This document shows positions 1 to 64,000 of a stretch of 64,000 bases of DNA, in pieces. Numbering within the stretch: position 1 is the stretch's first letter; each line of letters starts with the position of its first letter. A program made the translations under genes and the position numbers. The notes beneath the pieces were generated by a model, which was not told the DNA's origin, ran no database searches, and saw only the letters and a program-made list of their open reading frames with translations. The stretch is from Hahella sp. KA22 (GTDB taxonomy: Bacteria > Pseudomonadota > Gammaproteobacteria > Pseudomonadales > Oleiphilaceae): positions 5,251,644-5,315,643 of the forward strand of contig NZ_CP035490.1 in the NCBI RefSeq assembly GCF_004135205.1, read 5' to 3'.

Positions 1-817
1 GGGCGTGCGCGTGATCATGATTGATCGCTACCCCCGACCGCTGGGCTTCCTCGACAAAGACCTGACCGACAACTTCGTCAACTCCTTCCAGGACATGGGC
101 GGCGTGTGGATGGGCGACAGCGTGGTGAAACGGGTGTATTTCGATGGCGTCAACGACGTGATCACCGAACTGGAGGACGGCCGCACCATCATCACCCAGA
201 AATTACTGTGCGCCGCCGGCAGAGTGGCCAACGTCAAGGATCTCGATATCGTCAACGCCGGCCTGGAGCTGGACGAACGCGGCGTGATTCCGGTAGACGA
301 TCAATTACGCACGCGGGTGCCGAATATTTTCGCCGCCGGCGATGTCATCGGACCGCCGTCACTGGCTTCCGCCTCCATGGAGCAAGGCCGCCGCGCCGCC
401 TGCAACGCTATTGGCCTGGAAGTCGGCAGTATGCCGGAGATGATTCCCGTCGGTATCTACGGGGTGCCGGAGCTCTCTTCCGTGGGGATGAGCGAGCAGG
501 AAGCGCGCAAAGCGCATGGCAAGATCATCGTGGGACGAGCGCCGTTTGCGGAAATCGCCCGCGGTCATATTTCCGGCAATCAGGACGGCATGCTGAAGCT
601 GGTGTGCGACGGTGAGGGACGCCGGTTACTGGGCGTACAAATCGTTGGCGAGGAAGCCACCGAACTCATACACATCGGACAAATGGCGCTGCTCTCCAAG
701 TCCGACGTAGATATTTTCGTGGAGAGTATCTTCAACTTCCCCACCCTGGCGGAAGCTTACCGGGTGGCGGCGCTGGCGGTCATCGGTCAGCGCGCCCGCC
801 GCAACAGCGTCTACTGA
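1..817 (+). CDS. sthA: Soluble pyridine nucleotide transhydrogenase, 3' part
   Basis: C-terminal ~270 residues of a flavoprotein of the pyridine nucleotide-disulfide oxidoreductase family. The reading frame is open to base 1, so the start lies outside the window. SthA (about 465 residues) moves hydride between NADPH and NAD+ in the cytoplasm. Visible features are the second FAD-binding motif (IFAAGDVIGPPSLAS), the sequence AAGRVANVKDL that follows the NAD-binding domain, and a full C-terminal dimerisation domain ending in RRNSVY. The segment FNFPTLAEAYRVAAL is typical of SthA, where lipoamide dehydrogenases carry a His-x-His-Pro motif. The FAD and redox-site part is not in the window. Mercuric or glutathione reductase is less likely. 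Confidence 0.9.
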   Translation, partial: GVRVIMIDRYPRPLGFLDKDLTDNFVNSFQDMGGVWMGDSVVKRVYFDGVNDVITELEDGRTIITQKLLCAAGRVANVKDLDIVNAGLELDERGVIPVDDQLRTRVPNIFAAGDVIGPPSLASASMEQGRRAACNAIGLEVGSMPEMIPVGIYGVPELSSVGMSEQEARKAHGKIIVGRAPFAEIARGHISGNQDGMLKLVCDGEGRRLLGVQIVGEEATELIHIGQMALLSKSDVDIFVESIFNFPTLAEAYRVAALAVIGQRARRNSVY

Positions 818-823
818 AACAGC

Positions 824-852
824 CGCCTTGCGGACGACTCAGTCCGCAGGCG
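824..852. terminator. Hairpin between convergent sthA and DUF2164 gene
   Basis: An 11-bp stem with one bulged T (arms CGCCTTGCGGAC and GTCCGCAGGCG, 6-nt loop) follows the sthA stop and overlaps the stop codon of the opposing gene. There is no T-run on either side, so intrinsic termination is only possible, not evident. Confidence 0.35.
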
Positions 853-1081
853 CCTGCTGCAGTTCATACAGCGCATCGCTGATGTTCTCCACCTGCATGC
901 GAATGATATTTTCCGCTTCGTCCAGGGCTTTGTTGTAGGCCCGGGGGCCGATTTCCCGCACGAAAAAGTCGATAAGAAACTCCGCCTGAAAACCGCCGAT
1001 CTCCTGATCCAGTTCACTGGCGAAGTAGTCTTTCACTTTCACAACGAGTTGCTGTTTTTCATCCCGGGTCATTTCAATCAT
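839..1081 (-). CDS. DUF2164 family protein
   Basis: An 80-residue acidic cytoplasmic protein with no signal peptide or membrane segment. It matches the DUF2164 pattern as I know it: an N-terminal helix (DEKQQLVVKVKDYFASELDQ), then a conserved core EIGGFQAEFLIDFF followed by EIGPRAYNKAL, ending in a helix with ISDALYELQ. Function is unknown for the family. It is convergent with sthA and only 19 bases from the downstream EamA transporter gene start, on the opposite orientation of transcription order, so it may be the last gene of a unit that begins further right. No unusual features. Confidence 0.8.
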   Translation of the reverse strand: MIEMTRDEKQQLVVKVKDYFASELDQEIGGFQAEFLIDFFVREIGPRAYNKALDEAENIIRMQVENISDALYELQQAPAD

Positions 1082-1100
1082 TCGAGGTCTCTCCTTTGTC

Positions 1101-1988
1101 TCAGCGCATCAATCCCTTAAACGCCATTCGCGCCGCACGCCAGCGATTGATCAATAGCGCGGAGAATATCAAGAAACAGCCCAGCATCTGCATGCCGGAC
1201 ATGGTTTCTCCCAACCATAGCAAAGCCATCAGGGTGGTGAATACCGGCTCCATGGTCATGATCACCGCCGCATGGCTGACGGGCGTCAGGCTCTGCGCAA
1301 AGGTCTGCAAAAAGAAACGCAGACTGGTGGCGATGACGGCGCTGGCGGCCACCCATCCCCAGATGCCGGCGCTGACCTGCTGGGGCCACTCTTCCAACGC
1401 CAGGGACAGTCCCGAGGCCGTGACGCCGACAGTCAGTAACTGCACCGTAGTCAGGGCGATGACCGGCACTTTCGCAGACATGTGGGTATTCAAGGTGAAG
1501 TTGAGCGAAAACAGCACCGCTGAAGCCAGAAAAAACAACTGTCCCAATCCTGGATGCAGGCCGTTGCGCAATGACAGCAACGCCAGCCCGCAAGTGGCGA
1601 CCGGTAGCGCCAGCCAGGTGGCGAGCGCCAGTTTCTCCCCGAAGATAACGCGAGACACCAAAGGCGCCAGCACCATGGCCAGACTGGTGATGAAGGCCCC
1701 TTCCCCCACATGATCACCGTAGAATAGCCCGGAGATCCACAGGCACATGGCGGCGGCGAACAGTACGCCGGTGGACAGCGCGATCCGTAACTGCTTTGCG
1801 GACAGCGACATCAACGCACGACGCCCCACCGCCGCCAGAATCACGCCGGCGCAGAAAAAGCGTATGCCGATGAACAACAGGGGCGGCAACCCGGCCAGCG
1901 CTTCCTTGGAGAAAATCCAACCGGCTGCGGCCAATAAGGTGACTAACAGCAGCAAAACATCCGCTTTTAAGTGACGGGACTGCGACAC
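1101..1988 (-). CDS. EamA/DMT-family transporter
   Basis: A 295-residue inner-membrane protein with about ten hydrophobic segments arranged as two EamA repeats, the usual layout and length of drug/metabolite transporters. The first repeat contains GWIFSKEALAGLPPLLFIG and the second GTVQLL-like and EPVFTTLMALLWLGE sequences; the EP/E-rich helix 9 motif is characteristic. These carriers export amino acids, purines or small toxic metabolites, but the substrate cannot be read from sequence. It lies 8 bases after the acyltransferase gene on the same strand, so the two could be cotranscribed, though no functional link is obvious. Confidence 0.85.
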   Translation of the reverse strand: MSQSRHLKADVLLLLVTLLAAAGWIFSKEALAGLPPLLFIGIRFFCAGVILAAVGRRALMSLSAKQLRIALSTGVLFAAAMCLWISGLFYGDHVGEGAFITSLAMVLAPLVSRVIFGEKLALATWLALPVATCGLALLSLRNGLHPGLGQLFFLASAVLFSLNFTLNTHMSAKVPVIALTTVQLLTVGVTASGLSLALEEWPQQVSAGIWGWVAASAVIATSLRFFLQTFAQSLTPVSHAAVIMTMEPVFTTLMALLWLGETMSGMQMLGCFLIFSALLINRWRAARMAFKGLMR

Positions 1989-1996
1989 AGGCGGAC

Positions 1997-2896
1997 TCAG
2001 GCTTGCTTTGACTGATTAAGCGCCGCCAGTTTGGCGTCTTTTTCCCGCCATAACGCCGTCATCCAGTCTCTGAACTCCTGTTTGAACGCTTCATCGTCAA
2101 CATTGCGACTTTTCAACGCTTCAGGAATGGTGATACGACGAATATACATTTCCACCGCCGGCACGCGTCCGCACATAAAGTCCCGCAGACGCGGCGCGCC
2201 GCCGGGATAGTGAATAGTGATGTCCACCATGGTGGGAATGTATTCCCCCATAGCGCTCAGGACAAAGGCCACGCCGCCCAGTTTAGGCTTCAACAGATAC
2301 TGATAGGGAGACTGCTGGCGTTCGTGCTTGCGTTTGGTGAAACGGGTGCCTTCGACAAAGTTCATCACGCTGACTGGCGTCGTGCGGAATTTTTCACAGG
2401 CTTTGCGCGTGGTTTCCATGTCCTTGCCTTTCAGCTCGGGATGCTTGGCGATCTGCTCCGGGGTGTGCCGACTCATGAAAGGAAAGTCCAGTCCCCACCA
2501 GGCCAATCCAATGACGGGCACCCAGATCAGTTCTTTTTTCAGGAAAAACTTAAGAAAAGGAATGCGTCGGTTAAGCACGTGCTGCATGGCGAAAATATCC
2601 ACCCAGCTTTGATGGTTGCAGACCACCAGATACCAGCCCTCACGCTGCAGTTCCTCCAGGCCTTCCACCTTCCACTGAGTGCGTTGAGTCAAAGACATCC
2701 AGCCGCTGTTGCAGGCGATCCATGCCTCGGAAATCAGGATGATCAGGCGGGTGCAGGCCTTACGCCATGCGGGAATGGGAATGATCAGTTTGAGTATGGC
2801 CGGGATGTACAGCAGCGTACACCAGAAAATTGTATTGATCGCCAGGGACAATGAAGCCAGGCAGCCGACGATGGGGGCTGGCAGAAAACTCAGCAT
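1997..2896 (-). CDS. 1-acyl-sn-glycerol-3-phosphate acyltransferase family protein
   Basis: A 299-residue PlsC-domain protein with two N-terminal membrane segments. The acyltransferase HX4D motif is seen as NHQSWVD at residues 94-100, with the catalytic His and Asp, and the second glycerol-phosphate binding motif as FVEGTRFT around residue 175. The order, length and N-terminal hydrophobic pair match the YihG/YihG-like acyltransferases of gammaproteobacteria rather than the shorter essential PlsC. It probably transfers an acyl chain to lysophosphatidic acid or a related lysophospholipid at the inner membrane. The EamA transporter gene follows 8 bases downstream. Confidence 0.85.
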   Translation of the reverse strand: MLSFLPAPIVGCLASLSLAINTIFWCTLLYIPAILKLIIPIPAWRKACTRLIILISEAWIACNSGWMSLTQRTQWKVEGLEELQREGWYLVVCNHQSWVDIFAMQHVLNRRIPFLKFFLKKELIWVPVIGLAWWGLDFPFMSRHTPEQIAKHPELKGKDMETTRKACEKFRTTPVSVMNFVEGTRFTKRKHERQQSPYQYLLKPKLGGVAFVLSAMGEYIPTMVDITIHYPGGAPRLRDFMCGRVPAVEMYIRRITIPEALKSRNVDDEAFKQEFRDWMTALWREKDAKLAALNQSKQA

Positions 2897-3057
2897 AAAA
2901 AGCTCCGGACAACGATTGGATTAAAGGCGCCGCAACGCCTTCAGCGGGCGACCGTTTCGGCAAGGGCGCCCAAGATAACACACCTGCGCAGCGCGGACAC
3001 CGAGCGGGAATGCAATTTTGCGCCTTCCCGCGTTGCGCCGCCGCAACGCCCACCCCC

Positions 3058-3651
3058 TTAAAGACTGAATTTCGCCGCCAGCTCTGCGCACTCGCGATGC
3101 TGAGGGCAGAACGTCATATGGTCATTCACCATCCCCACGGCTTGCATGAAGGCGTATACGATGGTGGTTCCCACGAAGGTGAAGCCCGCCTTTTTCAGCG
3201 CCTTGGACATGGCGTCGGACACGTCCGTACTGGTGGGCGCCTGCTGCATGGACTGCAGGTGATTGACGACAGGCTGGCCGCCTACGAAATCCCAGAGAAA
3301 ATGCGAAAATTCAATACCCTGGTCTCTGAGCGCCAGATAGCCGCGCGCGTTCTTGATAATAGACTGGACTTTCAAGCGGTTGCGCACAATGCCTGGGTTC
3401 TGCAACAGGCGCTCAACATCTTCTTCGGTGAAGCGCACGATGGCTTCCGGGTCGAAGTCCGCGAAGGCTTCCTCATAATTATTCTGTTTGCGCAGGATCG
3501 TAATCCAGGACAACCCCGCCTGCTGACCATCCAGACACAACTTGGCGAACAGCTCCTGAGAGTCCTTCACCGGTCGTCCCCAGACATGATCGTGGTAGCT
3601 TACATATTGAGGATCGTTCCCACACCAACTGCAGCGCTGCTCGGACGCCAT
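3058..3651 (-). CDS. tag: DNA-3-methyladenine glycosylase I
   Basis: A 197-residue cytoplasmic base-excision enzyme that removes 3-methyladenine from alkylated DNA. The diagnostic N-terminus RCSWCGNDPQYVSYHDHVWG carries the first zinc-ligand Cys and His, and the C-terminus FCPQHREC supplies the second His and Cys. The conserved stretch AGLSWITILRKQ lines the base pocket. Length and motif order agree with E. coli Tag. The gene stands alone, with tandem repeats in its upstream region and no operator that I can recognise. Confidence 0.95.
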   Translation of the reverse strand: MASEQRCSWCGNDPQYVSYHDHVWGRPVKDSQELFAKLCLDGQQAGLSWITILRKQNNYEEAFADFDPEAIVRFTEEDVERLLQNPGIVRNRLKVQSIIKNARGYLALRDQGIEFSHFLWDFVGGQPVVNHLQSMQQAPTSTDVSDAMSKALKKAGFTFVGTTIVYAFMQAVGMVNDHMTFCPQHRECAELAAKFSL

Positions 3652-3662
3652 ACCGGTCTCCT

Positions 3663-3742
3663 GTTATTCTTGCTCTTGTTTATACTTACACATGTTTATA
3701 CTTACACATGTTTATGCTTACACGCGTTTATTCTTACGCTCG
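3663..3742 (+). repeat. Degenerate 16-bp tandem repeat, 4-5 units
   Basis: Two exact units of TTTATACTTACACATG (3679-3694, 3695-3710) are followed by two diverged units (3711-3726 and 3727-3742) and preceded by one weaker unit from 3663. The period is constant at 16 bp. Decay increases away from the two identical copies, as in slippage-generated repeats. It lies just upstream of tag. Confidence 0.9.
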
Positions 3743-3770
3743 TCGATTAATCGCCGCTTGCGCCCGGGCG

Positions 3771-3820
3771 TTCACCTGAGCGCTTTTGCGCACTATTCAC
3801 CTGAGCGCTTTCGCGCACTA
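3771..3820 (+). repeat. 25-bp tandem duplication
   Basis: Two adjacent copies of a 25-bp unit beginning TTCACCTGAGCGCTTT (3771-3795 and 3796-3820) differ at a single base (T or C at unit position 17). Each unit contains GAGCGC followed by a TGCGC- or CGCGC-type half, so each could form a small stem. Confidence 0.9.
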
Positions 3821-4017
3821 TAGGTTGTAGCTGCGCCCATCTGACGGAGCGCAATGGTAAATGCTAAGCGGCTGATAACCCGCCGTATTGTGCCGTCGCC
3901 CACGCCAAAAGCAAACCACTGAGAAACGAAAAACACGGTTGCCAGCGGCGACTTATCTCCGCACAATGGCTATCTTTGCGGCCCACCGATGGACGCAGCA
4001 GGATCGCGATTATTACG

Positions 4018-4524
4018 ATGGATTTGCATCTTCCTATGTCTGAATCAACGCCTCACGCGCCTATTTCCGCCGAGCAGCGCGCAACGCTGACCCGGTTGCG
4101 GAAGCTTGCCTATCGCCTGGACTCCCAGTTCCGCATTCCGGTTGTAGGCGTGCGCGTCGGCTGGGACTCCCTGATCGGCCTTGTGCCGCTGGTGGGAGAT
4201 ATTGTCGGCGGTTGCCTGTCCTTGTACCTGTTGTGGCAAGCCTGGCGCATCAAAGCGCCGAAAAGACTGCTGATGCGCATGCTCGCCAATATCGGCATAG
4301 AGGTGTTCGGCGGCGCAGCGCCGCTTATCGGCGACGCCTTTGATATTTATTGGAAAGCCAACCAGCGCAACATGGATATGCTCGCCGCCTATCTGGAAAA
4401 GCAGATCATGCCTGCGCCGCCCAAACGTCGCACGCCCTGGCTCTGGATCAGCCTGAGCGTCGCGCTGCTGGTTGCCTTCCTTATCTACTTGCTCAGCACC
4501 CCTGAGCCGTTTAGTTTCAGTTAA
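4018..4524 (+). CDS. DUF4112 domain-containing membrane protein
   Basis: About 168 residues. The core contains FRIPVVGVRVGWDSLIGL and VPLVGDIVGG, then a long helix, then GGAAPLIGDAFDIYWKAN, which is the recognised DUF4112 pattern. The second Gly-Asp (IGDAFD) is conserved. A strongly hydrophobic helix near the C-terminus (LWISLSVALLVAFLIYLL) anchors it in the membrane. The ATG at 4018 has AGGA about 12 bases upstream; an ATG at 4036 is an alternative, and earlier TTG codons look unlikely. Function is unknown. The ABC exporter gene starts 5 bases after the stop, suggesting cotranscription. Confidence 0.8.
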   Translation: MDLHLPMSESTPHAPISAEQRATLTRLRKLAYRLDSQFRIPVVGVRVGWDSLIGLVPLVGDIVGGCLSLYLLWQAWRIKAPKRLLMRMLANIGIEVFGGAAPLIGDAFDIYWKANQRNMDMLAAYLEKQIMPAPPKRRTPWLWISLSVALLVAFLIYLLSTPEPFSFS

Positions 4525-4529
4525 AGCCA

Positions 4530-6341
4530 ATGAAAATATTCTGGGAATTGCGGGGATTTTTCCTGCGCAACTGGCCGCCCTATCTTGCGGCGGTGATTAT
4601 GCTAACACTGGTGGCGCTGTTGCTGATGCTGCCGCCTCATTTGGTCGGAACGCTGGTGGACCGCATCGCGCAGCAGACGCTGGATGCGGATTACCTGATG
4701 CTGACAGTGAGCGAACTGCTGGGGCTGGCGGTGTTGATTTATATTTTCCGCGTGCTGTGGCGGATTTTCCTGTTCGGCGCGTCTCACAAACTGGCGGCGG
4801 AAACCCGGCAGGATTTGTACCGGCACTGGACCACCATGTCGCCGCAGTACTTCCGCAAACACACCACCGGCGACCTCATGGCCCACGCCACCAATGATGT
4901 CGAAGCCCTGCAGATGACCGCAGGCGAAGGCATTCTGGCCGCTTTCGACGGCCTGCTGACCGGCGTCATCGTGCTGGCGGTGATGATGATCACCCTGAGC
5001 TGGGACCTTACCCTGGTGGCGCTGCTGCCTTGGCCGATCATGGCGATCTTCATGTATCAGTTCGGCCGCAGCCTGCATACCGGGTTTTCGGATGCGCAAG
5101 CCTCCTTCGGCGCATTGACGGAGCTGAGCCAGGAAGCAATCTCCGGCATTCGCACCATCAAAGCCTATGGTCAGGAGGACGCCATGGCGCGCCAGTTCGC
5201 GGCAACTGCGGAAACCGCCACCCAGGCTTACATGAAAGTGGCCGCCACAGACGCCAAGTACGAACCCACCATCGTGCTGACCATCGGCGCGTCGTTCCTG
5301 TCCGCCGTCACCTATGGCGGCTGGCTGATTCACCAGCAAACGCTGACGTTGGGCGAGCTCACCAGCTTCACCATGTATCTGGGCTACCTGATCTGGCCCA
5401 TGTTCGCGTTCGGCTGGATGCTGAATATCGCCGAGCGCGGCTCCGCCGCTTACGATCGCATCAAGCGTTTGCTGGCGGAGGCGCCGCAGATACCCGATAC
5501 CGGCGAGCTGACATCCCTGTCGGACACGTCTCTGCAAGTGGCCATTGACGAATTTCATTACCCGGATCAGGAACCCATGGCGGGCGACGCAGAACAGAAC
5601 AGGATTTCCATACAGGCGGCGCTGCAGGACATCCACTTTCATCTGGAGGCGGGAAAAACACTGGGAATCACCGGGCCAACCGGATCAGGCAAAACCACAC
5701 TGATCAAGCTTCTCCTGCGTCAGTACGCGTTGCCGACAGGGTCAGTGGCCTGGGGCGGCGAATCTGTGGAGCGCTATCAACAGGCGGCGTTTCGCGCCCA
5801 TATCGCCTACGTGCCGCAGGAGCCATTCCTGTTCTCCACCACAGTGCAGGAGAACCTGTCCCTGGGGCGTCCGGAAGCAAGCCGCGAAGAAGTCGAAAAA
5901 GCGGCGGGGCTCGCAGCCCTGCATGAGGATATCGAGTTGTTCCAAAACGGCTACGACACGGTTGTCGGCGAACGTGGCGTCACCTTGTCCGGCGGTCAGA
6001 AGCAACGCCTGGCGCTATCGCGGGCCCTGCTTATCGAAGCGCCCGTGCTGATCCTGGACGACGCCCTCTCCGCCGTAGATACCGGCACGGAAAACCGCAT
6101 CCTGCAACACCTGAAAAAAGCGCGCCGCGACACCACAACCATCATCGTTTCGCATCGCCTGTCCGCTCTGCGTCACGCCGACAAGATTCTGGTGCTGGAC
6201 CAGGGGCATATTCGAGAACAGGGCAATCACAGCGAACTGGTGGCGCAGGCCGGCTGGTACAGCCAGATTTATGAACTGCAGCAAATCGAGCAGGATCTGG
6301 ACCGGGTTCAGCCGCAAGACACCGTCGGGCAACAAGAGTAA
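4530..6341 (+). CDS. ABC exporter half-transporter, MdlA/SmdA-like
   Basis: 603 residues: six-helix type I exporter domain (about 15-310) followed by a nucleotide-binding domain. The Walker A is GPTGSGKTTL, the Q-loop is VPQEPFLF, the signature is LSGGQKQR, the Walker B is LILDDALSAVD and the H-loop is VSHRLSALRHAD. The D after the Walker B (LDD) instead of the catalytic Glu (LDE) marks this as the degenerate-site half of a heterodimer, as in E. coli MdlA. The partner is encoded directly downstream. The cargo is unknown; MdlAB-type exporters are annotated as multidrug or peptide exporters. Confidence 0.9.
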   Translation: MKIFWELRGFFLRNWPPYLAAVIMLTLVALLLMLPPHLVGTLVDRIAQQTLDADYLMLTVSELLGLAVLIYIFRVLWRIFLFGASHKLAAETRQDLYRHWTTMSPQYFRKHTTGDLMAHATNDVEALQMTAGEGILAAFDGLLTGVIVLAVMMITLSWDLTLVALLPWPIMAIFMYQFGRSLHTGFSDAQASFGALTELSQEAISGIRTIKAYGQEDAMARQFAATAETATQAYMKVAATDAKYEPTIVLTIGASFLSAVTYGGWLIHQQTLTLGELTSFTMYLGYLIWPMFAFGWMLNIAERGSAAYDRIKRLLAEAPQIPDTGELTSLSDTSLQVAIDEFHYPDQEPMAGDAEQNRISIQAALQDIHFHLEAGKTLGITGPTGSGKTTLIKLLLRQYALPTGSVAWGGESVERYQQAAFRAHIAYVPQEPFLFSTTVQENLSLGRPEASREEVEKAAGLAALHEDIELFQNGYDTVVGERGVTLSGGQKQRLALSRALLIEAPVLILDDALSAVDTGTENRILQHLKKARRDTTTIIVSHRLSALRHADKILVLDQGHIREQGNHSELVAQAGWYSQIYELQQIEQDLDRVQPQDTVGQQE

Positions 6342-6359
6342 CCGCTGAGTTAGGCAAGA

Positions 6360-8165
6360 TTGCCCAACGTCGGTTTGCGCTGGCGGGTTATTGAATTATC
6401 GAATAAACAAAATACGGGGTTTGATAGGTTCATGCAGTGGCGGGTGTTTAAACGGTTGTTAGCCGCCAGCGCGAGCTGGAAGAAATTATGGATGGGCGGC
6501 TGCGCCATTCTGTTGCTGGCCACAGCGATGGATGTCTTGGGGCCCTACCTGATCAAGCATTTCATTGACGATTATCTGTCGCATGGACGTTACCTGGATT
6601 CAGGCTCCGTGCAACTGTTCGTATTCTACGTGGCGTCATTGCTGGTGGGGTCTCTGGCGCACTACGGCGCGCCATTGGTGTTCAGTCGCATCGCCCTGCA
6701 AGTGGTGGAGAAGCTGCGCAAAGACGTGTTTCACAGCGTGCTGTCGCGTCCGGTGTCCTATTTCGACAAAAGCGCCACCGGCGCGCTGGTGTCACGCTTG
6801 AGCAACGACACTGAAGCCGTAAAAGAGCTATTCCTGAATGTAATCGCCAACTTCATCACCAACGTGGTGCTGGTCACCGGCATTTTCATCATGATGGCCG
6901 TACTCGATTTCCGCCTCATGCTGGTGTGTCTGGCGTTGATGCCATTAGTGGTGGGCGCCATGGTGATGTATCAGCGTCTCAGCACGCCCATGTTCCAGCG
7001 GGTGCGTGCGCTGCTCAGCGACATTAACGCGCAGTTGCACGAGTCCCTCAACGGCATGCCGATTATCCAACTGCTGAATCAGCAAAAGCGTTTCAACGAA
7101 CGTTTTCGCAGCACAGTGCAGGAACATTTTCGCTGGCGGGTGAAGAATGTGAAGCTGGACGGTCTCATGCTGCGCGCCCTGATCGACATGTTCTCCATGG
7201 CGACTCTGGCCTCCATCGTGTACTTCTTTGGCGCCCAGTCTCTACAAGGCGCCGTGGAGATTGGCGTTTTGTACGCTTTCATCAGCTATCTGGGCCGCTT
7301 CGTCGAGCCACTGATCGAGCTGACCCAGCGCCTCAACATCATGCAGCAATCCCTGGTGGCCGGGCAGCGGGTATTTGAGCTGCTGGATACAGAGCCAGAG
7401 CGCTACGACGGCGTCGGCCAGATCAAGGACGGCCGCATCACCCTGCGCAACGTCAATTTTAGTTATAACGGGGAAACTCAGGTATTGCAGGACGTGTCTC
7501 TGGATATTCCCGCCGGCGGCATGCTGGGCGTGGTCGGACGCACCGGCAGCGGCAAAAGTACGCTGATGCAATTGCTGATTCGGTTTTATCCGGTCAAGCA
7601 GGGCGAAATCCTGATCGACGATCAGCCGCTTAACGCCATCTCCGCCGCCAGCCTGCGTCAGGATGTGTGTCTGGTGGAGCAGGAGCCCTTCCTGTTCCAG
7701 GGCTCACTGGCGGACAACCTGCGCCTGGATCGCAACTACAGCGAACAGGAAATGATCGACGCGCTGACCAAAGCCGGACTGCAAAGCATGCTGCAACGCC
7801 TGCCGCAGGGGCTGGCCACGCCTCTTGGCGAACGCGGCGGAAGGTTGTCCAACGGTGAGCGTCACTTGGTGGCGCTGGCGCGAGCGTTACTGCGCAAGCC
7901 CAAAGTACTGATTCTCGACGAGGCGACCGCCACGGTGGACAGCGAAAGTGAAGCGCGGGTGCAGCAGGCGGTTAACCGGCTGCACGGCGAGGTGACGCTG
8001 ATAGTCATCGCGCACCGCCTGTCCACGATCCGACATGCCGACAAGATCATCGTCCTGCATCACGGCAAGCTGGTGGAAGAAGGCGACCATCGTCAACTGA
8101 TGGCGCTGGAGGGGCTGTATCAGCACCTGTACAGCATTCAAACGGCGCACCTGCTCGCCGACTAA
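6360..8165 (+). CDS. ABC exporter half-transporter, MdlB/SmdB-like
   Basis: Up to 601 residues with the same membrane-plus-ATPase layout as its neighbour. The Walker A is GRTGSGKST and the Walker B LILDEATATVD keeps the catalytic Glu. The signature is changed to LSNGERHLVALARALL, losing the second Gly and Gln of LSGGQ. The two halves therefore complement each other: the consensus ATP site combines the LSGGQ of the upstream protein with the LDE of this one. The start is uncertain: a TTG at 6360, 18 bases after the previous stop, has AGG at good spacing; the ATG at 6432 would give 577 residues and aligns well with the usual N-terminus. Confidence 0.88.
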   Translation: MPNVGLRWRVIELSNKQNTGFDRFMQWRVFKRLLAASASWKKLWMGGCAILLLATAMDVLGPYLIKHFIDDYLSHGRYLDSGSVQLFVFYVASLLVGSLAHYGAPLVFSRIALQVVEKLRKDVFHSVLSRPVSYFDKSATGALVSRLSNDTEAVKELFLNVIANFITNVVLVTGIFIMMAVLDFRLMLVCLALMPLVVGAMVMYQRLSTPMFQRVRALLSDINAQLHESLNGMPIIQLLNQQKRFNERFRSTVQEHFRWRVKNVKLDGLMLRALIDMFSMATLASIVYFFGAQSLQGAVEIGVLYAFISYLGRFVEPLIELTQRLNIMQQSLVAGQRVFELLDTEPERYDGVGQIKDGRITLRNVNFSYNGETQVLQDVSLDIPAGGMLGVVGRTGSGKSTLMQLLIRFYPVKQGEILIDDQPLNAISAASLRQDVCLVEQEPFLFQGSLADNLRLDRNYSEQEMIDALTKAGLQSMLQRLPQGLATPLGERGGRLSNGERHLVALARALLRKPKVLILDEATATVDSESEARVQQAVNRLHGEVTLIVIAHRLSTIRHADKIIVLHHGKLVEEGDHRQLMALEGLYQHLYSIQTAHLLAD

Positions 8166-8250
8166 GGGCTTGCGCCGGTCTGACAAGCCAGCGATTCACA
8201 GCTAAGCTTGTAGGGTCTGTCGACGATTAGGCATCGCCACTGCAGCCCCT

Positions 8251-8730
8251 ATGCTTGAACTGAGAGTATTACTGCTCTTACTGATTGCTAATGGAGCCCC
8301 GGTGTTCGCCCGTTTTCTAATGGGCGATCGAGGCGGCCTTCCCATTGATTTCGGCGTCTGCTTCAAGGATGGCCGTCCCCTGCTCGGCCCCGCAAAAACC
8401 TGGCGTGGCCTCATCGCCGCGGTTCTTATCTGCGCTCTGGTTGCGCCATTGCTGGGCTTTTCCATTATGACCGGCTGCGCGGTCGCTCTGCTGGCGATGC
8501 TTGGCGACCTGATCACCAGTTTCTGTAAACGCCGCATCAATCTGACGCCCAGCAGTCGCGCGCCATTTCTGGATCAATTCCTGGAAACCGTATTGCCCCT
8601 GGCCGCCTATCAACAGACGCTGGGCCTGTCGTTGCTGCAAATCGGGGTTATCTTTGTCGCCTTTGTCGTGGTCAACTGGGGAATTTCGCCCCTGCTGTTT
8701 CGCCTCGGCGTGCGCAAGAAGCCCTATTAA
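8251..8730 (+). CDS. CDP-archaeol synthase-like (DUF46/CarS) membrane protein
   Basis: A 159-residue integral membrane protein with about five hydrophobic helices. The motif GPAKTWRGL (about residues 50-58) is the conserved cytidylyltransferase loop of the CarS/DUF46 family, and AMLGDLITSFCKRR with the following SSRAPFLDQF is the second conserved block (GD...S..KRR...DQ). In archaea CarS makes CDP-archaeol from CTP and an ether phosphatidate. Bacterial members are widespread and mostly uncharacterised; here the likely substrate is a phosphatidate-like or other lipid phosphate. No partner gene is adjacent. Confidence 0.82.
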   Translation: MLELRVLLLLLIANGAPVFARFLMGDRGGLPIDFGVCFKDGRPLLGPAKTWRGLIAAVLICALVAPLLGFSIMTGCAVALLAMLGDLITSFCKRRINLTPSSRAPFLDQFLETVLPLAAYQQTLGLSLLQIGVIFVAFVVVNWGISPLLFRLGVRKKPY

Positions 8731-8743
8731 ATCTCTTATTGAG

Positions 8744-8775
8744 TAAAGCTCTGGTTGACTAAAGCTCTGGTTGAC
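8744..8775 (+). repeat. 16-bp tandem duplication
   Basis: TAAAGCTCTGGTTGAC is repeated exactly, 8744-8759 and 8760-8775, directly after the DUF46 gene. The second copy continues into a short hairpin (GGTTG, 7-nt loop, CCAAC). Confidence 0.9.
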
Positions 8776-8847
8776 GGAAACCAACTCAACGACCACGGAT
8801 TATTATCCTGGCTACCGCCAGCTAAGAACTAATTAGAGTGGAAAAGT

Positions 8848-9276
8848 CTACTCGCAGCATGCCAGCAGCAACGCGCTGATTTCTCTTCTCAATTCCAGGT
8901 CGTTAGTGGACTGCGCCAGCTTGTCGGCCTCCACCAGCAGCTCGCGGGCGGCGTCGCGTTCGCCGTCGTCATACAACCGGTTAGCCATGGCGAAAGTTAT
9001 GGAGGCGGAATAGTCGATCAGGTTTTTCTCGTTGGCGTATCGCAGCGCCTTGCGATAGATCTTTAGCGCCTGATTGAGGTCACAGGTAAAATCCGCCAGC
9101 GCCTCCCACTGAAAAGGATGATTGCGTGGGGAGAACTCGTTGTTTTCACACAGCTTCCGCAGCGCCTGATAATTGCGCCATAACGCTTTGGTGTCGCCTT
9201 CCGCCGAGGCGTTGACGATATCCACCGCCAACTGGTGTATTTCATCGAAAAAAGGCAGGGCGATTCCAGAAGACAT
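8848..9276 (-). CDS. TPR-like helical protein
   Basis: A 142-residue acidic, all-helical protein without signal peptide. Helix pairs such as QALKIYRKALRYANEKN and ARELLVEADKLAQSTND, with spacing of alanine and large residues typical of tetratricopeptide repeats, suggest a two- to three-repeat superhelix of the kind used for protein binding. It ends in LLLACCE. No catalytic motif. The 64-residue gene upstream on the same strand shares a similar stretch (NDLEL), suggesting the two belong together. Function unknown; an adaptor or immunity role is conceivable but not supported. Confidence 0.65.
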   Translation of the reverse strand: MSSGIALPFFDEIHQLAVDIVNASAEGDTKALWRNYQALRKLCENNEFSPRNHPFQWEALADFTCDLNQALKIYRKALRYANEKNLIDYSASITFAMANRLYDDGERDAARELLVEADKLAQSTNDLELRREISALLLACCE

Positions 9277-9347
9277 AGGCGGGCTGCGTCAGATAGCGGG
9301 GAAACCTGCGGGAACCATAACCCGCAGGTTTCCGGTGGGTAAAGTCA

Positions 9348-9542
9348 TCATGCTCCCCGCGCTCGAATGCGGCGGAGAGTGTAGCGCCGATCACGACTGT
9401 AGTGTTCGGCCAACTCCAGATCGTTATCGCCGGTCGCCCGGGAGAGTTCCAACAGACGCTCGAGTTCTCCACTTTGCTCCAGTTGCTCGATGTACTCCTT
9501 CATAAGCTTAACGACATTCTGCGTTCTCTGAGTGTCCGCCAT
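9348..9542 (-). CDS. Small helical protein of unknown function
   Basis: 64 residues, highly charged and helical, with a good ribosome binding site (AGGAG, 6-bp spacing, ATG). It contains ELERLLELSRATGDNDLELAE-like sequence, resembling the C-terminus of the downstream TPR-like protein (STNDLELRREI). It is transcribed toward that gene with a 71-base gap. I do not recognise the family. It may be the first gene of a two-gene unit whose promoter lies in the hairpin-rich region beyond 9543. Confidence 0.6.
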   Translation of the reverse strand: MADTQRTQNVVKLMKEYIEQLEQSGELERLLELSRATGDNDLELAEHYSRDRRYTLRRIRARGA

Positions 9543-9950
9543 AGCAGTCTCCTTTTCTATTTATTTCTTATAAGGTCCTGTCCCACGTACATCCAGGGAC
9601 GTCCTGAGCACTGATTACAGCGAGAAATGCACTGGGGAGTTGTTACAAGTCCCCATACTTAATATGTAGAAGATGAAACCGGCGGACGCAAGTCGCAATT
9701 TTCGCCCCGATTGGGTGAACTGCGTTAATTTACGCGGCAAAACAGCCGATTGTGAGCGCTTTTTGATAACGAAAATAATTAGGCGCCGATTGAGGGAAAC
9801 GGTAGCTCCAGGGGATAAGTTCCTGGGACGGGATAGTGAGATCGGACACCCTGGCGATACGCCTGCCCGCCTTGTTTTCGGGTGCGCAGCCTTGGACCTC
9901 TCCCAGCTTACTCTCCTTGAAATCCGCCTCGGCGGAGACATCGAAGTAAT

Positions 9951-10087
9951 ATTAACATGGCAATGATATTGGCATGTTAATCATCAGGCGCATGGATGCG
10001 CCTGCGCGGCGTTAAGCCGCGGGAGACAGGGCCTGACATGTGCAGGCCCTGTCGTTGCAGACAAATAGAAGGAAGCTATTTGTCTGC
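9951..10087. other. Stack of four to five consecutive hairpins
   Basis: Adjacent inverted repeats: 9951-9964/9968-9981 (14-bp arms, one mismatch); 9985-9992/9997-10004 (8-bp perfect, TGGA loop); 10005-10010/10016-10021 (6-bp perfect); 10025-10035/10043-10053 (11-bp perfect, 7-nt loop); 10057-10068/10076-10087 (12-bp perfect, 7-nt loop). A tiny stem at 9923-9936 precedes them. None is followed by a clear T-run. They could form a structured RNA from either strand, act as a transcription barrier beyond the NRPS operon, or be targets for a DNA-binding protein. Confidence 0.7.
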
Positions 10088-10139
10088 CTGATTAATAGTG
10101 GAAGTCGCTTTGATTTCGCCCATCCCTTCAAACAAACAA

Positions 10140-10168
10140 CCGGTGACGGCGATTCCGCCAGTCACCGG
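10140..10168 (-). terminator. Intrinsic terminator of the NRPS operon
   Basis: A GC-rich stem (CCGGTGACGGCG paired with CGCC-A-GTCACCGG, loop ATTC) lies 27 bases past the stop of the carbon-nitrogen hydrolase gene. On the minus strand it is followed by GTTGTTTGTTTG, a T-rich tail. Confidence 0.75.
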
Positions 10169-10194
10169 GCAGTCAAGGCTAACTTCTATACCCG

Positions 10195-10947
10195 TCAGAC
10201 AGTTCTGACGTAACCGGACCAGCCGGCTTCGGTTTTGACGCCGATAACCAAGGCTTCGCCGGTTTGCGGTCCCTGGGCCAACAGGTCGCCGCTTGGGATC
10301 CATACTGCGCTTTTGCCAATCGGCTCCCAGCCGCCGGAAGGCCCGCTGAAGTTCGACATGATGACGCACATGCCGTGGGTCTGTGCGTAGTCCTGTAACT
10401 TGGCGGTGTCTTCGGCATAGCCGCCAGCGGTAATCAATACCGAGCTTAAATACGCGACGGCTCCGGCGGCGGCCGTGTTGCGGGCATGGGTGGCGACGCC
10501 GGTATCCGCACAGATAGCCAACCCTAATGCAACGCCCTGAAGCGTAAACACCTTTTCGTCGGCGCCTGGCGCAAAGTGCTGATCCTCACCGGGATGTAAA
10601 TGCATTTTGCTGTAGTGAAATACCGGCGCTTCCGGGCTGATGACAAAGAGTCCGATGTGAGGCTTGCCTTCCCCCTCCTGCACCGGCGCGCCAACCATCA
10701 GCGTCACGCCCTGTTCTCGCGCCGCCGCTTGAAACGGCGCCAGACGAGCATCCGTATCGGTGAACGCCAACTCCCTCGCCAGGTCCGGCTCATATCCCGT
10801 CAGAGAAAGCTCAGGAAAAATGACCACATTGGCGCCTTCTTCGACCGCCGCCGCTATCAACCGCAAATGCCTCCGCGTATTTTCCTCAACATCCCCTCGC
10901 ACCGGGCCGAACTGAGCCGCGGCTATTTTGAAATCGCCTTGCATCAT
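10195..10947 (-). CDS. Carbon-nitrogen hydrolase (nitrilase superfamily)
   Basis: 250 residues from the ATG at 10947, which has AAGGA four bases upstream; an earlier in-frame ATG lacks such a site. The Glu-Lys-Cys triad is E46 in IFPELSLTGYEP, K114 in HYSKMHLHPGE and C146 in LGLAICADTG. The family hydrolyses amides, carbamoyls or nitriles, or transfers acyl groups. The substrate is not predictable. It is the last gene of the minus-strand operon that contains the NRPSs, 85 bases after azlD, and could deprotect or degrade a peptide product, release ammonia, or be unrelated housekeeping. Confidence 0.85.
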   Translation of the reverse strand: MMQGDFKIAAAQFGPVRGDVEENTRRHLRLIAAAVEEGANVVIFPELSLTGYEPDLARELAFTDTDARLAPFQAAAREQGVTLMVGAPVQEGEGKPHIGLFVISPEAPVFHYSKMHLHPGEDQHFAPGADEKVFTLQGVALGLAICADTGVATHARNTAAAGAVAYLSSVLITAGGYAEDTAKLQDYAQTHGMCVIMSNFSGPSGGWEPIGKSAVWIPSGDLLAQGPQTGEALVIGVKTEAGWSGYVRTV

Positions 10948-11032
10948 AGATTCCTTGATAAATTGCACGTGCCTGTCAGTCATTAGGCAGCCCTGGCGCA
11001 GCATCGCCACACGCCAAGGCTCAATGGGCCGG

Positions 11033-11347
11033 TTATATCATTTTCAGAAGCACAAAAACGGCCACGCCCAACGAGCTGGACAGTATAAGCCGTTTAGTGA
11101 ACAACATGATCGCAAATGTGGCCACTGACGCTAAAAAATAGGGGTGCGTCAACAGACCCAACGACACCTCTTTCTCCACGAAAACCACCGCTGGGGCGAC
11201 AAGCGCAGCGATGACCGCCGCCGGCGTCATGCGCAGAATGTTTTCCACTTTGGGGGGCAAGGGTTTCCCGGCCCAGACCACCCAGGGCAGATAACGGGGA
11301 AGAAACGCGCACACTGCGATCAATGCAATCAGAATATAAATATCCAT
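11033..11347 (-). CDS. azlD: AzlD-type branched-chain amino acid exporter subunit
   Basis: About 104 residues with four hydrophobic segments and the AzlD hallmarks FLPRYLPWVVW near the N-terminus and RMTPAAVIAALVAP in the middle. AzlD is the small partner of AzlC in exporting leucine, isoleucine, valine or amino acid analogues such as 4-azaleucine. The start at 11347 lies 1 base after the azlC stop with GGAAAG upstream, so the two are translationally coupled. Its place between NRPS-associated genes suggests export of an amino-acid-like or small peptide product. Confidence 0.85.
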   Translation of the reverse strand: MDIYILIALIAVCAFLPRYLPWVVWAGKPLPPKVENILRMTPAAVIAALVAPAVVFVEKEVSLGLLTHPYFLASVATFAIMLFTKRLILSSSLGVAVFVLLKMI

Positions 11348-11348
11348 C

Positions 11349-12137
11349 TCAGCTTTCCTTAACCTCTTCCACAACCACTTCCGCGTTTTTCACCGGAACC
11401 CATCGACCGTACAACACGCCGGCGGCGACGCCTGCGACCGTCCCCAGAATGGTTCCCAATCCGTATGGCGCATGATGCGCCAGTATCGCCGTCAGGCCTG
11501 CGACCGAGACGATGCAATAGGCTTTTCTATCCACCAGGCAGGACGCCAGCATGGCGACAAACAAAGCGGTCATGGGGAAGTCAACGCCGGAACCCGCCCA
11601 CTCAAGCAGTGCGGAACCGACCAGAATGCCGACCACGGTGGCGATCGTCCAGGCGCCATAAATGGAGAACGATCCGCCCAGATAAAACCATTGGCGGGCC
11701 GTCACCGGCGCGTCTTTATCTTTGAATTTTTCAACAAAGATAAAGAACAGCGCATCGATCAGGCCAAACCCCATCACCAGTTTCCACCCGGGGGAAATAT
11801 CATTGACTTTGTCCCGCAGCACGATGCTGTAAATCATCATGCGCAGACTCAACGTGAGCACCGTCAGCAGAACCACTGTCCAGCTCGCAGACTCCTGCAG
11901 CATCATGTAGACGACAAACTGAATGGTTCCCGAGTTCGCCAACATGGCCAGCAGCAACGTCTGCAGACCGGTCAACCCACTGGTGACGCCCAACGCCCCG
12001 GCTATCATCGCCATCGGTATGGCGGAGAGAATAAACGGGGACATGGCTTTCACGCCGTCCAGGAAGTGCTTTTGTCTTAACTCCGAGTTTAATGGCTGTC
12101 CGGAGCTGTCATCCGGTTTTGCGGCCACACTTTCCAT
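11349..12137 (-). CDS. azlC: AzlC-type branched-chain amino acid exporter subunit
   Basis: About 262 residues, six to eight membrane segments, PF03591-type. The conserved start of the domain is FLDGVKAMSPFILSAIPMAM, and the FG(L)-I-D-A-L-F motif appears as GFGLIDALFFIF. The ATG at 12137 has GGAG nine bases upstream; earlier in-frame starts at 12152 and 12170 are possible. With AzlD it forms an exporter of branched-chain or modified amino acids. It follows the ATP-grasp gene by 55 bases, and both are within the NRPS transcription unit. Confidence 0.85.
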   Translation of the reverse strand: MESVAAKPDDSSGQPLNSELRQKHFLDGVKAMSPFILSAIPMAMIAGALGVTSGLTGLQTLLLAMLANSGTIQFVVYMMLQESASWTVVLLTVLTLSLRMMIYSIVLRDKVNDISPGWKLVMGFGLIDALFFIFVEKFKDKDAPVTARQWFYLGGSFSIYGAWTIATVVGILVGSALLEWAGSGVDFPMTALFVAMLASCLVDRKAYCIVSVAGLTAILAHHAPYGLGTILGTVAGVAAGVLYGRWVPVKNAEVVVEEVKES

Positions 12138-12192
12138 ACTAAAGAACTCCATCACTGCAAATTTTTTCAAGGCCGGACATAACGCCGCCGCT

Positions 12193-13386
12193 TCAACCTA
12201 CGGTCACGACAGGGGTGAACAGCTTCAGGTGCTCATCCCGGCTTTGCGGACTGTCGGATTCAAAGATCATCCAGCCGATACGGTCATAGAATCCCGTGCT
12301 GGACTTGATCTTGTCGCCGATGCTGGCGTCCTGCTTTTGTTTAAGCACGTTCACGCTGCTTTCGAATTGAGCTGGAAATGAAAACGCCTGCAGTTCGCCT
12401 TCCTGCGCCATCACAAATTCAATGCTGACCAGACGCTCCTGGGTCTTGATCGGCGCTGGAACGGTTTTATCCGCGAGGAAATTAAACTGATCCGCAAATA
12501 CTTCCGCGCCAGTGCTGAAATGGATCAGATCGGTGATGAAGTCGCCGCCGAAGCGCGAATGCAGCTCTATGATTTCTATCTTGTCGCCGTCCACTTTGAA
12601 CTCAACATGGAAGGGGCAATTGCGCATGCTCAGCGCCTCAAACACCTGCTGGAAATATTCCGCGAAGGTTTCCAGGTGGGGATGGCGGGTGTAGAAAGTG
12701 TGGCCGGTTTCGACAAAGTAGGGGGCATCCGTCGTGCGCTTTTCCGTCAAACCGTAATAGTAAACCTGACCATCGAAGACCTGCCCTTCCACACTGAACT
12801 CTTTACCGCCGATGTAGCTTTCCACGGTAAGCTCGGTTTTATCGCCGCCATAAGGATGGCTGCGAACGCGCTCCAGATAACCTTCCACTTCCGGATAGGA
12901 AGACAGCAGTTGCACGCAAATGCTTCCTCCCAGGCGCACCGGCTTGACCACCACCGGAAAGTCGACGGAAAGCAATGCTTCCGCCAATTCAGCGACCGTG
13001 GTTCTGAACGACTGAACCGAGGACAACCCTCTTTCCACCAGGGTGTGGCGCATCAGACTTTTATCAATGCTGAACAGCTCCACGTCTTCACTATGCCCGG
13101 CGAAGCCGAAGTGTTTGCGCACTTTGGCGGCGATGGTGAGTCCGGCTTCAGCGGTGGAAATGACCTGAGTGCAGGCTTCCGCCTCCACCAGCTTGATCAC
13201 GGCGTCCACATCGGAGGGAGAGCACGCCACAGCTTTGGCGTTTTGCGGCCACCAGGAAGCGGGAATGCGATCAATCCGCTCCTGCATGTCGATAAACACA
13301 AATTCGTGCGCGCAGTTTCCCGCTTGGCTGAGAATGGACTGCGCAACGTCCAGATTAAACGGCAATGGCAATATGGCCAGTTTCAT
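12193..13386 (-). CDS. ATP-grasp ligase, NRPS cluster
   Basis: 397 residues from the ATG at 13386, preceded by AAGGA at 7-base spacing. The ATP-grasp fold is shown by FPVVVKPVRLGGSICVQLL (phosphate-clamping Lys and Gly loop), EFSVEGQVFDG, and the metal/ATP motif IEIIELHSRFGGDF, where the usual E-x-N-x-R is E-L-H-S-R. The N-terminal pre-ATP-grasp part contains a Rossmann-like half. The family joins a carboxylate to an amine through an acylphosphate, as in L-amino-acid ligases and D-Ala-D-Ala ligase. Next to NRPSs with damaged condensation domains it may form a peptide or amide bond outside the assembly line. Substrates unknown. Confidence 0.8.
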   Translation of the reverse strand: MKLAILPLPFNLDVAQSILSQAGNCAHEFVFIDMQERIDRIPASWWPQNAKAVACSPSDVDAVIKLVEAEACTQVISTAEAGLTIAAKVRKHFGFAGHSEDVELFSIDKSLMRHTLVERGLSSVQSFRTTVAELAEALLSVDFPVVVKPVRLGGSICVQLLSSYPEVEGYLERVRSHPYGGDKTELTVESYIGGKEFSVEGQVFDGQVYYYGLTEKRTTDAPYFVETGHTFYTRHPHLETFAEYFQQVFEALSMRNCPFHVEFKVDGDKIEIIELHSRFGGDFITDLIHFSTGAEVFADQFNFLADKTVPAPIKTQERLVSIEFVMAQEGELQAFSFPAQFESSVNVLKQKQDASIGDKIKSSTGFYDRIGWMIFESDSPQSRDEHLKLFTPVVTVG

Positions 13387-13434
13387 GTCTGATCCTTGAT
13401 TCATAAGTTGTTATTAATACGCAAGTCTCAACAA

Positions 13435-13462
13435 AGGCCCCACGCCGTCAGGCGCAGGGCCT
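13435..13462 (-). terminator. Imperfect terminator-like hairpin after the last NRPS gene
   Basis: Arms 13451-13462 and 13435-13446 pair over 10 of 12 positions with a 4-nt loop. On the minus strand the stem is followed by TTTGTTG. It lies between the NRPS stop and the ATP-grasp start and may attenuate transcription into the downstream genes. Confidence 0.45.
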
Positions 13463-13467
13463 CAACG

Positions 13468-16400
13468 TCATTTGGACAGTCGCATCAGCTCGCTGACCGC
13501 TGCAGCGGTTTCCGCCGGTTTGGTCCGGCAGAAGTAATGGCCTCCGTCAGCCAGCTCAACCAACGCTACTGACTCGCACACCTTGCTCCATCCCAGGTAC
13601 TGCTCCCGGTACTGCGGCGTCAGGGGATCGTCTTGCGCAGCCACCATCGTCAGAGGCAATGTCATAGGCGTTCCGTTTTCCGTTAAATCAGCAAGGTAAC
13701 GGTTGGCGCCGCAGGCGTCGTGACGGAAGGCTTTCACCAATTGCGCCAACTGGGGCTCGGACAATGCATTCAGATCGCCATAGCCAGTCTGCGTCACCAG
13801 CCACTCACCCACGTCCTTCAACGGCATGGATTCCAGCTCGGCCGCAAGGCTTCGGGAACGCTCCGCGTCAGGCAGTAACTTACCGCCGATAAATACGCCG
13901 GCGACACGGCCGCTCTTCTGTAGCAGTCCGGCGGTGGCCAGGGCAGCGGCGCTGCCGACGCAATGTCCCCAGATGAAGACATCGCCACTGATGTTAGCGC
14001 TGATTTCCGCTGCCGCCTTCTTCGCCAGCTCCTCAACGGACAACAGCGTTTCGCCGGTATCGCTCAGGTTATGCCCCGGGGGCTCCACGGCGAAAACCTG
14101 CACTTCAGCGTTCATTTCCGCGAGACGTTCGGCAAATGGTTTGAAGTTAATGGCGTTGCCGCCCGCATAGGGGAAGCACACCAGCGTGACGGGCGCCGAA
14201 CGCCGATCAGGGGTCAGCGCCACCAGAATGTCGGCCTCGTCGGCGGGCATTTTCTTTCTGGCGACATCCGCCAGCGGCGCCAGAGTGGAGTTGCGCATGA
14301 GGTCCACCAGGGAGATCAGCCCTTCCAGCAGTATCGTGACTTTCATCGCCGCCAGAGAGTTGCCGCCCAGGTCAAAGAAGTTATCGTTGCGTCCAATATT
14401 CTCTTGGGGAATCTTGAGCGCCTGCGCCCAGGCCGCTGCGATGCGCGCCTCCACAGCGTCCAGCGGCGCCTGTTGTTCCGTCGCAGTCTCGATAGATTTG
14501 CCCTGCTGCAACGCCGGCTTGCGGAACGTCAACGCAGCAGTCCCATTAACAAGCTCAACGCCGCCATCCTGCACATAGCGCCCTTTCAGATCCGTGTGTC
14601 GCAATCCCAGGCCGTTCAGGACCGGATTAACCTCAGTCTCCAGCTTGTCCGCCTCAGCGTTGACAAAATACAGGTCTCCGATAGCGCCAACAGGAATAAA
14701 ACGCCCGGATTCTCCCAGGAGATAAACGCCCGTATCCGCCCCCGCCGGTTCTGGGCGCTGCGTCAGATTCGCAGGGATGTTAGCGCCCTGCTCTGCAATG
14801 GCCGCCAGTTCCTGTTGCGTCAGAATGGGCTGGCGTCTGGGGTCCGCTTTAGGGTCCTGAGTCATACTCTCAAAGATAGTGAGATAGTATTGCGCGAAGT
14901 TCTCCACCTGCTCCGCCGTGAACGCGTGCTCGTGGTAATGCAGGCTGAGTTTGACGTCGTCAGTGAAGAAGTGGCGGCAGAACTCAGCCCGAATCGCAAA
15001 CTCCGTCTCCGAGTTCGCACGCACGTCCAGCAGATTGAACTCCGGCATTTCCTTGAGTTCTTTCAACAGATAGAAATGGGTGTAGTTGAAAGCCGTGTCG
15101 AACAGCGGCTCCTGCGTCCCGATATCCTGCTTCATACGCGCCATGGGATAGCGACGATGCGGCAGCAGCGCAGCTTCCGCCTGATACACACGCTGGATCA
15201 GCCCGGCCCAGGATTCCGCGTCGACATCCACCCGGAACGGCACGGTGTTGAGGAAAAGCCCGATCGCCTTGGTGGCGTCTTCCGCTTCAGGGCGGCCGCT
15301 ATGCTCGTAGCCGGTCATGACGTCAGCATCGCCAGACACCACACTCAGGAATTTAAGGTGCGCCGCCATCAACAGGGTTTTGACCGGAACGGCTAATTGA
15401 TCCGCCAGCGCAATGATCCTGTCGGACAGCTGCTTGCTGATGTCCACCTCATGAAACAGCACGGACAATTCCGACACAGGCTGAGCGATATCCAGTTTGG
15501 GCAGGCGAGTATAAGTCGCGCCATCCAGCATATTCTCCCAGAACGCACGGTCACTGACGGAGCGCAACGATTGGGCTTCCAGGCCGATGTAATTGCGGAT
15601 GTGATTGTCCACCAGGGGCTCGTCAAAGGTTCCGCCCTGCAGCAGGGTGTTGTATATGCGGAATAATTGCGTATGCACCAGGGTGATGCTCCAGCCGTCG
15701 AGAGCGGAGTTATGCTGACTGAGCACATAGCGGTACATGTTATCGCGCAGGACATGCACATGCAGGCGCACCAGACCAGGCTGATTCCATTCAAAGCGAT
15801 ACGCTTTCTCTTCCGCCAGCCAGTTCTGATGCCACTGCTCCTGCTCTGCTTCGCTCATTCCCCGCAAGTCATGACAGTACAACGGCGCCTCCACGTCTGT
15901 ATGCACCATCTGGATGTACTCGTCGAAGCCATCCAGGTGATAACTGGTGCGGAAGATCGGATTGCGCTTGACCAGAATGTCCGCGGCGCGCTTGAACACT
16001 TCCAGATTGATCGGGCTCTCGATGATGTAGCTGATAATGTCGTGATATTGCGCCGTACCGAAAGTCAGTTCGTTCTGGAATATCAACCCCGCCTGCAACA
16101 TGGACAGCGGATAGGCGTCATCAACGCCTTGCGGCAGGCGCTGGCGATCCTGCTCGCCCAACAGTTCAAACGCCTCAAAACGGTGCTGCTGAAGCTCGCC
16201 TTTTTCCTCTTCCATCGCCTGCGCCAACGTCGCGATCGTGGGGTTGGCGAACAATTGCTGGAAGGTGAACTCCAGATCGAATTTTCTGGCCTTGGCGAGA
16301 ACGGTGACGAAGTGAATCGAGTTGCCGCCAATCGCGAAAAAGTTATCGTGCACGCCAACCCGGGGCAGCTGCAGCACCTCACGCCAGATGTCCGCCAGAA

Positions 16401-18741
16401 TTTCCTCGGTGCGGTTACGGGGCGCAGTATATTCCGCAGTTTGCAAATAGCTGTCCGGCGACGGCAGCGCTTTACGATCCAGTTTCCCGTTCGGCGACAG
16501 CGGCATTTGCTCCAGCACGATAACCATGTCCGGAACCATATAGGCCGGAACCTGCCCTGCCACATGCTGACGCAGGGTCTCTTGCTCCGGCTCGCCATTT
16601 GCGGTGACGTAGGCGACCAGTTTGTCCAGACCGGCGGCGCGGTGCACCAGGGTGACGGCGTCGCGCACTGCCGAATGGGAACGCAGAACCGCGTCGATTT
16701 CCTGCAGTTCAATACGAAAACCGCGCACTTTCACCTGGTGATCCAGACGGCCCAGATACTCGATTTCACCATTGCTGAGCCAGCGCGCCAAATCGCCGGT
16801 TCTATACCAGCGTTCAGAGGCGTTTTCAGGATTTGCGACAAAGCGATCCGCCGTCATTTCCGGCAGCGCATGATAGCCCCTCGCCAACCCGACGCCGGCG
16901 ATGCAAAGCTCTCCGGGAACGCCAATAGGCAGACGGCGCAACTGCTTGTCCACGATATGAATCTGCGTGTTATCGATGGGGCTTCCGATAGTGACCTTGT
17001 CCAGTCCGAGTTTGGCGGTGCAGTCAAGATGCGTGACGTCCACCGTCGCCTCGGTCGGTCCATACAAGTTGATCAGACGGGTTCCATTGGCGGCGTGCAG
17101 CAGCTTCTTGAAACGCTCCGCCTGATGCAGGGTCAACGCTTCGCCAGAGGTAAACACTTTGCGCAGCGACTGCAAACGGGCGACCGCCTGAGTGGACTCC
17201 ACATAATCCAGGAAGGCGTTCAGCATGGACGGCACAAAGTGCATGGTCGTCACCTTATTCGCCTCAATGGCCGCCACGATTTTCTCCGGTTCGCGCTCAC
17301 CGCCGGGCTCCAGCATGCAGACGCGGGAGCCGGTAAAGAACCACCAGAACAATTCCCACACGGACACATCGAATGAAATCGGCGTTTTCTGCAGGATGAC
17401 GTCCTCCGCCATTAACGGATAGGCGTTCTGCATCCAGGCGATCCGGTTGATAACGGAATGGTGCTCGATTAAAACGCCCTTGGGTTTGCCGGTAGAGCCT
17501 GAGGTGTAAATGGCGTAGGCGAGATTATCAGAGCCGCCAACCGTTGTAGACGCCACCGCGCCCTCTGCGCCCAGCGCTTTCTCGTCAATGTCGATGACGG
17601 TATAGCCGGACGTATCCAACTGCAGCAGATGACGATGCGTCAGAATGACGCTCGCGCCGCTGTTTTCCAGCACATACTGAATTCGGTTGGCGGGATATCC
17701 CGGGTCTATCGGCAAGTAGGCCCCGCCGGCTCGTAAAATCGCCAGGATCGCCACGATCATCTGCGATGAGCGCTCGGCCGCCACCGCCACCAGCTGATCT
17801 TCCGCCACACCGGCTGCACGCAACTGCGCCGCCAGGGCGTTCACTGCGTCATTTAGCTGCGTATAGGTCAGATGTTCCTGACCACAAACTACCGCCGTCG
17901 CATCCGGCGTCTGCGCTACCTGTTCAGCAAAAACCGTTTCGAGTCTGACTTCCCGGCGATATTCCCGCTCGGTCGCATTAACTTGTTGCAGCAGGGCTTC
18001 ATCCGCCGGCGTATTAATGGATGCCGACGCGACTTCCGCGTCAGGAGCGCTCAGCAATTCCAGCAACAACTTTTCATAGTGTGCGGCGATGCGCTGAATA
18101 CTGTCGCCGTCGAACAGGCCGTCGTCGTAGGAAACCGTGACTTCGCCACAGTCGACATCGACAAAATGACTGATCAGAACCCGGCACTGAAATTGACTGG
18201 ATACCGAAGCATCCGCCGTTTCAAGCGCTTCCAACGCCACATCGAAAAAGGGATTGCCGCCCTTTTCCGCTTCCAGTCCGAACTCATCCGCCAGCACCGT
18301 CAACGGATAGTCGCAGAATTCCAGCCCCGCAAGCATGGCGTCCCGAGTGGCGCCCAGCAGCTGCTTAAAATTCGCGTTCGCCGGCGCCTGGATGCGCAGC
18401 GCCAGATAGTCGGACAGTTTGGTCTGCTCCGGTTGCAACGGCTGCCCAATGCAGGCTGTGTCGGAGCCGGTATAGCGACGCAGCAATTCCGCCAGCGCCG
18501 CCAGCATGACCACCTGTCGCGTCGCGGTTTTGCCGCCGCTCAACTTGTGCAGACGCTGCCTCACGTCGGCGTCCAGCTTATGCACATAACGCTGATTCAA
18601 CGCCCCCGACGGCTTCACCCTATCGGGATGAAACAGGCTTTTCTCCAACGGCTCCGCCAACAGGCCGCGCCAGTATTTTCCGTGCTCCGGCCGCTGCGCC
18701 GCCGCAACCTTTAATTGTCCTTTGGTTTCGATAGACTGCAT
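13468..18741 (-). CDS. NRPS, [C half]-A(Ser)-T-C*-[A remnant]-T-TE
   Basis: 1757 residues. Domains: second lobe only of a condensation domain (about 18-245, starting at GKYWRGL); adenylation (260-765, IYTSGSTGKPKG at 411-422); carrier protein (FFAIGGNSI, Ser808); condensation domain (870-1290) with HNSALDG at 1010-1016, so the catalytic second His is Asn; a 110-residue remnant of an adenylation domain (about 1335-1405, PVGAIGDLYF); a second carrier protein (LGGNSL, Ser1462); and a thioesterase (1515-1757) with GHCVG (Cys1594) in place of GHSxG, plus Asp1704/1705 and His1735. The ten specificity residues read D-V-W-H-F-S-L-V-D-K, the serine code of EntF. It presumably loads serine and releases the product. 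Confidence 0.9.
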   Translation of the reverse strand: MQSIETKGQLKVAAAQRPEHGKYWRGLLAEPLEKSLFHPDRVKPSGALNQRYVHKLDADVRQRLHKLSGGKTATRQVVMLAALAELLRRYTGSDTACIGQPLQPEQTKLSDYLALRIQAPANANFKQLLGATRDAMLAGLEFCDYPLTVLADEFGLEAEKGGNPFFDVALEALETADASVSSQFQCRVLISHFVDVDCGEVTVSYDDGLFDGDSIQRIAAHYEKLLLELLSAPDAEVASASINTPADEALLQQVNATEREYRREVRLETVFAEQVAQTPDATAVVCGQEHLTYTQLNDAVNALAAQLRAAGVAEDQLVAVAAERSSQMIVAILAILRAGGAYLPIDPGYPANRIQYVLENSGASVILTHRHLLQLDTSGYTVIDIDEKALGAEGAVASTTVGGSDNLAYAIYTSGSTGKPKGVLIEHHSVINRIAWMQNAYPLMAEDVILQKTPISFDVSVWELFWWFFTGSRVCMLEPGGEREPEKIVAAIEANKVTTMHFVPSMLNAFLDYVESTQAVARLQSLRKVFTSGEALTLHQAERFKKLLHAANGTRLINLYGPTEATVDVTHLDCTAKLGLDKVTIGSPIDNTQIHIVDKQLRRLPIGVPGELCIAGVGLARGYHALPEMTADRFVANPENASERWYRTGDLARWLSNGEIEYLGRLDHQVKVRGFRIELQEIDAVLRSHSAVRDAVTLVHRAAGLDKLVAYVTANGEPEQETLRQHVAGQVPAYMVPDMVIVLEQMPLSPNGKLDRKALPSPDSYLQTAEYTAPRNRTEEILADIWREVLQLPRVGVHDNFFAIGGNSIHFVTVLAKARKFDLEFTFQQLFANPTIATLAQAMEEEKGELQQHRFEAFELLGEQDRQRLPQGVDDAYPLSMLQAGLIFQNELTFGTAQYHDIISYIIESPINLEVFKRAADILVKRNPIFRTSYHLDGFDEYIQMVHTDVEAPLYCHDLRGMSEAEQEQWHQNWLAEEKAYRFEWNQPGLVRLHVHVLRDNMYRYVLSQHNSALDGWSITLVHTQLFRIYNTLLQGGTFDEPLVDNHIRNYIGLEAQSLRSVSDRAFWENMLDGATYTRLPKLDIAQPVSELSVLFHEVDISKQLSDRIIALADQLAVPVKTLLMAAHLKFLSVVSGDADVMTGYEHSGRPEAEDATKAIGLFLNTVPFRVDVDAESWAGLIQRVYQAEAALLPHRRYPMARMKQDIGTQEPLFDTAFNYTHFYLLKELKEMPEFNLLDVRANSETEFAIRAEFCRHFFTDDVKLSLHYHEHAFTAEQVENFAQYYLTIFESMTQDPKADPRRQPILTQQELAAIAEQGANIPANLTQRPEPAGADTGVYLLGESGRFIPVGAIGDLYFVNAEADKLETEVNPVLNGLGLRHTDLKGRYVQDGGVELVNGTAALTFRKPALQQGKSIETATEQQAPLDAVEARIAAAWAQALKIPQENIGRNDNFFDLGGNSLAAMKVTILLEGLISLVDLMRNSTLAPLADVARKKMPADEADILVALTPDRRSAPVTLVCFPYAGGNAINFKPFAERLAEMNAEVQVFAVEPPGHNLSDTGETLLSVEELAKKAAAEISANISGDVFIWGHCVGSAAALATAGLLQKSGRVAGVFIGGKLLPDAERSRSLAAELESMPLKDVGEWLVTQTGYGDLNALSEPQLAQLVKAFRHDACGANRYLADLTENGTPMTLPLTMVAAQDDPLTPQYREQYLGWSKVCESVALVELADGGHYFCRTKPAETAAAVSELMRLSK

Positions 18742-18760
18742 GTCCTACTGCCTCTAAATT

Positions 18761-21700
18761 TTAAAATTCAAACTCGATTTCCGGTAACGCAACCGGACCA
18801 CTTTCTTCGTCCTGATTCAGCGTTCGAATCTGGCTATTCACATCGCTCAGCGCCTTATCAATGATCTCCAGCAGCCGATCACGGAAAGAAGCCATTGTCT
18901 CGGCGGTGAAAAGGTCCCGATTGAAATGCCAGCTTGCTCGCAGGCTGGTTTCGCCATCTTCAATTTGCAGGTTAAGGTCATAGATGGCCGCGCCGGTCGC
19001 CGCCGGCGTCCAGACGATGGAGCCACCCAAAAACGTTTGTCTGCTCAGCCCGGTGTTCTGCAACGCAAACATGGCGTCGAATAACGGAGACCTGCCATAA
19101 GAGCGCTCCGCAGCGATCTGCGCCACCAGTCGATCAAAGGGATAATCCTGGTTGTCGAAGGCGCCCAGCGTCATGCCGGCCACCTCCTGCAGATAATCGC
19201 CAAAGCTTGCCTCTGGCGCGGGCTTCAGCCTGAGACAGAGCGTGTTGACGAACATCCCTTGAATCTTGTCGACGCCGGGGGCCAGGCGACCCGCGACGGG
19301 CGTTCCTATGGTGATATCGTCAGCGCCGGTGACCTGGGCCAGGAAGACGCCATAACAGCCCAACAGAAATTGATAGGCGCTGACCTGAAGACGCTCGGAC
19401 AGGCGACGGATGTTCGCCGTCCTCTCTTCTCCCAAATCAAATTCCAGAAACTCCCCACTGAGACTGCGCACCCCGGACCTTGGATAGTCCGTGGGCAGAT
19501 CCGGTAGCGCAGGCTTCTGCGCATACATTTTCAGCCAATAGGCTTCCTGCTCCGCCAGATGGGCCTGACCGCTCTCGCTGGCCAGCCAGTGCGCATAGTC
19601 ACGATATTGCAGAGGCGACTCAGACAGACTGTGACCGCGATACAGCGCCTCCCACTCCTCAAACAAACAGAGCAGTGAGTAGCCATCAGTCAAAATGTGG
19701 TGAATATCGAAGAGCAGATAGGTTTTCTCTGTGTCGCGATAGAGCGCTGCGCGCCACAGAGGGCCCTGCTGCATGTCAAAGGGGCGGATGAATTGGGTCA
19801 GCGCATTAAATACATCCGAAGCCGCCGGAGCCTGGGCTATCGACACAGCCAGATCTGTATGAATCCGCTGAAGGGTGATCTCCCCGTCACGCTCAAACGA
19901 GGTTCGGAGAATTTCGTGTCGATCGACTAATTGCCGCAAGGACTCCTGCAAGCGAGCCGGGTTGATATCCGTCGGCAACGCCACCCAAATCGGTAAATTG
20001 TAATGACAGGCGTCCGCTTGCTTGGATTGCTCGATGAACAAACGCACCTGTTGCGGCGTCGCCTCAACGCTGGTTTGCGCAGGAGAAGCGATCACGCCAC
20101 CCGTTGACGCGCTCCGCCCCTGCTGAGCTCTGACCAGCGTCGCTAACTCCGCCACTGTTCCACTGCGTAGAACGTCCGCGACGGCGATTTTCACACCCAG
20201 GTCACGACGCGTCCGCGAGGCGATCATGACGGCGGTCAACGAACTTGCGCCCAACCTGATGAGATCATCATCCGTCGCCAAATGGTCAATGTTCAAAAGC
20301 GAGCGGCATATTTCCAGCAAAACGCGTTCATTATCATCCACCGCTTCGGCGCCGCCGGACTCTACCTGCTTCATCTCCGCCAGCGCGCGTCGATCCACCT
20401 TGCCATTAATCGTCAACGGCAATTCAGGCAGGGCCCAGACCGCAGCAGGAACCATGTGCGTGGGTAGTTGGTCGATGAGCTGCTGGCGCCAGCCATCCAG
20501 ATCAAACCCAGCGGCGACCCCCAAGTAGCAATGCAGCCGATATTCCACAGCGCCTTCCGGTTTTAATGCGAGCACCAAGGCTTCATTCACCATCGGATGT
20601 GACAGCGCCGCTTTCTCGATTTCGCCCAGCTCAACCCGAAAGCCGCGAATTTTGATCTGAAAATCCTGGCGTCCGAGAAAATCCAGCTCATCCTCGGCAT
20701 TCCAGCGCGCCCGGTCTCCCGTACGGTAGATCCGGCTTCCCGGGACATAAGGATGGGGTACAAATGCTCTCGCCGTGTCGTCTTCCCGCCCCAAATACCC
20801 TAACGCCAAGCCAGCGCCGCCGACATACAGCTCGCCTTCAAACAACGGCGGCGTCAGACGACCAAACCGGTTCAGCACCAGCGCCACTGAATTACTGATG
20901 GGGGCGCCGATGGAAATGCTGTCCAGACGCGCCGGATCAATGCGCTGCACCGTGGATATCACCCCGTTTTCAGTGGGACCGTAGGCATTCAGAATAACAA
21001 TTCCCGGGCAGGCGGCGTATACCGCCGCCACCTGCTTCGGAGAGATCACATCGCCGCCCACCAGCAACTGACTCAAAGGCGCGAACATGGCTGGATCGTC
21101 GCTGGCCAGCTGTGAAAACAGCGAGGTCGTAATCAACGCAACATCTGTTTTCCGCTCCCGGAAAAAACGCGCCAGTTCAACGCTGTCCAGGAGCACTTCC
21201 CGATCGACAATCTGCAAACAACCGCCGTTAAGCAAGGCCGCCCAGATTTCAAACACACTGGCGTCAAACCCCGTCGCGCCCGCCTGGGCGACGCGGACGC
21301 CAGACGACAAATCGAGATAGGACGTGCGTCGAACCAACCGCAAGACGCCCGCGTGCGTGTTCAGCACGCCTTTGGGACGCCCGGTGGTGCCGGAGGTAAA
21401 CATCAAATAGGCCGCCTGTGAATCCGCCGGAGCGGACTGTGACGGCGTCTGGATTTGCAGGGCGCGCACCCGCCCGCCCGGCAGGTCCAGCGACAGCGAC
21501 GCATGCGTCACATCAGCGAGGACAGTCGGCGGCGCGTCTTCACTGTGAATCAGCACGACGGCCTGGCTGTCCTCCATCAACAATTGAATGCGCTCGGCGG
21601 GATAGTCAGGGTCCAAAGGCATATAGACGGCTCCCGCTTTGAGCGCCGCCAGTGCGGAAACCGCCATGGGGATGCTGCGCGGGGTATGAATGGCGACGAC

Positions 21701-22591
21701 CTGACCGGGCTGCACGCCCAGCTCGCGCAGGGCTTGGGCGAGCTGGTAGCTGGCCTCATCCAGTTCAGCGTAAGTAAGGGATATCTCGCCATGGGTTATC
21801 GCCGGAGCCCTGGGAGTTTCCGCCACGCGCGCCGCAAACGCTTCTTCAATTCTGGCGTATTCGTCGAAGTGGGTGACCGGCGCCGTTCCCCGCTGCAGTC
21901 GTTCGGTAATTTCATTCGGAGCCAAAAGCTCCAGTTGAGACAAAGGTTTGTCCTGCAGCAAACCCATCTCCAGAATATTCATGACCGCCGCGCACAAAGG
22001 GCGCAGGTAGCTGAAGGAAGCGAAAACGCCGCCCCCCTGAACCACAACCTCGGCGCCCTCCGCCGTGACGCGCAGCCCCATGACAATCGGCGCCCGTGGG
22101 GTTTCACTCGCTCCCAGATTGAACAGCAGGGGCGTCAACAAGTCCTGCGCTGGCGGCAGAAGACCATACTCTTCCGCGGCAAGCTTGAGATAGGGAAACG
22201 CCCGGTGAGACAGCGCTTCCGCCATCGTCTTCGCTACCAGATCAATCACTGAGGCCAGATCAGCGCCGGGGTCCAGCGTAAATGTCAGCGGAATAATCGT
22301 GGCGTCGTCGAGCTGCACTGACAGCGTCTGCCGCTCCCTGTCAGTAAAATGCATCAACGCCGTCAACCATCCCGCCAGCGCTACTTGCTGCGGCGTAACG
22401 CCTATCTCGGCGGCGGCGCCTTCAATGGCGCTCAGCAGGTCTGCGCCGACAGGTATGCTCGCCACCAGACGCTCGACAGGCTCCGCCGCACGGGACGGCG
22501 CTTTCAGTTCCGTTGGCGACCACTCTGCGTCAAACAGACCTCGCCAATACGTTTCCGCCGCGCGGATCGCCTCAAGCTCGGTGAAATCCAT
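18761..22591 (-). CDS. NRPS, [C half]-A-T-C
   Basis: 1276 residues from the ATG at 22591, one base after the upstream stop, with GGAGG eight bases before it. Domains: second lobe only of a condensation domain (about 12-230, beginning ETYWRGLF); adenylation (245-745, LMFTSGTTGRPKG); carrier protein with a variant core LGASSL (attachment Ser784); complete condensation domain (843-1255) with intact HHILTDG; acidic tail ending PEIEFEF, possibly a docking segment. Specificity residues begin D-A-F and end A-V-I-K; I estimate position 278 as I, 299 as L and 301 as G. This suggests a hydrophobic substrate but I cannot name it. The condensation domain should join its aminoacyl or peptidyl chain to the serine of the next enzyme. 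Confidence 0.9.
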   Translation of the reverse strand: MDFTELEAIRAAETYWRGLFDAEWSPTELKAPSRAAEPVERLVASIPVGADLLSAIEGAAAEIGVTPQQVALAGWLTALMHFTDRERQTLSVQLDDATIIPLTFTLDPGADLASVIDLVAKTMAEALSHRAFPYLKLAAEEYGLLPPAQDLLTPLLFNLGASETPRAPIVMGLRVTAEGAEVVVQGGGVFASFSYLRPLCAAVMNILEMGLLQDKPLSQLELLAPNEITERLQRGTAPVTHFDEYARIEEAFAARVAETPRAPAITHGEISLTYAELDEASYQLAQALRELGVQPGQVVAIHTPRSIPMAVSALAALKAGAVYMPLDPDYPAERIQLLMEDSQAVVLIHSEDAPPTVLADVTHASLSLDLPGGRVRALQIQTPSQSAPADSQAAYLMFTSGTTGRPKGVLNTHAGVLRLVRRTSYLDLSSGVRVAQAGATGFDASVFEIWAALLNGGCLQIVDREVLLDSVELARFFRERKTDVALITTSLFSQLASDDPAMFAPLSQLLVGGDVISPKQVAAVYAACPGIVILNAYGPTENGVISTVQRIDPARLDSISIGAPISNSVALVLNRFGRLTPPLFEGELYVGGAGLALGYLGREDDTARAFVPHPYVPGSRIYRTGDRARWNAEDELDFLGRQDFQIKIRGFRVELGEIEKAALSHPMVNEALVLALKPEGAVEYRLHCYLGVAAGFDLDGWRQQLIDQLPTHMVPAAVWALPELPLTINGKVDRRALAEMKQVESGGAEAVDDNERVLLEICRSLLNIDHLATDDDLIRLGASSLTAVMIASRTRRDLGVKIAVADVLRSGTVAELATLVRAQQGRSASTGGVIASPAQTSVEATPQQVRLFIEQSKQADACHYNLPIWVALPTDINPARLQESLRQLVDRHEILRTSFERDGEITLQRIHTDLAVSIAQAPAASDVFNALTQFIRPFDMQQGPLWRAALYRDTEKTYLLFDIHHILTDGYSLLCLFEEWEALYRGHSLSESPLQYRDYAHWLASESGQAHLAEQEAYWLKMYAQKPALPDLPTDYPRSGVRSLSGEFLEFDLGEERTANIRRLSERLQVSAYQFLLGCYGVFLAQVTGADDITIGTPVAGRLAPGVDKIQGMFVNTLCLRLKPAPEASFGDYLQEVAGMTLGAFDNQDYPFDRLVAQIAAERSYGRSPLFDAMFALQNTGLSRQTFLGGSIVWTPAATGAAIYDLNLQIEDGETSLRASWHFNRDLFTAETMASFRDRLLEIIDKALSDVNSQIRTLNQDEESGPVALPEIEFEF

Positions 22592-22592
22592 A

Positions 22593-25592
22593 TCACTGAC
22601 CTCCATTGCCGACCATTACCGGCGCCAGTTTTTCGATGGTCTGCCGCACGTATAACTCACGTATCGGAAGCGCAGGCAGCCCCGCCGCTCTCATGGCGGA
22701 GGCGATTCTGACCGCGTAAAGGGAGTTGCCGCCAAGGCTGAAAAAGTTGTCGGCCGCGGTCACTTCGCGCCCCAGCACCTCACTCCAGACCCTGACCATG
22801 TCGGCGACGAGACGGTCAGCTTCCGTCTCCGCGGCAGTCTCTTCTGAGCTGGTTTTAGCGGGCTCGGAAGGAGCTTCCGCCACGACTTTGGGCTTATCCG
22901 CCGCGTTGCCCTGCGCATTGGGCTCAGGCAGCTTCTTAACGTCCAGCTTGCCATTCGCCGTCAGCGGCATGGCGTCAACCTGAGTGAAGGTGGAAGGCAT
23001 CATGTAAGCCGGCAGCATCTTTTCCGCTTTGACGATGACGTCCTCCACGGCGATATCCGACAGCACAAGGTAACTGTCCAAACGAGCGGAGGCCGGGTCA
23101 TTTTTATCCGGCTGGTTCAACACCACCGCCGCCGCCTCCACCCCGTGGACGCCGAGCAATACTTTGCGGATTTCATCCAACTCGATGCGGAAACCACGCA
23201 GCTTCACCTGACTATCCAGGCGCCCTAAATGCTCCAGACGTCCGCATGGCAATAAACGCCCTTTGTCGCCGCTGCGATACATACGACCACCACAGAAGGG
23301 ATCGGGCATAAAGCGTTCTTCCGTCAACTCCGGGCGGTTCAGGTATTGTGAAGCGACGCCCGCTCCCGCGACGTATATTTCCCCCGCCACGCCCACCGGC
23401 AGAATATTGCGCGCGGCGTCCAACACATATAAACGCCAACCCGGAATCGCCGGACCGACGGAACGGGAACCGGCCATAGCCTCTGCCCGCGCAATGGTCT
23501 GGGCGGTGACATGCACCGTGGTTTCGGTAATGCCGAACATGTTCACCAAACGGCAACGGGATTCCGGGTAGCGGTCGAACCACTTCATCAGCATCTTCGC
23601 GTCGAGGGGCTCGCCGCCAAAAATAACCAGTCGCAAATGCGTCAGTGGCGCTCCGCTTCGCTCCATTTCCATAAACTGGGAGAAAGCGGAAGGGGTCTGG
23701 TTCAGCACCGAAACCTGCTTTTCTCTGACCAGTTCCAGGAACTCGTCAGGCGCACGGGACACCCAATAGGGCACGATCACGAGATGGGCGCCGGTCAGCA
23801 GACTTCCCCATATTTCCCATACCGAAAAATCAAACGCGGCGGAGTGGAAAAACGTCCAGGCGTCTTTCTCATTGAGGCGAAAATCCTCCTGCGTCGCCGC
23901 CAGCAGGCTGACGACATTCTTGTGAGGAACCACCACGCCTTTGGGTTTGCCAGTCGATCCTGAGGTGTAAATCACATAGGCTGCGTCATCGGCGCTGATA
24001 TGCTCTGCAGAGGGCGTCGTCACCCGCGCATCGCCAATATCCCGCTCCAGCTCTGACGGCGCGATCAGCCGCCGCGCCTCCGTCACCGGGAATGCGTCTG
24101 CGTCGGTAATCACCAGACGGATCTCGGCATTGTCACAGGTATATGACAGACGCTCTTCCGGATAGGCCGGGTCCATAGGGATATAAATTGCGCCTGCTTT
24201 CAGAATCGCCAGCATAGAGGCGATCAAATCAAATGACCGCTCCAGGCAGATACCAACGCGATCACCGGGCTTCACGTTGAGCACGACCAGATTCAGCGCC
24301 ATAAGGCGCGCCCTGCGCTCTAAATCCGCGTAAGTCATTTGCTCGTTTTCGTAGGAGAGCGCGATGGCGTCCGGGGTACGAGCTGCCTGACGGGCGAACA
24401 ATGCCTCCAGACGTTCTGCTGGAATATCGCCAAGCTCGCGATCCACGCCTAAGGCGGCCACTTCCTGCTGCGCCTTTTCATCCAGCAGCGGAAAGCTGCG
24501 CAGATTCAATTCGCCATCTTCGCGCAGTCGCTCATACGCCCGGCGCACGCACTGGAAGAACTGTTCGACGCTGTCGCCAGAAAACAAAGCGCCGTCAGCC
24601 AGCCCGCTGATGCAATATCGCCCCTGCCCCTGACTCTCAATAAGCAGCGTTAACGGATAAGGGGCTCCCAGAGAGGGCGCATAGTCGCAAGCCGCTACTT
24701 CAGGGTGCGGTGAGGACGCGGCGTCGTATATAAGCGCCGCCAGAGATACCTCGCCGCCGTTTTCACAGTCGTGCAGACGACTCGCCAGCGCCTGCGAGCG
24801 CCAGACCGGTTGCTGCAACGACTGCTCGATGTTTGCTTTAAGACGCTGCGCTGTGGCGTCTTCCTGCACCGGCGCGGCGACCAGCGACCAACCGCTCACC
24901 GACTCGGCGCGGCTGTCATTAACGGCAACGACGGGTACGTTCGTCGCAGAATAGCGAGCCCACACCGTAGCCAGCGCACTGATCCAGCCCGCCGCCAATT
25001 GCGGGTCATCCTGGCCGCTGAAAACGCCCAGACGCATTCTGATTACGCCCTCTTCGCACTCTTCGCCCTTTCCCCGCCAGTCTGGAAGCGGTGAGAAATC
25101 AGCGGATAGCAGAGAGGTCAACTCCGGTTCACATGCGGACGCCGCCGCAGGCGGCTGGTAAACGGCGTCCTGCTCAGAGATGGCCGCACAGACGAATGCA
25201 TCCAGGGATGCTTTATCAAAAACCGCGCGATTGGCGACAATCACCAGGTCAACAAAGCGGTCTGCGTAGGTTAATAACACCACGCGGATATAGGGAAACG
25301 TCTCGGCCAGCGGCCTCTCCATTTCCTTTCTGACCCGGTCCGCAGCCTGATAGCTGTCCGCCCGCAAATGCAGCGTCTCAATCCAGACGTACTCACGCCC
25401 CTCGGCCGTCTTTTGCATAAACGGCAGGGCTGCAAGGGCGTGTTTTAGCCGCATCGCAACGGCCTCTGGATTGACGGATTGCGTCAGTCGATAGGCGGCG
25501 GCGTGCAGTGCGCCGGGCGCCACATCGCCGTCACTCAGGTAAGAGCTCAGATTCCCGGCTATTTCCGGGTGATTCAAAAAAATGCTTTTCAT
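22593..25592 (-). CDS. NRPS, degenerate C-A(Thr)-T
   Basis: 999 residues. The first 380 have the size and pattern of a condensation domain but the HHxxxDG site is NRAVFDK (121-127), so only the Asp remains and catalysis is not expected. The adenylation domain (395-890) has IYTSGSTGKPKG at 541-552. The specificity residues (D588, F589, W592, N631, I657, G659, M685, V693, H694, K882) spell the established threonine code D-F-W-N-I-G-M-V-H-K. An alanine/glutamate-rich linker (895-925) leads to a carrier protein with LGGNSL (Ser957). It is the first NRPS in transcription order and probably the loading module. The stop overlaps the ribosome binding region of the next NRPS gene. Confidence 0.92.
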   Translation of the reverse strand: MKSIFLNHPEIAGNLSSYLSDGDVAPGALHAAAYRLTQSVNPEAVAMRLKHALAALPFMQKTAEGREYVWIETLHLRADSYQAADRVRKEMERPLAETFPYIRVVLLTYADRFVDLVIVANRAVFDKASLDAFVCAAISEQDAVYQPPAAASACEPELTSLLSADFSPLPDWRGKGEECEEGVIRMRLGVFSGQDDPQLAAGWISALATVWARYSATNVPVVAVNDSRAESVSGWSLVAAPVQEDATAQRLKANIEQSLQQPVWRSQALASRLHDCENGGEVSLAALIYDAASSPHPEVAACDYAPSLGAPYPLTLLIESQGQGRYCISGLADGALFSGDSVEQFFQCVRRAYERLREDGELNLRSFPLLDEKAQQEVAALGVDRELGDIPAERLEALFARQAARTPDAIALSYENEQMTYADLERRARLMALNLVVLNVKPGDRVGICLERSFDLIASMLAILKAGAIYIPMDPAYPEERLSYTCDNAEIRLVITDADAFPVTEARRLIAPSELERDIGDARVTTPSAEHISADDAAYVIYTSGSTGKPKGVVVPHKNVVSLLAATQEDFRLNEKDAWTFFHSAAFDFSVWEIWGSLLTGAHLVIVPYWVSRAPDEFLELVREKQVSVLNQTPSAFSQFMEMERSGAPLTHLRLVIFGGEPLDAKMLMKWFDRYPESRCRLVNMFGITETTVHVTAQTIARAEAMAGSRSVGPAIPGWRLYVLDAARNILPVGVAGEIYVAGAGVASQYLNRPELTEERFMPDPFCGGRMYRSGDKGRLLPCGRLEHLGRLDSQVKLRGFRIELDEIRKVLLGVHGVEAAAVVLNQPDKNDPASARLDSYLVLSDIAVEDVIVKAEKMLPAYMMPSTFTQVDAMPLTANGKLDVKKLPEPNAQGNAADKPKVVAEAPSEPAKTSSEETAAETEADRLVADMVRVWSEVLGREVTAADNFFSLGGNSLYAVRIASAMRAAGLPALPIRELYVRQTIEKLAPVMVGNGGQ

Positions 25593-25655
25593 GGAAGTGC
25601 CTTATGTCGAATGAGAAAATCTGGACAGTCCTTGGCGAAGACCTCTTTCCACCGC

Positions 25656-26480
25656 CTAACGCGCGGAGAAGCCGCCGTCGACGGTGATCACGCTTCCGGT
25701 GACCTGACGGGACTCGTCAGAAGCCAGCCATACGGCGCTATGGGCGATATCCTCAGGCTCGATCAGCGCATTCATAGGCTGCGCCTGCACAAAGGTGTCC
25801 TCGTGCTCGGAGACAGGCACATGCAGGGAGCGTGCGATCTCCGACAACATGCGGCCTTCGACATGGGAGGCGTCGCGAACGGACCCTGGGCATAATGCGT
25901 TTACCCGGACTTTAAGAGGGGCATAATCAAGGGCGACGGCTTTGCTCAACCCGATAACGCCATGTTTGGCCGCCACATAGCCGGAGAAGTGTCGATAACC
26001 GACCACTCCCGCCGTGGAAGCAATGTTGATGATGCTGCCGGAGCGACGCTCCGTCATGGCGGCGCCCACGGCGCGAATCATCCGCCAGGCGCCGGAAAGA
26101 TCGACGTCAATCATGGTCGTCCATTCATCTTCACTGATGTCATGGGCGATTTTTCCAGACGGCGCAGCGATGCCTGCGTTATTCAACAGCACATCAATGC
26201 GTCCGAAACGATCCAGCCCTTTTGCGACGACAGCATTGATCTCAGCTTGTCGCGTCACATCCGCCAGACCGGTCAATACCGCGACGCCCTGCTCTTCACA
26301 TAATTGAGCGGTATATTGCAGTTGGCTTTCTGATCCGAGGGGATAAGGCACGGTGGCGATGTCCCGTCCAATATCCAGCAGTATCAGGTCCGCCCCTTGC
26401 CTGGCGAACTCAAGGGCGCAGGCGCGCCCCAACCCTCTGGCTGCGCCGGTGACCAGCGCTACTTTTCCTTTTAGTCTCAT
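25656..26480 (-). CDS. SDR oxidoreductase, mycofactocin-type subgroup
   Basis: 274 residues from the ATG at 26480, preceded by AAGGAG at six bases. Rossmann motif TGAARGLG, NNAG, and Tyr-x-x-x-Lys in GYVAAKHG. The segment DIGRDIATVPYPL and the insertion after it resemble the SDR subgroup annotated as mycofactocin-coupled, which binds its nicotinamide non-exchangeably. The resemblance is by eye; no mycofactocin genes are in the window. It lies between the type II thioesterase and the first NRPS genes (gaps 42 and 63 bases), so it likely oxidises or reduces a hydroxyl/keto group of a precursor or tethered intermediate, for instance the threonine side chain. Confidence 0.85.
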   Translation of the reverse strand: MRLKGKVALVTGAARGLGRACALEFARQGADLILLDIGRDIATVPYPLGSESQLQYTAQLCEEQGVAVLTGLADVTRQAEINAVVAKGLDRFGRIDVLLNNAGIAAPSGKIAHDISEDEWTTMIDVDLSGAWRMIRAVGAAMTERRSGSIINIASTAGVVGYRHFSGYVAAKHGVIGLSKAVALDYAPLKVRVNALCPGSVRDASHVEGRMLSEIARSLHVPVSEHEDTFVQAQPMNALIEPEDIAHSAVWLASDESRQVTGSVITVDGGFSAR

Positions 26481-26522
26481 AATTATCTCCTTGACGACAC
26501 TGCGATCCACTAATAACAAGAA

Positions 26523-27227
26523 TTAAAGAACCGCACTTTCGATCAGGGCGATAAGCGCCTTGGGATCGTCCATCAAATACATATGACCGCCGGGGAGTTC
26601 TTCGTGCAGAGTTTGCACGGAAGAAGCTTTGCTCCAGAGCGCTTTATCCTCAGCCGTCACCAGTTCATCGTCACTGCCGCGAATAGTCAGCACCGTGATC
26701 GGCAAGGAGTCATCCGCCAGAGGGTGATAGCTTTCATGCATCTCCACATCCGCACGCAGCGTCGGCAACAACACTTCCCGCATGATAGGGTCTTCCAGGG
26801 CGGGATGAGAGTAGCCGGCAAACTCATTGACCCGGCGTACAAATTCATCATCCGGCAACCCAGAGGCGCGCTCTTCCCTGCTGTTCCATGGGCTTGGAGA
26901 GCCACTCACGATTAACCCCTGCACATTGGCCTTTTCCTCTCCGCACATGGCGCGCGCCAGCTCAAACGCCAGCACGGCGCCCAGACTGTGTCCGAAAAAG
27001 ACGATGGGGTTGGAGAAATCCAGCTCAGCCATTAACTCGGGCATAATGCCTTGCACCGCTTCCGCTACGTTGGTGTATGCAGGCTCAACAAAGCGCTTCT
27101 CCCGTCCTGGCAACTGCACAGCGATCACATTGAGCTTGTCGGACAAATCCTTCCACTCGTGAAACACCGATGCGCCCGCGCCAGCGAAGGGGAGACAAAC
27201 CAAGTTAACCAGAGAGACTTCTTTCAT
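26523..27227 (-). CDS. Type II thioesterase of the NRPS cluster
   Basis: A 234-residue stand-alone alpha/beta-hydrolase of the GrsT/SrfD type. N-terminal LVCLPFAGAGASVF, catalytic Ser81 in FFGHSLGAVLAFEL, an Asp in IRGSDDELV and His in LPGGHMYL. These enzymes clear misloaded or stalled acyl groups from carrier-protein arms. It is the first gene of the operon; AGGA nine bases before the ATG serves as ribosome binding site. Unlike the thioesterase fused to the last NRPS, it keeps the normal Ser nucleophile. Confidence 0.92.
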   Translation of the reverse strand: MKEVSLVNLVCLPFAGAGASVFHEWKDLSDKLNVIAVQLPGREKRFVEPAYTNVAEAVQGIMPELMAELDFSNPIVFFGHSLGAVLAFELARAMCGEEKANVQGLIVSGSPSPWNSREERASGLPDDEFVRRVNEFAGYSHPALEDPIMREVLLPTLRADVEMHESYHPLADDSLPITVLTIRGSDDELVTAEDKALWSKASSVQTLHEELPGGHMYLMDDPKALIALIESAVL

Positions 27228-28154
27228 TTTCTGTATCCTTTAGTTATTACTATTTCCTTTTTCGCCGGCGTATTTATAAACGCCAGACAATAGGAGGCCA
27301 TAAAGCCTGTTTAGCTTTATATAAAATATAATGAGCGGTATTTATCGACGGACTAGAATAAGTCTATGCAAGGTTCCATATACTTCCCTTTCCACAATTA
27401 ATACTTCCTGATTCCCGTTAATGTTGTCCAAATAGACAGATAACTTATACGCAAACCATTTAATGCTCGCCAGATTGCATGAACATGACTAAAGAAACGT
27501 CATTAGCGTTCGCTTCCCCCATAAGGGCGTATCTCTATAACTTACTGATTAGCAGTAATAAAATGAGAAAACACCTCCATGCAACGCAAGTATTGGCGCG
27601 CCTGACAGCATAATTTCCATAACGACAGGTTGACGTCATTTTTGCTACGACCTTAAAAATAAGGCGTGGAAATTTCACTTAAACATTTAACTATACTTGT
27701 ATAAACGGGATAAGAAGCGGTGGAGAGAAGAACCCGAGAGAATATAGCCGGGATAGGACATAAACGGACGGATAGAGGCCGTCCCCTTTGGCTTATGATA
27801 CAACATCCTGTAATACTCGTAGTGTTGTTAATGTTTAATCAACAAAACGTGATTATATATATTTTTTTAGCCGCTTCAATCTGATAATCAGTATTTTTTA
27901 CTATATTCCAGCGTTAGGGTATAAAGTCGCTCTTCCTATCGCCTGTTTGCTCAATGAGCCTGCATCAATAGAGCGCACTTTCGGCAGCCGCCCCCTTCAA
28001 TTACCGTGCGCCGGGATGTTTTTTGCCGACATTATTGTTCGCGAATTTCGGATAGTCCAATCATAAAAAGTGGATTTATCCCTCACAACATCCCCAATAA
28101 ACTGGTCCTGACACTGAGAAGCAGGCATCCAACACCCCACTCTGGAGACGATAA
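27228..28154. other. AT-rich 0.9-kb divergent intergenic region
   Basis: No gene seen on either strand. It must hold the promoters of the NRPS operon (minus) and the SDR gene at 28155 (plus). Small palindromes are present: 27300-27320 (listed), TTCGCGAA near 28039 and CTGATAATCAG near 27881. I could not fix a -35/-10 pair with confidence and saw no Fur-box or lux-box consensus. Confidence 0.6.
27300..27320. promoter_or_regulatory. Inverted repeat upstream of the NRPS operon
   Basis: Perfect 7-bp arms ATAAAGC and GCTTTAT with a 7-base spacer, 73 bases before the first start codon of the operon. Size and position suit a dimeric regulator site, but no regulator gene lies in the cluster. Confidence 0.4.
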
Positions 28155-28913
28155 ATGAGCAGCAAAGTCGCAATAGTCACTGGCGGAAACCGCGGTCTGG
28201 GTATGAACACCATATTGCATCTGGCGAAAAAAGGCGTGGATATCATTCTGACCTATCGCAGCAACCGCGCCGAGGCGGAGGATGTGGTCGGCGAGGTGCG
28301 TCAAATGGGGCGCAAGGCGGTCGCATTGCAACTGGACGTCGCCAATAGCAAAAGTTTCACAGATTTCGCCAAGTCCGTGGCGCAGGAACTCGACGCCAAC
28401 TGGGGGCGTGAGCAGTTCGACTATCTGGTGAATAACGCAGGGATCGGCATCCATGCGCCTTTCGCGGAAACAACGGAAGAGCAGTTTGATCAGTTAGTGA
28501 ATATTCATCTGAAGGGCGTGTATTTTCTGACGCAAAAGCTCCTGCCATTGATCGCGGACGGAGGCAGAATCGTCAACATCTCCACCGGTCTCGCCCGCTT
28601 CTCCCTGCCCGGTTATTCAGCGTACGCAGCAATGAAAGGCGGCGTAGAGGTGTTGACCCGCTATATGGCGAAAGAACTCGGAGCGCGAGGCATAGCCGTG
28701 AACGTGGTCGCGCCAGGCGCTATTGAAACGGATTTCGGACAGGGACTGGTGCGCGATAATTCGGAGATCAACCAGTTTATCGCCTCACAAACCGCACTCG
28801 GACGCGTCGGTCTACCGGACGATATTGGCGGCGTCATCGCCTCTCTGCTCTCAGAGGACAATCGTTGGATCAACGCTCAACGCATTGAAGCGTCCGGCGG
28901 GATGTTTCTCTAA
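28155..28913 (+). CDS. SDR oxidoreductase (3-ketoacyl reductase-like)
   Basis: 252-residue classical short-chain dehydrogenase with TGGNRGLG cofactor loop, NNAG, catalytic Ser in ISTGLARFS, and Tyr-x-x-x-Lys in YSAYAAMKGG. The basic/acidic pattern (TYRSNRAEAE after the second strand) favours NADP. GGAG lies six bases before the ATG. It is divergent from the NRPS operon and separated by 0.9 kb, followed by its own terminator, so it is probably a monocistronic gene. Substrate unknown; it may or may not work with the cluster. Confidence 0.88.
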   Translation: MSSKVAIVTGGNRGLGMNTILHLAKKGVDIILTYRSNRAEAEDVVGEVRQMGRKAVALQLDVANSKSFTDFAKSVAQELDANWGREQFDYLVNNAGIGIHAPFAETTEEQFDQLVNIHLKGVYFLTQKLLPLIADGGRIVNISTGLARFSLPGYSAYAAMKGGVEVLTRYMAKELGARGIAVNVVAPGAIETDFGQGLVRDNSEINQFIASQTALGRVGLPDDIGGVIASLLSEDNRWINAQRIEASGGMFL

Positions 28914-28923
28914 GCTGTCTCGG

Positions 28924-28957
28924 CGGACCAGCCCAAGGGCTGGTCCGGTTTCACTTT
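28924..28957 (+). terminator. Intrinsic terminator after SDR gene
   Basis: Near-perfect 11-bp stem (CGGACCAGCCC and GGGCTGGTCCG) with a minimal loop, starting 11 bases after the stop and followed by GTTTCACTTT. Confidence 0.8.
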
Positions 28958-29016
28958 GACAGCATTAGACTGTACGAAGAAAGCCAAGACAGAGCCCTAC
29001 TACATCCCAATTGCCG

Positions 29017-29601
29017 CTAGCGCGACAACCCAATGCTGATATAGCCACACAGCATCAAGACGCCAACCGCCAGGATGGCGATGTAAACTCTTTTCTTCAA
29101 TGTGTTACGTCCTCGTGCAGAAATAAAAGCAGCCACCGGAACCAGTATTCCCATTTCAATGATCAGATTTCGCCAAAAGTAAAAATTGAGAATATCGAGC
29201 TTTCCCGCGCTGGGCAGGAAGCCGTGGTTCAAGGCATATACGGAGTCAGTCAGCGGCCAGAATATGGGATTCTTATGCACGCCGACACAGTAATCCATGA
29301 GCACATGCGCGATAGAAGCGACGCAGATCAAGAGTGAGTTGGCGTTCCTTAAGCGTTTGACGAACACATACTTCTTCAAACCCAGTCCGATGCAGGCGAT
29401 CACCAGACTCGCCCCAATGGAGTGGGTATAACGGGGCGCTATGTTGACGCCGAAGCACCATGTCAGCAAATAATCCAGATCAGGGCATACGACCAACCCC
29501 ATAAAGAAAAGGCTCAGAAACAACTGCTCCGATTTACTTTCCGGTTTGGCGTTATCGCCAATCGCCGCTCCAATCAGAGCGTGGCCGAATATAGATGACA
29601 T
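29017..29601 (-). CDS. YdjM-family membrane-bound metal-dependent hydrolase
   Basis: 194 residues with about five membrane helices. The PF04307 (YdjM) pattern is clear: N-terminal GHALIGAAIGD, then VVCPDLDYLL, then YTHSIGASL, and SIAHVLMDYCVG. The conserved His and Asp residues form a putative metal site at the membrane face, as in LexA-regulated YdjM, whose reaction is not known. The final helices are hydrophobic without motifs. It is followed on the same strand by nothing close; the DUF393 gene lies 19 bases upstream, suggesting a two-gene unit. Confidence 0.82.
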   Translation of the reverse strand: MSSIFGHALIGAAIGDNAKPESKSEQLFLSLFFMGLVVCPDLDYLLTWCFGVNIAPRYTHSIGASLVIACIGLGLKKYVFVKRLRNANSLLICVASIAHVLMDYCVGVHKNPIFWPLTDSVYALNHGFLPSAGKLDILNFYFWRNLIIEMGILVPVAAFISARGRNTLKKRVYIAILAVGVLMLCGYISIGLSR

Positions 29602-29620
29602 TGATTCAGGTTACCGCAAC

Positions 29621-29986
29621 TCACCAGTGCTTCAGGGCGCGATTCCACTGGTACAAACACCAGGCGAACACATTATAAATTTTGTTCAATAGCCAGCGCA
29701 GACCGGTAACTTTGGACACCTTCGCTTTCCACTGCTCCGACGACGAAACCTCCCAAATAGCGATAAAGGCTTCATAGCCCACGCGCAAATCGCCATTCAG
29801 GTCAATGACGTGCAAACGTTCTCGAACGAACTCAAGATCAGCGTTGAGATCTTTCACCTTATCATTGTCCAGATGCACGTCCTCCCATTCGACACCACAG
29901 ACCGCTCCCTTTTTCTGCTGGAATTTAATGCCAGCATCACACACCGGACAGGCGGAGTTGTAGAAAACGCGGATTTTAGGTCTCAT
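29621..29986 (-). CDS. DUF393 (DCC family) thiol-disulfide oxidoreductase-like protein
   Basis: About 121 residues. The start of the fold is RVFYNSACPVCDAGI with the Cys-x-x-Cys (CPVC) motif that defines DUF393/DCC proteins, a thioredoxin-like group. A hydrophobic/aromatic C-terminus (NVFAWCLYQWNRALKHW) also fits the family. The start at 29986 places the motif near the N-terminus as usual; an ATG 11 codons earlier is possible. Redox partner and role unknown. It is divergent from the nucleotidyltransferase gene at 30046. Confidence 0.82.
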   Translation of the reverse strand: MRPKIRVFYNSACPVCDAGIKFQQKKGAVCGVEWEDVHLDNDKVKDLNADLEFVRERLHVIDLNGDLRVGYEAFIAIWEVSSSEQWKAKVSKVTGLRWLLNKIYNVFAWCLYQWNRALKHW

Positions 29987-30045
29987 AGGCGTCCCAAAAA
30001 TGAATACAGCATTGGACAATAATACAAGTCAGGAAACGCAAGCAT

Positions 30046-30612
30046 ATGGAAAAAGATCTTACGCTGGAAGCGCGTTTTAAAGCTCTGATACAGAGCGTCC
30101 CAGAGATCATGGAAACAATCGAGGCTTGCGCCAATTATGGCCTGCCTGATTATTATCTGGCTGGCGGCGCGGTCACCCAGACGCTCTGGAACAACATGCT
30201 TGGAGAGGCTCCACTGAGTAAAGTGAAGGATTTCGATGTGGTCTATTTCGCGCATGAAGCATCAGCGTTGGAAAAAGAGCATGAGAATACGCTCAACCGC
30301 CTGACTCGCCATAGCATTCCCATCGATGTTAAAAATCAGGCGCACGTACACGAATGGTATCCACGCAAGTTTGGACACGACATCCCACCCTATCAAAGCG
30401 CGGAAGCCGGTATCTCGTCCTGGCTGCCCGCATTCGCGATTGGCGTGCGAAAGCAGGTTGATGATCTAAAGATATTCGCGCCTTTCGGACTGAATGACGC
30501 CATGAACATGGTTATACGCCCCAACAAGTCCGTCATGAGCGCAGCCAACTATATGACTCTGGTGGATAGTTTTAAAAACCGATGGCCTGCTGTAACAGTT
30601 TTATCTTGGTAA
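30046..30612 (+). CDS. Nucleotidyltransferase family protein (NTP_transf_6)
   Basis: 188 residues matching PF06042: YYLAGGAVTQTLWNNMLG, then VKDFDVVYF, the G-G and D-x-D elements of a polymerase-beta-type nucleotidyltransferase, and later the conserved block VHEWYPRKFG...PYQSAEAGISSW. FAPFGLNDAMNMVIRPN near the end is also typical. The biochemical function of this family is not established. AGGAA nine bases before the ATG. The gene stands between the DUF393 gene (divergent) and the antitoxin region (convergent). Confidence 0.85.
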   Translation: MEKDLTLEARFKALIQSVPEIMETIEACANYGLPDYYLAGGAVTQTLWNNMLGEAPLSKVKDFDVVYFAHEASALEKEHENTLNRLTRHSIPIDVKNQAHVHEWYPRKFGHDIPPYQSAEAGISSWLPAFAIGVRKQVDDLKIFAPFGLNDAMNMVIRPNKSVMSAANYMTLVDSFKNRWPAVTVLSW

Positions 30613-30707
30613 CTATTTGATAGCATAAGACAGGACAGCCAAATAACAGAGTAAACTTTCATACATAGAATAAAAACAACCGTTTTACTTTTACCTTTAG
30701 TCGTCTT

Positions 30708-30855
30708 TTAAAACTTATTTCTAAATCTTTCGGCTATTTTTTCCAAAGAGATCATAACATCCCGATCTCTATCCGTTCCTTTCATCGTACTCAAAAATTT
30801 CTATAGGTTTCTGATCTGCTGTTTTGGGTGGAATTAGTGTTCGCTTTATTTCCAT
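30708..30855 (-). pseudogene. Possible frameshifted small gene after antitoxin-like gene
   Basis: An ATG overlapping the stop of the antitoxin-like gene (TAATG) opens a 28-codon frame beginning MEIKRTLIPPK and ending at a TAG at 30769. A second frame starting at 30785 continues with protein-like sequence (RDVMISLEKIAERFRNKF) to 30708. Read together with one shift they give about 50 residues, which would be in the toxin position. Too short for a known RelE/ParE toxin, so this may be a remnant or two tiny peptides. Confidence 0.35.
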
Positions 30856-31160
30856 TATTCAAAGTCTCCCTCATCAGAGTCTTTAAGTTTTTTAGCCATT
30901 TTTTCAGCTATTTCATCGAAATCGATATCATCATCTTCCATCTGTGACGGTATATCCTTGACCTCAGTATCTCCCCGTCTCAAATAATCCAAGACATCTA
31001 TCATCTCTTCATAGTCGTGCCTTTCAGAGGCATAGAAAACGACATCTCCATTAATGGTTATGGCAATCGCACTACAATTATATTTTTGAAATGCACCCAC
31101 AGGATCTTTTGCAAAATCCTCCACCGACATAGAGTGCTCTGCGTACAATTTATCTAACAT
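30855..31160 (-). CDS. Antitoxin-like protein (Phd/YefM/StbD type), promoter displaced by IS
   Basis: 101 residues. The first 60 fit the Phd/YefM/StbD antitoxin fold: MSVEDFAKDPVGAF, then a strand pair with AIAITINGDVVFYASERHDYEEMIDVL. The remaining 40 residues are acidic and probably disordered (DDDIDFDE), the part that wraps a toxin. The IS1380-family element ends three bases before the ATG: the 5-bp target duplication overlaps the start codon. The likely ribosome binding site now lies on the far side of the element. Expression is therefore probably lost or driven from the IS. Confidence 0.6.
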   Translation of the reverse strand: MLDKLYAEHSMSVEDFAKDPVGAFQKYNCSAIAITINGDVVFYASERHDYEEMIDVLDYLRRGDTEVKDIPSQMEDDDIDFDEIAEKMAKKLKDSDEGDFE

Positions 31161-31163
31161 TAA

Positions 31164-32835
31164 CCTGAATCCGTGGCCCCGTCAGTAATATTAACCTTTA
31201 ACACACTGAAAATGATGGCAAAATATCCCCATCGTCCTTTCACCCAGTAAGCGCTATGTCCCGAATTCATCTACGCTCCAGCCACAAGACCCTAACCAGC
31301 CATGCCGGCCTGGCCCTAATTGGCGATTGCCTGTCCCTGTCGCATATTGATGCTCTTGACGGGCGCTTTCCCACCAGCCGAGGTATGAAGACCAGCGATT
31401 TGATCAAGTGTTATGTTGGCCTGTTATGCCTGGCCAGAGCGACTTTGAGGCGATAACCAATCGCCGTGCGGACCCGGCCTTCCGCAAACTGCTCAAAGTG
31501 GGAAAGGTTCCCAGTAGTGAGTGGTTACGCCAACGCCTTGAACAGTTGGCCGAGAAAGGTTTGTCAGAGCATCTGCCCGGCTCCAGTGTGGAGCTGTTGA
31601 AAGGGGCTGAGGCTCTGGTCAGCCTGGAATCAGGCGCGGCAGCCGGTTATGTGTGCCTGGATATTGACACCTTTGTGATGGACAACAGCGATACCCGCAA
31701 AGAAGGCGTGTCACGCACCTATCAACAAGTGGATGGATATACGCCGATAGCGGCCTATCTGGGGAATGAAGGCTGGTGTCTGGGTCTGGAGCTGCGTCCG
31801 GGCAAGCAACACAGCGTGAAGGACAGCGACGGCTTTATGCGGCGAGTGTTGCCACGGGCCAAGCGGCTGACCACGGAGCCCCTGCTGATTCGGCAGGACA
31901 GTGGCTTCTGCAGCCAGGAGTATCTTTGGGCTCTACGCCAGCAGCGAGAGCAGGCGTGGGAAGAGCAACGTCGGTTGGACTATATCGTCAAATGGAATCC
32001 CCGTAGTGAGGCCCGTGATATGGCCCTTTGGGTGCAATTGGCGGAGGGACGGTGGCGGGAGGTTCGCGAAGGTAAGCGGGAAGCCTTGTGGCTGGAGCAC
32101 GTGGAATGTCGGCATGGAGGGAACAGCTGGGAAGAGCGTCGAGTCATTCGATTGGTGGAACGAACCAGTGATCGTCAGGGGCAACTTCTGCTGGAGCCGG
32201 AGTATGAACTGGAAGGCTGGTGGAGCACTCTGGAGCAGACGCCGGAGCAGATTATTAAGAGCTATCGAGCCCATGCGACCCATGAGCAATTCCACAGCGA
32301 GATTAAAAGTGACCTGGACCTGGAGCGATTACCTTCGGGGAAGTTTGCGGTGAACGACCTGGTGTTACGGCTGGCGATGCTGGCTTATAACTGTCTACGT
32401 CTGCTGGGGCAACTGGGGATGACCGGGACGTTGAGTCCGGTCCGACACCCGGCGAAACGGCGGCGCTTGAAGACGGTGTTACAGGAGTTCATGTACCGTG
32501 CGGCGCAACTGATCCACAGCGCCCGGCGTTGGATACTGGACTTTGGAGAGGGGTTCCGGGGATTGGAAGCCTTCATGATGGTGCAGGCGCACCTGAGGAG
32601 AGCGGCCTCGGGTTAGAGAGGGATTAAACAGAAGGATTCAACGAAAGAGTCGGCGGAGATGGCCGAGGGCTTCCCCTGTCCGGGCAGCCGAAAATGCCCC
32701 AATAAGAGCTGGTTTTGAGCGATGCTAAAGAGCTAAAGCAGGGGGAGAGATAGAGAAGTTGGCTCGGTGCTGATCGAAAATCAGGGCGCCAGGGGTCGGG
32801 AAAGCGTTGGCGGCAAATCACACCACGGATTCAGG
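31164..32835 (+). mobile_element. IS1380-family insertion sequence, 1672 bp
   Basis: Terminal inverted repeats CCTGAATCCGTGG (31164-31176) and CCACGGATTCAGG (32823-32835) are perfect over 13 bp. Both are flanked by the direct repeat ATTAA (31159-31163 and 32836-32840), a 5-bp target duplication. One transposase gene fills the element but carries a frameshift. Length, ends and transposase type agree with IS1380. Matching flanks show insertion here rather than assembly from pieces. Confidence 0.93.
31256..32616 (+). pseudogene. IS1380-family transposase, frameshifted
   Basis: Two overlapping frames together encode one transposase of about 450 residues. The first runs from the ATG at 31256 (MSRIHLRSSHKTLTSHAGL) to a stop at 31456; the second picks up the expected sequence at about 31435 (SDFEAITNRRADPAF) and runs to 32616. 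Catalytic acidic residues are visible: Asp in YVCLDIDTFVMDNSD, Asp in IRQDSGFCS, and Glu in HSEIKSDLDLERLPSGKF, followed by the conserved LRLAMLAYNCLRLLG. IS1380 transposases are normally single-frame and I see no slippery heptamer at the join, so this copy is probably inactive. Confidence 0.85.
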
Positions 32836-33225
32836 ATTAAATCACCTCTCTTCCAGCATCATGAATCAGCACACTTAATTTAAAACAAACTACGAATTAT
32901 TAACTTTTCATATCTGACTAAAATTATATATTCAAACAGACAGAAAATGCATTCCTTTTAACCCCTAGCTCACACTAAATATGCTACATACTGTCTCGTA
33001 ATTTATAGCTACTCTCATAAAAGGCATTCACCACTGTTTATATAGTGAACACGAAACAATAGCTACCATATCACCACTACAGTCGATACAATCGCTGAGT
33101 AATGACTAACCTTCATTTCTTACACTTACAATAAAGCCCGGAAATTGAGCCAGAGGCGACTTTCGCCCCGTACACGTCAAGGAAGTATCTGATATTTAAC
33201 ATCCATTCTCAGGAGGAGAATCTCA
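32836..33225. other. AT-rich gap after the IS
   Basis: About 390 bases with no gene. It contains one copy of the target duplication, the displaced 5' region of the antitoxin-like gene, and the promoter region of the secreted beta-propeller gene. I see no other structured element. Confidence 0.5.
32845..32851 (-). promoter_or_regulatory. Displaced ribosome binding site of antitoxin-like gene
   Basis: On the minus strand AGAGAGG lies just beyond the right end of the IS. Removing the element and one copy of ATTAA places it seven bases before the ATG of the antitoxin-like gene. Confidence 0.65.
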
Positions 33226-34350
33226 ATGTCAGGATGCTTAGCCACCCTATTCCCAACGTCATTAATCCGGGCCTTACAAACCCTCTCGCTGCTGTTGTGT
33301 TTCTGCGCAGGGCCCTCGCTCTGTCTGGCGGAGGCTTTTGGAATCAGAATCAAGGACTCCGCCAAAAACTGGGGGATTACGCAAAACAGTTATTATTCCT
33401 TCAGTGTCCATAAAGACACGCTCTTCGCTGGCGGACGCGCTGTGCTTGGCTCAGGAGGGCCGACCGCGCGGTTATTGCGCAGCGAGGATGGAGAGAATTG
33501 GGCGCAGGTGGACGTGCCTTTCAGCACAGACGATAACGAAGTCCGTCGGGTCTGGTCCGCTCCGGATGGCTATCTATACGCCGTCACGCAAAGCGCTACG
33601 CCTAAAATTTATCGCTCGCTGAATGGACGGCATAACTGGACGCGGGTGAAGACATTATCCGAGAAAGATGAATACGGACGCTGGTTTGAAGCCTTTCAAG
33701 GCTGTATCTACCTGGCGGGTCGCAGCGACAAACACACTGAAGCCAGACTTTATCGTTCCTGCGATGGCGTCACCTGGAACGTAGCCGCCTCCTTTCCCGG
33801 CGTCACCGGCATTTTTTCCTTACTGGCTCACGGCAATACGCTGTATTTGACGACAGGGCTCCCATACTCAGGTGAAGTCAGCGTAATGGCGTCGGATAAC
33901 GGAATAAATTGGGCGCGCGTAAATGAGACGACTTTCGCCAGCGATGAAACGCTGCATTCTCTGGTGGAGTGGCGAGGCGCGTTTTGGCTGGGCACATTAA
34001 ACAGCACGACTGGCGGAGCGATCTGGCGCTCAGAAGACATGCGCGTCTGGGAGAAAGTCACCGGTGACGGCATGGGAGTGGGGCTTGATGAAAAAGAGGT
34101 GTATCGGCTGTATCCCTGGGGAGACCTGCTAGTCGCAGGAACCTACAATCCGGTGGATGGCGGCCGTCTATGGGCCACGGAAAACGGTCGCGACTGGGGC
34201 CAGATAGGCAGCCCCGGCGGCAACTCAGGCAGCGAATATAAAGGTGTATTTGATTTCATCGAGTTTCACGGAGCGCTTTACACCGCACACAGGGTCAGCT
34301 CCATCGCAACGAATATCCCGACTTTCCCGCAGGCCTTGATGAGGCAGTAG
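33226..34350 (+). CDS. Secreted beta-propeller (BNR-repeat-like) protein
   Basis: 374 residues with an N-terminal signal peptide (hydrophobic LQTLSLLLCFCAGPSLCLA, likely cut after AEA). The mature part has five to six repeats with the BNR/Asp-box flavour: LLRSEDGENWAQV, IYRSLNGRHNWTRV, LYRSCDGVTWNVA, VMASDNGINWARV, IWRSEDMRVWEKV, LWATENGRDWGQI. This predicts a sialidase-like propeller of about six blades. No sialidase catalytic Arg triad or Asp/Tyr/Glu set could be assigned, so it may bind rather than cut. A strong AGGAGG precedes the ATG, and a bidirectional terminator follows. Exported to periplasm or medium. Confidence 0.75.
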   Translation: MSGCLATLFPTSLIRALQTLSLLLCFCAGPSLCLAEAFGIRIKDSAKNWGITQNSYYSFSVHKDTLFAGGRAVLGSGGPTARLLRSEDGENWAQVDVPFSTDDNEVRRVWSAPDGYLYAVTQSATPKIYRSLNGRHNWTRVKTLSEKDEYGRWFEAFQGCIYLAGRSDKHTEARLYRSCDGVTWNVAASFPGVTGIFSLLAHGNTLYLTTGLPYSGEVSVMASDNGINWARVNETTFASDETLHSLVEWRGAFWLGTLNSTTGGAIWRSEDMRVWEKVTGDGMGVGLDEKEVYRLYPWGDLLVAGTYNPVDGGRLWATENGRDWGQIGSPGGNSGSEYKGVFDFIEFHGALYTAHRVSSIATNIPTFPQALMRQ

Positions 34351-34357
34351 GCACTCT

Positions 34358-34390
34358 CAATAAAGGCGGCTCAGATGTCCGCCTTTATTG
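34358..34390. terminator. Bidirectional terminator
   Basis: Perfect 12-bp arms CAATAAAGGCGG and CCGCCTTTATTG with a 9-base loop lie between convergent genes. The A-rich and T-rich outer halves suit termination from both sides. Confidence 0.85.
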
Positions 34391-34403
34391 CTGACCGCTG
34401 ACT

Positions 34404-34781
34404 TCAGCGCACAATTTCACTGGGGCAGAATGCTCGAATTCTGTGTCCGTCCGGGTCCTGAACGACAAAGGTATAGCCAAAGTCCATTTGCGTAGGCTCC
34501 TGAATCACTTTAGCCTGCTTCGCACTCAAGACTTCCAGCGCTGCGGCGACTTCTTCTCGGTTATCCAGCATCAGGCCAATTTCCGCGCCGCCGCCGGTCA
34601 TGTCCGCTGCAGGCTTTACCTCCGGTTTAGCCCACAAGCCCAGCTTCCAGCCGGACTCCAACACAAACATCGAGAAGCCTGGGGACGATTCCACCGGCGC
34701 TTTCCCCAATATGTCCGAATAAAACGCCGTACTGACAGGCATATCGCTGACGTACAGAATGATATAGCTAGGTTCTTTCAT
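34404..34781 (-). CDS. VOC-family (glyoxalase/bleomycin resistance-like) protein
   Basis: 125 residues, one pair of beta-alpha-beta-beta-beta units. N-terminal IILYVSDMPVSTAFYSDILG and C-terminal YTFVVQDPDGHRIRAFCPS are the family's edge motifs. The usual metal ligands are only partly present: the N-terminal His is replaced in IILYVSD, so metal chemistry is uncertain; a binding or sequestering role is possible. An inverted repeat identical in its arms to one in front of the WYL regulator lies about 105 bases upstream, so it is probably regulated by that protein. Confidence 0.85.
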   Translation of the reverse strand: MKEPSYIILYVSDMPVSTAFYSDILGKAPVESSPGFSMFVLESGWKLGLWAKPEVKPAADMTGGGAEIGLMLDNREEVAAALEVLSAKQAKVIQEPTQMDFGYTFVVQDPDGHRIRAFCPSEIVR

Positions 34782-34884
34782 AATCGTTCTCCAAATTCGA
34801 TCTATCGCTGAATCCCGTTATTGGTCGAAGCGGAAGCGCCTGTCTGGCGCCCATCGCTTCGTTGGGGAACATCTTAGGCAAGCA

Positions 34885-34905
34885 TACTGCCAGTTTCTGG
34901 CAGTA
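34885..34905. promoter_or_regulatory. Operator-like repeat upstream of VOC gene
   Basis: Arms TACTGCCA and TGGCAGTA with a 5-base spacer. The core CTGCCA-N5-TGGCAG is the same as the site in front of the adjacent WYL regulator gene. Confidence 0.65.
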
Positions 34906-34910
34906 GTGTT

Positions 34911-35600
34911 TTATTGCGGCTCCACGCCTTTGAATTCACGCCATTCCTTCAACAAATCATGACGACGCCGGGGAATTCGGGCTTCCAGGCTGTGGAGTTC
35001 TCCAATTCGGTCTGTGCGAAAATGGCGGAACCCTTTACGCAGTTCACACCACGCCACCACCACCCGGATGGTGTCGAAAAAGCCGACAGCGAAAGGCCAG
35101 ATGATCCGCGTGGACGAGTTACCTTCGCTGTCGCCGTATGCGATACACAATTTGCGCTCGGCCCGAATCGCCGTCCGCACTCTTTCCAGTATGCTGTCGT
35201 CCTCGGGTTGGGTCGCTGCGGGCCCAATCAACAACGTGGATGTCTCCAGCTCCTGACGCAATTCGGCGGGAATCACCGCCGCAATTTTTGCAATCACATT
35301 ACGGGCGGCCTCCCCCAGCTTCGCATCGCCCCGCCGGGACACCCACCTGGACCCCAACACCAAAGCCTCAATCTCTTCATCGGAGAACATCAAAGGCGGC
35401 AACATAAAGCCAGGACGCAACAAATATCCCACACCCGGCTCCCCCTCAATATGCGCGCCCTGGGCCTGCAACGAAGCAATGTCGCGATACAACGTGCGAA
35501 TACTGACGCCCAACTCAGACGCCAACTGCTTACCGCTCACCGGATAACGGTAGCGACGCAGAGTCTGCATGAGCTCAAGCAAACGTTCAGCTCGTGACAA
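34911..35600 (-). CDS. YafY-type HTH/WYL transcriptional regulator
   Basis: About 230 residues. N-terminal HTH_11 domain (SRAERLLELMQTLRR, then ELGVSIRTLYRDIASLQAQGA) and a conserved core GEPGVGYLLRPGFMLPPLMFS, followed by a WYL-type ligand-binding domain (RKLCIAYGDSEGNSSTR, WPFAVGFF, GFRHFRTDRI). The TTG at 35600 with AGGAA upstream gives the family's usual N-terminus (M-S-R-A-E-R); the longer version starting at 35651 would begin inside a palindrome, which argues against it. Proteins of this group often control a neighbouring VOC or DUF gene. Two matching operator-like repeats support control of itself and of the VOC gene. Confidence 0.85.
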   Translation of the reverse strand: MSRAERLLELMQTLRRYRYPVSGKQLASELGVSIRTLYRDIASLQAQGAHIEGEPGVGYLLRPGFMLPPLMFSDEEIEALVLGSRWVSRRGDAKLGEAARNVIAKIAAVIPAELRQELETSTLLIGPAATQPEDDSILERVRTAIRAERKLCIAYGDSEGNSSTRIIWPFAVGFFDTIRVVVAWCELRKGFRHFRTDRIGELHSLEARIPRRRHDLLKEWREFKGVEPQ

Positions 35601-35635
35601 TTTTGGTGTTCCTGAATGGTGAATCTGAAAGCATG

Positions 35636-35670
35636 AAGCACATACTGCCATAAACTGGCAGCTTGTGCTT
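35636..35670. promoter_or_regulatory. Operator-like repeat upstream of WYL regulator gene
   Basis: Core CTGCCA-N5-TGGCAG at 35645-35661, extended by outer arms AAGCACA (35636-35642) and TGTGCTT (35664-35670). The core equals the site upstream of the VOC gene, suggesting autoregulation. Confidence 0.65.
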
Positions 35671-35971
35671 AGGAGAGAAGATGTTTAAGGAGGGCTATTT
35701 GGCGTTGTTGTAGCGCGCAATTTCTTCGTTATCCCATATAGACTATTCGATTACTGTGCAGCCAACAGTACACTATCCACCGCCAGTAAACAGTGGCTCT
35801 CATTTTATAACCTCAAAAAGAAGTTTAACCAAGGATGATTATTTTCAAAGTTCTGAAATCCCCTCATCTAATAGCTCAGCTTCGTCAATGCAGAAAGTTT
35901 CTAGCGAGCGATGAGTCTTGCTCACTTTGTTTAACTAAAATCATCACTAACCACAATTTCCAAGAGTATGT
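35671..35971. other. Gap at the edge of an AT-rich segment
   Basis: About 300 bases without a gene. Base composition changes from GC-rich to AT-rich within it, so it may be one border of an acquired segment. No integrase, tRNA or direct-repeat end was seen. Confidence 0.45.
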
Positions 35972-36643
35972 ATGATTCCAAAGTCTGGAGTAGCACTAGG
36001 AGCTTTCCCTAAAGTAGAGTTTTTTATAGGTGGAGGGGGCGACAAAGGTGATTGGATTACAAACGTGACTAGAGCAACAGGAATTATGGGAGACGTAAGG
36101 GATTATCGCGAAGGCTCCTCTTCGGGTATCACCTGCTATTATTACGGTCACGAGGATCAGGACCTAGTTCTCTCTATGATAAAAGGGAATTGGCGTTCAG
36201 GAGCCTTTAAAAGCATTAGACTGACCGGCCACAGTTGGGGCGGACAAGTAGTAATGGATCTCACACAAGATCTATTTCACGCAAGTATTCCAGTCGATGA
36301 ACTGATTACTTTAGACCCGGTCTCGATGTTTCCATTTAGCAAAGTCATTGCTGGAAAGTGGGTCAATGTCTACTGTAAACAGTCAATTATGGATAACACT
36401 ATTGGCGCTGTCCCGGTAATCGGAAATGCTGTGAGCGCCTTAACCAGCTGGGTTGGCCAAGCAGGAGAAGACACAAACAGCAGTGACTATATAGCTAATG
36501 TTGGAGGCCAATTAGGCAGTGAGAACGGAGCCCATAATATAGAAATGAATGTAACTCATGCGGATGCTATGCATATGTACAAAAAAGCAAGAGCAGAAAT
36601 GACAAACGCACCATTAAATCCTAAAGCAATAGGAATAAGATAA
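35972..36643 (+). CDS. Lipase-like alpha/beta-hydrolase, effector candidate
   Basis: 223 residues, no signal peptide. The nucleophile elbow is TGHSWGG (Ser88); Asp115 in ELITLDPVSMF is the likely acid, and one of His188, His196 or His201 may complete the triad. A glycine-rich FFIGGGGD near the N-terminus can serve as oxyanion loop. The pattern resembles phospholipase effectors (Tle-type) delivered by type VI secretion, but I cannot place it in a named family. The stop overlaps the ATG of a lipoprotein gene (TAATG), the typical effector-immunity arrangement. Codon use and A+T content differ from the chromosomal neighbours, suggesting acquisition. Confidence 0.6.
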   Translation: MIPKSGVALGAFPKVEFFIGGGGDKGDWITNVTRATGIMGDVRDYREGSSSGITCYYYGHEDQDLVLSMIKGNWRSGAFKSIRLTGHSWGGQVVMDLTQDLFHASIPVDELITLDPVSMFPFSKVIAGKWVNVYCKQSIMDNTIGAVPVIGNAVSALTSWVGQAGEDTNSSDYIANVGGQLGSENGAHNIEMNVTHADAMHMYKKARAEMTNAPLNPKAIGIR

Positions 36644-37098
36644 TGAGACTACTTTTACTGCTTTCTCTCTCCACTTTCTTGTTAGGTTGCGCCACTGAAA
36701 AGCTTCATTTAAGTAACGCCAAACTGTTCCCAGTAGAAGTCATAGGCACAAAAGAGTACTCCGAAGGTGACCCGTATCTATTTACAGGTACATATCTGGC
36801 ATTGAAGTTTGACTCTGACACACCTATAGACATAGAAGATTTCCTCAATCAATTCAGAGCATCTGTAATAAAAGACGACGACGAAATTGAATTTTCGAAT
36901 GGCATATTAGACGGTGGCGACCCTCACTATATGAGCTTTCACAAAGGCCTAATGTCTTTAGAAAAAACTGATTTTGACCGTATAGAGTTTCAGCTTAGGT
37001 ACGATCCGATGCTGACTCCAGATTACACGAGCAATGTCATATCTTTTACAAAGGAAGAAGTATTAGAAGCGACAAGAAAACCAGTTATAGAGTATTAA
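36643..37098 (+). CDS. Lipoprotein, putative immunity partner of the lipase-like protein
   Basis: 151 residues with a lipoprotein signal: hydrophobic LLLLLSLSTF and lipobox LLGC, lipidated Cys at residue 15. The following residues are A-T-E, with no Asp at +2, so outer-membrane sorting is expected. The mature domain is acidic and beta-rich with no family I recognise. Translation is coupled to the lipase-like gene by a TAATG overlap. Known Tle phospholipase effectors have periplasmic lipoprotein immunity proteins, which fits this layout. That role is inference. Confidence 0.6.
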   Translation: MRLLLLLSLSTFLLGCATEKLHLSNAKLFPVEVIGTKEYSEGDPYLFTGTYLALKFDSDTPIDIEDFLNQFRASVIKDDDEIEFSNGILDGGDPHYMSFHKGLMSLEKTDFDRIEFQLRYDPMLTPDYTSNVISFTKEEVLEATRKPVIEY

Positions 37099-37223
37099 GC
37101 AACTCTCAAATAGTAAGAATATCCAACTCAATAACAAAGTTAACGCCCTGAAAGAAGCGCAGGTATAACTCGACTTTGTGCGTCCCACTTAGCAAAAATG
37201 ACGAAGTGTACTTGACTACTTTG

Positions 37224-37538
37224 TTAGATCTTTGATGCTAATTGCGCATAAATTGGAATCATAATCCAGAAGCCGCCGAAGACACCGTTTTTTAACAACG
37301 AACCATGTGCGTATTTCGAGCTTGAGCCCAAATACGCCGCAAAGAGCAAAACAATAGCAGCCAAGAACAAAACCCAAAACATACTTAGCCACATGCCGAT
37401 ACCGAGAATGGATATGCAGAAAATGCTGCCGAAGAAAAACCATTTTGATTCGGACTTTTTATTGGTGCGTAAACAGGTATACCAATACAACCCTGTATAG
37501 AGAAACAAAGCTACTACAGATAGGATGATAGTTTCCAT
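37224..37538 (-). CDS. Small membrane protein of unknown function
   Basis: About 104 residues with four hydrophobic segments: IILSVVALFLYTGLYW at the N-terminus, WFFFGSIFCISILGIGMWL, then FWVLFLAAIVLLFAAYLG, and GGFWIMIPIYAQL near the end. No motif recognised. The ATG at 37538 puts the first helix directly at the N-terminus; one 5 codons earlier is possible. It is one of a run of small exported or membrane proteins on the minus strand, in an AT-rich segment. Confidence 0.5.
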   Translation of the reverse strand: METIILSVVALFLYTGLYWYTCLRTNKKSESKWFFFGSIFCISILGIGMWLSMFWVLFLAAIVLLFAAYLGSSSKYAHGSLLKNGVFGGFWIMIPIYAQLASKI

Positions 37539-37601
37539 TGGAAGGCGCATCACGTCTGGCTCAACGGTGGAGTCGCAAAACTCACTGGCTTATCCAGGGT
37601 T

Positions 37602-38030
37602 TTACTCGACCCGGCAAAAGTACTCATAGAATTTCCACCTATCGACCTCGATTGAGTAACAATCACCATCCAGGGTAATAATCCGAATTGAATTCTCAGG
37701 TGCGACGTCTCCTGGGTACTCCATACTAAATTGCTTATCAGAAACCTTATGAATTACGTGAGGAATGAGTTCAAGATTTTCTGGCTTTTCGTCAACAAAA
37801 TACGCTATAGATTCGTTTTCCCTGGATACCACTATCAATTTCCCGAAGAATCCACTTCTAAAGAACGCGCGAGTTTTTTCCGGAATTCCAGGTGCGGCCT
37901 CCATGCTACGCAGCGTCATCTCCTCGTTTGATTGCCATGTTCCTACTAGATCGCTAACTTCGTAGGCTGCCGCCAGCGGAGAAAAAATAATACATGGAAC
38001 TAGAATTGCTCTCTGCATGATTTTACTCAT
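37602..38030 (-). CDS. Exported protein of unknown function
   Basis: About 142 residues. The N-terminus (MSKIMQRAILVPCIIFSPLAAAYE) is a Sec signal peptide with a likely cut after AAA. The mature part begins DLVGTWQSNEEMTL, a pattern seen in small lipocalin-like periplasmic proteins, and has two Cys near the C-terminus (DGDCYS and EYFCRVE) that could pair. The start is chosen to place the signal peptide at the end; earlier in-frame codons overlap the upstream gene. It is 25 bases from the next membrane protein gene, so the two may be cotranscribed. Confidence 0.55.
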   Translation of the reverse strand: MSKIMQRAILVPCIIFSPLAAAYEVSDLVGTWQSNEEMTLRSMEAAPGIPEKTRAFFRSGFFGKLIVVSRENESIAYFVDEKPENLELIPHVIHKVSDKQFSMEYPGDVAPENSIRIITLDGDCYSIEVDRWKFYEYFCRVE

Positions 38031-38055
38031 AACTCTTAAATCAACCGAAGCCCCA

Positions 38056-38475
38056 TCAGTTTTCTGCATTGACTTTCCACGAGGCTATTGGCCCCTTCCT
38101 CAAACTCCGGCCAATAATCATTGCAACGCCAATTGTTATCACTGTAACTGGAAAATCGATAACCCATAATGGAGAAACAAACCACTCCCCCATTAATATG
38201 GAAGTAATGATAACGCCAAGTAGGTCACTTATCGAAACTGCCGCTATCAAATGAAAAATCGTATAGCGAACTTGGACTTTAGCGTAGTAGGAAAGCACCA
38301 GCAAACACACCAAATTTATCGGTAGATATTGATAGAATAAAAAGTCCAACGAAGACTGGCTTGCCAAATCCTCCCCCCAAAGCACTGTGTAAGCCGCGGA
38401 CATTGAGACACCCACTACAAAGAGAATCAACGAATATTTAAGAATACTAAGAAAGTTCAAGGTGACTCCCGCCAC
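38056..38475 (-). CDS. Four-helix membrane protein of unknown function
   Basis: 139 residues with four predicted membrane helices (ILKYSLILFVVGVSMSAAYTVL; YLPINLVCLLVLSYYA; YTIFHLIAAVSISDLLGVIITSIL; WVIDFPVTVITIGVAMIIG) and a short basic tail. No known motif. It lies directly upstream of the exported protein gene. Nothing in the neighbourhood tells its role. Confidence 0.55.
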   Translation of the reverse strand: MAGVTLNFLSILKYSLILFVVGVSMSAAYTVLWGEDLASQSSLDFLFYQYLPINLVCLLVLSYYAKVQVRYTIFHLIAAVSISDLLGVIITSILMGEWFVSPLWVIDFPVTVITIGVAMIIGRSLRKGPIASWKVNAEN

Positions 38476-38778
38476 ATAACGTTTATATATCGCGCATACG
38501 CGCCTTTTGATTTCAAGGCGCTAAAGATACCTTCTCCGGGCTACTGATTCCAGCGTACGGCAGGCCAGACGTTCACGGCTTTATATTCATGAAAAGCCGT
38601 GCGGTCGTTTGGCCGAGGTATTCACTGAAGTTAGAGCGGATAGAGGTCTTGTGGCGAAATCGATTCGGAATAACGACCTCTATGACCGCATCTCGAACAA
38701 TACAACGACGTTCGGAGGCGCCTGAAGGAAACTGAACCATGCAGACTCCTTCAGGCGTTTGTAGGCGAGAAAGGCGTT
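38476..38778. other. Gap with one inverted repeat
   Basis: About 300 bases with no gene. Apart from the inverted repeat at 38719-38757 nothing stands out. Confidence 0.5.
38719..38757 (-). terminator. Inverted repeat after the GH5 gene
   Basis: Perfect 11-bp arms CGCCTGAAGGA and TCCTTCAGGCG with a 17-base loop, 22 bases past the stop of the glycoside hydrolase gene. No strong T-run, so a terminator role is only likely. Confidence 0.45.
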
Positions 38779-39951
38779 CTATAGACGCTTGCGAATGATG
38801 TCAAAGAGCGCGCTGGATTCGCGCTTTATAGGATCGGGTTCACCCTTCTCCATGGCGTCCCAGTATTTCCAGTTCACCTTCTTCGTTCCGAGTTCGTAAT
38901 CCATCTGATCCCAGCTGTCCTCCCGAAACGCATAGAAAGCCCAATGCAGATTAAGGCTGTCAGCGGCTTCCAGAACATCCTTCAGATATTCGCCACAACC
39001 AGGAATCGTTCTGGCGCAGCCAAACTCTCCCATCACCATCCGATTTACCGGGATTCCCGACTTTTTCGCCCAATTTATAGGCTGGGAAATATAGGCGGCT
39101 ACTTGCTGCGGTCCCCATTGCATCGTTTTCTCCCCAAATGGAATATCGCCAGGATACACATAGCGCTTCTCTCTATTAATGTTGGGAGAGCTGGTAAAGT
39201 CATAAGGCTCATACATATGGAAGGAATAAAGAATATTTGAATCTTCAAGCCCGGATGGCCAATAGAAAAAAGCATCCGCAGCAGCGTACCAGCCGGCATC
39301 CAGCATCACCGGCACGTTTTGATCAACCTGTCGTATTGTTTTGACCAATGATTGATAGAACAAGCGCAGGTCGCATGAGCTTCCCTGAATCTTCTTATAC
39401 CACTGCGCCATGGCGTCAGAATCGGCATGCTCTTTCAGGTCGCTATTACGTTCCGGGGCGGGTTCGTTGACGAGGTTAAAAGCTGCAATAGCCGGATGCC
39501 CTTTCAACGCTGTCGCGAGATCTTTCCAGAAGCGATTGGCGTCGTTCCAATGTTTTTTGTCCGACCAGATCCGGTCATCAAAAACATCATTATTGTTCTG
39601 TGACCAGCGCATATTGGGTAAAGACAATGGTGCAATGACCACTTTTAGATTCGCCTTGTGCGCCCGGTCCAGCACCAACTTTAATTGCGCCAAATCCGCC
39701 TCGTTCAGCGATTGGTAGTGATCCGCATCGCCAATCAGAAAATCCCGGCCTTCTGAAGGCCACTTGTCATACGCCAACCTGACCCAGGTCGCGCCATAAG
39801 CAGAGAGAGCGTCAAAGTATTCCTGAGTCGGAGGAAGCCGGTTAAAGCTGTTTGCGCCATGCTGTGGGGAATCCCAGAAATTCGCCGTTTCAGCTCGGGT
39901 GAAACAGGAAAGTAGAATGAGTGAAATAAATACAACGTGTCGAAGCACCAA
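38779..39951 (-). CDS. Secreted glycoside hydrolase family 5 enzyme
   Basis: 390 residues with a signal peptide (VVFISLILLSCFTRAE, cut near residue 20). A GH5 TIM-barrel: general acid/base Glu163 in NLVNEPAP, nucleophile Glu309 in MVMGEFGC, and the conserved His-x-Tyr strand in YSFHMYEPYDF. YGATWVRLAYD is the strand-2 Arg block. Likely an endoglucanase- or mannanase-type enzyme acting on beta-linked polysaccharide outside the cell; no carbohydrate-binding module. The start is a TTG with GGAG seven bases before it. It stands alone among broken genes. Confidence 0.85.
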   Translation of the reverse strand: MVLRHVVFISLILLSCFTRAETANFWDSPQHGANSFNRLPPTQEYFDALSAYGATWVRLAYDKWPSEGRDFLIGDADHYQSLNEADLAQLKLVLDRAHKANLKVVIAPLSLPNMRWSQNNNDVFDDRIWSDKKHWNDANRFWKDLATALKGHPAIAAFNLVNEPAPERNSDLKEHADSDAMAQWYKKIQGSSCDLRLFYQSLVKTIRQVDQNVPVMLDAGWYAAADAFFYWPSGLEDSNILYSFHMYEPYDFTSSPNINREKRYVYPGDIPFGEKTMQWGPQQVAAYISQPINWAKKSGIPVNRMVMGEFGCARTIPGCGEYLKDVLEAADSLNLHWAFYAFREDSWDQMDYELGTKKVNWKYWDAMEKGEPDPIKRESSALFDIIRKRL

Positions 39952-40149
39952 TTAAAATCTCCATGTTTTTAAAATAGGGCGACAATAAAAGGTGAAAGAT
40001 AGGTGAATTCCCCTCATTTAAATATCGGTATTTCTGCTGCGTATTGGCGAAAATTTATCAGGATTTACTCATATTTATTAACTGTCAGCAATATATGCGA
40101 ACTGGAGGGAAAATTGAAACACAATGTCATCTTTGTCGAATCAGAAATG

Positions 40150-40222
40150 CTTGTCAGGGTATTACTGGAGAAGATCTGGCGGAATGACTTTCGTTGGCAA
40201 TGCTTTATGACTTCTCTCTATC
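40150..40222 (+). pseudogene. Short umuC-like relic
   Basis: Sequence encoding LVRVLLEKIWRNDFRW corresponds to ARVLLEGIRRDGYRY in the two other umuC-derived fragments at 41.3 and 42.7 kb, with clear nucleotide similarity across about 70 bases and an internal deletion. It is followed, as at 41.5 kb, by a copy of the 56-residue membrane protein gene on the opposite strand. Confidence 0.5.
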
Positions 40223-40234
40223 AAGCCCAACCGT

Positions 40235-40405
40235 TTATTTGTCGCTATTTTTTCCAAATTTAGGCTTTCCAACCTTCGCAAGCAAACCGACAATTGTTAT
40301 CACAAGCATCGCAACGAAAGTGTATTGCCCTAATACCTGAAAGATCCCCCATGCTATAGCCGCCGCCACTAGACAACCCACCAGGAATAATAGATTTTTC
40401 GCCAT
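40235..40405 (-). CDS. 56-residue two-helix membrane protein, copy A
   Basis: MAKNLLFLVGCLVAAAIAW starts the protein, followed by GIFQVLGQYTF, a second hydrophobic helix (VAMLVITIVGLLA) and a basic tail KVGKPKFGKNSDK. It is about 55% identical to the protein at 41578-41748 (VFQLLGQYTF, RVGKPKFGKSDDK), and both are exactly 56 residues. Conservation of length and both termini, despite nucleotide divergence, says both are or were real genes. This copy lacks the toxin-like gene found in front of the other; it may be an orphan immunity gene. Confidence 0.65.
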   Translation of the reverse strand: MAKNLLFLVGCLVAAAIAWGIFQVLGQYTFVAMLVITIVGLLAKVGKPKFGKNSDK

Positions 40406-40606
40406 TATGCATACCTTTCTGATTAAACTTTCGCCATTACAGAAATACTATACCATGAGGATTCCAAAGGCTGGCGCTATCGACGTTAAAAAAGTAGAGC
40501 GCCTACGCTTGAGAGTATAATCTTCAGAGGTCGAACAGCCATTTTATGATAAGATCGGAAACTATAGAATATAAAAGATCAATTAAGTAACTAAGACAGA
40601 TATGGG
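40406..40606. other. AT-rich spacer
   Basis: 200 bases without a gene or clear signal. Confidence 0.4.
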
Positions 40607-41044
40607 ATGGATTATTCAGAAGAGACTGCAACTCCTCATGACAGAGCAGAACTAACCGCCATTTATGCGAAGTCACTCAAAGAAAGCTTAACAGCTATAA
40701 ACCGTTTCAATCCAGAAAAATTAAACCAACAATTCCTAGAATATTAGGATGAGTTTTGTTTTATAAAAATACTAATAAAAAATGAAATAGTTGGCTTATA
40801 TAGCACTAAAAACATGCCCGACCACATCTGGCTAGTTCACTTATATATTGATCCTAAATACCAGTCAATGGGCATTGGGACCAATATCCTGAACAACATC
40901 ATTCGAGAAGCTAAAGCAAAGATGCTTCCTGTGCGATTAACCACAATAGAAAAGAGCCCTGCCAATAATTTTTACATCAAAAATGGCTTTAAGCTGGATT
41001 ATGCGGAAGACACCAATAATCACTACATCTATGAAGACTTATAG
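40607..41044 (+). pseudogene. GNAT acetyltransferase gene with in-frame amber codon
   Basis: One frame of 145 codons from the ATG at 40607 (MDYSEETATPHDRAEL) encodes a typical GNAT protein interrupted by a single TAG at 40745-40747, in the context LEY-stop-DEFCF, where Trp (TGG) is usual. Beyond it the fold continues in the same frame: IKNEIVGLYS, HLYIDPKYQSMGIGTNIL (acetyl-CoA binding motif), and NNFYIKNGFKLDY. Translation could also restart at the ATG at 40814, giving a 76-residue C-terminal piece unlikely to be active. A recent nonsense mutation is the simplest reading. Confidence 0.8.
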
Positions 41045-41047
41045 ACC

Positions 41048-41486
41048 GTAGACGCCGCACTCCCAAGAAACAGATCATTTGCGGCTATTCCTTTGGTAAA
41101 CGCATTACCTGTTTTCAGAACATGCGGGAGACCGTATGCAAGTACGCCGCTCGGGCCACCGAAAAGCTCCGAGAGAAGCAGCGGGTCTCCTTCATTACCA
41201 TGTTTATCCAAACCGGCATACTGAACCGCGCTACACCAATACAGCAACCGTAAACCCGCCTTTTCCTTCTGACGATACCCGCGATTTTATTGAACTTGCC
41301 AGGGTGTTACTGGAGGGGATTCGGCGGGATGGTTACCGCTATTTGAAGGCCGGAATAATGCTTTGTAACTTCTCTCCTCCTAGGGTTTGTCAGCGTCATC
41401 TATTTGAAGAAGACGAAGGGAGGTGCGGTAGTGAGGAGCTTATGGAGTCATTGGAAAGCTGGCTGGAGAGCTGTTTGACTTGCTAG
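41048..41486 (+). pseudogene. C-terminal fragment of umuC-type DNA polymerase V
   Basis: The first frame reads PKKQIICGYSFGKRIT, then ETVCKYAARATEKLREKQR; after a shift near 41220 the sequence continues as NTATVNPPFPSDDTRDFIEL and RDGYRYLKAGIMLCNFSPP, ending in RHLFEEDE and a stop at 41486. These are the little-finger and C-terminal blocks of UmuC, in order. The polymerase part is absent and the piece starts right after the GNAT stop. It is a relic. Confidence 0.8.
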
Positions 41487-41577
41487 ACTTTCCCTTAAAT
41501 ACGCTGCTTCTGGCGCCAAAAAATCTTTTCCAGAATTAAGGCTCAAAAGAGAAGCGTTACCCCATTGAGCCATATAT

Positions 41578-41748
41578 TCATTTGTCGTCACTTTTTCCAA
41601 ATTTTGGCTTTCCGACCCTGGAGAGCAACAGAGCAACAGCGATCACAGTCATAAGAATAAAAGTGTATTGCCCCAGCAGTTGAAACACTCCCCATGTCGC
41701 GGCAAATATAGCTATGCATGCCAATAAAAACAGCAGATTTTTAAACAT
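41578..41748 (-). CDS. 56-residue two-helix membrane protein, copy B (putative immunity)
   Basis: Begins MFKNLLFLLACIAIFAATW, then VFQLLGQYTF, a second helix (LMTVIAVALLL) and a tail RVGKPKFGKSDDK. Its ATG overlaps the stop of the glycine-rich toxin-like gene (TAATG), so the two are translationally coupled. A small polytopic membrane protein in this position is what one expects of immunity to a membrane-active toxin. A diverged copy lies at 40235-40405. Confidence 0.65.
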   Translation of the reverse strand: MFKNLLFLLACIAIFAATWGVFQLLGQYTFILMTVIAVALLLSRVGKPKFGKSDDK

Positions 41749-42212
41749 TACGCGTACTCAAAACTGGCGGGTGAAGCTTTCGCTAGTACAGCAAAGCTAT
41801 ACCTGTGTGGATTACGCGTGTCAAATATTTGCGGATTGTGAAGATAAAAAGATTTCCAGCCAGGAAACTGTAAGTCATGCTCTTCAATGAATGCGAACAT
41901 ATCAGCGATTCGAGAGCCGCAACTCAGAGACCGACCTGATGCAACAGCAATACTACCCACAACCGCCCCCGCATAACCAGCAGCGCCCAATGCAGCAGCA
42001 ACTCCAAGCGCCTCAAGGCCTGTAGTGGCGCCAATGATCTCAGCCATGGTTGCCTGGGAGCCTAGCGTTTTGAATGTTCCCAATATTAGTGAAGCATTCG
42101 CAATAGCAGCATTGTAAGTACCAAACAGAGAGTCAGGTGCGGGCATCCCAAGGGCATTCATATTTTCCTTGAAATACTTGTAAAAATCCCCTGACTTATA
42201 ACACTGCCCCAT
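41748..42212 (-). CDS. Glycine-rich toxin-like protein, possibly N-terminally truncated
   Basis: 154 residues. A long Ala/Gly-rich hydrophobic stretch (MAEIIGATTGLEALGVAAAL and following GYAGAVVGSIAVASG, about residues 56-95) looks like a glycine-zipper membrane hairpin, followed by a soluble C-terminal domain (FAFIEEHDLQFPGWKSFY). The ATG at 42212 has GGAG/AGG upstream. However, open coding-like sequence continues about 23 codons further upstream (NYELYLKRNSEQEKQA) to a TAG without a start, so the present gene may be the end of a longer polymorphic-toxin or secreted-effector gene. Its overlap with the small membrane protein gene suggests a toxin-immunity pair. Confidence 0.5.
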   Translation of the reverse strand: MGQCYKSGDFYKYFKENMNALGMPAPDSLFGTYNAAIANASLILGTFKTLGSQATMAEIIGATTGLEALGVAAALGAAGYAGAVVGSIAVASGRSLSCGSRIADMFAFIEEHDLQFPGWKSFYLHNPQIFDTRNPHRYSFAVLAKASPASFEYA

Positions 42213-42634
42213 TGCCTGCTTCTCCTGTTCTGAATTGCGTTTTAGATAAAGCTCGTAATTAGCCGTCGTTACTGACGCGGGATGCTCCTAATTCTGAAAC
42301 ACCAAAAACGACATGCATGCTTAAAGCAGAACAGCGAGTAATAAGACCAATCCGTACTATTGATTTCGCCGGTGTTTAATCCCTAAAACTTCATGTGTGA
42401 GCGAGTGTTATCTATACCACTCAGCAGAAGTGCAACGCGCCATAGGAACTTCCAGGCTCGTTAACGCGGGAATGTAAATTGCCTTGGTTAGTAGCAAATG
42501 CATGCCTTGTCGACTAAAAAGCTAACAAACGAGCCTCGTGACCTCAATCAGTCATGACTCCTAGGCCCTGGGAAATAGTGCGGGTCAAATACAAGAATTA
42601 GCTTTTCACTTTAGGCTGAGCCGGAAAATCCTCC
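42213..42634. other. Decayed sequence upstream of toxin-like gene
   Basis: No intact gene. The first ~70 bases extend the toxin-like frame on the minus strand; the rest shows nothing I can name. Confidence 0.45.
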
Positions 42635-42790
42635 AAAGGTGAACCCTACTACTCCAATGCAGCAACCGGAAACCCGCCTTTTCCTTCTGACGATACCCGC
42701 AATTTTATAGAGCTTGCCAGGGTGTTACTGGAGGGGATTCGGCGGGATGGTTACCGCTATTAGAAGACAGGAGTATTGCCTTGTGACTTC
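42635..42790 (+). pseudogene. Second umuC C-terminal relic
   Basis: Encodes KGEPYYSNAATGNPPFPSD, then RNFIELARVLLEG and RRDGYRY before a TAG, nearly identical in nucleotide sequence to 41240-41335 of the larger fragment. About 150 bases. It must come from a local duplication, and each copy is linked to a small minus-strand gene. Confidence 0.75.
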
Positions 42791-42810
42791 TCCGCCACCC
42801 AAAGAGCCAG

Positions 42811-43089
42811 TTAATCAACCCGGAAACCGCGTGCCTTGGCTCTTTTGATTTGCTCTTCCGTCAAAGGCGGCTCGTCATCCGATTTCCAAAAGTATGGAAG
42901 CTTTTTCGCTACTTCATTCAAGGGAATAAATCCTTTGATTTTGTCATCCGGAGATATGCTGGCCCATCCCTCAATCGGACTCCAGTAGGAGGCGGATATT
43001 GTAGCCATTCCGTATGTTTCAACCGCAATGATATACACTCCCTGCTCTTTCGGGGTATCACCTACAGTCCACTGAATATCTTCAAACAT
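42811..43089 (-). CDS. Small acidic protein of unknown function
   Basis: About 92 residues, cytoplasmic. It starts MFEDIQWTVGDTPKEQGVYI with GGAGAG before the ATG at 43089 and has a beta-rich N-terminus then a charged helix (EEQIKRAKARGFRVD). The W-x-x-x-x-x-P-x-x-G-x-Y-I pattern occurs in phage- and effector-associated small proteins, including DUF551-like ones, but I cannot assign it. An immunity role is possible given the neighbours. Longer starts up to 43119 exist. Confidence 0.5.
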   Translation of the reverse strand: MFEDIQWTVGDTPKEQGVYIIAVETYGMATISASYWSPIEGWASISPDDKIKGFIPLNEVAKKLPYFWKSDDEPPLTEEQIKRAKARGFRVD

Positions 43090-43108
43090 GAGACTCTCCA
43101 TCAATATT

Positions 43109-43264
43109 TCAGCCTGCACTTTTCCGCTTCATATGCATATTCCCATGGCTTCGTGGTTTCCCTTTCAAGAAACTCATGCGCCTCCTCCCAAACCATAGTA
43201 ATGAGAAAACAGTGATTATCAAGAGTGGCCCTCCGGGATTAATCGGCACAGAAGAATGAATCAT
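43109..43264 (-). CDS. 51-residue membrane protein
   Basis: MIHSSVPINPGGPLLIITVF starts the protein, which has one membrane helix followed by a very basic tail (WFGRRRMSFLKGKPRSH). AGGAG lies nine bases before this ATG, better than for the ATG ten codons earlier. It ends 20 bases before the next gene. The layout resembles a small positive-inside anchor. Unknown function. Confidence 0.45.
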   Translation of the reverse strand: MIHSSVPINPGGPLLIITVFSLLWFGRRRMSFLKGKPRSHGNMHMKRKSAG

Positions 43265-43313
43265 AGGAAGGTTTCTCCTGCTTATATTACTCAAGCATCT
43301 GATATTCCAGAGG

Positions 43314-43607
43314 CTATCTAGTTAAAACAACAATCGTCCGTATGGAGATACAAAGAAATACGATTATTAGTAGAAAACAAAGCCAATAACGGAAGGGCCT
43401 TTGCCTTCTTTTAAAGGCGGCAGAAAAAAAGTATGCCTTCCCAGATTTATGGGTAGAGTAAAGATCATAAAGAGAAACGAAAAAAACAACTACTGCTGCA
43501 GGAATATAAGCCATAGCCACTGAAGCGCTGCCCATATTCACCGTCCCAAAGGCTACATTATAAGAAACGACAAAAGCGATATTGGCTGTAAGCAGCGGTC
43601 TTAGCAT
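43314..43607 (-). CDS. Small membrane protein of unknown function
   Basis: 97 residues with three hydrophobic helices (TANIAFVVSYNVAFG; AMAYIPAAVVVFFVSLYDLY; WLCFLLIIVFLCISIRTIVV) separated by a basic loop FKRRQRPFRY. No motif recognised. Part of the run of small minus-strand genes in the AT-rich segment. Confidence 0.5.
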   Translation of the reverse strand: MLRPLLTANIAFVVSYNVAFGTVNMGSASVAMAYIPAAVVVFFVSLYDLYSTHKSGKAYFFSAAFKRRQRPFRYWLCFLLIIVFLCISIRTIVVLTR

Positions 43608-43666
43608 AGTTTCAAGCTTGCATTCAGATTAGGGCTTATTGGCATATTAGGCGATTATAACCAAGT

Positions 43667-43915
43667 CTACTCATAGCTCCACGACTCTGGGGATTGCTGT
43701 AGCTCATACTGATAGCAGGCCACATAGTGTCGAAGTCCTCTATCGCCATCATAAAACTGGAGGACTTTCATGATCCCCTCTTTTATTTCCAGCTCATATC
43801 CATCATCAAGATCGTCAACAGGGAGCAGCTTTGTTGCTTGTTCGAAGTTACATTGGATCTTATGCCCCGCCCACTTAATTAAAAACCCTTCGCCAGCCTG
43901 TCCCCAAGCTGGCAT
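43667..43915 (-). CDS. Small protein of unknown function
   Basis: 82 residues, acidic, no signal. It begins MPAWGQAGEGFLIKWAGHKI and contains DDLDDGYELEIKEGIMKVLQF, a beta-rich pattern reminiscent of small immunity proteins. Coding-like sequence continues a few codons upstream (NSTEWNDKK) without a clear start, so the true N-terminus may be longer. No family assigned. Confidence 0.45.
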   Translation of the reverse strand: MPAWGQAGEGFLIKWAGHKIQCNFEQATKLLPVDDLDDGYELEIKEGIMKVLQFYDGDRGLRHYVACYQYELQQSPESWSYE

Positions 43916-44045
43916 TTTCTTGTCGTTCCACTCAGTAGAATTGGCCTGAAATATTTAAGCTATAGTTTTGAGCAATTCCTTAACTCATTAATTAAACCAG
44001 CTTTTTATTAATCCTGTTATGGCTATACAGCTAAAGTGTTTTCGT

Positions 44046-44066
44046 TTGTACGTCATTGACGTACAA
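44046..44066 (+). promoter_or_regulatory. Operator palindrome of HTH gene
   Basis: Perfect inverted repeat with 10-bp arms TTGTACGTCA and TGACGTACAA around a single T, 37 bases before the HTH start codon. TACAAT at 44062-44067 could be the -10 box, so a repressor bound here would block it. Typical of autoregulated antitoxins. Confidence 0.8.
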
Positions 44067-44102
44067 TGTGCCAAAACTCAGTTTAATCTGCTGGAGAGGC
44101 AA

Positions 44103-44678
44103 ATGATGAATAGTGAAATTAGCGGAGCGAGGCTAAAAGCCGGTCTATCTCAAAGAGACTTTGCTAAGGCGTTGCAAATTTCTGTTAGGACATTGCAGGA
44201 GTGGGAGCAAAATCGGAGGTCACCTTCCGGCTCTGCAAAAGCTTTAGTCAAAATCGCTATCAAACATCCTGAAATTATTCGGGAAAGCTTCGAAGCTCAG
44301 AATGCATCCCAAAAAAGAGCCACTCAAGTGCTTGATAAGATGAAGGATTATCTACTGTCTGGTGATGAAATTTCTTTCTCTGATTTAGTTCTCGATTGGT
44401 ATAGGGAAGGACTGGAATGTGATGTCGTCCCAAAACCGGTAGAGTCGGACAAATTAAGCCTAGCTATCAAAGCAAGTATATTGGAGCGGCTTGTAGAGGT
44501 ACTAAACGCCCCACCTCATAACAGCTCTCAAAAAATACCCTCATGGTGTAAAGAAATTGGTGCAGTAGAAAGTATTGTGAAGCTTCAAAGCGATAGGCTT
44601 TTAGAGGATGAGCAATTTTGTCCGCCATTCGAAAAAAGAAATTTATTGGTAGCAAAGAATTTCATGTTTTTTATTTAA
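44103..44678 (+). CDS. XRE-type HTH regulator, antitoxin candidate
   Basis: 191 residues from the ATG at 44103, preceded by GGAGAGG. The N-terminal HTH is ISGARLKAGLSQRDFAKALQ followed by ISVRTLQEWEQNRRSPSGSA, the NadS/HigA-like pattern in which the recognition helix precedes W-E-x-x-R. The remaining 120 residues are helical with no known motif (LSGDEISFSDLVLDWYREGLE). The perfect palindrome upstream suggests autoregulation. It lies 15 bases before a nucleotidyltransferase gene, as in toxin-antitoxin pairs with nucleotidyltransferase toxins. Confidence 0.75.
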   Translation: MMNSEISGARLKAGLSQRDFAKALQISVRTLQEWEQNRRSPSGSAKALVKIAIKHPEIIRESFEAQNASQKRATQVLDKMKDYLLSGDEISFSDLVLDWYREGLECDVVPKPVESDKLSLAIKASILERLVEVLNAPPHNSSQKIPSWCKEIGAVESIVKLQSDRLLEDEQFCPPFEKRNLLVAKNFMFFI

Positions 44679-44693
44679 CCGAGGAATCTTATT

Positions 44694-45272
44694 TTGAAAA
44701 AATATTACGACCCAGGTAACGGCACTCTTTCTAAAGAAGTTATCGAGAAAGCACTATCACGACTCGCCCAACTATTAAAAGAACGAAATCGCCGAGTAGA
44801 GCTAGTAGCCGCTGGTGGAGTGATTAGTGTTCTGATGTTTGGGAGCAGACGTATGACACGAGATATCGATGTCATCATTCCTCCCAAAGATAAAGAAATT
44901 ATTAGTGAATTAGTGGACCAAGTCGCAGAAGAGCAAAAGCTTCCAAAGGGGCAGCACGCTTGGCTTAATGACGGTGTATCCTTTTTTGGATTACAAACCA
45001 AGAGCAATAAACAAATTTTCATGCACCCAAATTTAGTTGTATATACTGCGAGCTGGTATGAACTATTGGGAATGAAGCTTAGTGGAGCGTGGCGTCGGGA
45101 CGCGGATTATCATGATGCCGTCCATATATTACGCCAGATTGGGAACAACAACAAAAGTCAAACTCTTGTCATGTCCATGAAGTATAGAAATTTTTCGCCA
45201 TATGTTGATGACGATACATTCACTAAGCGATTCAACCGCACTTGGAGCGATGCATTTGATGATTTTGACTAA
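44694..45272 (+). CDS. DUF6036-like nucleotidyltransferase, toxin candidate
   Basis: 192 residues. The catalytic core is visible as VAAGGVISVLMFGSRRMTRD followed by IDVIIP, that is G-G, the R-R-x-T loop and the D-x-D pair of the minimal nucleotidyltransferase fold. The downstream block WYELLGMKLSGAWRRDADYH then HDAVHIL matches the DUF6036/AbiEii-like group, where Lys/Asp residues are conserved. AbiEii and MenT enzymes transfer nucleotides to tRNA or other targets. The tight link with an autoregulated HTH gene suggests a toxin-antitoxin or abortive-infection module. Confidence 0.75.
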   Translation: MKKYYDPGNGTLSKEVIEKALSRLAQLLKERNRRVELVAAGGVISVLMFGSRRMTRDIDVIIPPKDKEIISELVDQVAEEQKLPKGQHAWLNDGVSFFGLQTKSNKQIFMHPNLVVYTASWYELLGMKLSGAWRRDADYHDAVHILRQIGNNNKSQTLVMSMKYRNFSPYVDDDTFTKRFNRTWSDAFDDFD

Positions 45273-45697
45273 TGGGCATATAGTTCCTGGCTTCCCTGCA
45301 GCTGGGATATTTCGGCTTTGCAACAAAAGTCCGCCTCCCTATAGTCAAAAAAATACATAGTAGCCTGTTAGAGTCAGGTTGTTGTAAATAGTTGTATAAA
45401 TTAAATGTTACATTAACAACTGCTGAAATAGCCCCTGCCTTTAATAAGTTACTTGAGTCCCAGGAGCCATTGTTGAGATATGACAATATAGCCATAATTG
45501 TTCCAGAAATTAAGCGATTTCATCGACTAATCGTCTCACCGCCCGACCTCAATCAATTAATTTTCAATAACTTGGGCAGGCGTCCACACCAACCAGTCCA
45601 TGATTGGCTATTCCAACATCCCCCAATAAGCAGCCAGCTTTTCCACAACCCATATGCTTTACACATATAATCCCCCTAACAAACAGGAGGATGCGTG
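45273..45697. other. Gap at the right end of the AT-rich segment
   Basis: About 425 bases without a convincing gene; short open frames have no ribosome binding site or protein-like pattern. Composition returns to GC-rich at its right end. Confidence 0.5.
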
Positions 45698-46606
45698 ATG
45701 CCTGAATATCCTGACATTACTGTGTATATCGATGCGTTGGAGCGGCGGGTTCTTGGGCGGGTGTTGGAGTCGGTGGAGTTGCATAGTTATTTTCTGTTGC
45801 GGACGGCGGAGCCGCCTTTGGAGGCGGTAGTTGGCGCGCGAGTGACGCAGTTGCGGCGGATTGGTAAGCGTATCGCCATTGGCTTTGATAATGATGTTTG
45901 GATGGTGTTTCACCTGATGATCGTGGGGCGGTTGCATTGGCGCGACGCGGGTAAGAAAGCGCCGGGGAAAAATGCGTTGATTAGCTTGCAGTTCCCTAAT
46001 GGCGTTCTGTTTTTGACGGAAGCGGGAACGAAGAAGCGCGCTTCGCTGCATCTTGTCGGAGAGGAAACAGGATTAGCGCAGATCAATCCGGGCGGTCTGG
46101 AGATATTGGAGTCCGACCTCCACGCGTTTCAACAGGCATTGACCCACAATAACCACACCTTAAAAAGAGCGCTCACCGATCCGCATATTTTCAGCGGCGT
46201 CGGCAGCGCCTATTCCGATGAAATTCTGCATGCGGCCCGACTTTCTCCCATTGCGCACACTCAAAAGCTGAGTCCAGAAGAAATTGAGCGGCTGTATCAG
46301 GCGTGCCGCACTAGTTTGACCACTTGGACGCAGCGTTTGCGCGACCAGTATGGCGACGCCTTTCCAGAAAAAGTCACCGCCTTTCGCGAAGACATGGCGG
46401 TGCATGGTCGTTACAACCTTCCCTGCCCGGTCTGTGGCGGCGCCGTACAGCGCATTCGCTATGCGACCAACGAGACCAACTATTGCCCCAATTGCCAGAC
46501 GGAAGGACGCTTACTCGCGGATCGGGCGTTGTCCCGTCTGTTGAAAAAAGACTGGCCAAGAAGCGTTGAGGACCTGGAGAAAATTCGCGGCAAAAACGAT
46601 CACTGA
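45698..46606 (+). CDS. Fpg/Nei-family DNA glycosylase
   Basis: 302 residues from the ATG at 45698, preceded by AGGAGG; a GTG one codon earlier would hide the catalytic N-terminus. Processed Pro2 and Glu3 ([10 protein letters not shown]) are the catalytic pair of the family. The helix-two-turn-helix region is [15 protein letters not shown] (Asn of the Fpg consensus is Ser here), and the C-terminal zinc finger has CPVC and CPNC separated by about 20 residues. Sequence like [13 protein letters not shown] agrees with the subgroup of Fpg/Nei-like proteins found in actinobacteria and some proteobacteria. It excises oxidised bases. The exact substrate range is not predictable. Confidence 0.85.
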
Positions 46607-46745
46607 ATAAAGCCGCCATGGCCGCCAATCGGTCGTTGGGGTCATTGCCAAAACTTCTCGGTCGGCTAAACTTTCGGCATGGATTCACCATTAACCAGGC
46701 TTCGCCCGTCTCCGCAGGGCAATGACCCAATAACAAGGACTCAGT

Positions 46746-48034
46746 ATGCTGCAAGACCAGTTCGCGCCCAATTGGACGCTAACCCCTACATCCGGACTGC
46801 AAATCAACACCACCGCCATTTCCGCCAACGGCGCGCAACTTATCACCGGCACTTCCTCCGAATATGGAGAAAGTAGCGATTTCGCCATTTACAGCTACGC
46901 CACCGACGGCTCTGCGCCGTCATTGCAATGGAGCGATCCGCTGGGCGACAACGTCACCCAGGGCGTGTTCTGGGTCGCAGTGTCGGGCAACGGTGGATAT
47001 GCCGCCGCCGGCGGACAATACGGCAGCGGCAATGGCTTTTTACGTACTTACAACATTGGGGTCGGCGTCTCCAGCCGCCAGGAATTCAGCGTAGACAGCC
47101 GCATTAATGAAGTGGAAAGCAGTTACGACGGCTCCACCATTATCGCCGTGGAAGGCGCCAACGCCTTGCTGCTGACGCTCAACGGACAAAGTTATACCGA
47201 CTCCCAAACCAACGTCAGCGAGTCCTACTTGCGCAGTTGCGGCGTCTGCAACACGGGTGAAATCGTGGTGGTGGGCGGCGAATTGGACAGCTATTCGGAA
47301 AGCGTGGAATTCGCCCGTGGACGCAAGCCGGCGAAACGGGCGGAGGTCAGCTCCACCGGGCTGGTGATCCTCTATGCCAATCAAAGTGGAACCCTGGTGG
47401 AGTACGGCCGCTTTCATACCGCCACCGGCGTTCTGCGCGTCGTCATCAGCGCTGACGGCGGCTACTTCGCCGCCTCCACCAAGAATGGCTACGTCTATCT
47501 GTTCGCCAAGCCGGACAGCCCGGTCAGCGGCCTCACGCCATTATGGTCCTACACGCCTTCCGACCAGTCTCTGGACTGACTTACGCCCTGGCCATCGCCA
47601 ATGTCAGCGGACAGGTTTATGTCGGCGCCGGCGGCAACTACGATGGCTCCGGCGCGACCAAAGCCGCCTCTGACAGCCCCGGCTTCGGTTTCGCCTATAT
47701 GCTGAAGAACGCTGGCGATTCCGGTGATTATTACCCGCAACGCCTGTGGATCAATCAACTGGAGTATTGCCCCAACCCCGGCATGAATATGGACGCCAAC
47801 GCGCAGTATGTTACCTCCGCCGACGGCGAGCCCATCTTCAGCGACAGCAACTCATCGCCGCAGGAAGAAACGCCCGGCAACTTCTATCTGTTTAACGCAC
47901 AAACCGGCGAGCTGTACTGGAAATACGCCACCTCACTGATGAACTGGCCCATGTCCATCAACGCCGAAGGCACCGCCGTGTTCGCCGGCAGCGATGACGG
48001 CAGCGTGTATTACTGGGGCAGCCCGGCGCTCTGA
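46746..48034 (+). pseudogene. Beta-propeller (WD40/PQQ-like) gene with frameshift
   Basis: The first frame (46746-47579, 277 codons) encodes repeats such as TAISANGAQLITG, VAVSGNGGYAAAGGQYG, VVISADGGYFAASTKNGYVYLF, each a propeller blade. It ends in DQSLD-stop just where the other frame continues with GLTYALAIANVSGQVYVGAGG and runs to 48034 (blades ending in GTAVFAGSDDGSVYYWGSPAL). A one-base change near 47570 would restore a protein of about 428 residues. No signal peptide. Either a true frameshift mutation or a sequencing error; function unknown. Confidence 0.75.
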
Positions 48035-48072
48035 TTGTTTGAGTAAGCTTGAGTAAGGAAGATAAGACAAGC

Positions 48073-51072
48073 TCAGGGAGTGAGCTTCACCACATTGGGA
48101 GCGCTGAATTTCCCGATGATTTCATGCAGGTCGCCAGCTTTGGCGAAGTAGAACCCCTGGGCGAGAAAGCACTGATTTTCCTTGAGGAATTTCACCTGTT
48201 CGGCGTCTTCCACGCCCACCGCCACCACCTTCAGCTTTAAGTTATGCGCCATGGAAATCATCGCTTTGACGATTTCCGCATCGTCGCCTTTCCGCAGCAT
48301 GTTATGAATAAACGACTTGTCGATCTTGATGCAGTCGATCGGCAGTTGCTTGAGGTTACTCATGGAAGAGTAACCCGCGCCGAAATCATCCACGGTGATG
48401 CCAAAGCCAAGCCTATTCAGATCGTTAATGCTGCGGTTGCTTTGCTCCAGCTCCTCAATGATGGTGGATTCCGTCAGCTCCAGTTGAATATTGCAGGGTT
48501 CATTGCGGTGGGCGGCGACAATGCGCCCGATATCCGCGATCAGCCCTTTGTCCCGCAACTGTCGCGCTGATACATTGATCGCCACGCCGACATCGGCGAA
48601 CCCCATTTTACGCAACTCCTGCGTGGCGGAGATGACTTCGCTGATCACCCATTTCCCCAGCTCCACAATGAGTCCCGTCTCTTCCGCCAGAGGAATAAAG
48701 TGGTCGGGATAAATAACGCCCTGGCCGGGATGATTCCAGCGCAGCAGCGCCTCCAGTCCAACCAGCTTTTTGGTTTCCAGGTCAATCACCGGCTGATAGT
48801 CCAAGCGGAACTGCTTCTTGGACAGCCCCTGGATCATTTCCGCTTCCAGCGCCTGTTTCTTCTTGGCTTCTTCATTCATGGAATGAGAGAAAAACTGGAT
48901 ATCGTTGCGGCCATTGCGCTTGGCCTGATACATGGCGGTGTCCGCATTCTTCAACAACTCATCCAGCTCCACGCCATCGTCAGGCGCAATGCTGATGCCG
49001 ATACTGGCGCCGACAAAATATTCTTTGCCCGCAAACTTGAACGGCTGGTTCAAGGTCCGGCGAATGCCCTGCGCCACGCGGCGGGCGTCCGCATGTCCCC
49101 GAATATCCGACAGGATCACGGTAAATTCATCGCCGCTGATGCGCGCCACCGTATCGTTCTTACGCACGTTCTGTTTGATACGCGCGGCCACGGTTTTCAG
49201 GACTTCGTCGCCAGCGTCATGGCCATAGTTATCGTTGATCTCCTTGAAGTGGTCGATGTCGATAAACATCAGAGCGATCATGGACTTGTCGCGCACCGCC
49301 CGGGTAATGGCGTTTTCCAGGCGCAGTTTGAACAGCAGGCGGCTCTCCAGGCCCGTCAGGTGGTCGTAAAACGCCAACTGCTCCATCTCATCCTTGCTCT
49401 TTTTCAGCAGAGTGATGTCTTCACAGGTCACCACATAATGGCTGACTTTTTCCGGCGCGGGACGGAAAACGCCATAGTTGCGCGCCGCCTGTTCATAAAT
49501 AGGGAAAATGGAGATCTGCACCCAGTATTGATTGCGCGAGGCGTCGTAGCAGTGCAACTCATCGCGGACCATCGGCTCCGGCAACTCTCGGAAATTAATC
49601 TGATCAAGACGCGGAAAACAAACACGCTCCTCCAACGAGGAAATGTGCTTGTCGAACACCTGCATGCGATCGTAGCCGGACATCGCCAGAAACGCGTTAT
49701 TCACGTAAACGATAACGCCATCCGCATTGGTGATGATGACGCCACTGCGGCTGCTCTCCACCGCTTTGGAAAGAAGGCGCAAGGACAGTTCGCGCTGCTC
49801 TCTTTCCGCTATCTCCAGCTTCAATTCCTGATTGGCCTGCGCCAGCGCCTCGGTTCTCTCCTCCACTCGGGCTTCCAGCGCATGGTTCAGCTTGTACAGC
49901 GCCTGCTCTTTCTCCATCAGGGTCTGCGTCTGTTCGTACAGCGCCTCATTGGCTTCACGCAGTTGATGAGTGTGCAGCTCTACCCGGTTTTTAAGCCGGT
50001 TGTTAAACGTCACCAACAAAAAGATGCCCACCGCCCCGGCGATCACCACCAGACCGCCAATCCACAGCGCCGTACGCAACACCAGTCTGGCGTCATTGCG
50101 GTCCGGCTCGAAGACAAATCCCTCCAGGTTGTAATCCCTGGGCGCCATCTCCAGGGCGGCGAAGGTGTCCGCGATATGCCCCCAACGACCCGGGTTCATA
50201 TGCCCGATCTCCACCAGCTTGGGCACGATCAGATCGATGGTTTCCCGGGCTTCATACACTAGCTCGTCGTATTTTTTGCGGGAGTTGTATTTGCTTTGCA
50301 GCAAACGAATGATCTCTTCCGGATTCTCTACCGCATAACGCCAACCATCAATCGTGGCCTCGCGGAAACGCGCCACCTCTTCGGTATCGCTCATGGCATG
50401 ATTTTCAGTCGTGAAAAGGGTGTCGCCGTAGAAATCAATGCCGTAACTGCGCGGGTCCATGATGTTATAAGCGATCTGCCGTTTCCGCAGCTGATACGGC
50501 AGATCAGTCACGTAGCCCACCATGGCGTCCACGCGGTGCTCCACCAGATCATTGATATTAAAAGATAACGGCATCTGTTTGATTTGCGAAAGCAGCACGC
50601 CTTCTTTGCGTAAGATGCCAATGGTATTGGCGCCGTATGGCCCATGGGGAAACATGACGCGCTTATCGATGAGATCCTGCGGACTGAGTATTTCCGACTC
50701 CGCCAGACTCACCAACACCAGAGGCGAATGCTGAATCAGCACCGCCACGGCGGTGACAGGCGCGCCCTGCAAGCGGTAAAGCAGCAGCTCGGAGTTGGCG
50801 ACGCCGAAGTCCGCCCTGCCCTGCACCACTTCGTCGATAGGATTAATGTCCGGCGCCGCCTCACGCAGGGTCACGTCGAAGCCGGCTTTCTGATAGAAAC
50901 CTTTTTCGACAGCGGCGTAAAAGCCGGCGAACTGGAATTGGTGCAGCCACTTCAACTGCACCACGACCGGAGTAAGCTCAGACTCCGCCGCCCCACTGAT
51001 TCTCGTGATCAGGCAAAGAACCAGAAAGCATATCGTCCGGACACGGCCAATAGGAGAAGATGAGTTCGACAT
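48073..51072 (-). CDS. THI5-like sensor / PAS / GGDEF / EAL signalling protein
   Basis: 999 residues. Signal peptide, then a periplasmic NMT1/THI5-like binding domain (about 35-330: VQLKWLHQFQFAGFYAAVEKG), one membrane helix near 345-370, a coiled coil (380-440), a PAS domain (445-560), GGDEF (570-730) and EAL (745-990). The GGDEF site is SGDEF in ARISGDEFTVIL, a variant often still active. The EAL domain keeps EALLRW, ELTES, VDDFGAG and KIDKSF, but the general-base loop A-E-G-V-E is AVGVE (near residue 950), losing the catalytic Glu, so phosphodiesterase activity is doubtful. It likely makes c-di-GMP in response to a pyrimidine-like or other small ligand. Confidence 0.9.
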   Translation of the reverse strand: MSNSSSPIGRVRTICFLVLCLITRISGAAESELTPVVVQLKWLHQFQFAGFYAAVEKGFYQKAGFDVTLREAAPDINPIDEVVQGRADFGVANSELLLYRLQGAPVTAVAVLIQHSPLVLVSLAESEILSPQDLIDKRVMFPHGPYGANTIGILRKEGVLLSQIKQMPLSFNINDLVEHRVDAMVGYVTDLPYQLRKRQIAYNIMDPRSYGIDFYGDTLFTTENHAMSDTEEVARFREATIDGWRYAVENPEEIIRLLQSKYNSRKKYDELVYEARETIDLIVPKLVEIGHMNPGRWGHIADTFAALEMAPRDYNLEGFVFEPDRNDARLVLRTALWIGGLVVIAGAVGIFLLVTFNNRLKNRVELHTHQLREANEALYEQTQTLMEKEQALYKLNHALEARVEERTEALAQANQELKLEIAEREQRELSLRLLSKAVESSRSGVIITNADGVIVYVNNAFLAMSGYDRMQVFDKHISSLEERVCFPRLDQINFRELPEPMVRDELHCYDASRNQYWVQISIFPIYEQAARNYGVFRPAPEKVSHYVVTCEDITLLKKSKDEMEQLAFYDHLTGLESRLLFKLRLENAITRAVRDKSMIALMFIDIDHFKEINDNYGHDAGDEVLKTVAARIKQNVRKNDTVARISGDEFTVILSDIRGHADARRVAQGIRRTLNQPFKFAGKEYFVGASIGISIAPDDGVELDELLKNADTAMYQAKRNGRNDIQFFSHSMNEEAKKKQALEAEMIQGLSKKQFRLDYQPVIDLETKKLVGLEALLRWNHPGQGVIYPDHFIPLAEETGLIVELGKWVISEVISATQELRKMGFADVGVAINVSARQLRDKGLIADIGRIVAAHRNEPCNIQLELTESTIIEELEQSNRSINDLNRLGFGITVDDFGAGYSSMSNLKQLPIDCIKIDKSFIHNMLRKGDDAEIVKAMISMAHNLKLKVVAVGVEDAEQVKFLKENQCFLAQGFYFAKAGDLHEIIGKFSAPNVVKLTP

Positions 51073-51434
51073 CTATGGCATTACCACCGGTTGTTTTCGG
51101 ATGAAACGCAACGCCCGAAAAGCTGCTGTAACGCAACCCAATCACGGTTGACCGGAATTATCTCCTTAAGCTTAGTAGATAATGTTCCCGAGCATGCTGG
51201 ATTTCCATATCTATGACACATTTTTTCACCTGCGGGGCGTAAATTTTACTTCCATGATCGCCCCCATACTGTTTCGGTCAGTTTGATTATTATCCCAACA
51301 GCAACAAAAGTCCGGTCTATATTTAAATTTCAGGCGAACTTTTTTCATTCAACTCCCACATGGAAAAGAAACGCCATTCCCTTTCCTTTGAAGCCGCCTG
51401 ATCCGCAAAACAAAAAAGTAGAGGTGTACATACG
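51073..51434. other. Divergent intergenic region
   Basis: About 360 bases between divergent genes, no gene or structured element seen. Holds both promoters. Confidence 0.5.
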
Positions 51435-52391
51435 ATGAGCGTATTGAAACGGTTGCCTTGGCTTGTGTTCTTTTTAAGTCTTTCTCTCTTCGTCGACGCA
51501 AAAGAACTGGCCTTTCTCATTCCCGGCGGCGAAGGCGGCGGCTGGGACACTACCGCCCGTGAAGCCGGCGCCACGATGAAAGCGATAGGACTGGTGGATG
51601 ACGCCAAGTTCACCAACCTCTCTGGAGGCGGCGGCGGACGCGCCCTGGATGACCTGATACGCAACGCGCCCAAGTACTCGGAAACCTTGATGGTGCAATC
51701 CACTCCATTGATATTGCGCAGCCTGACAGGGGTGATCGACAAAGACTTCCGCGACATCAAGCCAATCGCCACAGTGATAGCGGAGTATCAGGTAGTGGCG
51801 GTGAAAGCGGACTCGCCGATTCAATCAGTTTCGCAACTGGCGGACCTGATCCGTGACCATGCCGCGAAAAATCCGATTATTGGCGGCTCATCCAAGGAAA
51901 GCCTGGACCACATTACCGCCGCGCTCCTGTTCAAATCCGCCGGCATCGGCATTGATCAAATGCGTTATGTTCCCAGCGACGGCGGGGGGGATGCTCTGGA
52001 GAAACTGTACAAAGAAGTGGGCGTCGCCCTGGTCACCGGGCTCGGAGAAGTGGTGAACGATTATAAGTCCGGCAAACTGCGCCTGCTCGGCGTCACCAGC
52101 GACGAGCGCCTGGAAGGCTTTGACATCCCCACCATGAAAGAGCAAGGCTACGATCTGGTTTTCGCCAACTGGCGCGGCTTCTTTGGAACGCCCGGTATGT
52201 CGGCGCAGGACGTTTCCCAATACGCCGATATGTTGGAAAAGCTGTCGCAAAGCGATCAATGGAAACAGGTGAGAAGCAAATACGGATGGTCCAACTTCTA
52301 TCACCGCGGCGACGCCATGCAGCGTTTTCTGGAGAACCAGGAAAAAGATATCCGCGAAGTGTTGCTGAGTCTGGGCGTTAAGGTGCGCTGA
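51435..52391 (+). CDS. Tripartite tricarboxylate transporter substrate-binding protein (TctC/Bug family)
   Basis: 318 residues with a Sec signal peptide (LPWLVFFLSLSLFVDAKE). The Bug-family N-terminus is AFLIPGGEGGGWDTTAR, the binding loop that clamps a carboxylate, and later RYVPSDGGGDALEKL. Periplasmic binding proteins of this group capture citrate, other di- or tricarboxylates, or related ligands for TctAB carriers. No tctA or tctB gene is adjacent, which is common for orphan Bug proteins; some act as sensors. GAGGT eight bases before the ATG. Confidence 0.9.
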   Translation: MSVLKRLPWLVFFLSLSLFVDAKELAFLIPGGEGGGWDTTAREAGATMKAIGLVDDAKFTNLSGGGGGRALDDLIRNAPKYSETLMVQSTPLILRSLTGVIDKDFRDIKPIATVIAEYQVVAVKADSPIQSVSQLADLIRDHAAKNPIIGGSSKESLDHITAALLFKSAGIGIDQMRYVPSDGGGDALEKLYKEVGVALVTGLGEVVNDYKSGKLRLLGVTSDERLEGFDIPTMKEQGYDLVFANWRGFFGTPGMSAQDVSQYADMLEKLSQSDQWKQVRSKYGWSNFYHRGDAMQRFLENQEKDIREVLLSLGVKVR

Positions 52392-52417
52392 TCATCTACT
52401 TGATCAGGCTTGTTCAT

Positions 52418-52437
52418 GCGCCGACGAATGTCGGCGC
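52418..52437. terminator. Hairpin after TctC gene
   Basis: Perfect 8-bp arms GCGCCGAC and GTCGGCGC with a 4-base loop, between convergent genes. No long T-run. Confidence 0.55.
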
Positions 52438-52458
52438 TGTAGCGATGAAAATGTCTCT

Positions 52459-52860
52459 TTAGCGGCGGACTTTCGCCACCGCCTCGATCTCCACCAACGT
52501 GCCCGGCGACGCCAGCGAAGCAACGCCCACGCCGGTCAGCGCTGGCCGCACGGAGCCCAGATAGTTGGCGAGAATGGGCGCCACCTTCGCCATGTGGTCC
52601 GCCAGCTCGCCCCTGACAAATATGCGCACTTGCAGCAGGTTATCGACGGAAGACCCCGCTTCCTGCAGCACGATGCTCAGATTCTCCAGCGCATTGGCTG
52701 TCTGCGCTTCAATGGTGTCGTTCTTCAGCTCGTAGTCAGCGTCCCAGTCCACCTGTCCTGACACAAACACCAATCCTGACTCCGTATCGACCGCCGCCTG
52801 GGACAGCCCAAAAGGCGAACCGTTATACAGCGCGCCGGGGTTTACTTTACTAATGCTCAT
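52459..52860 (-). CDS. RidA/YjgF-family protein
   Basis: 133 residues, trimeric fold. The ending GVGVASLASPGTLVEIEAVAKV holds the usual catalytic-cleft Glu (EIEAVAKV), and FVSGQVDWDADY and QTANALENLSIVLQEAG are typical blocks. The Arg that in RidA binds the imine carboxylate (near residue 105) is not in its usual C-x-R-x-E context here; the segment reads RPALTGVGV, so it may belong to a sister subfamily rather than true enamine deaminase. AGAGGT before the ATG. The LysR gene upstream on the same strand may regulate it. Confidence 0.88.
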   Translation of the reverse strand: MSISKVNPGALYNGSPFGLSQAAVDTESGLVFVSGQVDWDADYELKNDTIEAQTANALENLSIVLQEAGSSVDNLLQVRIFVRGELADHMAKVAPILANYLGSVRPALTGVGVASLASPGTLVEIEAVAKVRR

Positions 52861-52973
52861 AAAGACCTCTAAAACCGTCCAATAATGTGCAGCCAGAGTA
52901 GAGCTTCAGATGCGCCCGAGCGATCAAGCGGCCGTTGTAACCGATACAAGCGTTGCGGGGTTGACCGTGAGGA

Positions 52974-53864
52974 TCAAGCGTGGGAAAGGCGCTGTTTCAC
53001 CGTACTGAGCGCCCACATGATCAGGGGATCATTCTTGGCGCTGGGATGAAAGGCCGCCACCACTTCGTATCCAGGCGGGTACTTGTTGAGGGGAATCTCG
53101 AATAACCCTGCGCAAGGCAACAGCCGCGACGGCATAAAGGCCACCATATCCGTCGCCCGCAAATATTCCTGGGCGATGTGGAACGACGGCGCTGAAATCG
53201 TCACGTTACGACGCAAACCCTGCTGCTCAAACCAGGCGTCCGCCGACCCGGCGAAGCCGCCGGTTCCTGGCGAGGTGACAATAAAGTCACGCGCCACCAG
53301 TCGCTCCAGGGAAATCTCTCCCTCGCCCGCCAATCCGGCGTCGGCGGAGACGCAGAGATACCTTTCCGTGAACAACGCCTCGGACAGCAGGCCTTCCGGC
53401 ACATAGCCATGGGAGGTGAACGCCAGATCAATCTCCCCTTGCCGCATTTTCCGGGTCAGATTGGCGCTTTCGATATTAGCGACCACGACTTTCACCTTGG
53501 GCGCGGCTTTTCGTAATTCAGCGACCAGCTGTGTCACAATCACTTTCTGGGTGTAATCCGTGGCGGATATCACCAAGGTTCTTTCCACCTTCGCCAAAGA
53601 AAACGCCTCCGGCGCCGGAATCGCGTGCAGATGGGTCAACACCTGCTGGATATGCGGCTCGATCAGTTTGGCGTAAGGCGTCGGAGCCATGCCATGGCCG
53701 GTGCGCACGAATAGCTGATCGCCCAGAATGTCCCGCAGTTTTTTCAGCTGTTGACTGATCGCCTGCTGCGACAGATCCAGAGACTCCGCTGCGGCGGAGA
53801 TATTGCCGAAGCGATACAATGCGTCCAATGTCCGCAAATGGTGGATTTCCAGCTTTTCGATCAT
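52974..53864 (-). CDS. LysR-family transcriptional regulator
   Basis: 296 residues from the ATG at 53864, which places the winged HTH (LDALYRFGNISAAAESLDLSQ, then QQLKKLRDILGDQLFVRTGHG) at the normal position; upstream codons would add 41 unlikely residues. The effector domain contains TLVISATDYTQKVIV and SPGTGGFAGSADAWF. The subgroup resembles regulators with a PF03466 domain acting on neighbouring metabolic genes. It is followed by the RidA gene 113 bases downstream; the target is unknown. Confidence 0.88.
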   Translation of the reverse strand: MIEKLEIHHLRTLDALYRFGNISAAAESLDLSQQAISQQLKKLRDILGDQLFVRTGHGMAPTPYAKLIEPHIQQVLTHLHAIPAPEAFSLAKVERTLVISATDYTQKVIVTQLVAELRKAAPKVKVVVANIESANLTRKMRQGEIDLAFTSHGYVPEGLLSEALFTERYLCVSADAGLAGEGEISLERLVARDFIVTSPGTGGFAGSADAWFEQQGLRRNVTISAPSFHIAQEYLRATDMVAFMPSRLLPCAGLFEIPLNKYPPGYEVVAAFHPSAKNDPLIMWALSTVKQRLSHA

Positions 53865-54090
53865 GCATGCCTCAACAGAGTCCGGGACGCCGTCGCTTGA
53901 GCAACGGATCTGAAGTACCTGCCTGATTGTATGTGCATGGCGCAGGGTTGGCGACGCATAACTCGAAAATCCCCGAAGAACCGGCAAACTGAAATTGAGT
54001 TTGTCCCTGTGATCGTTTAGCTTCGTCCCAACTTTCGCAGAGCAGTTCGCGCCGTGATAACGCTCCTTTGGGTCAAAGAAGGGTAAGTAA

Positions 54091-55986
54091 TTGAAAGATA
54101 TACTGTCTTATCTCAATGAAGAACAGTTCAAAGCCGTCAACAGTACCGAAGGAGCCACCCTGGTTCTTGCCGGCGCCGGCTCAGGCAAGACCCGCGTGGT
54201 CACCTATAAAGCCGCACACCTTATCCTGAATAAAAAGGCGCCGCCGAAGTCTATTATCCTGGTGACCTTTACCAACAAAGCTGCAAATGAGATGAGATCA
54301 AGGCTCGGTGAGCTGATTGGCCCCATCGCTAAAACCCTCCATATCGGCACTTTTCACAAGCTGTTCCTTGATTTGATCCTGAAACCCAGTTCCGATCGCC
54401 CCGTCACGCAGAAATATGGGTACAACCAAACGACGCGGGTGATCAGCGAGCACGAGGCCAGAAGCTTCATCGAATCATTCTGGTCCAACCTGGGCGAGGA
54501 ACAGCAGCGCTTTGTCGCCCGCAACAGCATCTCTCTCAACGAGGTTCTCGCCTGCCTGTCCCGCGCCAGAGCCAACGGTTTCGGCTCCAACGACTATGCG
54601 CCGCCGATGGAGCTGACCAATCGCGAACGCATGATCGATCGCATCATGGTTGCGCTGTGGAAAAACCTGGACGAGGAAAAAAGAAAGCTCAACGCCATTG
54701 ATGCAGACGATATTCTCTATATCGCCTGCCACGTGTTGAAAGAAGACGCTGAGTTGCGGGACGCGCTGCAATACCATTTGAAGCACTTCATCATAGATGA
54801 GTTTCAGGACTGCAATTATCTGCAGTTTGAAGCCATACGCCTGTTGGCCTCCAACTCCGTTTCCATCACCGTCGTCGGCGACGCCAAGCAGTCCATCTAC
54901 CAGTTCCGGGGCTCGGAGCCATCGGTTTTCCAGGCGTTTCTGGAAGCGTACGAATCCCCCAGCGTCTGCGTGCTGGACACCAACTACCGGTCCTTGAACA
55001 AACTGGTGCAGCTCAGTAATAAGCTGGCTGACAGCATGCCTCATCGCCTGCAGCAAGACATCGCCATGCGCGCCCACAGAAGCGGCGACGGGACGGTGCA
55101 GTTCGCGTCGCCTATTAACGTAGTGACCGAGTCAAACGAAGTCGCCGCGAATATACAAACGCTACTGGACACAGGGACGCCGCCTGATGAGATCGCTGTT
55201 CTCTACAGGGAGAACAGCCAGCGTCTGCATATCGAACAGGCGCTGATCGCCCGCCGCATCCCTTATCTGGTTAATGAAGGCGTTCCGCTGCTGCGCAGGC
55301 GAGGTCCGCGTATGCTGTTGAGTCTGTGTCTTGCGCCCTCCAGCAGCGAAAGCCCGTTGGAGGAGAAGTACCTGGAGTACGTCCTCAATAACAGCCGGAT
55401 TAATCTGCAATGGCGACACAAGAAATCCGGCAAATATAAAGACGAAGCGATCTTCAAATATCTGCAGTTTATTTCCGACGCCGATGGCAGCCTCGGCGAA
55501 AAGGCGACGGACATCATTCGCGACGTGCGCCTGATCAAGAAGCTGAATCACTGTCCGCCATCGCAAGCGGAAGAGCAGTTATGGGAAATACTGCTGCGCC
55601 ACACCTATTTCAGCCGGGAAGGCATGGAAAGCCTGCCCGCCAAAGTGGTGATTCAGCAGTTATTGGACGGCTTGAAGAAAGGCGTCAGTCTGGAACAAAG
55701 CGCCGAGGAACTGCTGAAAATTAACAGTGAGAAAACCGAGTCGGATAAAATTCATCTCATGACCATTCATGCCTCAAAAGGGGCCGAATTCGATACGGTC
55801 TTCCTGATCAATGCGACCCAGTCCGAGCATAAAGAGAGAGAGGAAAACAGGGAGGAGGAACGCCGGGTTTTCTACGTGGCGCTGACACGGGCCAAAAGCA
55901 GACTGCATATCTCCTGCCCGCAATATAACGAACGCGGGCTTCCCTTGCAGCCTTCGCCGTATATAGCGGAACTCAGGCGCGTTTAG
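54091..55986 (+). CDS. UvrD/Rep-family ATP-dependent DNA helicase
   Basis: 631 residues, superfamily 1A helicase translocating 3' to 5' on DNA. Motifs in order: Q-motif region LNEEQFKAVNS, Walker A AGAGSGKTR, Ia VTFTNKAANEMRSR, motif II IIDEFQDCN, III GDAKQSIYQFRGS, IV DTNYRS, V IHLMTIHASKGAEFD, VI VFYVALTRAKSRL. It is shorter than UvrD (about 720) and lacks a long C-terminal tail. The start is a TTG with AAGGG upstream. It may work in repair or in restart of replication; a defence role is possible for such stand-alone helicases but nothing nearby supports it. Confidence 0.9.
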   Translation: MKDILSYLNEEQFKAVNSTEGATLVLAGAGSGKTRVVTYKAAHLILNKKAPPKSIILVTFTNKAANEMRSRLGELIGPIAKTLHIGTFHKLFLDLILKPSSDRPVTQKYGYNQTTRVISEHEARSFIESFWSNLGEEQQRFVARNSISLNEVLACLSRARANGFGSNDYAPPMELTNRERMIDRIMVALWKNLDEEKRKLNAIDADDILYIACHVLKEDAELRDALQYHLKHFIIDEFQDCNYLQFEAIRLLASNSVSITVVGDAKQSIYQFRGSEPSVFQAFLEAYESPSVCVLDTNYRSLNKLVQLSNKLADSMPHRLQQDIAMRAHRSGDGTVQFASPINVVTESNEVAANIQTLLDTGTPPDEIAVLYRENSQRLHIEQALIARRIPYLVNEGVPLLRRRGPRMLLSLCLAPSSSESPLEEKYLEYVLNNSRINLQWRHKKSGKYKDEAIFKYLQFISDADGSLGEKATDIIRDVRLIKKLNHCPPSQAEEQLWEILLRHTYFSREGMESLPAKVVIQQLLDGLKKGVSLEQSAEELLKINSEKTESDKIHLMTIHASKGAEFDTVFLINATQSEHKEREENREEERRVFYVALTRAKSRLHISCPQYNERGLPLQPSPYIAELRRV

Positions 55987-56047
55987 TAGCCCTTCAAGGG
56001 TATGGTTAGAGGCCAGCGGCATATTTTTGTTAAATTCAGGAATAACT

Positions 56048-56455
56048 ATGTCATACGAATTCTTTTTTCAGAAATTCGAAAACGGTAAGGCTGGCGTCAT
56101 TCCGTTTGAAGAAATAAACGCCATCCTAAAAAATTACGGTGAGATTATCGGAGACGATTCCGACTTGGAGTTTGTCTCGAAGGTTGGCGAAATCTGTGAA
56201 CGCGCCTGCTTATTCGGTGAATCCCGCGACGCCATTTCCGGGATGGTTTGTTTCAGACCAGTACAGCATGAACTCCTGCCCAAAATTATTTTTGATTTAC
56301 TATCCATAGAAAACACCTGCTTTTTTGGTCCCGGTCTAGACTATCTTCAAGCAAGAACTGACATTTCTTCCCAGCTGCCAGAGTCATTACTTGAAGGCGC
56401 AGAATCAGGTCTGCAAATCATAGATTCCGCTTACAATTCATGGCCATTTCCATAG
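56048..56455 (+). CDS. Small protein of unknown function
   Basis: 135 residues from the ATG at 56048 (AGGAA upstream); the frame is open 7 codons earlier. It begins MSYEFFFQKFENGKAGVIPF and is acidic, with two Cys pairs (GEICERACLF; ENTCFFGPGL). The pattern of aromatic N-terminus and acidic core resembles immunity proteins encoded near polymorphic toxins, but no toxin gene adjoins it. No family assigned. Confidence 0.55.
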   Translation: MSYEFFFQKFENGKAGVIPFEEINAILKNYGEIIGDDSDLEFVSKVGEICERACLFGESRDAISGMVCFRPVQHELLPKIIFDLLSIENTCFFGPGLDYLQARTDISSQLPESLLEGAESGLQIIDSAYNSWPFP

Positions 56456-56562
56456 AACAGCTAAAAGTCCGGCTCTCCCATCGAACTTTCGCCGTCCGGG
56501 CGATACACTGATGCTTTCGCAGAGATCCAAGTTATCCATTAGCTGTTACAGAGAAACGCGCC

Positions 56563-57294
56563 ATGTCGACGCCTATCGCTTTGGACCTGCGGCGTTATTC
56601 GCCGGAAACGCAATGCCATAGCCATGACTATCACCAGCTGGTGCTGCCGCTCAGCGGTCGCCTGGAACTGGATGTGGCGGGCCACGGGGCGATGGTGGAC
56701 CGGCGTACTGCGGCGGTGATCGAAGCCGGACGGGATCACGCCTTCGCCGGCGGCGAAGATAACCACTTTGTGGTGGCGGATCTGCCGGTGGCCATGGAGC
56801 CGGCTCTAGGACGTCTGCCGGCATTTATAGAACTGGACCCAGGGTTGCGTTCTTATGTTCACTTTATCGCGATGGAGCTGCGTCACGGACACCTGGGCGA
56901 AGCGTCCCGCGAGCGCATACTCGGCTTATTGCTGCAGTTGCTTCGGGAGCGCTATGGCGCGGCGTTGAATCTGGACAAGCGCCTGCTCGCCGCTCGCGAC
57001 TTTCTAGACGCACACTTGGGCGACACGATCACCCTCGATCAAGTCGCCAGCGCGGCGAACCTGAGCCGCCGCCACCTCTCAGATCTATTTAAAAACGCAT
57101 TCGGTATGACGCCGATGGATTATCTGCGAGACAAACGTATGCGACTGGCTCTGGCGCTGCTGGAAAACAGCCAGCTCAGCATACAACGGATAGCGCTCGA
57201 CACCGGTTTTCAGAATCAGGCCGCTTTCAGTGATCGTTTCAGACGCCACTTCGGCAAGTCTCCCAAGCATTTCCGCCCGCGCGAGAAAAACTAG
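56563..57294 (+). CDS. AraC-family transcriptional regulator
   Basis: 243 residues: N-terminal cupin (CHSHDYHQLVLPLSGRLELDVAG-like, a ligand pocket; written here as the segments CHSHDYHQLVLPL and GRLELDV) and a C-terminal pair of HTH motifs (TLDQVASAANLSRRHLSDLF and IQRIALDTGFQNQAAFSDRF followed by FGKSPKHFR). It sits 102 bases before the DMT exporter gene on the same strand and is the likely regulator of it, as seen for AraC/EamA neighbours in other bacteria. Confidence 0.9.
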   Translation: MSTPIALDLRRYSPETQCHSHDYHQLVLPLSGRLELDVAGHGAMVDRRTAAVIEAGRDHAFAGGEDNHFVVADLPVAMEPALGRLPAFIELDPGLRSYVHFIAMELRHGHLGEASRERILGLLLQLLRERYGAALNLDKRLLAARDFLDAHLGDTITLDQVASAANLSRRHLSDLFKNAFGMTPMDYLRDKRMRLALALLENSQLSIQRIALDTGFQNQAAFSDRFRRHFGKSPKHFRPREKN

Positions 57295-57396
57295 CGCCGT
57301 AACGACGAAATTCTCCTCCCACCAAAACGCTAAGCTGACGTTTCCGATCTTTCTCTTCTACAACAGAAAATCTCATATAACGGAATAAGAAACGTC

Positions 57397-58284
57397 ATGA
57401 ACCGACAAGCCGCAACGTCCATAGGATTCACCGCCGTCGTCTTATGGGGCGCATTAGCGCTGTTCACGCGCTGGAGCGCAGGCATTCCTCCCTTTCAGTT
57501 ATTGGCGATGACCTTTTGCATCGCCGCACTGCTGATGTTGGGCAAAACAGTGGCGCAGGGAGGCAGTCTTCTGCGTCTGCTACGTCAACCGGTTCGCGCC
57601 TGGTTGTTGGGCGTGGGCGGACTATTCGGTTACCACCTGTTTTACTTCATCGCCTTGAATCAGGCGCCGGCGGTGGAAGCCAGTCTGATCGCCTATCTCT
57701 GGCCGCTGCTGATCGTCTGCTTTTCCGCTGTGTTGCTGAAAGAGTCTGCGGGCAAAGCCCTGTGGCTGGGTGGACTGCTGACGCTGGCGGGCTGCTGGGC
57801 GTTGCTGTGGCGCCCCGGCGCTGGCTTCGACCCGCGTTACTTGAGCGGCTACGGCGCCGCGCTGCTCTGCGCTCTGATCTGGTCGCTGTATTCGGTGTTG
57901 TCCCGCACGCTGGCGGCGGTCCCCTCTGACGCAGTGGGCTTATACTGTCTGGGTGTTTCTGTGCTGGCGGCGCTGTGTCATGGCGCGCTTGAAGAGACTG
58001 TCTGGCCGCTGAGCGGCGGGCAATGGCTCGGGGTAATTGGTTTGGGGCTGGGCCCGGTGGGGATTGCGTTCTTTACCTGGGACTATGGCGTCAAACGCGG
58101 CGATATTCAGCTATTGGGGGTCTTGTCCTACGCCGCGCCGCTGATTTCCACGCTATTGCTGATCGCCTTTGGCGAAGCGGAATTCACGGTAACGGTATTG
58201 CTCGGGTGCGGACTGATTGTCGGCGGCGCCTTGCTGGCGTCTCTGGGACCGGCGCTGCTGCGCAGGCCGGCCCCGCAGGCTTAG
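57397..58284 (+). CDS. DMT/EamA-family exporter (YddG-like)
   Basis: 295 residues, ten membrane helices in two EamA repeats. N-terminal GFTAVVLWGALALFTRWS and the second-repeat GPVGIAFFTWDYGVKRGDIQLLGVLSYAAP match the YddG-type group, whose best-known member exports aromatic amino acids. The AraC gene upstream probably controls it. It is convergent with the LOG gene, 25 bases apart. Substrate not certain. Confidence 0.85.
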   Translation: MNRQAATSIGFTAVVLWGALALFTRWSAGIPPFQLLAMTFCIAALLMLGKTVAQGGSLLRLLRQPVRAWLLGVGGLFGYHLFYFIALNQAPAVEASLIAYLWPLLIVCFSAVLLKESAGKALWLGGLLTLAGCWALLWRPGAGFDPRYLSGYGAALLCALIWSLYSVLSRTLAAVPSDAVGLYCLGVSVLAALCHGALEETVWPLSGGQWLGVIGLGLGPVGIAFFTWDYGVKRGDIQLLGVLSYAAPLISTLLLIAFGEAEFTVTVLLGCGLIVGGALLASLGPALLRRPAPQA

Positions 58285-58309
58285 GCGTGAAATGCCCGCG
58301 CCCAGGGCG

Positions 58310-58870
58310 TCACCATTTTCCGGGAGGCGCCTGATAAGACAGAATCGCGTCGAGCAGCTGCGCCGGGTTTTCTTTGATGATCAGGGCGTCGATGTAGCCC
58401 TGACTCAGGAAGCGTTCGTCCTGCATGTGACGGATAAAGTCGAGCAGTTTGTCGTAGTAGCCAAAGGCGTTATAAAAACAGCTTGGCTTGCTGTGATAGC
58501 CCAACTGACTCCAGGTCCAGACCTCGAAGATTTCCTCCAAAGTTCCGGCGCCGCCAGGCATGGCGATAAACGCGTCTGACAGCTCCGCCATTTTCGCTTT
58601 GCGTTCGTGCATGTCCGCCACTACGAACAACTCGGTCAAACCGGTATGTTCAATCTCCTTTTCTTTCAACGCCACGGGGATGACGCCGGTCACCTTGCCG
58701 CCCGCCGCCAGCACCGCGTCGGCGATCACGCCCATCAGGCCCACATGGCCGCCGCCGTACACCAGCTCGATATTCCGTCGCGCCAACTCTTCCCCAAGCG
58801 CTTTGGCGGCGCCCTCGTATTCCTCTCTGGCCCCCATACTGGAGCCGCAAAATACTGCAATTCTCACCAC
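58310..58870 (-). CDS. LOG-family protein (cytokinin riboside 5'-monophosphate phosphoribohydrolase-like)
   Basis: 186 residues, TIGR00730 group. AVFCGSSMGA at the N-terminus, VYGGGHVGLMG, and the signature PGGAGTLEEIFE with its catalytic Glu, together with the conserved Arg-Lys of MHERKAKM. Such enzymes hydrolyse nucleoside 5'-monophosphates at the glycosidic bond. In bacteria many act on AMP or related nucleotides; cytokinin activity is a name transferred from plants. Stand-alone gene. Confidence 0.9.
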   Translation of the reverse strand: MVRIAVFCGSSMGAREEYEGAAKALGEELARRNIELVYGGGHVGLMGVIADAVLAAGGKVTGVIPVALKEKEIEHTGLTELFVVADMHERKAKMAELSDAFIAMPGGAGTLEEIFEVWTWSQLGYHSKPSCFYNAFGYYDKLLDFIRHMQDERFLSQGYIDALIIKENPAQLLDAILSYQAPPGKW

Positions 58871-59033
58871 TTTCCCCTTATAAATCAGATCGACAGCAAA
58901 GCGCCCACACTATAACGCTGATGTCTGAACCACGCTATGCAGTCGTGTGCGTATTATTCAGTGAAACGCAGCCCGCGAGAGGGGCCTGGTTAGTCAGAGT
59001 TATGATGGCCAGCGAACCTGACCACAGGCCTGG

Positions 59034-61496
59034 TCAGTAACGAATGGCGGAGTCCTGCTCATACAACGCTAACGCCGCTTCCGCCGGCAGCGGCGGTGAA
59101 AACAGATAGCCTTGCGCCAGATGAATGCCCAGGCTTTCCACCACTTCCAGTTGCTGTATCGTCTCAATGCCTTCCGCCACCACCGCCATGTCCATTTTTC
59201 TCGCCATCGCGATAATGCTGGAAAGGATGGCCTGCCCGGCTTCATCGTCATGCAGGTCGCGCAGGAACGAGCGATCAATTTTCAGCGTGTTGAAAGAGAA
59301 TTTTTTCAGATGACTAAGTGAGGAATACCCGACGCCAAAGTTGTCCAGGGATACCCGGAAGCCCTGGTTGCGCAGCTTATCCAGGGTCATCGCGCAGCCT
59401 TTGCGGTCTTCGAACAACGCGCTTTCCGTGACCTCAAACTCAAAGATGTTGCGGGACATGCCGAAGTTAACCAGCAGCTGATTGATTTTGTCGAAGACGT
59501 CGCCTGTCGCCAATTGCCCGGCGGTGATGTTCAGTGAAACGCTCGGCTGCAACTGATACTTTTCTTCCAGCGCTTTCACAAACTCACAGGCGTGTGAAGC
59601 CACGAGTATGGTGATGTGATCAATCATGCCGCGTTTCTCCGCCGCCGGTACGAAATCCAGCGGGCTGACCCAGCCATATTGCTCCGAGTACAGACGCGCC
59701 AGCGCTTCAAACCCGGCGAGATGACGGGTGCGCAGATCAATGATCGGCTGGAAGCAGATCGTGAACTCGTCCTTGTCTAAAGCTTTGCTGATCAGGTTAT
59801 CCATCGCCAGACGGGCCTGCTCGCTGTGCTCCAATTGCGGCGAGAAAAACTCAAAGCGCATCTTGCCGTGGGCCTTGGCGGAGTACATGGCGGTGTCCGC
59901 ATATTTGATCAGATCATTAACGCTGTCGGCGTCGTCCGGGCACATTGCGATGCCGATGCTGGCGCCGATAAAGGTTTCCTGTCCCTCTACTTTGAACGGG
60001 GCCCTCAGCTGATCCAGCACCCGTTGCGCCACCGCCGCCGCGTTCTTACGGGCGCCGATGTTGGGAACGATAATGGTGAACTCGTCGCCGCCCAGGCGGA
60101 ACAGAATGTTGCGCTCCTCATCTGTCTCCTCCAGCGCTTCTTCTTCCGAAATCTGATAAATCACATCGGAGGGACGCAAGACCGAAGAGAGGCGACCGGT
60201 CACGGCAGTCAGCAAGCTGTCTCCCACTTGATGACCGTGGACATCATTGATCTGCTTGAACCCGTCCAGGTCGATAAACAACAGCGCCAGTGACTGATCG
60301 CGCTCTTCATTGCGCCGCATCAACAACGCCAGCATGTGCGCCATGGCGTGACGGTTGGGCAAGCCGGTCAGGCTGTCGGTGTAGGCCTGGGTTTTCAGCT
60401 CTCGCGTGTACTGACGAATCTGCCCTTCCATTTCCAGAAACGCCTGCTGCAGACGCCCTATTTCGCCGCTTTGCATGCGCAGTGACTTGGCTTTGTCCGG
60501 CGCATGCAGAATGTGATAGGTAGCCGTGGCCAGTTCTTTTACCGGACGCACAATCATGCGATCCATCTGCACGTAGATAAACCAGCCCAGCAAGACAAAC
60601 ACCACCACCAACACCACGATGGCGGTGAACAGCAAGCGATGAAACTCGCTGCGCGCCTCCGAAAACGGCATCGCGTTATAGAGACGCCAGTCCCCAATCA
60701 AGGGACGCGAGTCCACCAGATAATCATCTCCCATCATCCGCGCCATGTACTGGCTCGGCCCATCCACGCCAGCGCCGGGAGTGTTCGACAGTGCGCGGGC
60801 CTGCGTCCCGGACAGGCCCGAGGCGTAAATCACGCCCCGTCCCCGGCTGGCGATAAAGGTGGCGTCCACTTCCGTCGCATCGCTTCCGGGGTCATGGCGC
60901 ATCAACCATTTCATGTCCACGGTGAATTTGAGCACGCCTTTCACCACCTTGTTGTTTTCATAGGCGCCCAGGGAGCGGTCGATGGTGTATAGCGCGCGGT
61001 AAAACGTCAGATGCGGTCCGTCGAAACGTTCCTGGTTGATGAAGTCATAGTAGGTGTTGTAAGGGTCTTGCAACGCCTGCTGAAACAGACTTTCTCCCGC
61101 AGGCTCCGCTTCCGGGGAGCGGATATCCTCGGCGATGCGGATGTCCTCCACACCGTCGGGCAATAGCAGGACAATCTCAAGATATTCGGGGAACAACGTG
61201 GAGTAACGGCTCAACGCCTTCGCGGATAAGTCATACATGAGGGTGTAACGCTCCTCCCCCATGGACAAATAACGATCCAGCACGTCTTCGGAAACCAGCA
61301 GACGCATATTGGCCAGGGTATGCTCCACCGAGCCATTCACATTGGCCGCCGCCAGAGAGGCGGACTCATCCAGCAAATGACGGCTGCGGCCTTCCCAGAA
61401 AGCGGTTAACTCCACGTACAGCGCGGTCGCCAGACTCAAAAAGCAGGTGAATGTCGCCACTACCAGCGTAATGATCAACCGCGCGCGTAACTTCAT
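59034..61496 (-). CDS. Sensor GGDEF-EAL protein, MbaA-like partner of a PotF-type binding protein
   Basis: 820 residues. Two membrane helices (about 8-28 and 285-310) flank a periplasmic sensor domain of the dCACHE kind. A HAMP-like linker leads to GGDEF (about 370-565) with intact RLGGDEFTII and an insertion of about 20 acidic residues before it (SEEEALEETDEER), then EAL (570-810) with GFEALARLY, FEVTES, KIDRSF and VVAEGIE. The paired metal Asp (DDFG) reads DNFG, which should weaken phosphodiesterase action. Its ATG overlaps the stop of the upstream polyamine-binding-like gene by 4 bases. The pair resembles NspS-MbaA of Vibrio cholerae, which senses polyamines. Confidence 0.88.
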   Translation of the reverse strand: MKLRARLIITLVVATFTCFLSLATALYVELTAFWEGRSRHLLDESASLAAANVNGSVEHTLANMRLLVSEDVLDRYLSMGEERYTLMYDLSAKALSRYSTLFPEYLEIVLLLPDGVEDIRIAEDIRSPEAEPAGESLFQQALQDPYNTYYDFINQERFDGPHLTFYRALYTIDRSLGAYENNKVVKGVLKFTVDMKWLMRHDPGSDATEVDATFIASRGRGVIYASGLSGTQARALSNTPGAGVDGPSQYMARMMGDDYLVDSRPLIGDWRLYNAMPFSEARSEFHRLLFTAIVVLVVVFVLLGWFIYVQMDRMIVRPVKELATATYHILHAPDKAKSLRMQSGEIGRLQQAFLEMEGQIRQYTRELKTQAYTDSLTGLPNRHAMAHMLALLMRRNEERDQSLALLFIDLDGFKQINDVHGHQVGDSLLTAVTGRLSSVLRPSDVIYQISEEEALEETDEERNILFRLGGDEFTIIVPNIGARKNAAAVAQRVLDQLRAPFKVEGQETFIGASIGIAMCPDDADSVNDLIKYADTAMYSAKAHGKMRFEFFSPQLEHSEQARLAMDNLISKALDKDEFTICFQPIIDLRTRHLAGFEALARLYSEQYGWVSPLDFVPAAEKRGMIDHITILVASHACEFVKALEEKYQLQPSVSLNITAGQLATGDVFDKINQLLVNFGMSRNIFEFEVTESALFEDRKGCAMTLDKLRNQGFRVSLDNFGVGYSSLSHLKKFSFNTLKIDRSFLRDLHDDEAGQAILSSIIAMARKMDMAVVAEGIETIQQLEVVESLGIHLAQGYLFSPPLPAEAALALYEQDSAIRY

Positions 61497-62542
61497 TGCA
61501 GAATCTGTTCGAAGCCAAGATTGTGCCAGATGCTCATCATGCGCCGCTTATATAGCGTGCTTGGCGCTTTATGGGTTCCCATCCTGGGATTGATGGCGGG
61601 GAACACGGTCTGATTGGCCAGCAGTTCCTCCGGCAAAATTTTCAGTGCTTCTTCATTATAGGTGGCGGAATAGGTGAATTCACAATTACGGGCCGCGTTG
61701 CGGGGCTCGCTGATGAAATTCAAAAACGCATAGGCGGCTTCCGGGTCCGAGGCGTAGCGACTGACAATGAAGTAATCGAACCAGACAATACCGCCCTCTT
61801 CCGGCAAACGATATTCAATATTCGGATTGAGCTGTTTCAGCATCAGCGCATCGCCGCTGTAGGCCACGGCGGCCACCGCCTCCCCCGTCACCAAGAGCGA
61901 TTCGCCATTGGTCTTGAGGGAACGATAGGTCAGCACATGGGGCCTCTGGGCGGCGATCAGCTCCGCCGCCAAGGTCAGCGCCTGGGGAGATTCGTCGTAC
62001 ATGTCATAGCCCAGGGTCTGCAGGGCGATAGGCAGCATTTCTGTGGCTTGCGGCGTCATCACGATTTTGCCTTTCAGCTCATCCGCCGGACGAAACAACT
62101 GCATGAAACGGGAAATCGGCCGCACCAGATCAGAACGATAGGCGACGCCCTGCGTGCCCCAGGCATAGGGCGCGACATAGCCGGCCAATGCCGGTTGATG
62201 GCTGCGCCAGAGATTATTGTTGTATTTGAGATTGGGAACTTCGTTTTCAGTTAACGGCGCGGCCCAGCCCAGCTTGATGTAGGCCTCCGCCGTCAGACCG
62301 TCCATCAGAATCAGGTCGAAGCCCTGGCCATTGCGCGTGGCCATGATGCGATCGCGTTTCTCTTCGTTCTGAAAATAGCTGAACTTCAGCTTGATATGGT
62401 GAGTTTTCTCGAACTCGGCGACCACCTCCGGGTCGAGATAGTCTTCCCAGGTGAAAATGTGCAAAACATCGTCCGCGCGACTGACGAAACTGAACAACGA
62501 CAGCACACAGAAGTACAAAAGCGCAACCATAGACCGTTTCAT
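61493..62542 (-). CDS. PotD/PotF-family periplasmic binding protein (NspS-like)
   Basis: 349 residues from the ATG at 62542 with a Sec signal peptide (MVALLYFCVLSLFSFVSRA). The mature N-terminus DVLHIFTWEDYLDPEVVAEF is the polyamine-binding protein hallmark, and ATRNGQGFDLILMDG, YAWGTQGVAYRSDL and EGGIVWFDYFIVSRYA follow in the usual order. GGAGG is about ten bases upstream. No ABC permease or ATPase gene adjoins; instead the gene overlaps a GGDEF-EAL gene by ATGA. The organisation predicts that ligand-bound or free binding protein docks on the periplasmic domain of the c-di-GMP enzyme rather than feeding transport. Confidence 0.88.
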   Translation of the reverse strand: MKRSMVALLYFCVLSLFSFVSRADDVLHIFTWEDYLDPEVVAEFEKTHHIKLKFSYFQNEEKRDRIMATRNGQGFDLILMDGLTAEAYIKLGWAAPLTENEVPNLKYNNNLWRSHQPALAGYVAPYAWGTQGVAYRSDLVRPISRFMQLFRPADELKGKIVMTPQATEMLPIALQTLGYDMYDESPQALTLAAELIAAQRPHVLTYRSLKTNGESLLVTGEAVAAVAYSGDALMLKQLNPNIEYRLPEEGGIVWFDYFIVSRYASDPEAAYAFLNFISEPRNAARNCEFTYSATYNEEALKILPEELLANQTVFPAINPRMGTHKAPSTLYKRRMMSIWHNLGFEQILQ

Positions 62543-62921
62543 CAGACACACGCCTCCCCGCACAAACAGGCTGCATCAGTTTAAAGCAAGCGCACGAGGA
62601 CGTTAGGGGGGCTCCTGTAAATTCATGCAAAATCTGCGGCGTATAAAAATGGGTGTCCGGCTGGCCGGACAGCATTCTGGCGAAGAATCCGCAACCTGTC
62701 AGCCCTTCTGTACATATATTGAACACACCCTGCCCGCTTACGTCCAACCTGCTGAATTCACTGTGTTAATCATCCTGGCGCAGGATTTGATACGCCCTGA
62801 ATGCGTTCATGGCAATGACATAGACATAAAAGAAAAATCCGGCGTGTGTTGTTGCGCGGACAGTCGCAACCAACGGATAACGCTCACCAGGGACGCACGA
62901 CAACAACTCAAGGGGCCGACT
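62543..62921. other. Divergent intergenic region
   Basis: About 380 bases with no gene. A tight inverted repeat TGTCCGGC-TG-GCCGGACA at 62654-62671 is the only structured element. It holds the promoters of both flanking genes. Confidence 0.5.
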
Positions 62922-64000
62922 ATGAACAGATTCATGACGCTGAAAGGCGCAGTCGTTCTGACTTCTACACTGGCCGCCGGCGGCGCCGGACTGGCTGTGT
63001 CTCCCGGGCAGGAGAGCATTGACTTACGCAGTCTCAATGTCGACGCCGCCCAGATTTCCATCTCCGGTTTATCTTCCGGCGCTTTCGCCGCCATGCAGGC
63101 GCATGTGGCCTACTCCAGAACCTTCATGGGGGCCGGACTGGTGGCGGGCGGCCCTTATGGCTGCGCGGAAGGCAGCTTGACCCAGGCCGCCGGGCGCTGC
63201 ATGAGCCAGGGGGATTTGCCGGACGCCGACGCCATCGTCAGGCTGACCCAGGCCTTGGCGGATATGGGCAAGATTGACGGCGTTGAGTTTTTGCGCGACG
63301 ACCGTGTATGGATCTTCCATGGCAAGAGCGATCATCGGGTTAGGAGTTCTTCTTCACAGCGGGCGGCGGAGGTGTATCAGCAGTTAAGCGGAGCTCAGAA
63401 TGTCTCGGTCAATATTGACCTCATAGACGCCGGTCACGCCATGCCGACGCAAAATTTCGGCGCAGACTGCACGCACAGCAATTCCCCCTATATTGGCGAT
63501 TGTCAGTATGACGCCGCGGGGCTATTGCTGAATCACATCTACGGCCCTTTATCGCCCCCTGCGTCGGAAAAACCGGAAAACCTGCTGACTTTCGATCAGA
63601 GCCTGTTGAGCTATTCGCAGTATCTGGATGACACCGGCTACATCTACGTTCCCGACGCCTGCCGGGACGCCCAGGCCGCCTGCCGCGTGCATATCGCCCT
63701 GCATGGCTGCAAACAGAATCGCTCGACCTTGCAAGACACCTTCGCCCGTCACGCCGGCTACAATGCCTGGGCGGAAAGCAATCGCATCATCGTGGTGTAT
63801 CCGCAAACCAGCAATGAGCCAATGAACGGCTGCTGGGATTGGTGGGGGTACGCAGACACAGGCCATGACACACTGGACTACCTCACCCGGCAAGGGCCGC
63901 AGATGCAGTTCATCAAGCGCATTGTCGACCGCTTGACCGGTGAGGAGACAAACGCGTCAGGATCTGTGGCGGCGGCCTGTTATCGGGAGGAAAATCTTAA
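62922..64000 (+). CDS. Polyhydroxybutyrate depolymerase, 5' part
   Basis: The frame from the ATG at 62922 (AAGGGG eight bases upstream) is open to the window end, 359 codons without a stop. A signal peptide (MNRFMTLKGAVVLTSTLAAG) precedes the catalytic domain. The lipase box is SGLSSGAFAAMQ (Ser51), the Asp is in FHGKSDHRV, and the His is in DAGHAMPT. The oxyanion-hole Cys/His block IALHGCKQN comes after these, the order of type II catalytic domains of PHB depolymerases, also seen in the enzyme of Rhodospirillum rubrum. It cuts poly(3-hydroxybutyrate) in the periplasm or outside. A C-terminal binding domain may follow beyond the window. Confidence 0.85.
   Translation, partial: MNRFMTLKGAVVLTSTLAAGGAGLAVSPGQESIDLRSLNVDAAQISISGLSSGAFAAMQAHVAYSRTFMGAGLVAGGPYGCAEGSLTQAAGRCMSQGDLPDADAIVRLTQALADMGKIDGVEFLRDDRVWIFHGKSDHRVRSSSSQRAAEVYQQLSGAQNVSVNIDLIDAGHAMPTQNFGADCTHSNSPYIGDCQYDAAGLLLNHIYGPLSPPASEKPENLLTFDQSLLSYSQYLDDTGYIYVPDACRDAQAACRVHIALHGCKQNRSTLQDTFARHAGYNAWAESNRIIVVYPQTSNEPMNGCWDWWGYADTGHDTLDYLTRQGPQMQFIKRIVDRLTGEETNASGSVAAACYREENL

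What the first reader, a model, noticed from the sequence alone, without database searches (positions are those of the whole stretch)
10195..27227. NRPS operon of unusual make-up combined with ATP-grasp, AzlCD and nitrilase-type genes
Nine minus-strand genes in a row: type II thioesterase, SDR, three NRPSs, ATP-grasp, AzlC, AzlD, carbon-nitrogen hydrolase, ending in an intrinsic terminator at 10140-10168. Small gaps and overlaps (stop and start 1 base apart between NRPS 1 and 2, and azlC/azlD) suggest one unit. I know of no described cluster with this set. AzlCD export amino acids or their analogues, so the product may be small and amino-acid-like. Predicted inputs are Thr, one unidentified residue and Ser.
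Basis: partly seen in the sequence, partly recalled or inferred. Interest (0 to 1): 0.88.

Follow-up and report, generated by a model that had tools for sequence, protein, structure and literature searches.

The report
NRPS operon for a tripeptide beta-lactone
A marine bacterium carries an uncharacterised enzyme assembly line, also found on a Vibrio conjugative plasmid, whose parts predict a small peptide ending in a reactive four-membered lactone ring, a warhead known from few assembly-line peptides.

Summary
The nine-gene operon is real, conserved and under purifying selection. It is present in 3 of 6 other Hahella genomes (one split over two contigs) and, in the same order without the ATP-grasp gene, on a Vibrio tasmaniensis conjugative plasmid. 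So eight genes form the core; ATP-grasp was added in Hahella or lost in Vibrio. Adenylation codes (Thr; unidentified; Ser) are identical in both.

Its terminal thioesterase has Cys instead of Ser, Asp in the shifted 'position II' and Gly at position I; its best sequence and fold matches are ObiF1 (beta-lactone-forming) and SulM (beta-lactam-forming). Its condensation domain falls in the AmbE/McyA (dehydrating) clade and follows a Ser-loaded carrier. Its last carrier has no adenylation domain, while NRPS1 (Thr) has no recognisable condensation domain: the split-module layout of syringomycin and legonmycin.

Most likely product: X-Ser(or Dha)-Thr, released as a C-terminal Thr beta-lactone, exported by AzlCD. 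Inferred: Thr transfer in trans by the type II thioesterase, Ser dehydration, ring closure. A real problem: the NRPS3 condensation domain has Asn for the catalytic second His.

Ten literature searches found no product. New variant of a known kind.

The parts
26523..27227 (-). Type II thioesterase (234 aa, GHSLG; Ser-Asp-His); proposed shuttle of Thr from NRPS1 to the last carrier of NRPS3, or proof-reader
   Evidence: Pfam Thioesterase 1.4e-35; residues; Vibrio orthologue 81%
25656..26519 (-). SDR oxidoreductase; most conserved gene of the operon; substrate unknown, perhaps carrier-bound Thr (inference)
   Evidence: Pfam 1.3e-54; dN/dS 0.005-0.028; nearest PDB sequence carveol dehydrogenase 3oec
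22593..25592 (-). NRPS1: 395-aa N-terminal region of no detectable family, A (Thr), T; no recognisable condensation domain
18761..22606 (-). NRPS2: partial C domain (match to the C-terminal half only), A (code DAFLLGAVIK), T, complete C domain with HHILTDG
   Evidence: C domain groups apart from the AmbE/McyA clade
13468..18741 (-). NRPS3: half C domain, A (Ser), T, dehydrating-type C domain with HN in place of HH, about 110-aa linker where a relative has an A domain, T, Cys thioesterase
13471..14226 (-). Terminal thioesterase domain: Cys1594, Gly1620, Asp1705 (position II), His1735; predicted beta-ring-forming release
   Evidence: ObiF1 2e-27, SulM 3.5e-19; residue map; fold; tree
12193..13404 (-). 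ATP-grasp ligase, distant L-amino-acid-ligase type; present in 4 of 4 Hahella copies, absent from the Vibrio copy
11349..12170 (-). AzlC, large subunit of an AzlCD-type amino-acid exporter
   Evidence: Pfam AzlC 2.5e-27
11033..11374 (-). AzlD, small subunit
   Evidence: Pfam AzlD 3.1e-21
10195..11010 (-). Carbon-nitrogen hydrolase with the Glu-Lys-Cys triad letters (triad recalled); Vibrio counterpart only 35% identical
   Evidence: Pfam CN_hydrolase 3.7e-28
10133..10172 (-). Intrinsic terminator of the operon
27852..27879 (-). Promoter-like site, about 620 bases upstream of the first gene; consensus match only, no more such sites in the region than expected
   Evidence: 6 found, 9.3 expected

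Best explanation
The operon encodes a three-protein NRPS line that makes a small tripeptide, X-Ser-Thr, with X probably aliphatic and Ser perhaps dehydrated to dehydroalanine (Dha). NRPS2 activates X; its C domain joins X to Ser on NRPS3. The dehydrating-type C domain of NRPS3 acts on the Ser and couples the dipeptide to the residue on the last carrier. That carrier has no A domain. Thr, activated on NRPS1 and perhaps modified there by the SDR, is moved onto it in trans by the stand-alone TEII, as SyrC or LgnA do. The Cys thioesterase takes the chain and the Thr beta-hydroxyl closes a four-membered beta-lactone, as in ObiF1. In Hahella the ATP-grasp ligase may then add a further amino acid to the amine end. 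AzlCD exports the product. The CN hydrolase trims it or protects the producer. Shown here: gene and domain order, pocket codes, Cys thioesterase hallmarks, C-domain clade, missing A domain, conservation. Inferred: carrier loading in trans, dehydration, ring closure, and every post-release step.
For: TE: best PDB sequence hits ObiF1 (2e-27) and SulM (3.5e-19); Cys, Asp position II, Gly and His all match ObiF1 residues whose mutation lowers product (passages of PMC6668435; two sections of PMC11298585); top fold matches are the same two; 99/98-supported clade with them, other Cys TEs and one Ser TE. All 4 NRPS3 TEs compared over the full domain (3 Hahella, 1 Vibrio) have Cys; all 24 other Hahella TE loci examined (of 30 fetched, 68 matches), and 6 more places, have Ser. 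C domain: McyA 1.6e-78, AmbE 1.2e-56, 100/100 clade, after a Ser A domain. Economy: 3 A, 4 T, 2 complete C domains, and the T without A matches the A-T without a C. A relative on a Streptomyces plasmid, 40% identical from NRPS3 residue 4 to 1340, has a full A domain where NRPS3 has a linker. Precedents: SyrB1/SyrC/SyrE (PMC8949500 passages), LgnA/LgnB/LgnD (PMC8748450, two sections), AmbB/AmbE (PMC4357302 passages), albopeptide Val-Dha-Dhb from Val, Ser, Thr (PMC10880069 passages).
Against: The NRPS3 C domain has Asn for the second His of HHxxxDG in Hahella and Vibrio; McyA and AmbE keep HH, and in AmbE changing that His was among the changes that lost much or all product. It may therefore not make a peptide bond, or not dehydrate; against that, it is among the most conserved parts of the operon (dN/dS 0.02-0.06) and its closest relative has Ala there. 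A later account of AMB has the T without an A domain receive the dipeptide passively, with no third residue. Three other ObiF1 active-site residues examined there (Arg1190, Asp1177, Arg1263) are not kept here; two of them were dispensable in ObiF1 and the passage seen is cut off at Arg1190. TEII has the same Ser-Asp-His pattern as ordinary proof-reading TEIIs; I could not test whether it falls in the LgnA clade. The group of this TE with ObiF1 and SulM has only 87/86 support and includes a Ser TE. X is not identified. No chemistry was measured.
Confidence: 0.45

Rival explanations
1. AMB-like passive carrier: the second T of NRPS3 takes X-Ser (or X-Dha) from the first by transthioesterification, because the C domain lacks its catalytic His; TE releases a dipeptide, possibly as a Ser beta-lactone. 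Thr on NRPS1 serves another step.
For: HN motif; AmbE layout A-MT-T-C-T-TE with this account of its chemistry
Against: Leaves NRPS1, TEII and SDR without a role although they are conserved in all copies examined. The earlier AMB study showed trans loading of the same kind of carrier. The Streptomyces relative with Ala at that His has a complete A-T after the C domain, so condensation is expected there.
Confidence: 0.2
2. Linear dehydropeptide: X-Dha-Thr is released by hydrolysis, as the linear tripeptide albopeptide is, and the Cys only changes the rate; there is no lactone.
For: Same three residues if X is Val, and a dehydrating-type C domain after Ser. One structurally known Cys TE (AB3403) is uncharacterised.
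Against: Hallmark set of ObiF1/SulM incl. Asp position II and the IGG stretch; the other Hahella TEs examined have Ser
Confidence: 0.2
3. Collinear reading Thr-X-Ser: NRPS1 hands Thr to NRPS2 through an unrecognised N-terminal domain.
For: Gene order; the 395-aa N-terminal region of NRPS1 and the partial C domain of NRPS2 are conserved (dN/dS 0.13-0.21)
Against: No HHxxxDG motif was found in either, and NRPS2 matches only the C-terminal half of a C domain there; it leaves the last carrier empty
Confidence: 0.1
4. Beta-lactam (monobactam-like) formation as in sulfazecin.
For: SulM is the second-best hit
Against: No Gln-Cys-Asn motif, no diaminopropionate-type use (last T has no A domain; codes are Thr, X, Ser), no sulfotransferase among the nine genes, against the criteria of PMC11298585
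Confidence: 0.03

Closest known systems
Obafluorin NRPS ObiF1 (beta-lactone-forming Cys thioesterase)
   Same: TE sequence, fold, Cys-Asp(position II)-His, Gly at position I; beta-hydroxy amino acid available
   Different: No transaldolase or MbtH family among the nine proteins at E<=0.001; three NRPSs; tripeptide predicted
Sulfazecin NRPS SulM
   Same: Cys TE with Asp at position II; small tripeptide
   Different: QCN motif, diaminopropionate module and sulfotransferase missing here
AMB synthetases AmbB/AmbE
   Same: A-T-C plus A-T-C-T-TE with an A-less second T and a C domain of the same clade
   Different: AmbE has a methyltransferase domain and two partner oxygenases and activates Glu; exporter is LysE type; here a third NRPS and SDR
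Legonmycin LgnA/LgnB/LgnD and syringomycin SyrB1/SyrC/SyrE
   Same: Stand-alone A-T for Thr, alpha/beta-hydrolase shuttle candidate, A-less C-T acceptor; in SyrE also C-T-TE at the end
   Different: No halogenase; SDR next to the A-T gene; TE with Cys. PMC8748450 names Hahella sp. KA22 among strains with LgnA-like clusters; its supplementary figure was not seen, so whether it shows this operon is unknown
Albopeptide AlbA/AlbB (Val-Dha-Dhb)
   Same: Ser then Thr, dehydrating C domain after Ser
   Different: Albopeptide is released by a dehydrating C domain; here a Cys TE
NRPS pair on Streptomyces sp. NBC_01431 plasmid (uncharacterised)
   Same: Its first NRPS aligns with NRPS2 (35%), its second with NRPS3 (40%); ATP-grasp gene nearby
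   Different: Has a third A domain (diaminopropionate genes nearby) and a Ser thioesterase

Membership tests
Beta-lactone/beta-lactam-forming Cys thioesterases (ObiF1, SulM) | GxCxG with Cys nucleophile | tested here: met
   GHCVG, Cys1594; 3 of 3 full Hahella TEs and the Vibrio TE; in G149 the position falls in the gap between contigs
Beta-lactone/beta-lactam-forming Cys thioesterases (ObiF1, SulM) | Catalytic Asp at position II, small residue at position I, His | tested here: met
   Asp1705, Gly1620, His1735 aligned to ObiF1 Asp1254, Gly1173, His1284
Beta-lactone/beta-lactam-forming Cys thioesterases (ObiF1, SulM) | Closest in sequence, fold and tree | tested here: met
   the group with ObiF1 and SulM has only 87/86 support
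Beta-lactone/beta-lactam-forming Cys thioesterases (ObiF1, SulM) | Four-membered ring formed on release | not testable with these tools
   needs reconstitution
SulM-type beta-lactam TE | Gln-Cys-Asn motif, diaminopropionate module, sulfotransferase | tested here: not met
Dehydrating C domains (DHC) | Falls in the AmbE/McyA clade, after a Ser/Thr module | tested here: met
   100/100; Ser code. Dehydration is reported for AmbE; for McyA it is recalled
Dehydrating C domains (DHC) | HHxxxDG motif | tested here: not met
   QHNSALDG in Hahella and Vibrio
SyrB1/SyrC- or LgnA-type trans loading | Stand-alone A-T for Thr and an A-less acceptor T | tested here: met
SyrB1/SyrC- or LgnA-type trans loading | TEII belongs to the LgnA clade / transfers Thr | tested here: inconclusive
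   LgnA sequence not available; Ser-Asp-His shared by both kinds; tree gives a long branch among TEIIs
AMB-type pathway | Fe(II)/ketoglutarate oxygenases and methyltransferase domain | tested here: not met
   none among the nine proteins
Obafluorin-type self-resistance | Extra threonyl-tRNA synthetase in producers | tested here: inconclusive
   Second, shorter ThrRS over the cut-off in 4 of 4 Hahella with the operon, 0 of 3 without, 0 of 1 Vibrio with; unlinked and confounded with ancestry

The most novel reading that the evidence does not exclude
A mobile NRPS pathway shared by Hahella and a Vibrio conjugative plasmid makes an X-dehydroalanyl-threonine beta-lactone: one tripeptide with two electrophiles. 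The terminal Thr is delivered in trans by a TEII, joined by a C domain without its catalytic His, and closed by a Cys thioesterase. The product may act on threonyl-tRNA synthetase, with the short second ThrRS of Hahella as protection.
Probability: 0.2. Interest if true: 0.8.

Novelty: new variant of a known kind. Interest (0 to 1): 0.66.

Why it matters
In the papers I saw, only two NRPS thioesterases are shown to form four-membered rings on release (ObiF1, SulM; other clusters are predicted). This would be a third, in a different assembly line and organism group, with Thr as the closing residue. It combines three exceptions to the NRPS rules (trans loading, a His-less dehydrating-type C domain, Cys release) in three proteins small enough to reconstitute. 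The His-to-Asn change makes the role of the second His in such C domains directly testable in a natural variant. The Vibrio copy shows that the pathway can sit on a conjugative plasmid.

Tried and rejected
Rejected: (1) nine genes as one fixed unit (Vibrio copy lacks ATP-grasp). (2) A relic of an A domain between the C domain and last T of NRPS3: the resemblance is not significant (z 0.7); I call it a linker. (3) Monobactam formation. (4) Fold of the N-terminal 395 aa of NRPS1: model useless (mean pLDDT 39); no family at usable E-values and no PDB hit. (5) Phage link: no match of the TE in 50,697 phage records. (6) RNA element: no Rfam match in the window. (7) Wider genome searches, each a sample of a larger group except where said: ATP-grasp, 4 of 145 of the order at E<=1e-20, the three others only 26-30% identical; NRPS3, 7 of 29 relatives at E<=1e-100, but orthologues at 93% or more only in own plus three Hahella; its C-T-TE part, 3 of 390 of the order at E<=1e-60, the two others matching only the C domain at about 30%; TE, 1 of 369 of the class, own only, 2 of 325 of another order, one the Vibrio and one at 33%, 1 of 227 genomes of the Vibrio's genus, not marked as a sample. 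Absence elsewhere is not shown. (8) The pattern scan of genome contigs with ATP-grasp found only Hahella sp. HN01; it finds close relatives only. (9) Literature: 10 searches, mostly seen as listings, gave no product for this cluster; the abstract and passages of PMC9030710 report antiSMASH NRPS clusters of five Hahella genomes and name no product for it (its figures were not seen). Most subscription papers are not held. (10) The first TE comparison misread minus-strand loci; redone.


Full report
Observation. The window lies in a 6.96-Mb single-contig genome. The match of the ATP-grasp gene to Hahella sp. HN01 at 98%, whose assembly gives the same match as a genome listed as same genus, places it in Hahella. 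The operon ends in a strong intrinsic terminator.

Conservation. Of the six other Hahella genomes searched, G145, G146 and G149 carry the operon. G147, G148 and G150 have no orthologue of NRPS3 or ATP-grasp, the two proteins searched there. Identities run from about 87 to 99%. G149 gives the same match as the HN01 record; there the operon is split over two contigs. Flanks align at about 86-97% in these genomes, so the operon sits at one chromosomal place. dN/dS is below 0.3 in every domain that gave a value (AzlD not tested, and none could be computed for the CN hydrolase against Vibrio). It is lowest in the SDR (0.005-0.028), the NRPS3 C domain (0.022-0.057) and the first T of NRPS3 (0-0.043). 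It is highest in the NRPS3 linker (0.16-0.29).

The Vibrio copy. A search of 72,556 plasmid records with AzlC found one record at 60% identity or more: Vibrio tasmaniensis LMG 20012 plasmid p2, typed as conjugative. It carries TEII, SDR, NRPS1, NRPS2, NRPS3, AzlC, AzlD and CN hydrolase in the same order, plus a phosphopantetheinyl transferase. ATP-grasp is absent from the 40.8-kb stretch and has no match at E<=0.001 in the genome that holds this plasmid (the tool warns that an empty answer proves little). A Tn3-family transposase and recombinases lie close by. Identities are 72-94%, except the hydrolase at 35%. The three pocket codes are identical. G+C is 48% in the Vibrio operon and 59% in the Hahella NRPS genes, which suggests that the transfer is not recent; its direction is unknown. 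Among 227 genomes of that genus only this one has the TE at E<=1e-25.

Domain layout. NRPS1: 395 aa of no detectable family, A(Thr), T. NRPS2: partial C domain (C-terminal half), A(X), T, complete C. NRPS3: C-terminal half of a C domain, A(Ser), T, complete C, linker, T, TE. That is three A, four T and two complete C domains. NRPS1 has no recognisable C domain on either side. The last T of NRPS3 has no A domain. A related NRPS on a Streptomyces plasmid aligns with NRPS3 residues 4-1340 and again 1402-1754, with a whole A domain in between. Which state is ancestral was not tested.

Thioesterase. The NRPS3 TE has GHCVG. Its best PDB sequence hits are ObiF1 (2e-27) and SulM (3.5e-19); the next is RedJ at 8e-14. 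Cys1594, Gly1620, Asp1705 and His1735 fall on ObiF1 Cys1146, Gly1173, Asp1254 and His1284, whose mutation lowers product in ObiF1. ObiF1 Arg1190, Asp1177 and Arg1263 are not conserved; the last two were dispensable in ObiF1, and the passage I saw is cut off at the result for Arg1190. A model built from 11 sequences (mean pLDDT 88.9) matches ObiF1 and SulM first. In a 26-row tree the TE lies in a 99/98 clade of 13 rows with them and other Cys TEs; the narrower group with ObiF1 and SulM has 87/86. Both groups also hold one Ser TE on a long branch (Streptomyces NBC_01431), so the tree alone does not fix the chemistry. As a control, of 30 TE loci fetched from 68 matches in seven Hahella genomes, 24 were examined (four of them the operon's own TEII) and all have Ser. 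Six more places (five in G000, one in G149) also have Ser. Thus 10 of the 13 other TE matches in the window's own genome were examined and all are Ser; three weak ones were not looked at.

C domain of NRPS3. Its best PDB hits are McyA (1.6e-78) and AmbE (1.2e-56). In a 21-row tree (some loci give duplicate or overlapping rows) it joins both at 100/100, apart from the NRPS2 C domain. [quoted passage not shown] the AMB paper groups the AmbE domain with that of McyA. Here it follows the Ser module, so Ser to Dha is a fair prediction. But the second His is Asn in Hahella and in Vibrio and Ala in the Streptomyces relative. This is the weakest point of the mechanism.

Mechanism. The simplest line that uses every conserved NRPS part once is: X on NRPS2; X-Ser on the first T of NRPS3; dehydration and/or coupling to Thr on the last T; lactone closure by the Cys TE. 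Thr would come from NRPS1 through the TEII, by the precedent of syringomycin and legonmycin. The SDR, between TEII and NRPS1 and the most conserved gene, may act on carrier-bound Thr; if it oxidised the beta-hydroxyl for good, a Thr lactone could not form, so a redox epimerisation or another substrate is more likely. ATP-grasp and hydrolase roles are guesses. Two Streptomyces plasmid clusters also have an ATP-grasp gene next to or near a related NRPS, one with a Cys TE, so the pairing recurs.

Target. Obafluorin inhibits threonyl-tRNA synthetase (passages of PMC9963991). The four Hahella genomes with the operon have a second ThrRS-like gene over the NCBIfam cut-off. In the window's genome it is an intact 415-aa ORF covering profile positions 171-562. 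Each of the four matches is marked with one in-frame stop; in G000 and G146, where I looked, it lies before the ORF's ATG. The three Hahella genomes without the operon have no second over-cut-off copy (G147 has a 197-residue N-terminal match near a contig end), nor has the Vibrio genome with the operon. The gene is 0.67 Mb from the operon. Ancestry explains the pattern equally well.

Verdict. As a class this is an NRPS pathway: a new variant of a known kind, with a testable and unusual product prediction.

Noticed in passing
L096:8294-9541 (-), i.e. G000:C1 4,596,293-4,597,540: Second, short threonyl-tRNA synthetase (415 aa, lacks the N-terminal profile part) in the four Hahella genomes with the operon; no second over-cut-off copy in the three without.
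   Followed up: partly
L083:6130-22737 (Vibrio tasmaniensis plasmid p2): The operon on a conjugative plasmid with its own phosphopantetheinyl transferase and a Tn3-family transposase nearby; CN hydrolase only 35% identical while its neighbours are 72-94%.
   Followed up: partly
L090:7901-12714 (Streptomyces sp. NBC_01351 plasmid): NRPS with A, T and a Cys thioesterase of the ObiF1/SulM type next to an ATP-grasp ligase and a gene annotated argH; another candidate ring-former.
   Followed up: partly
L091:3053-17206 (Streptomyces sp. NBC_01431 plasmid): Uncharacterised NRPS pair homologous to NRPS2 and NRPS3 with diaminopropionate genes and ATP-grasp; its C domain has HA instead of HH.
   Followed up: partly
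   Followed up: no
L082:20010-21200 (Burkholderia glumae plasmid): Closest plasmid relative of the ATP-grasp ligase (42%) sits in a different gene set with MFS transporters, an SDR and a coenzyme F390 synthetase-like gene.
   Followed up: no
window 24408-25592 (-): 395-aa N-terminal region of NRPS1 without a usable family or structure match, conserved in Hahella and Vibrio.
   Followed up: partly
window 27228-28154: About 930 bases before the operon, then a divergent SDR gene (28155-28913 +) that aligns in the three other Hahella genomes with the operon but is not among the annotated genes of the Vibrio stretch.
   Followed up: partly
window 31408-32616 (+): DDE transposase; the region is missing from the aligned flanks of G145, G146 and G149.
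   Followed up: no
window 4530-8165 (+): Two adjacent ABC exporter genes, likely a heterodimer, on the opposite strand; conserved flank, no sign of belonging to the operon.
   Followed up: no
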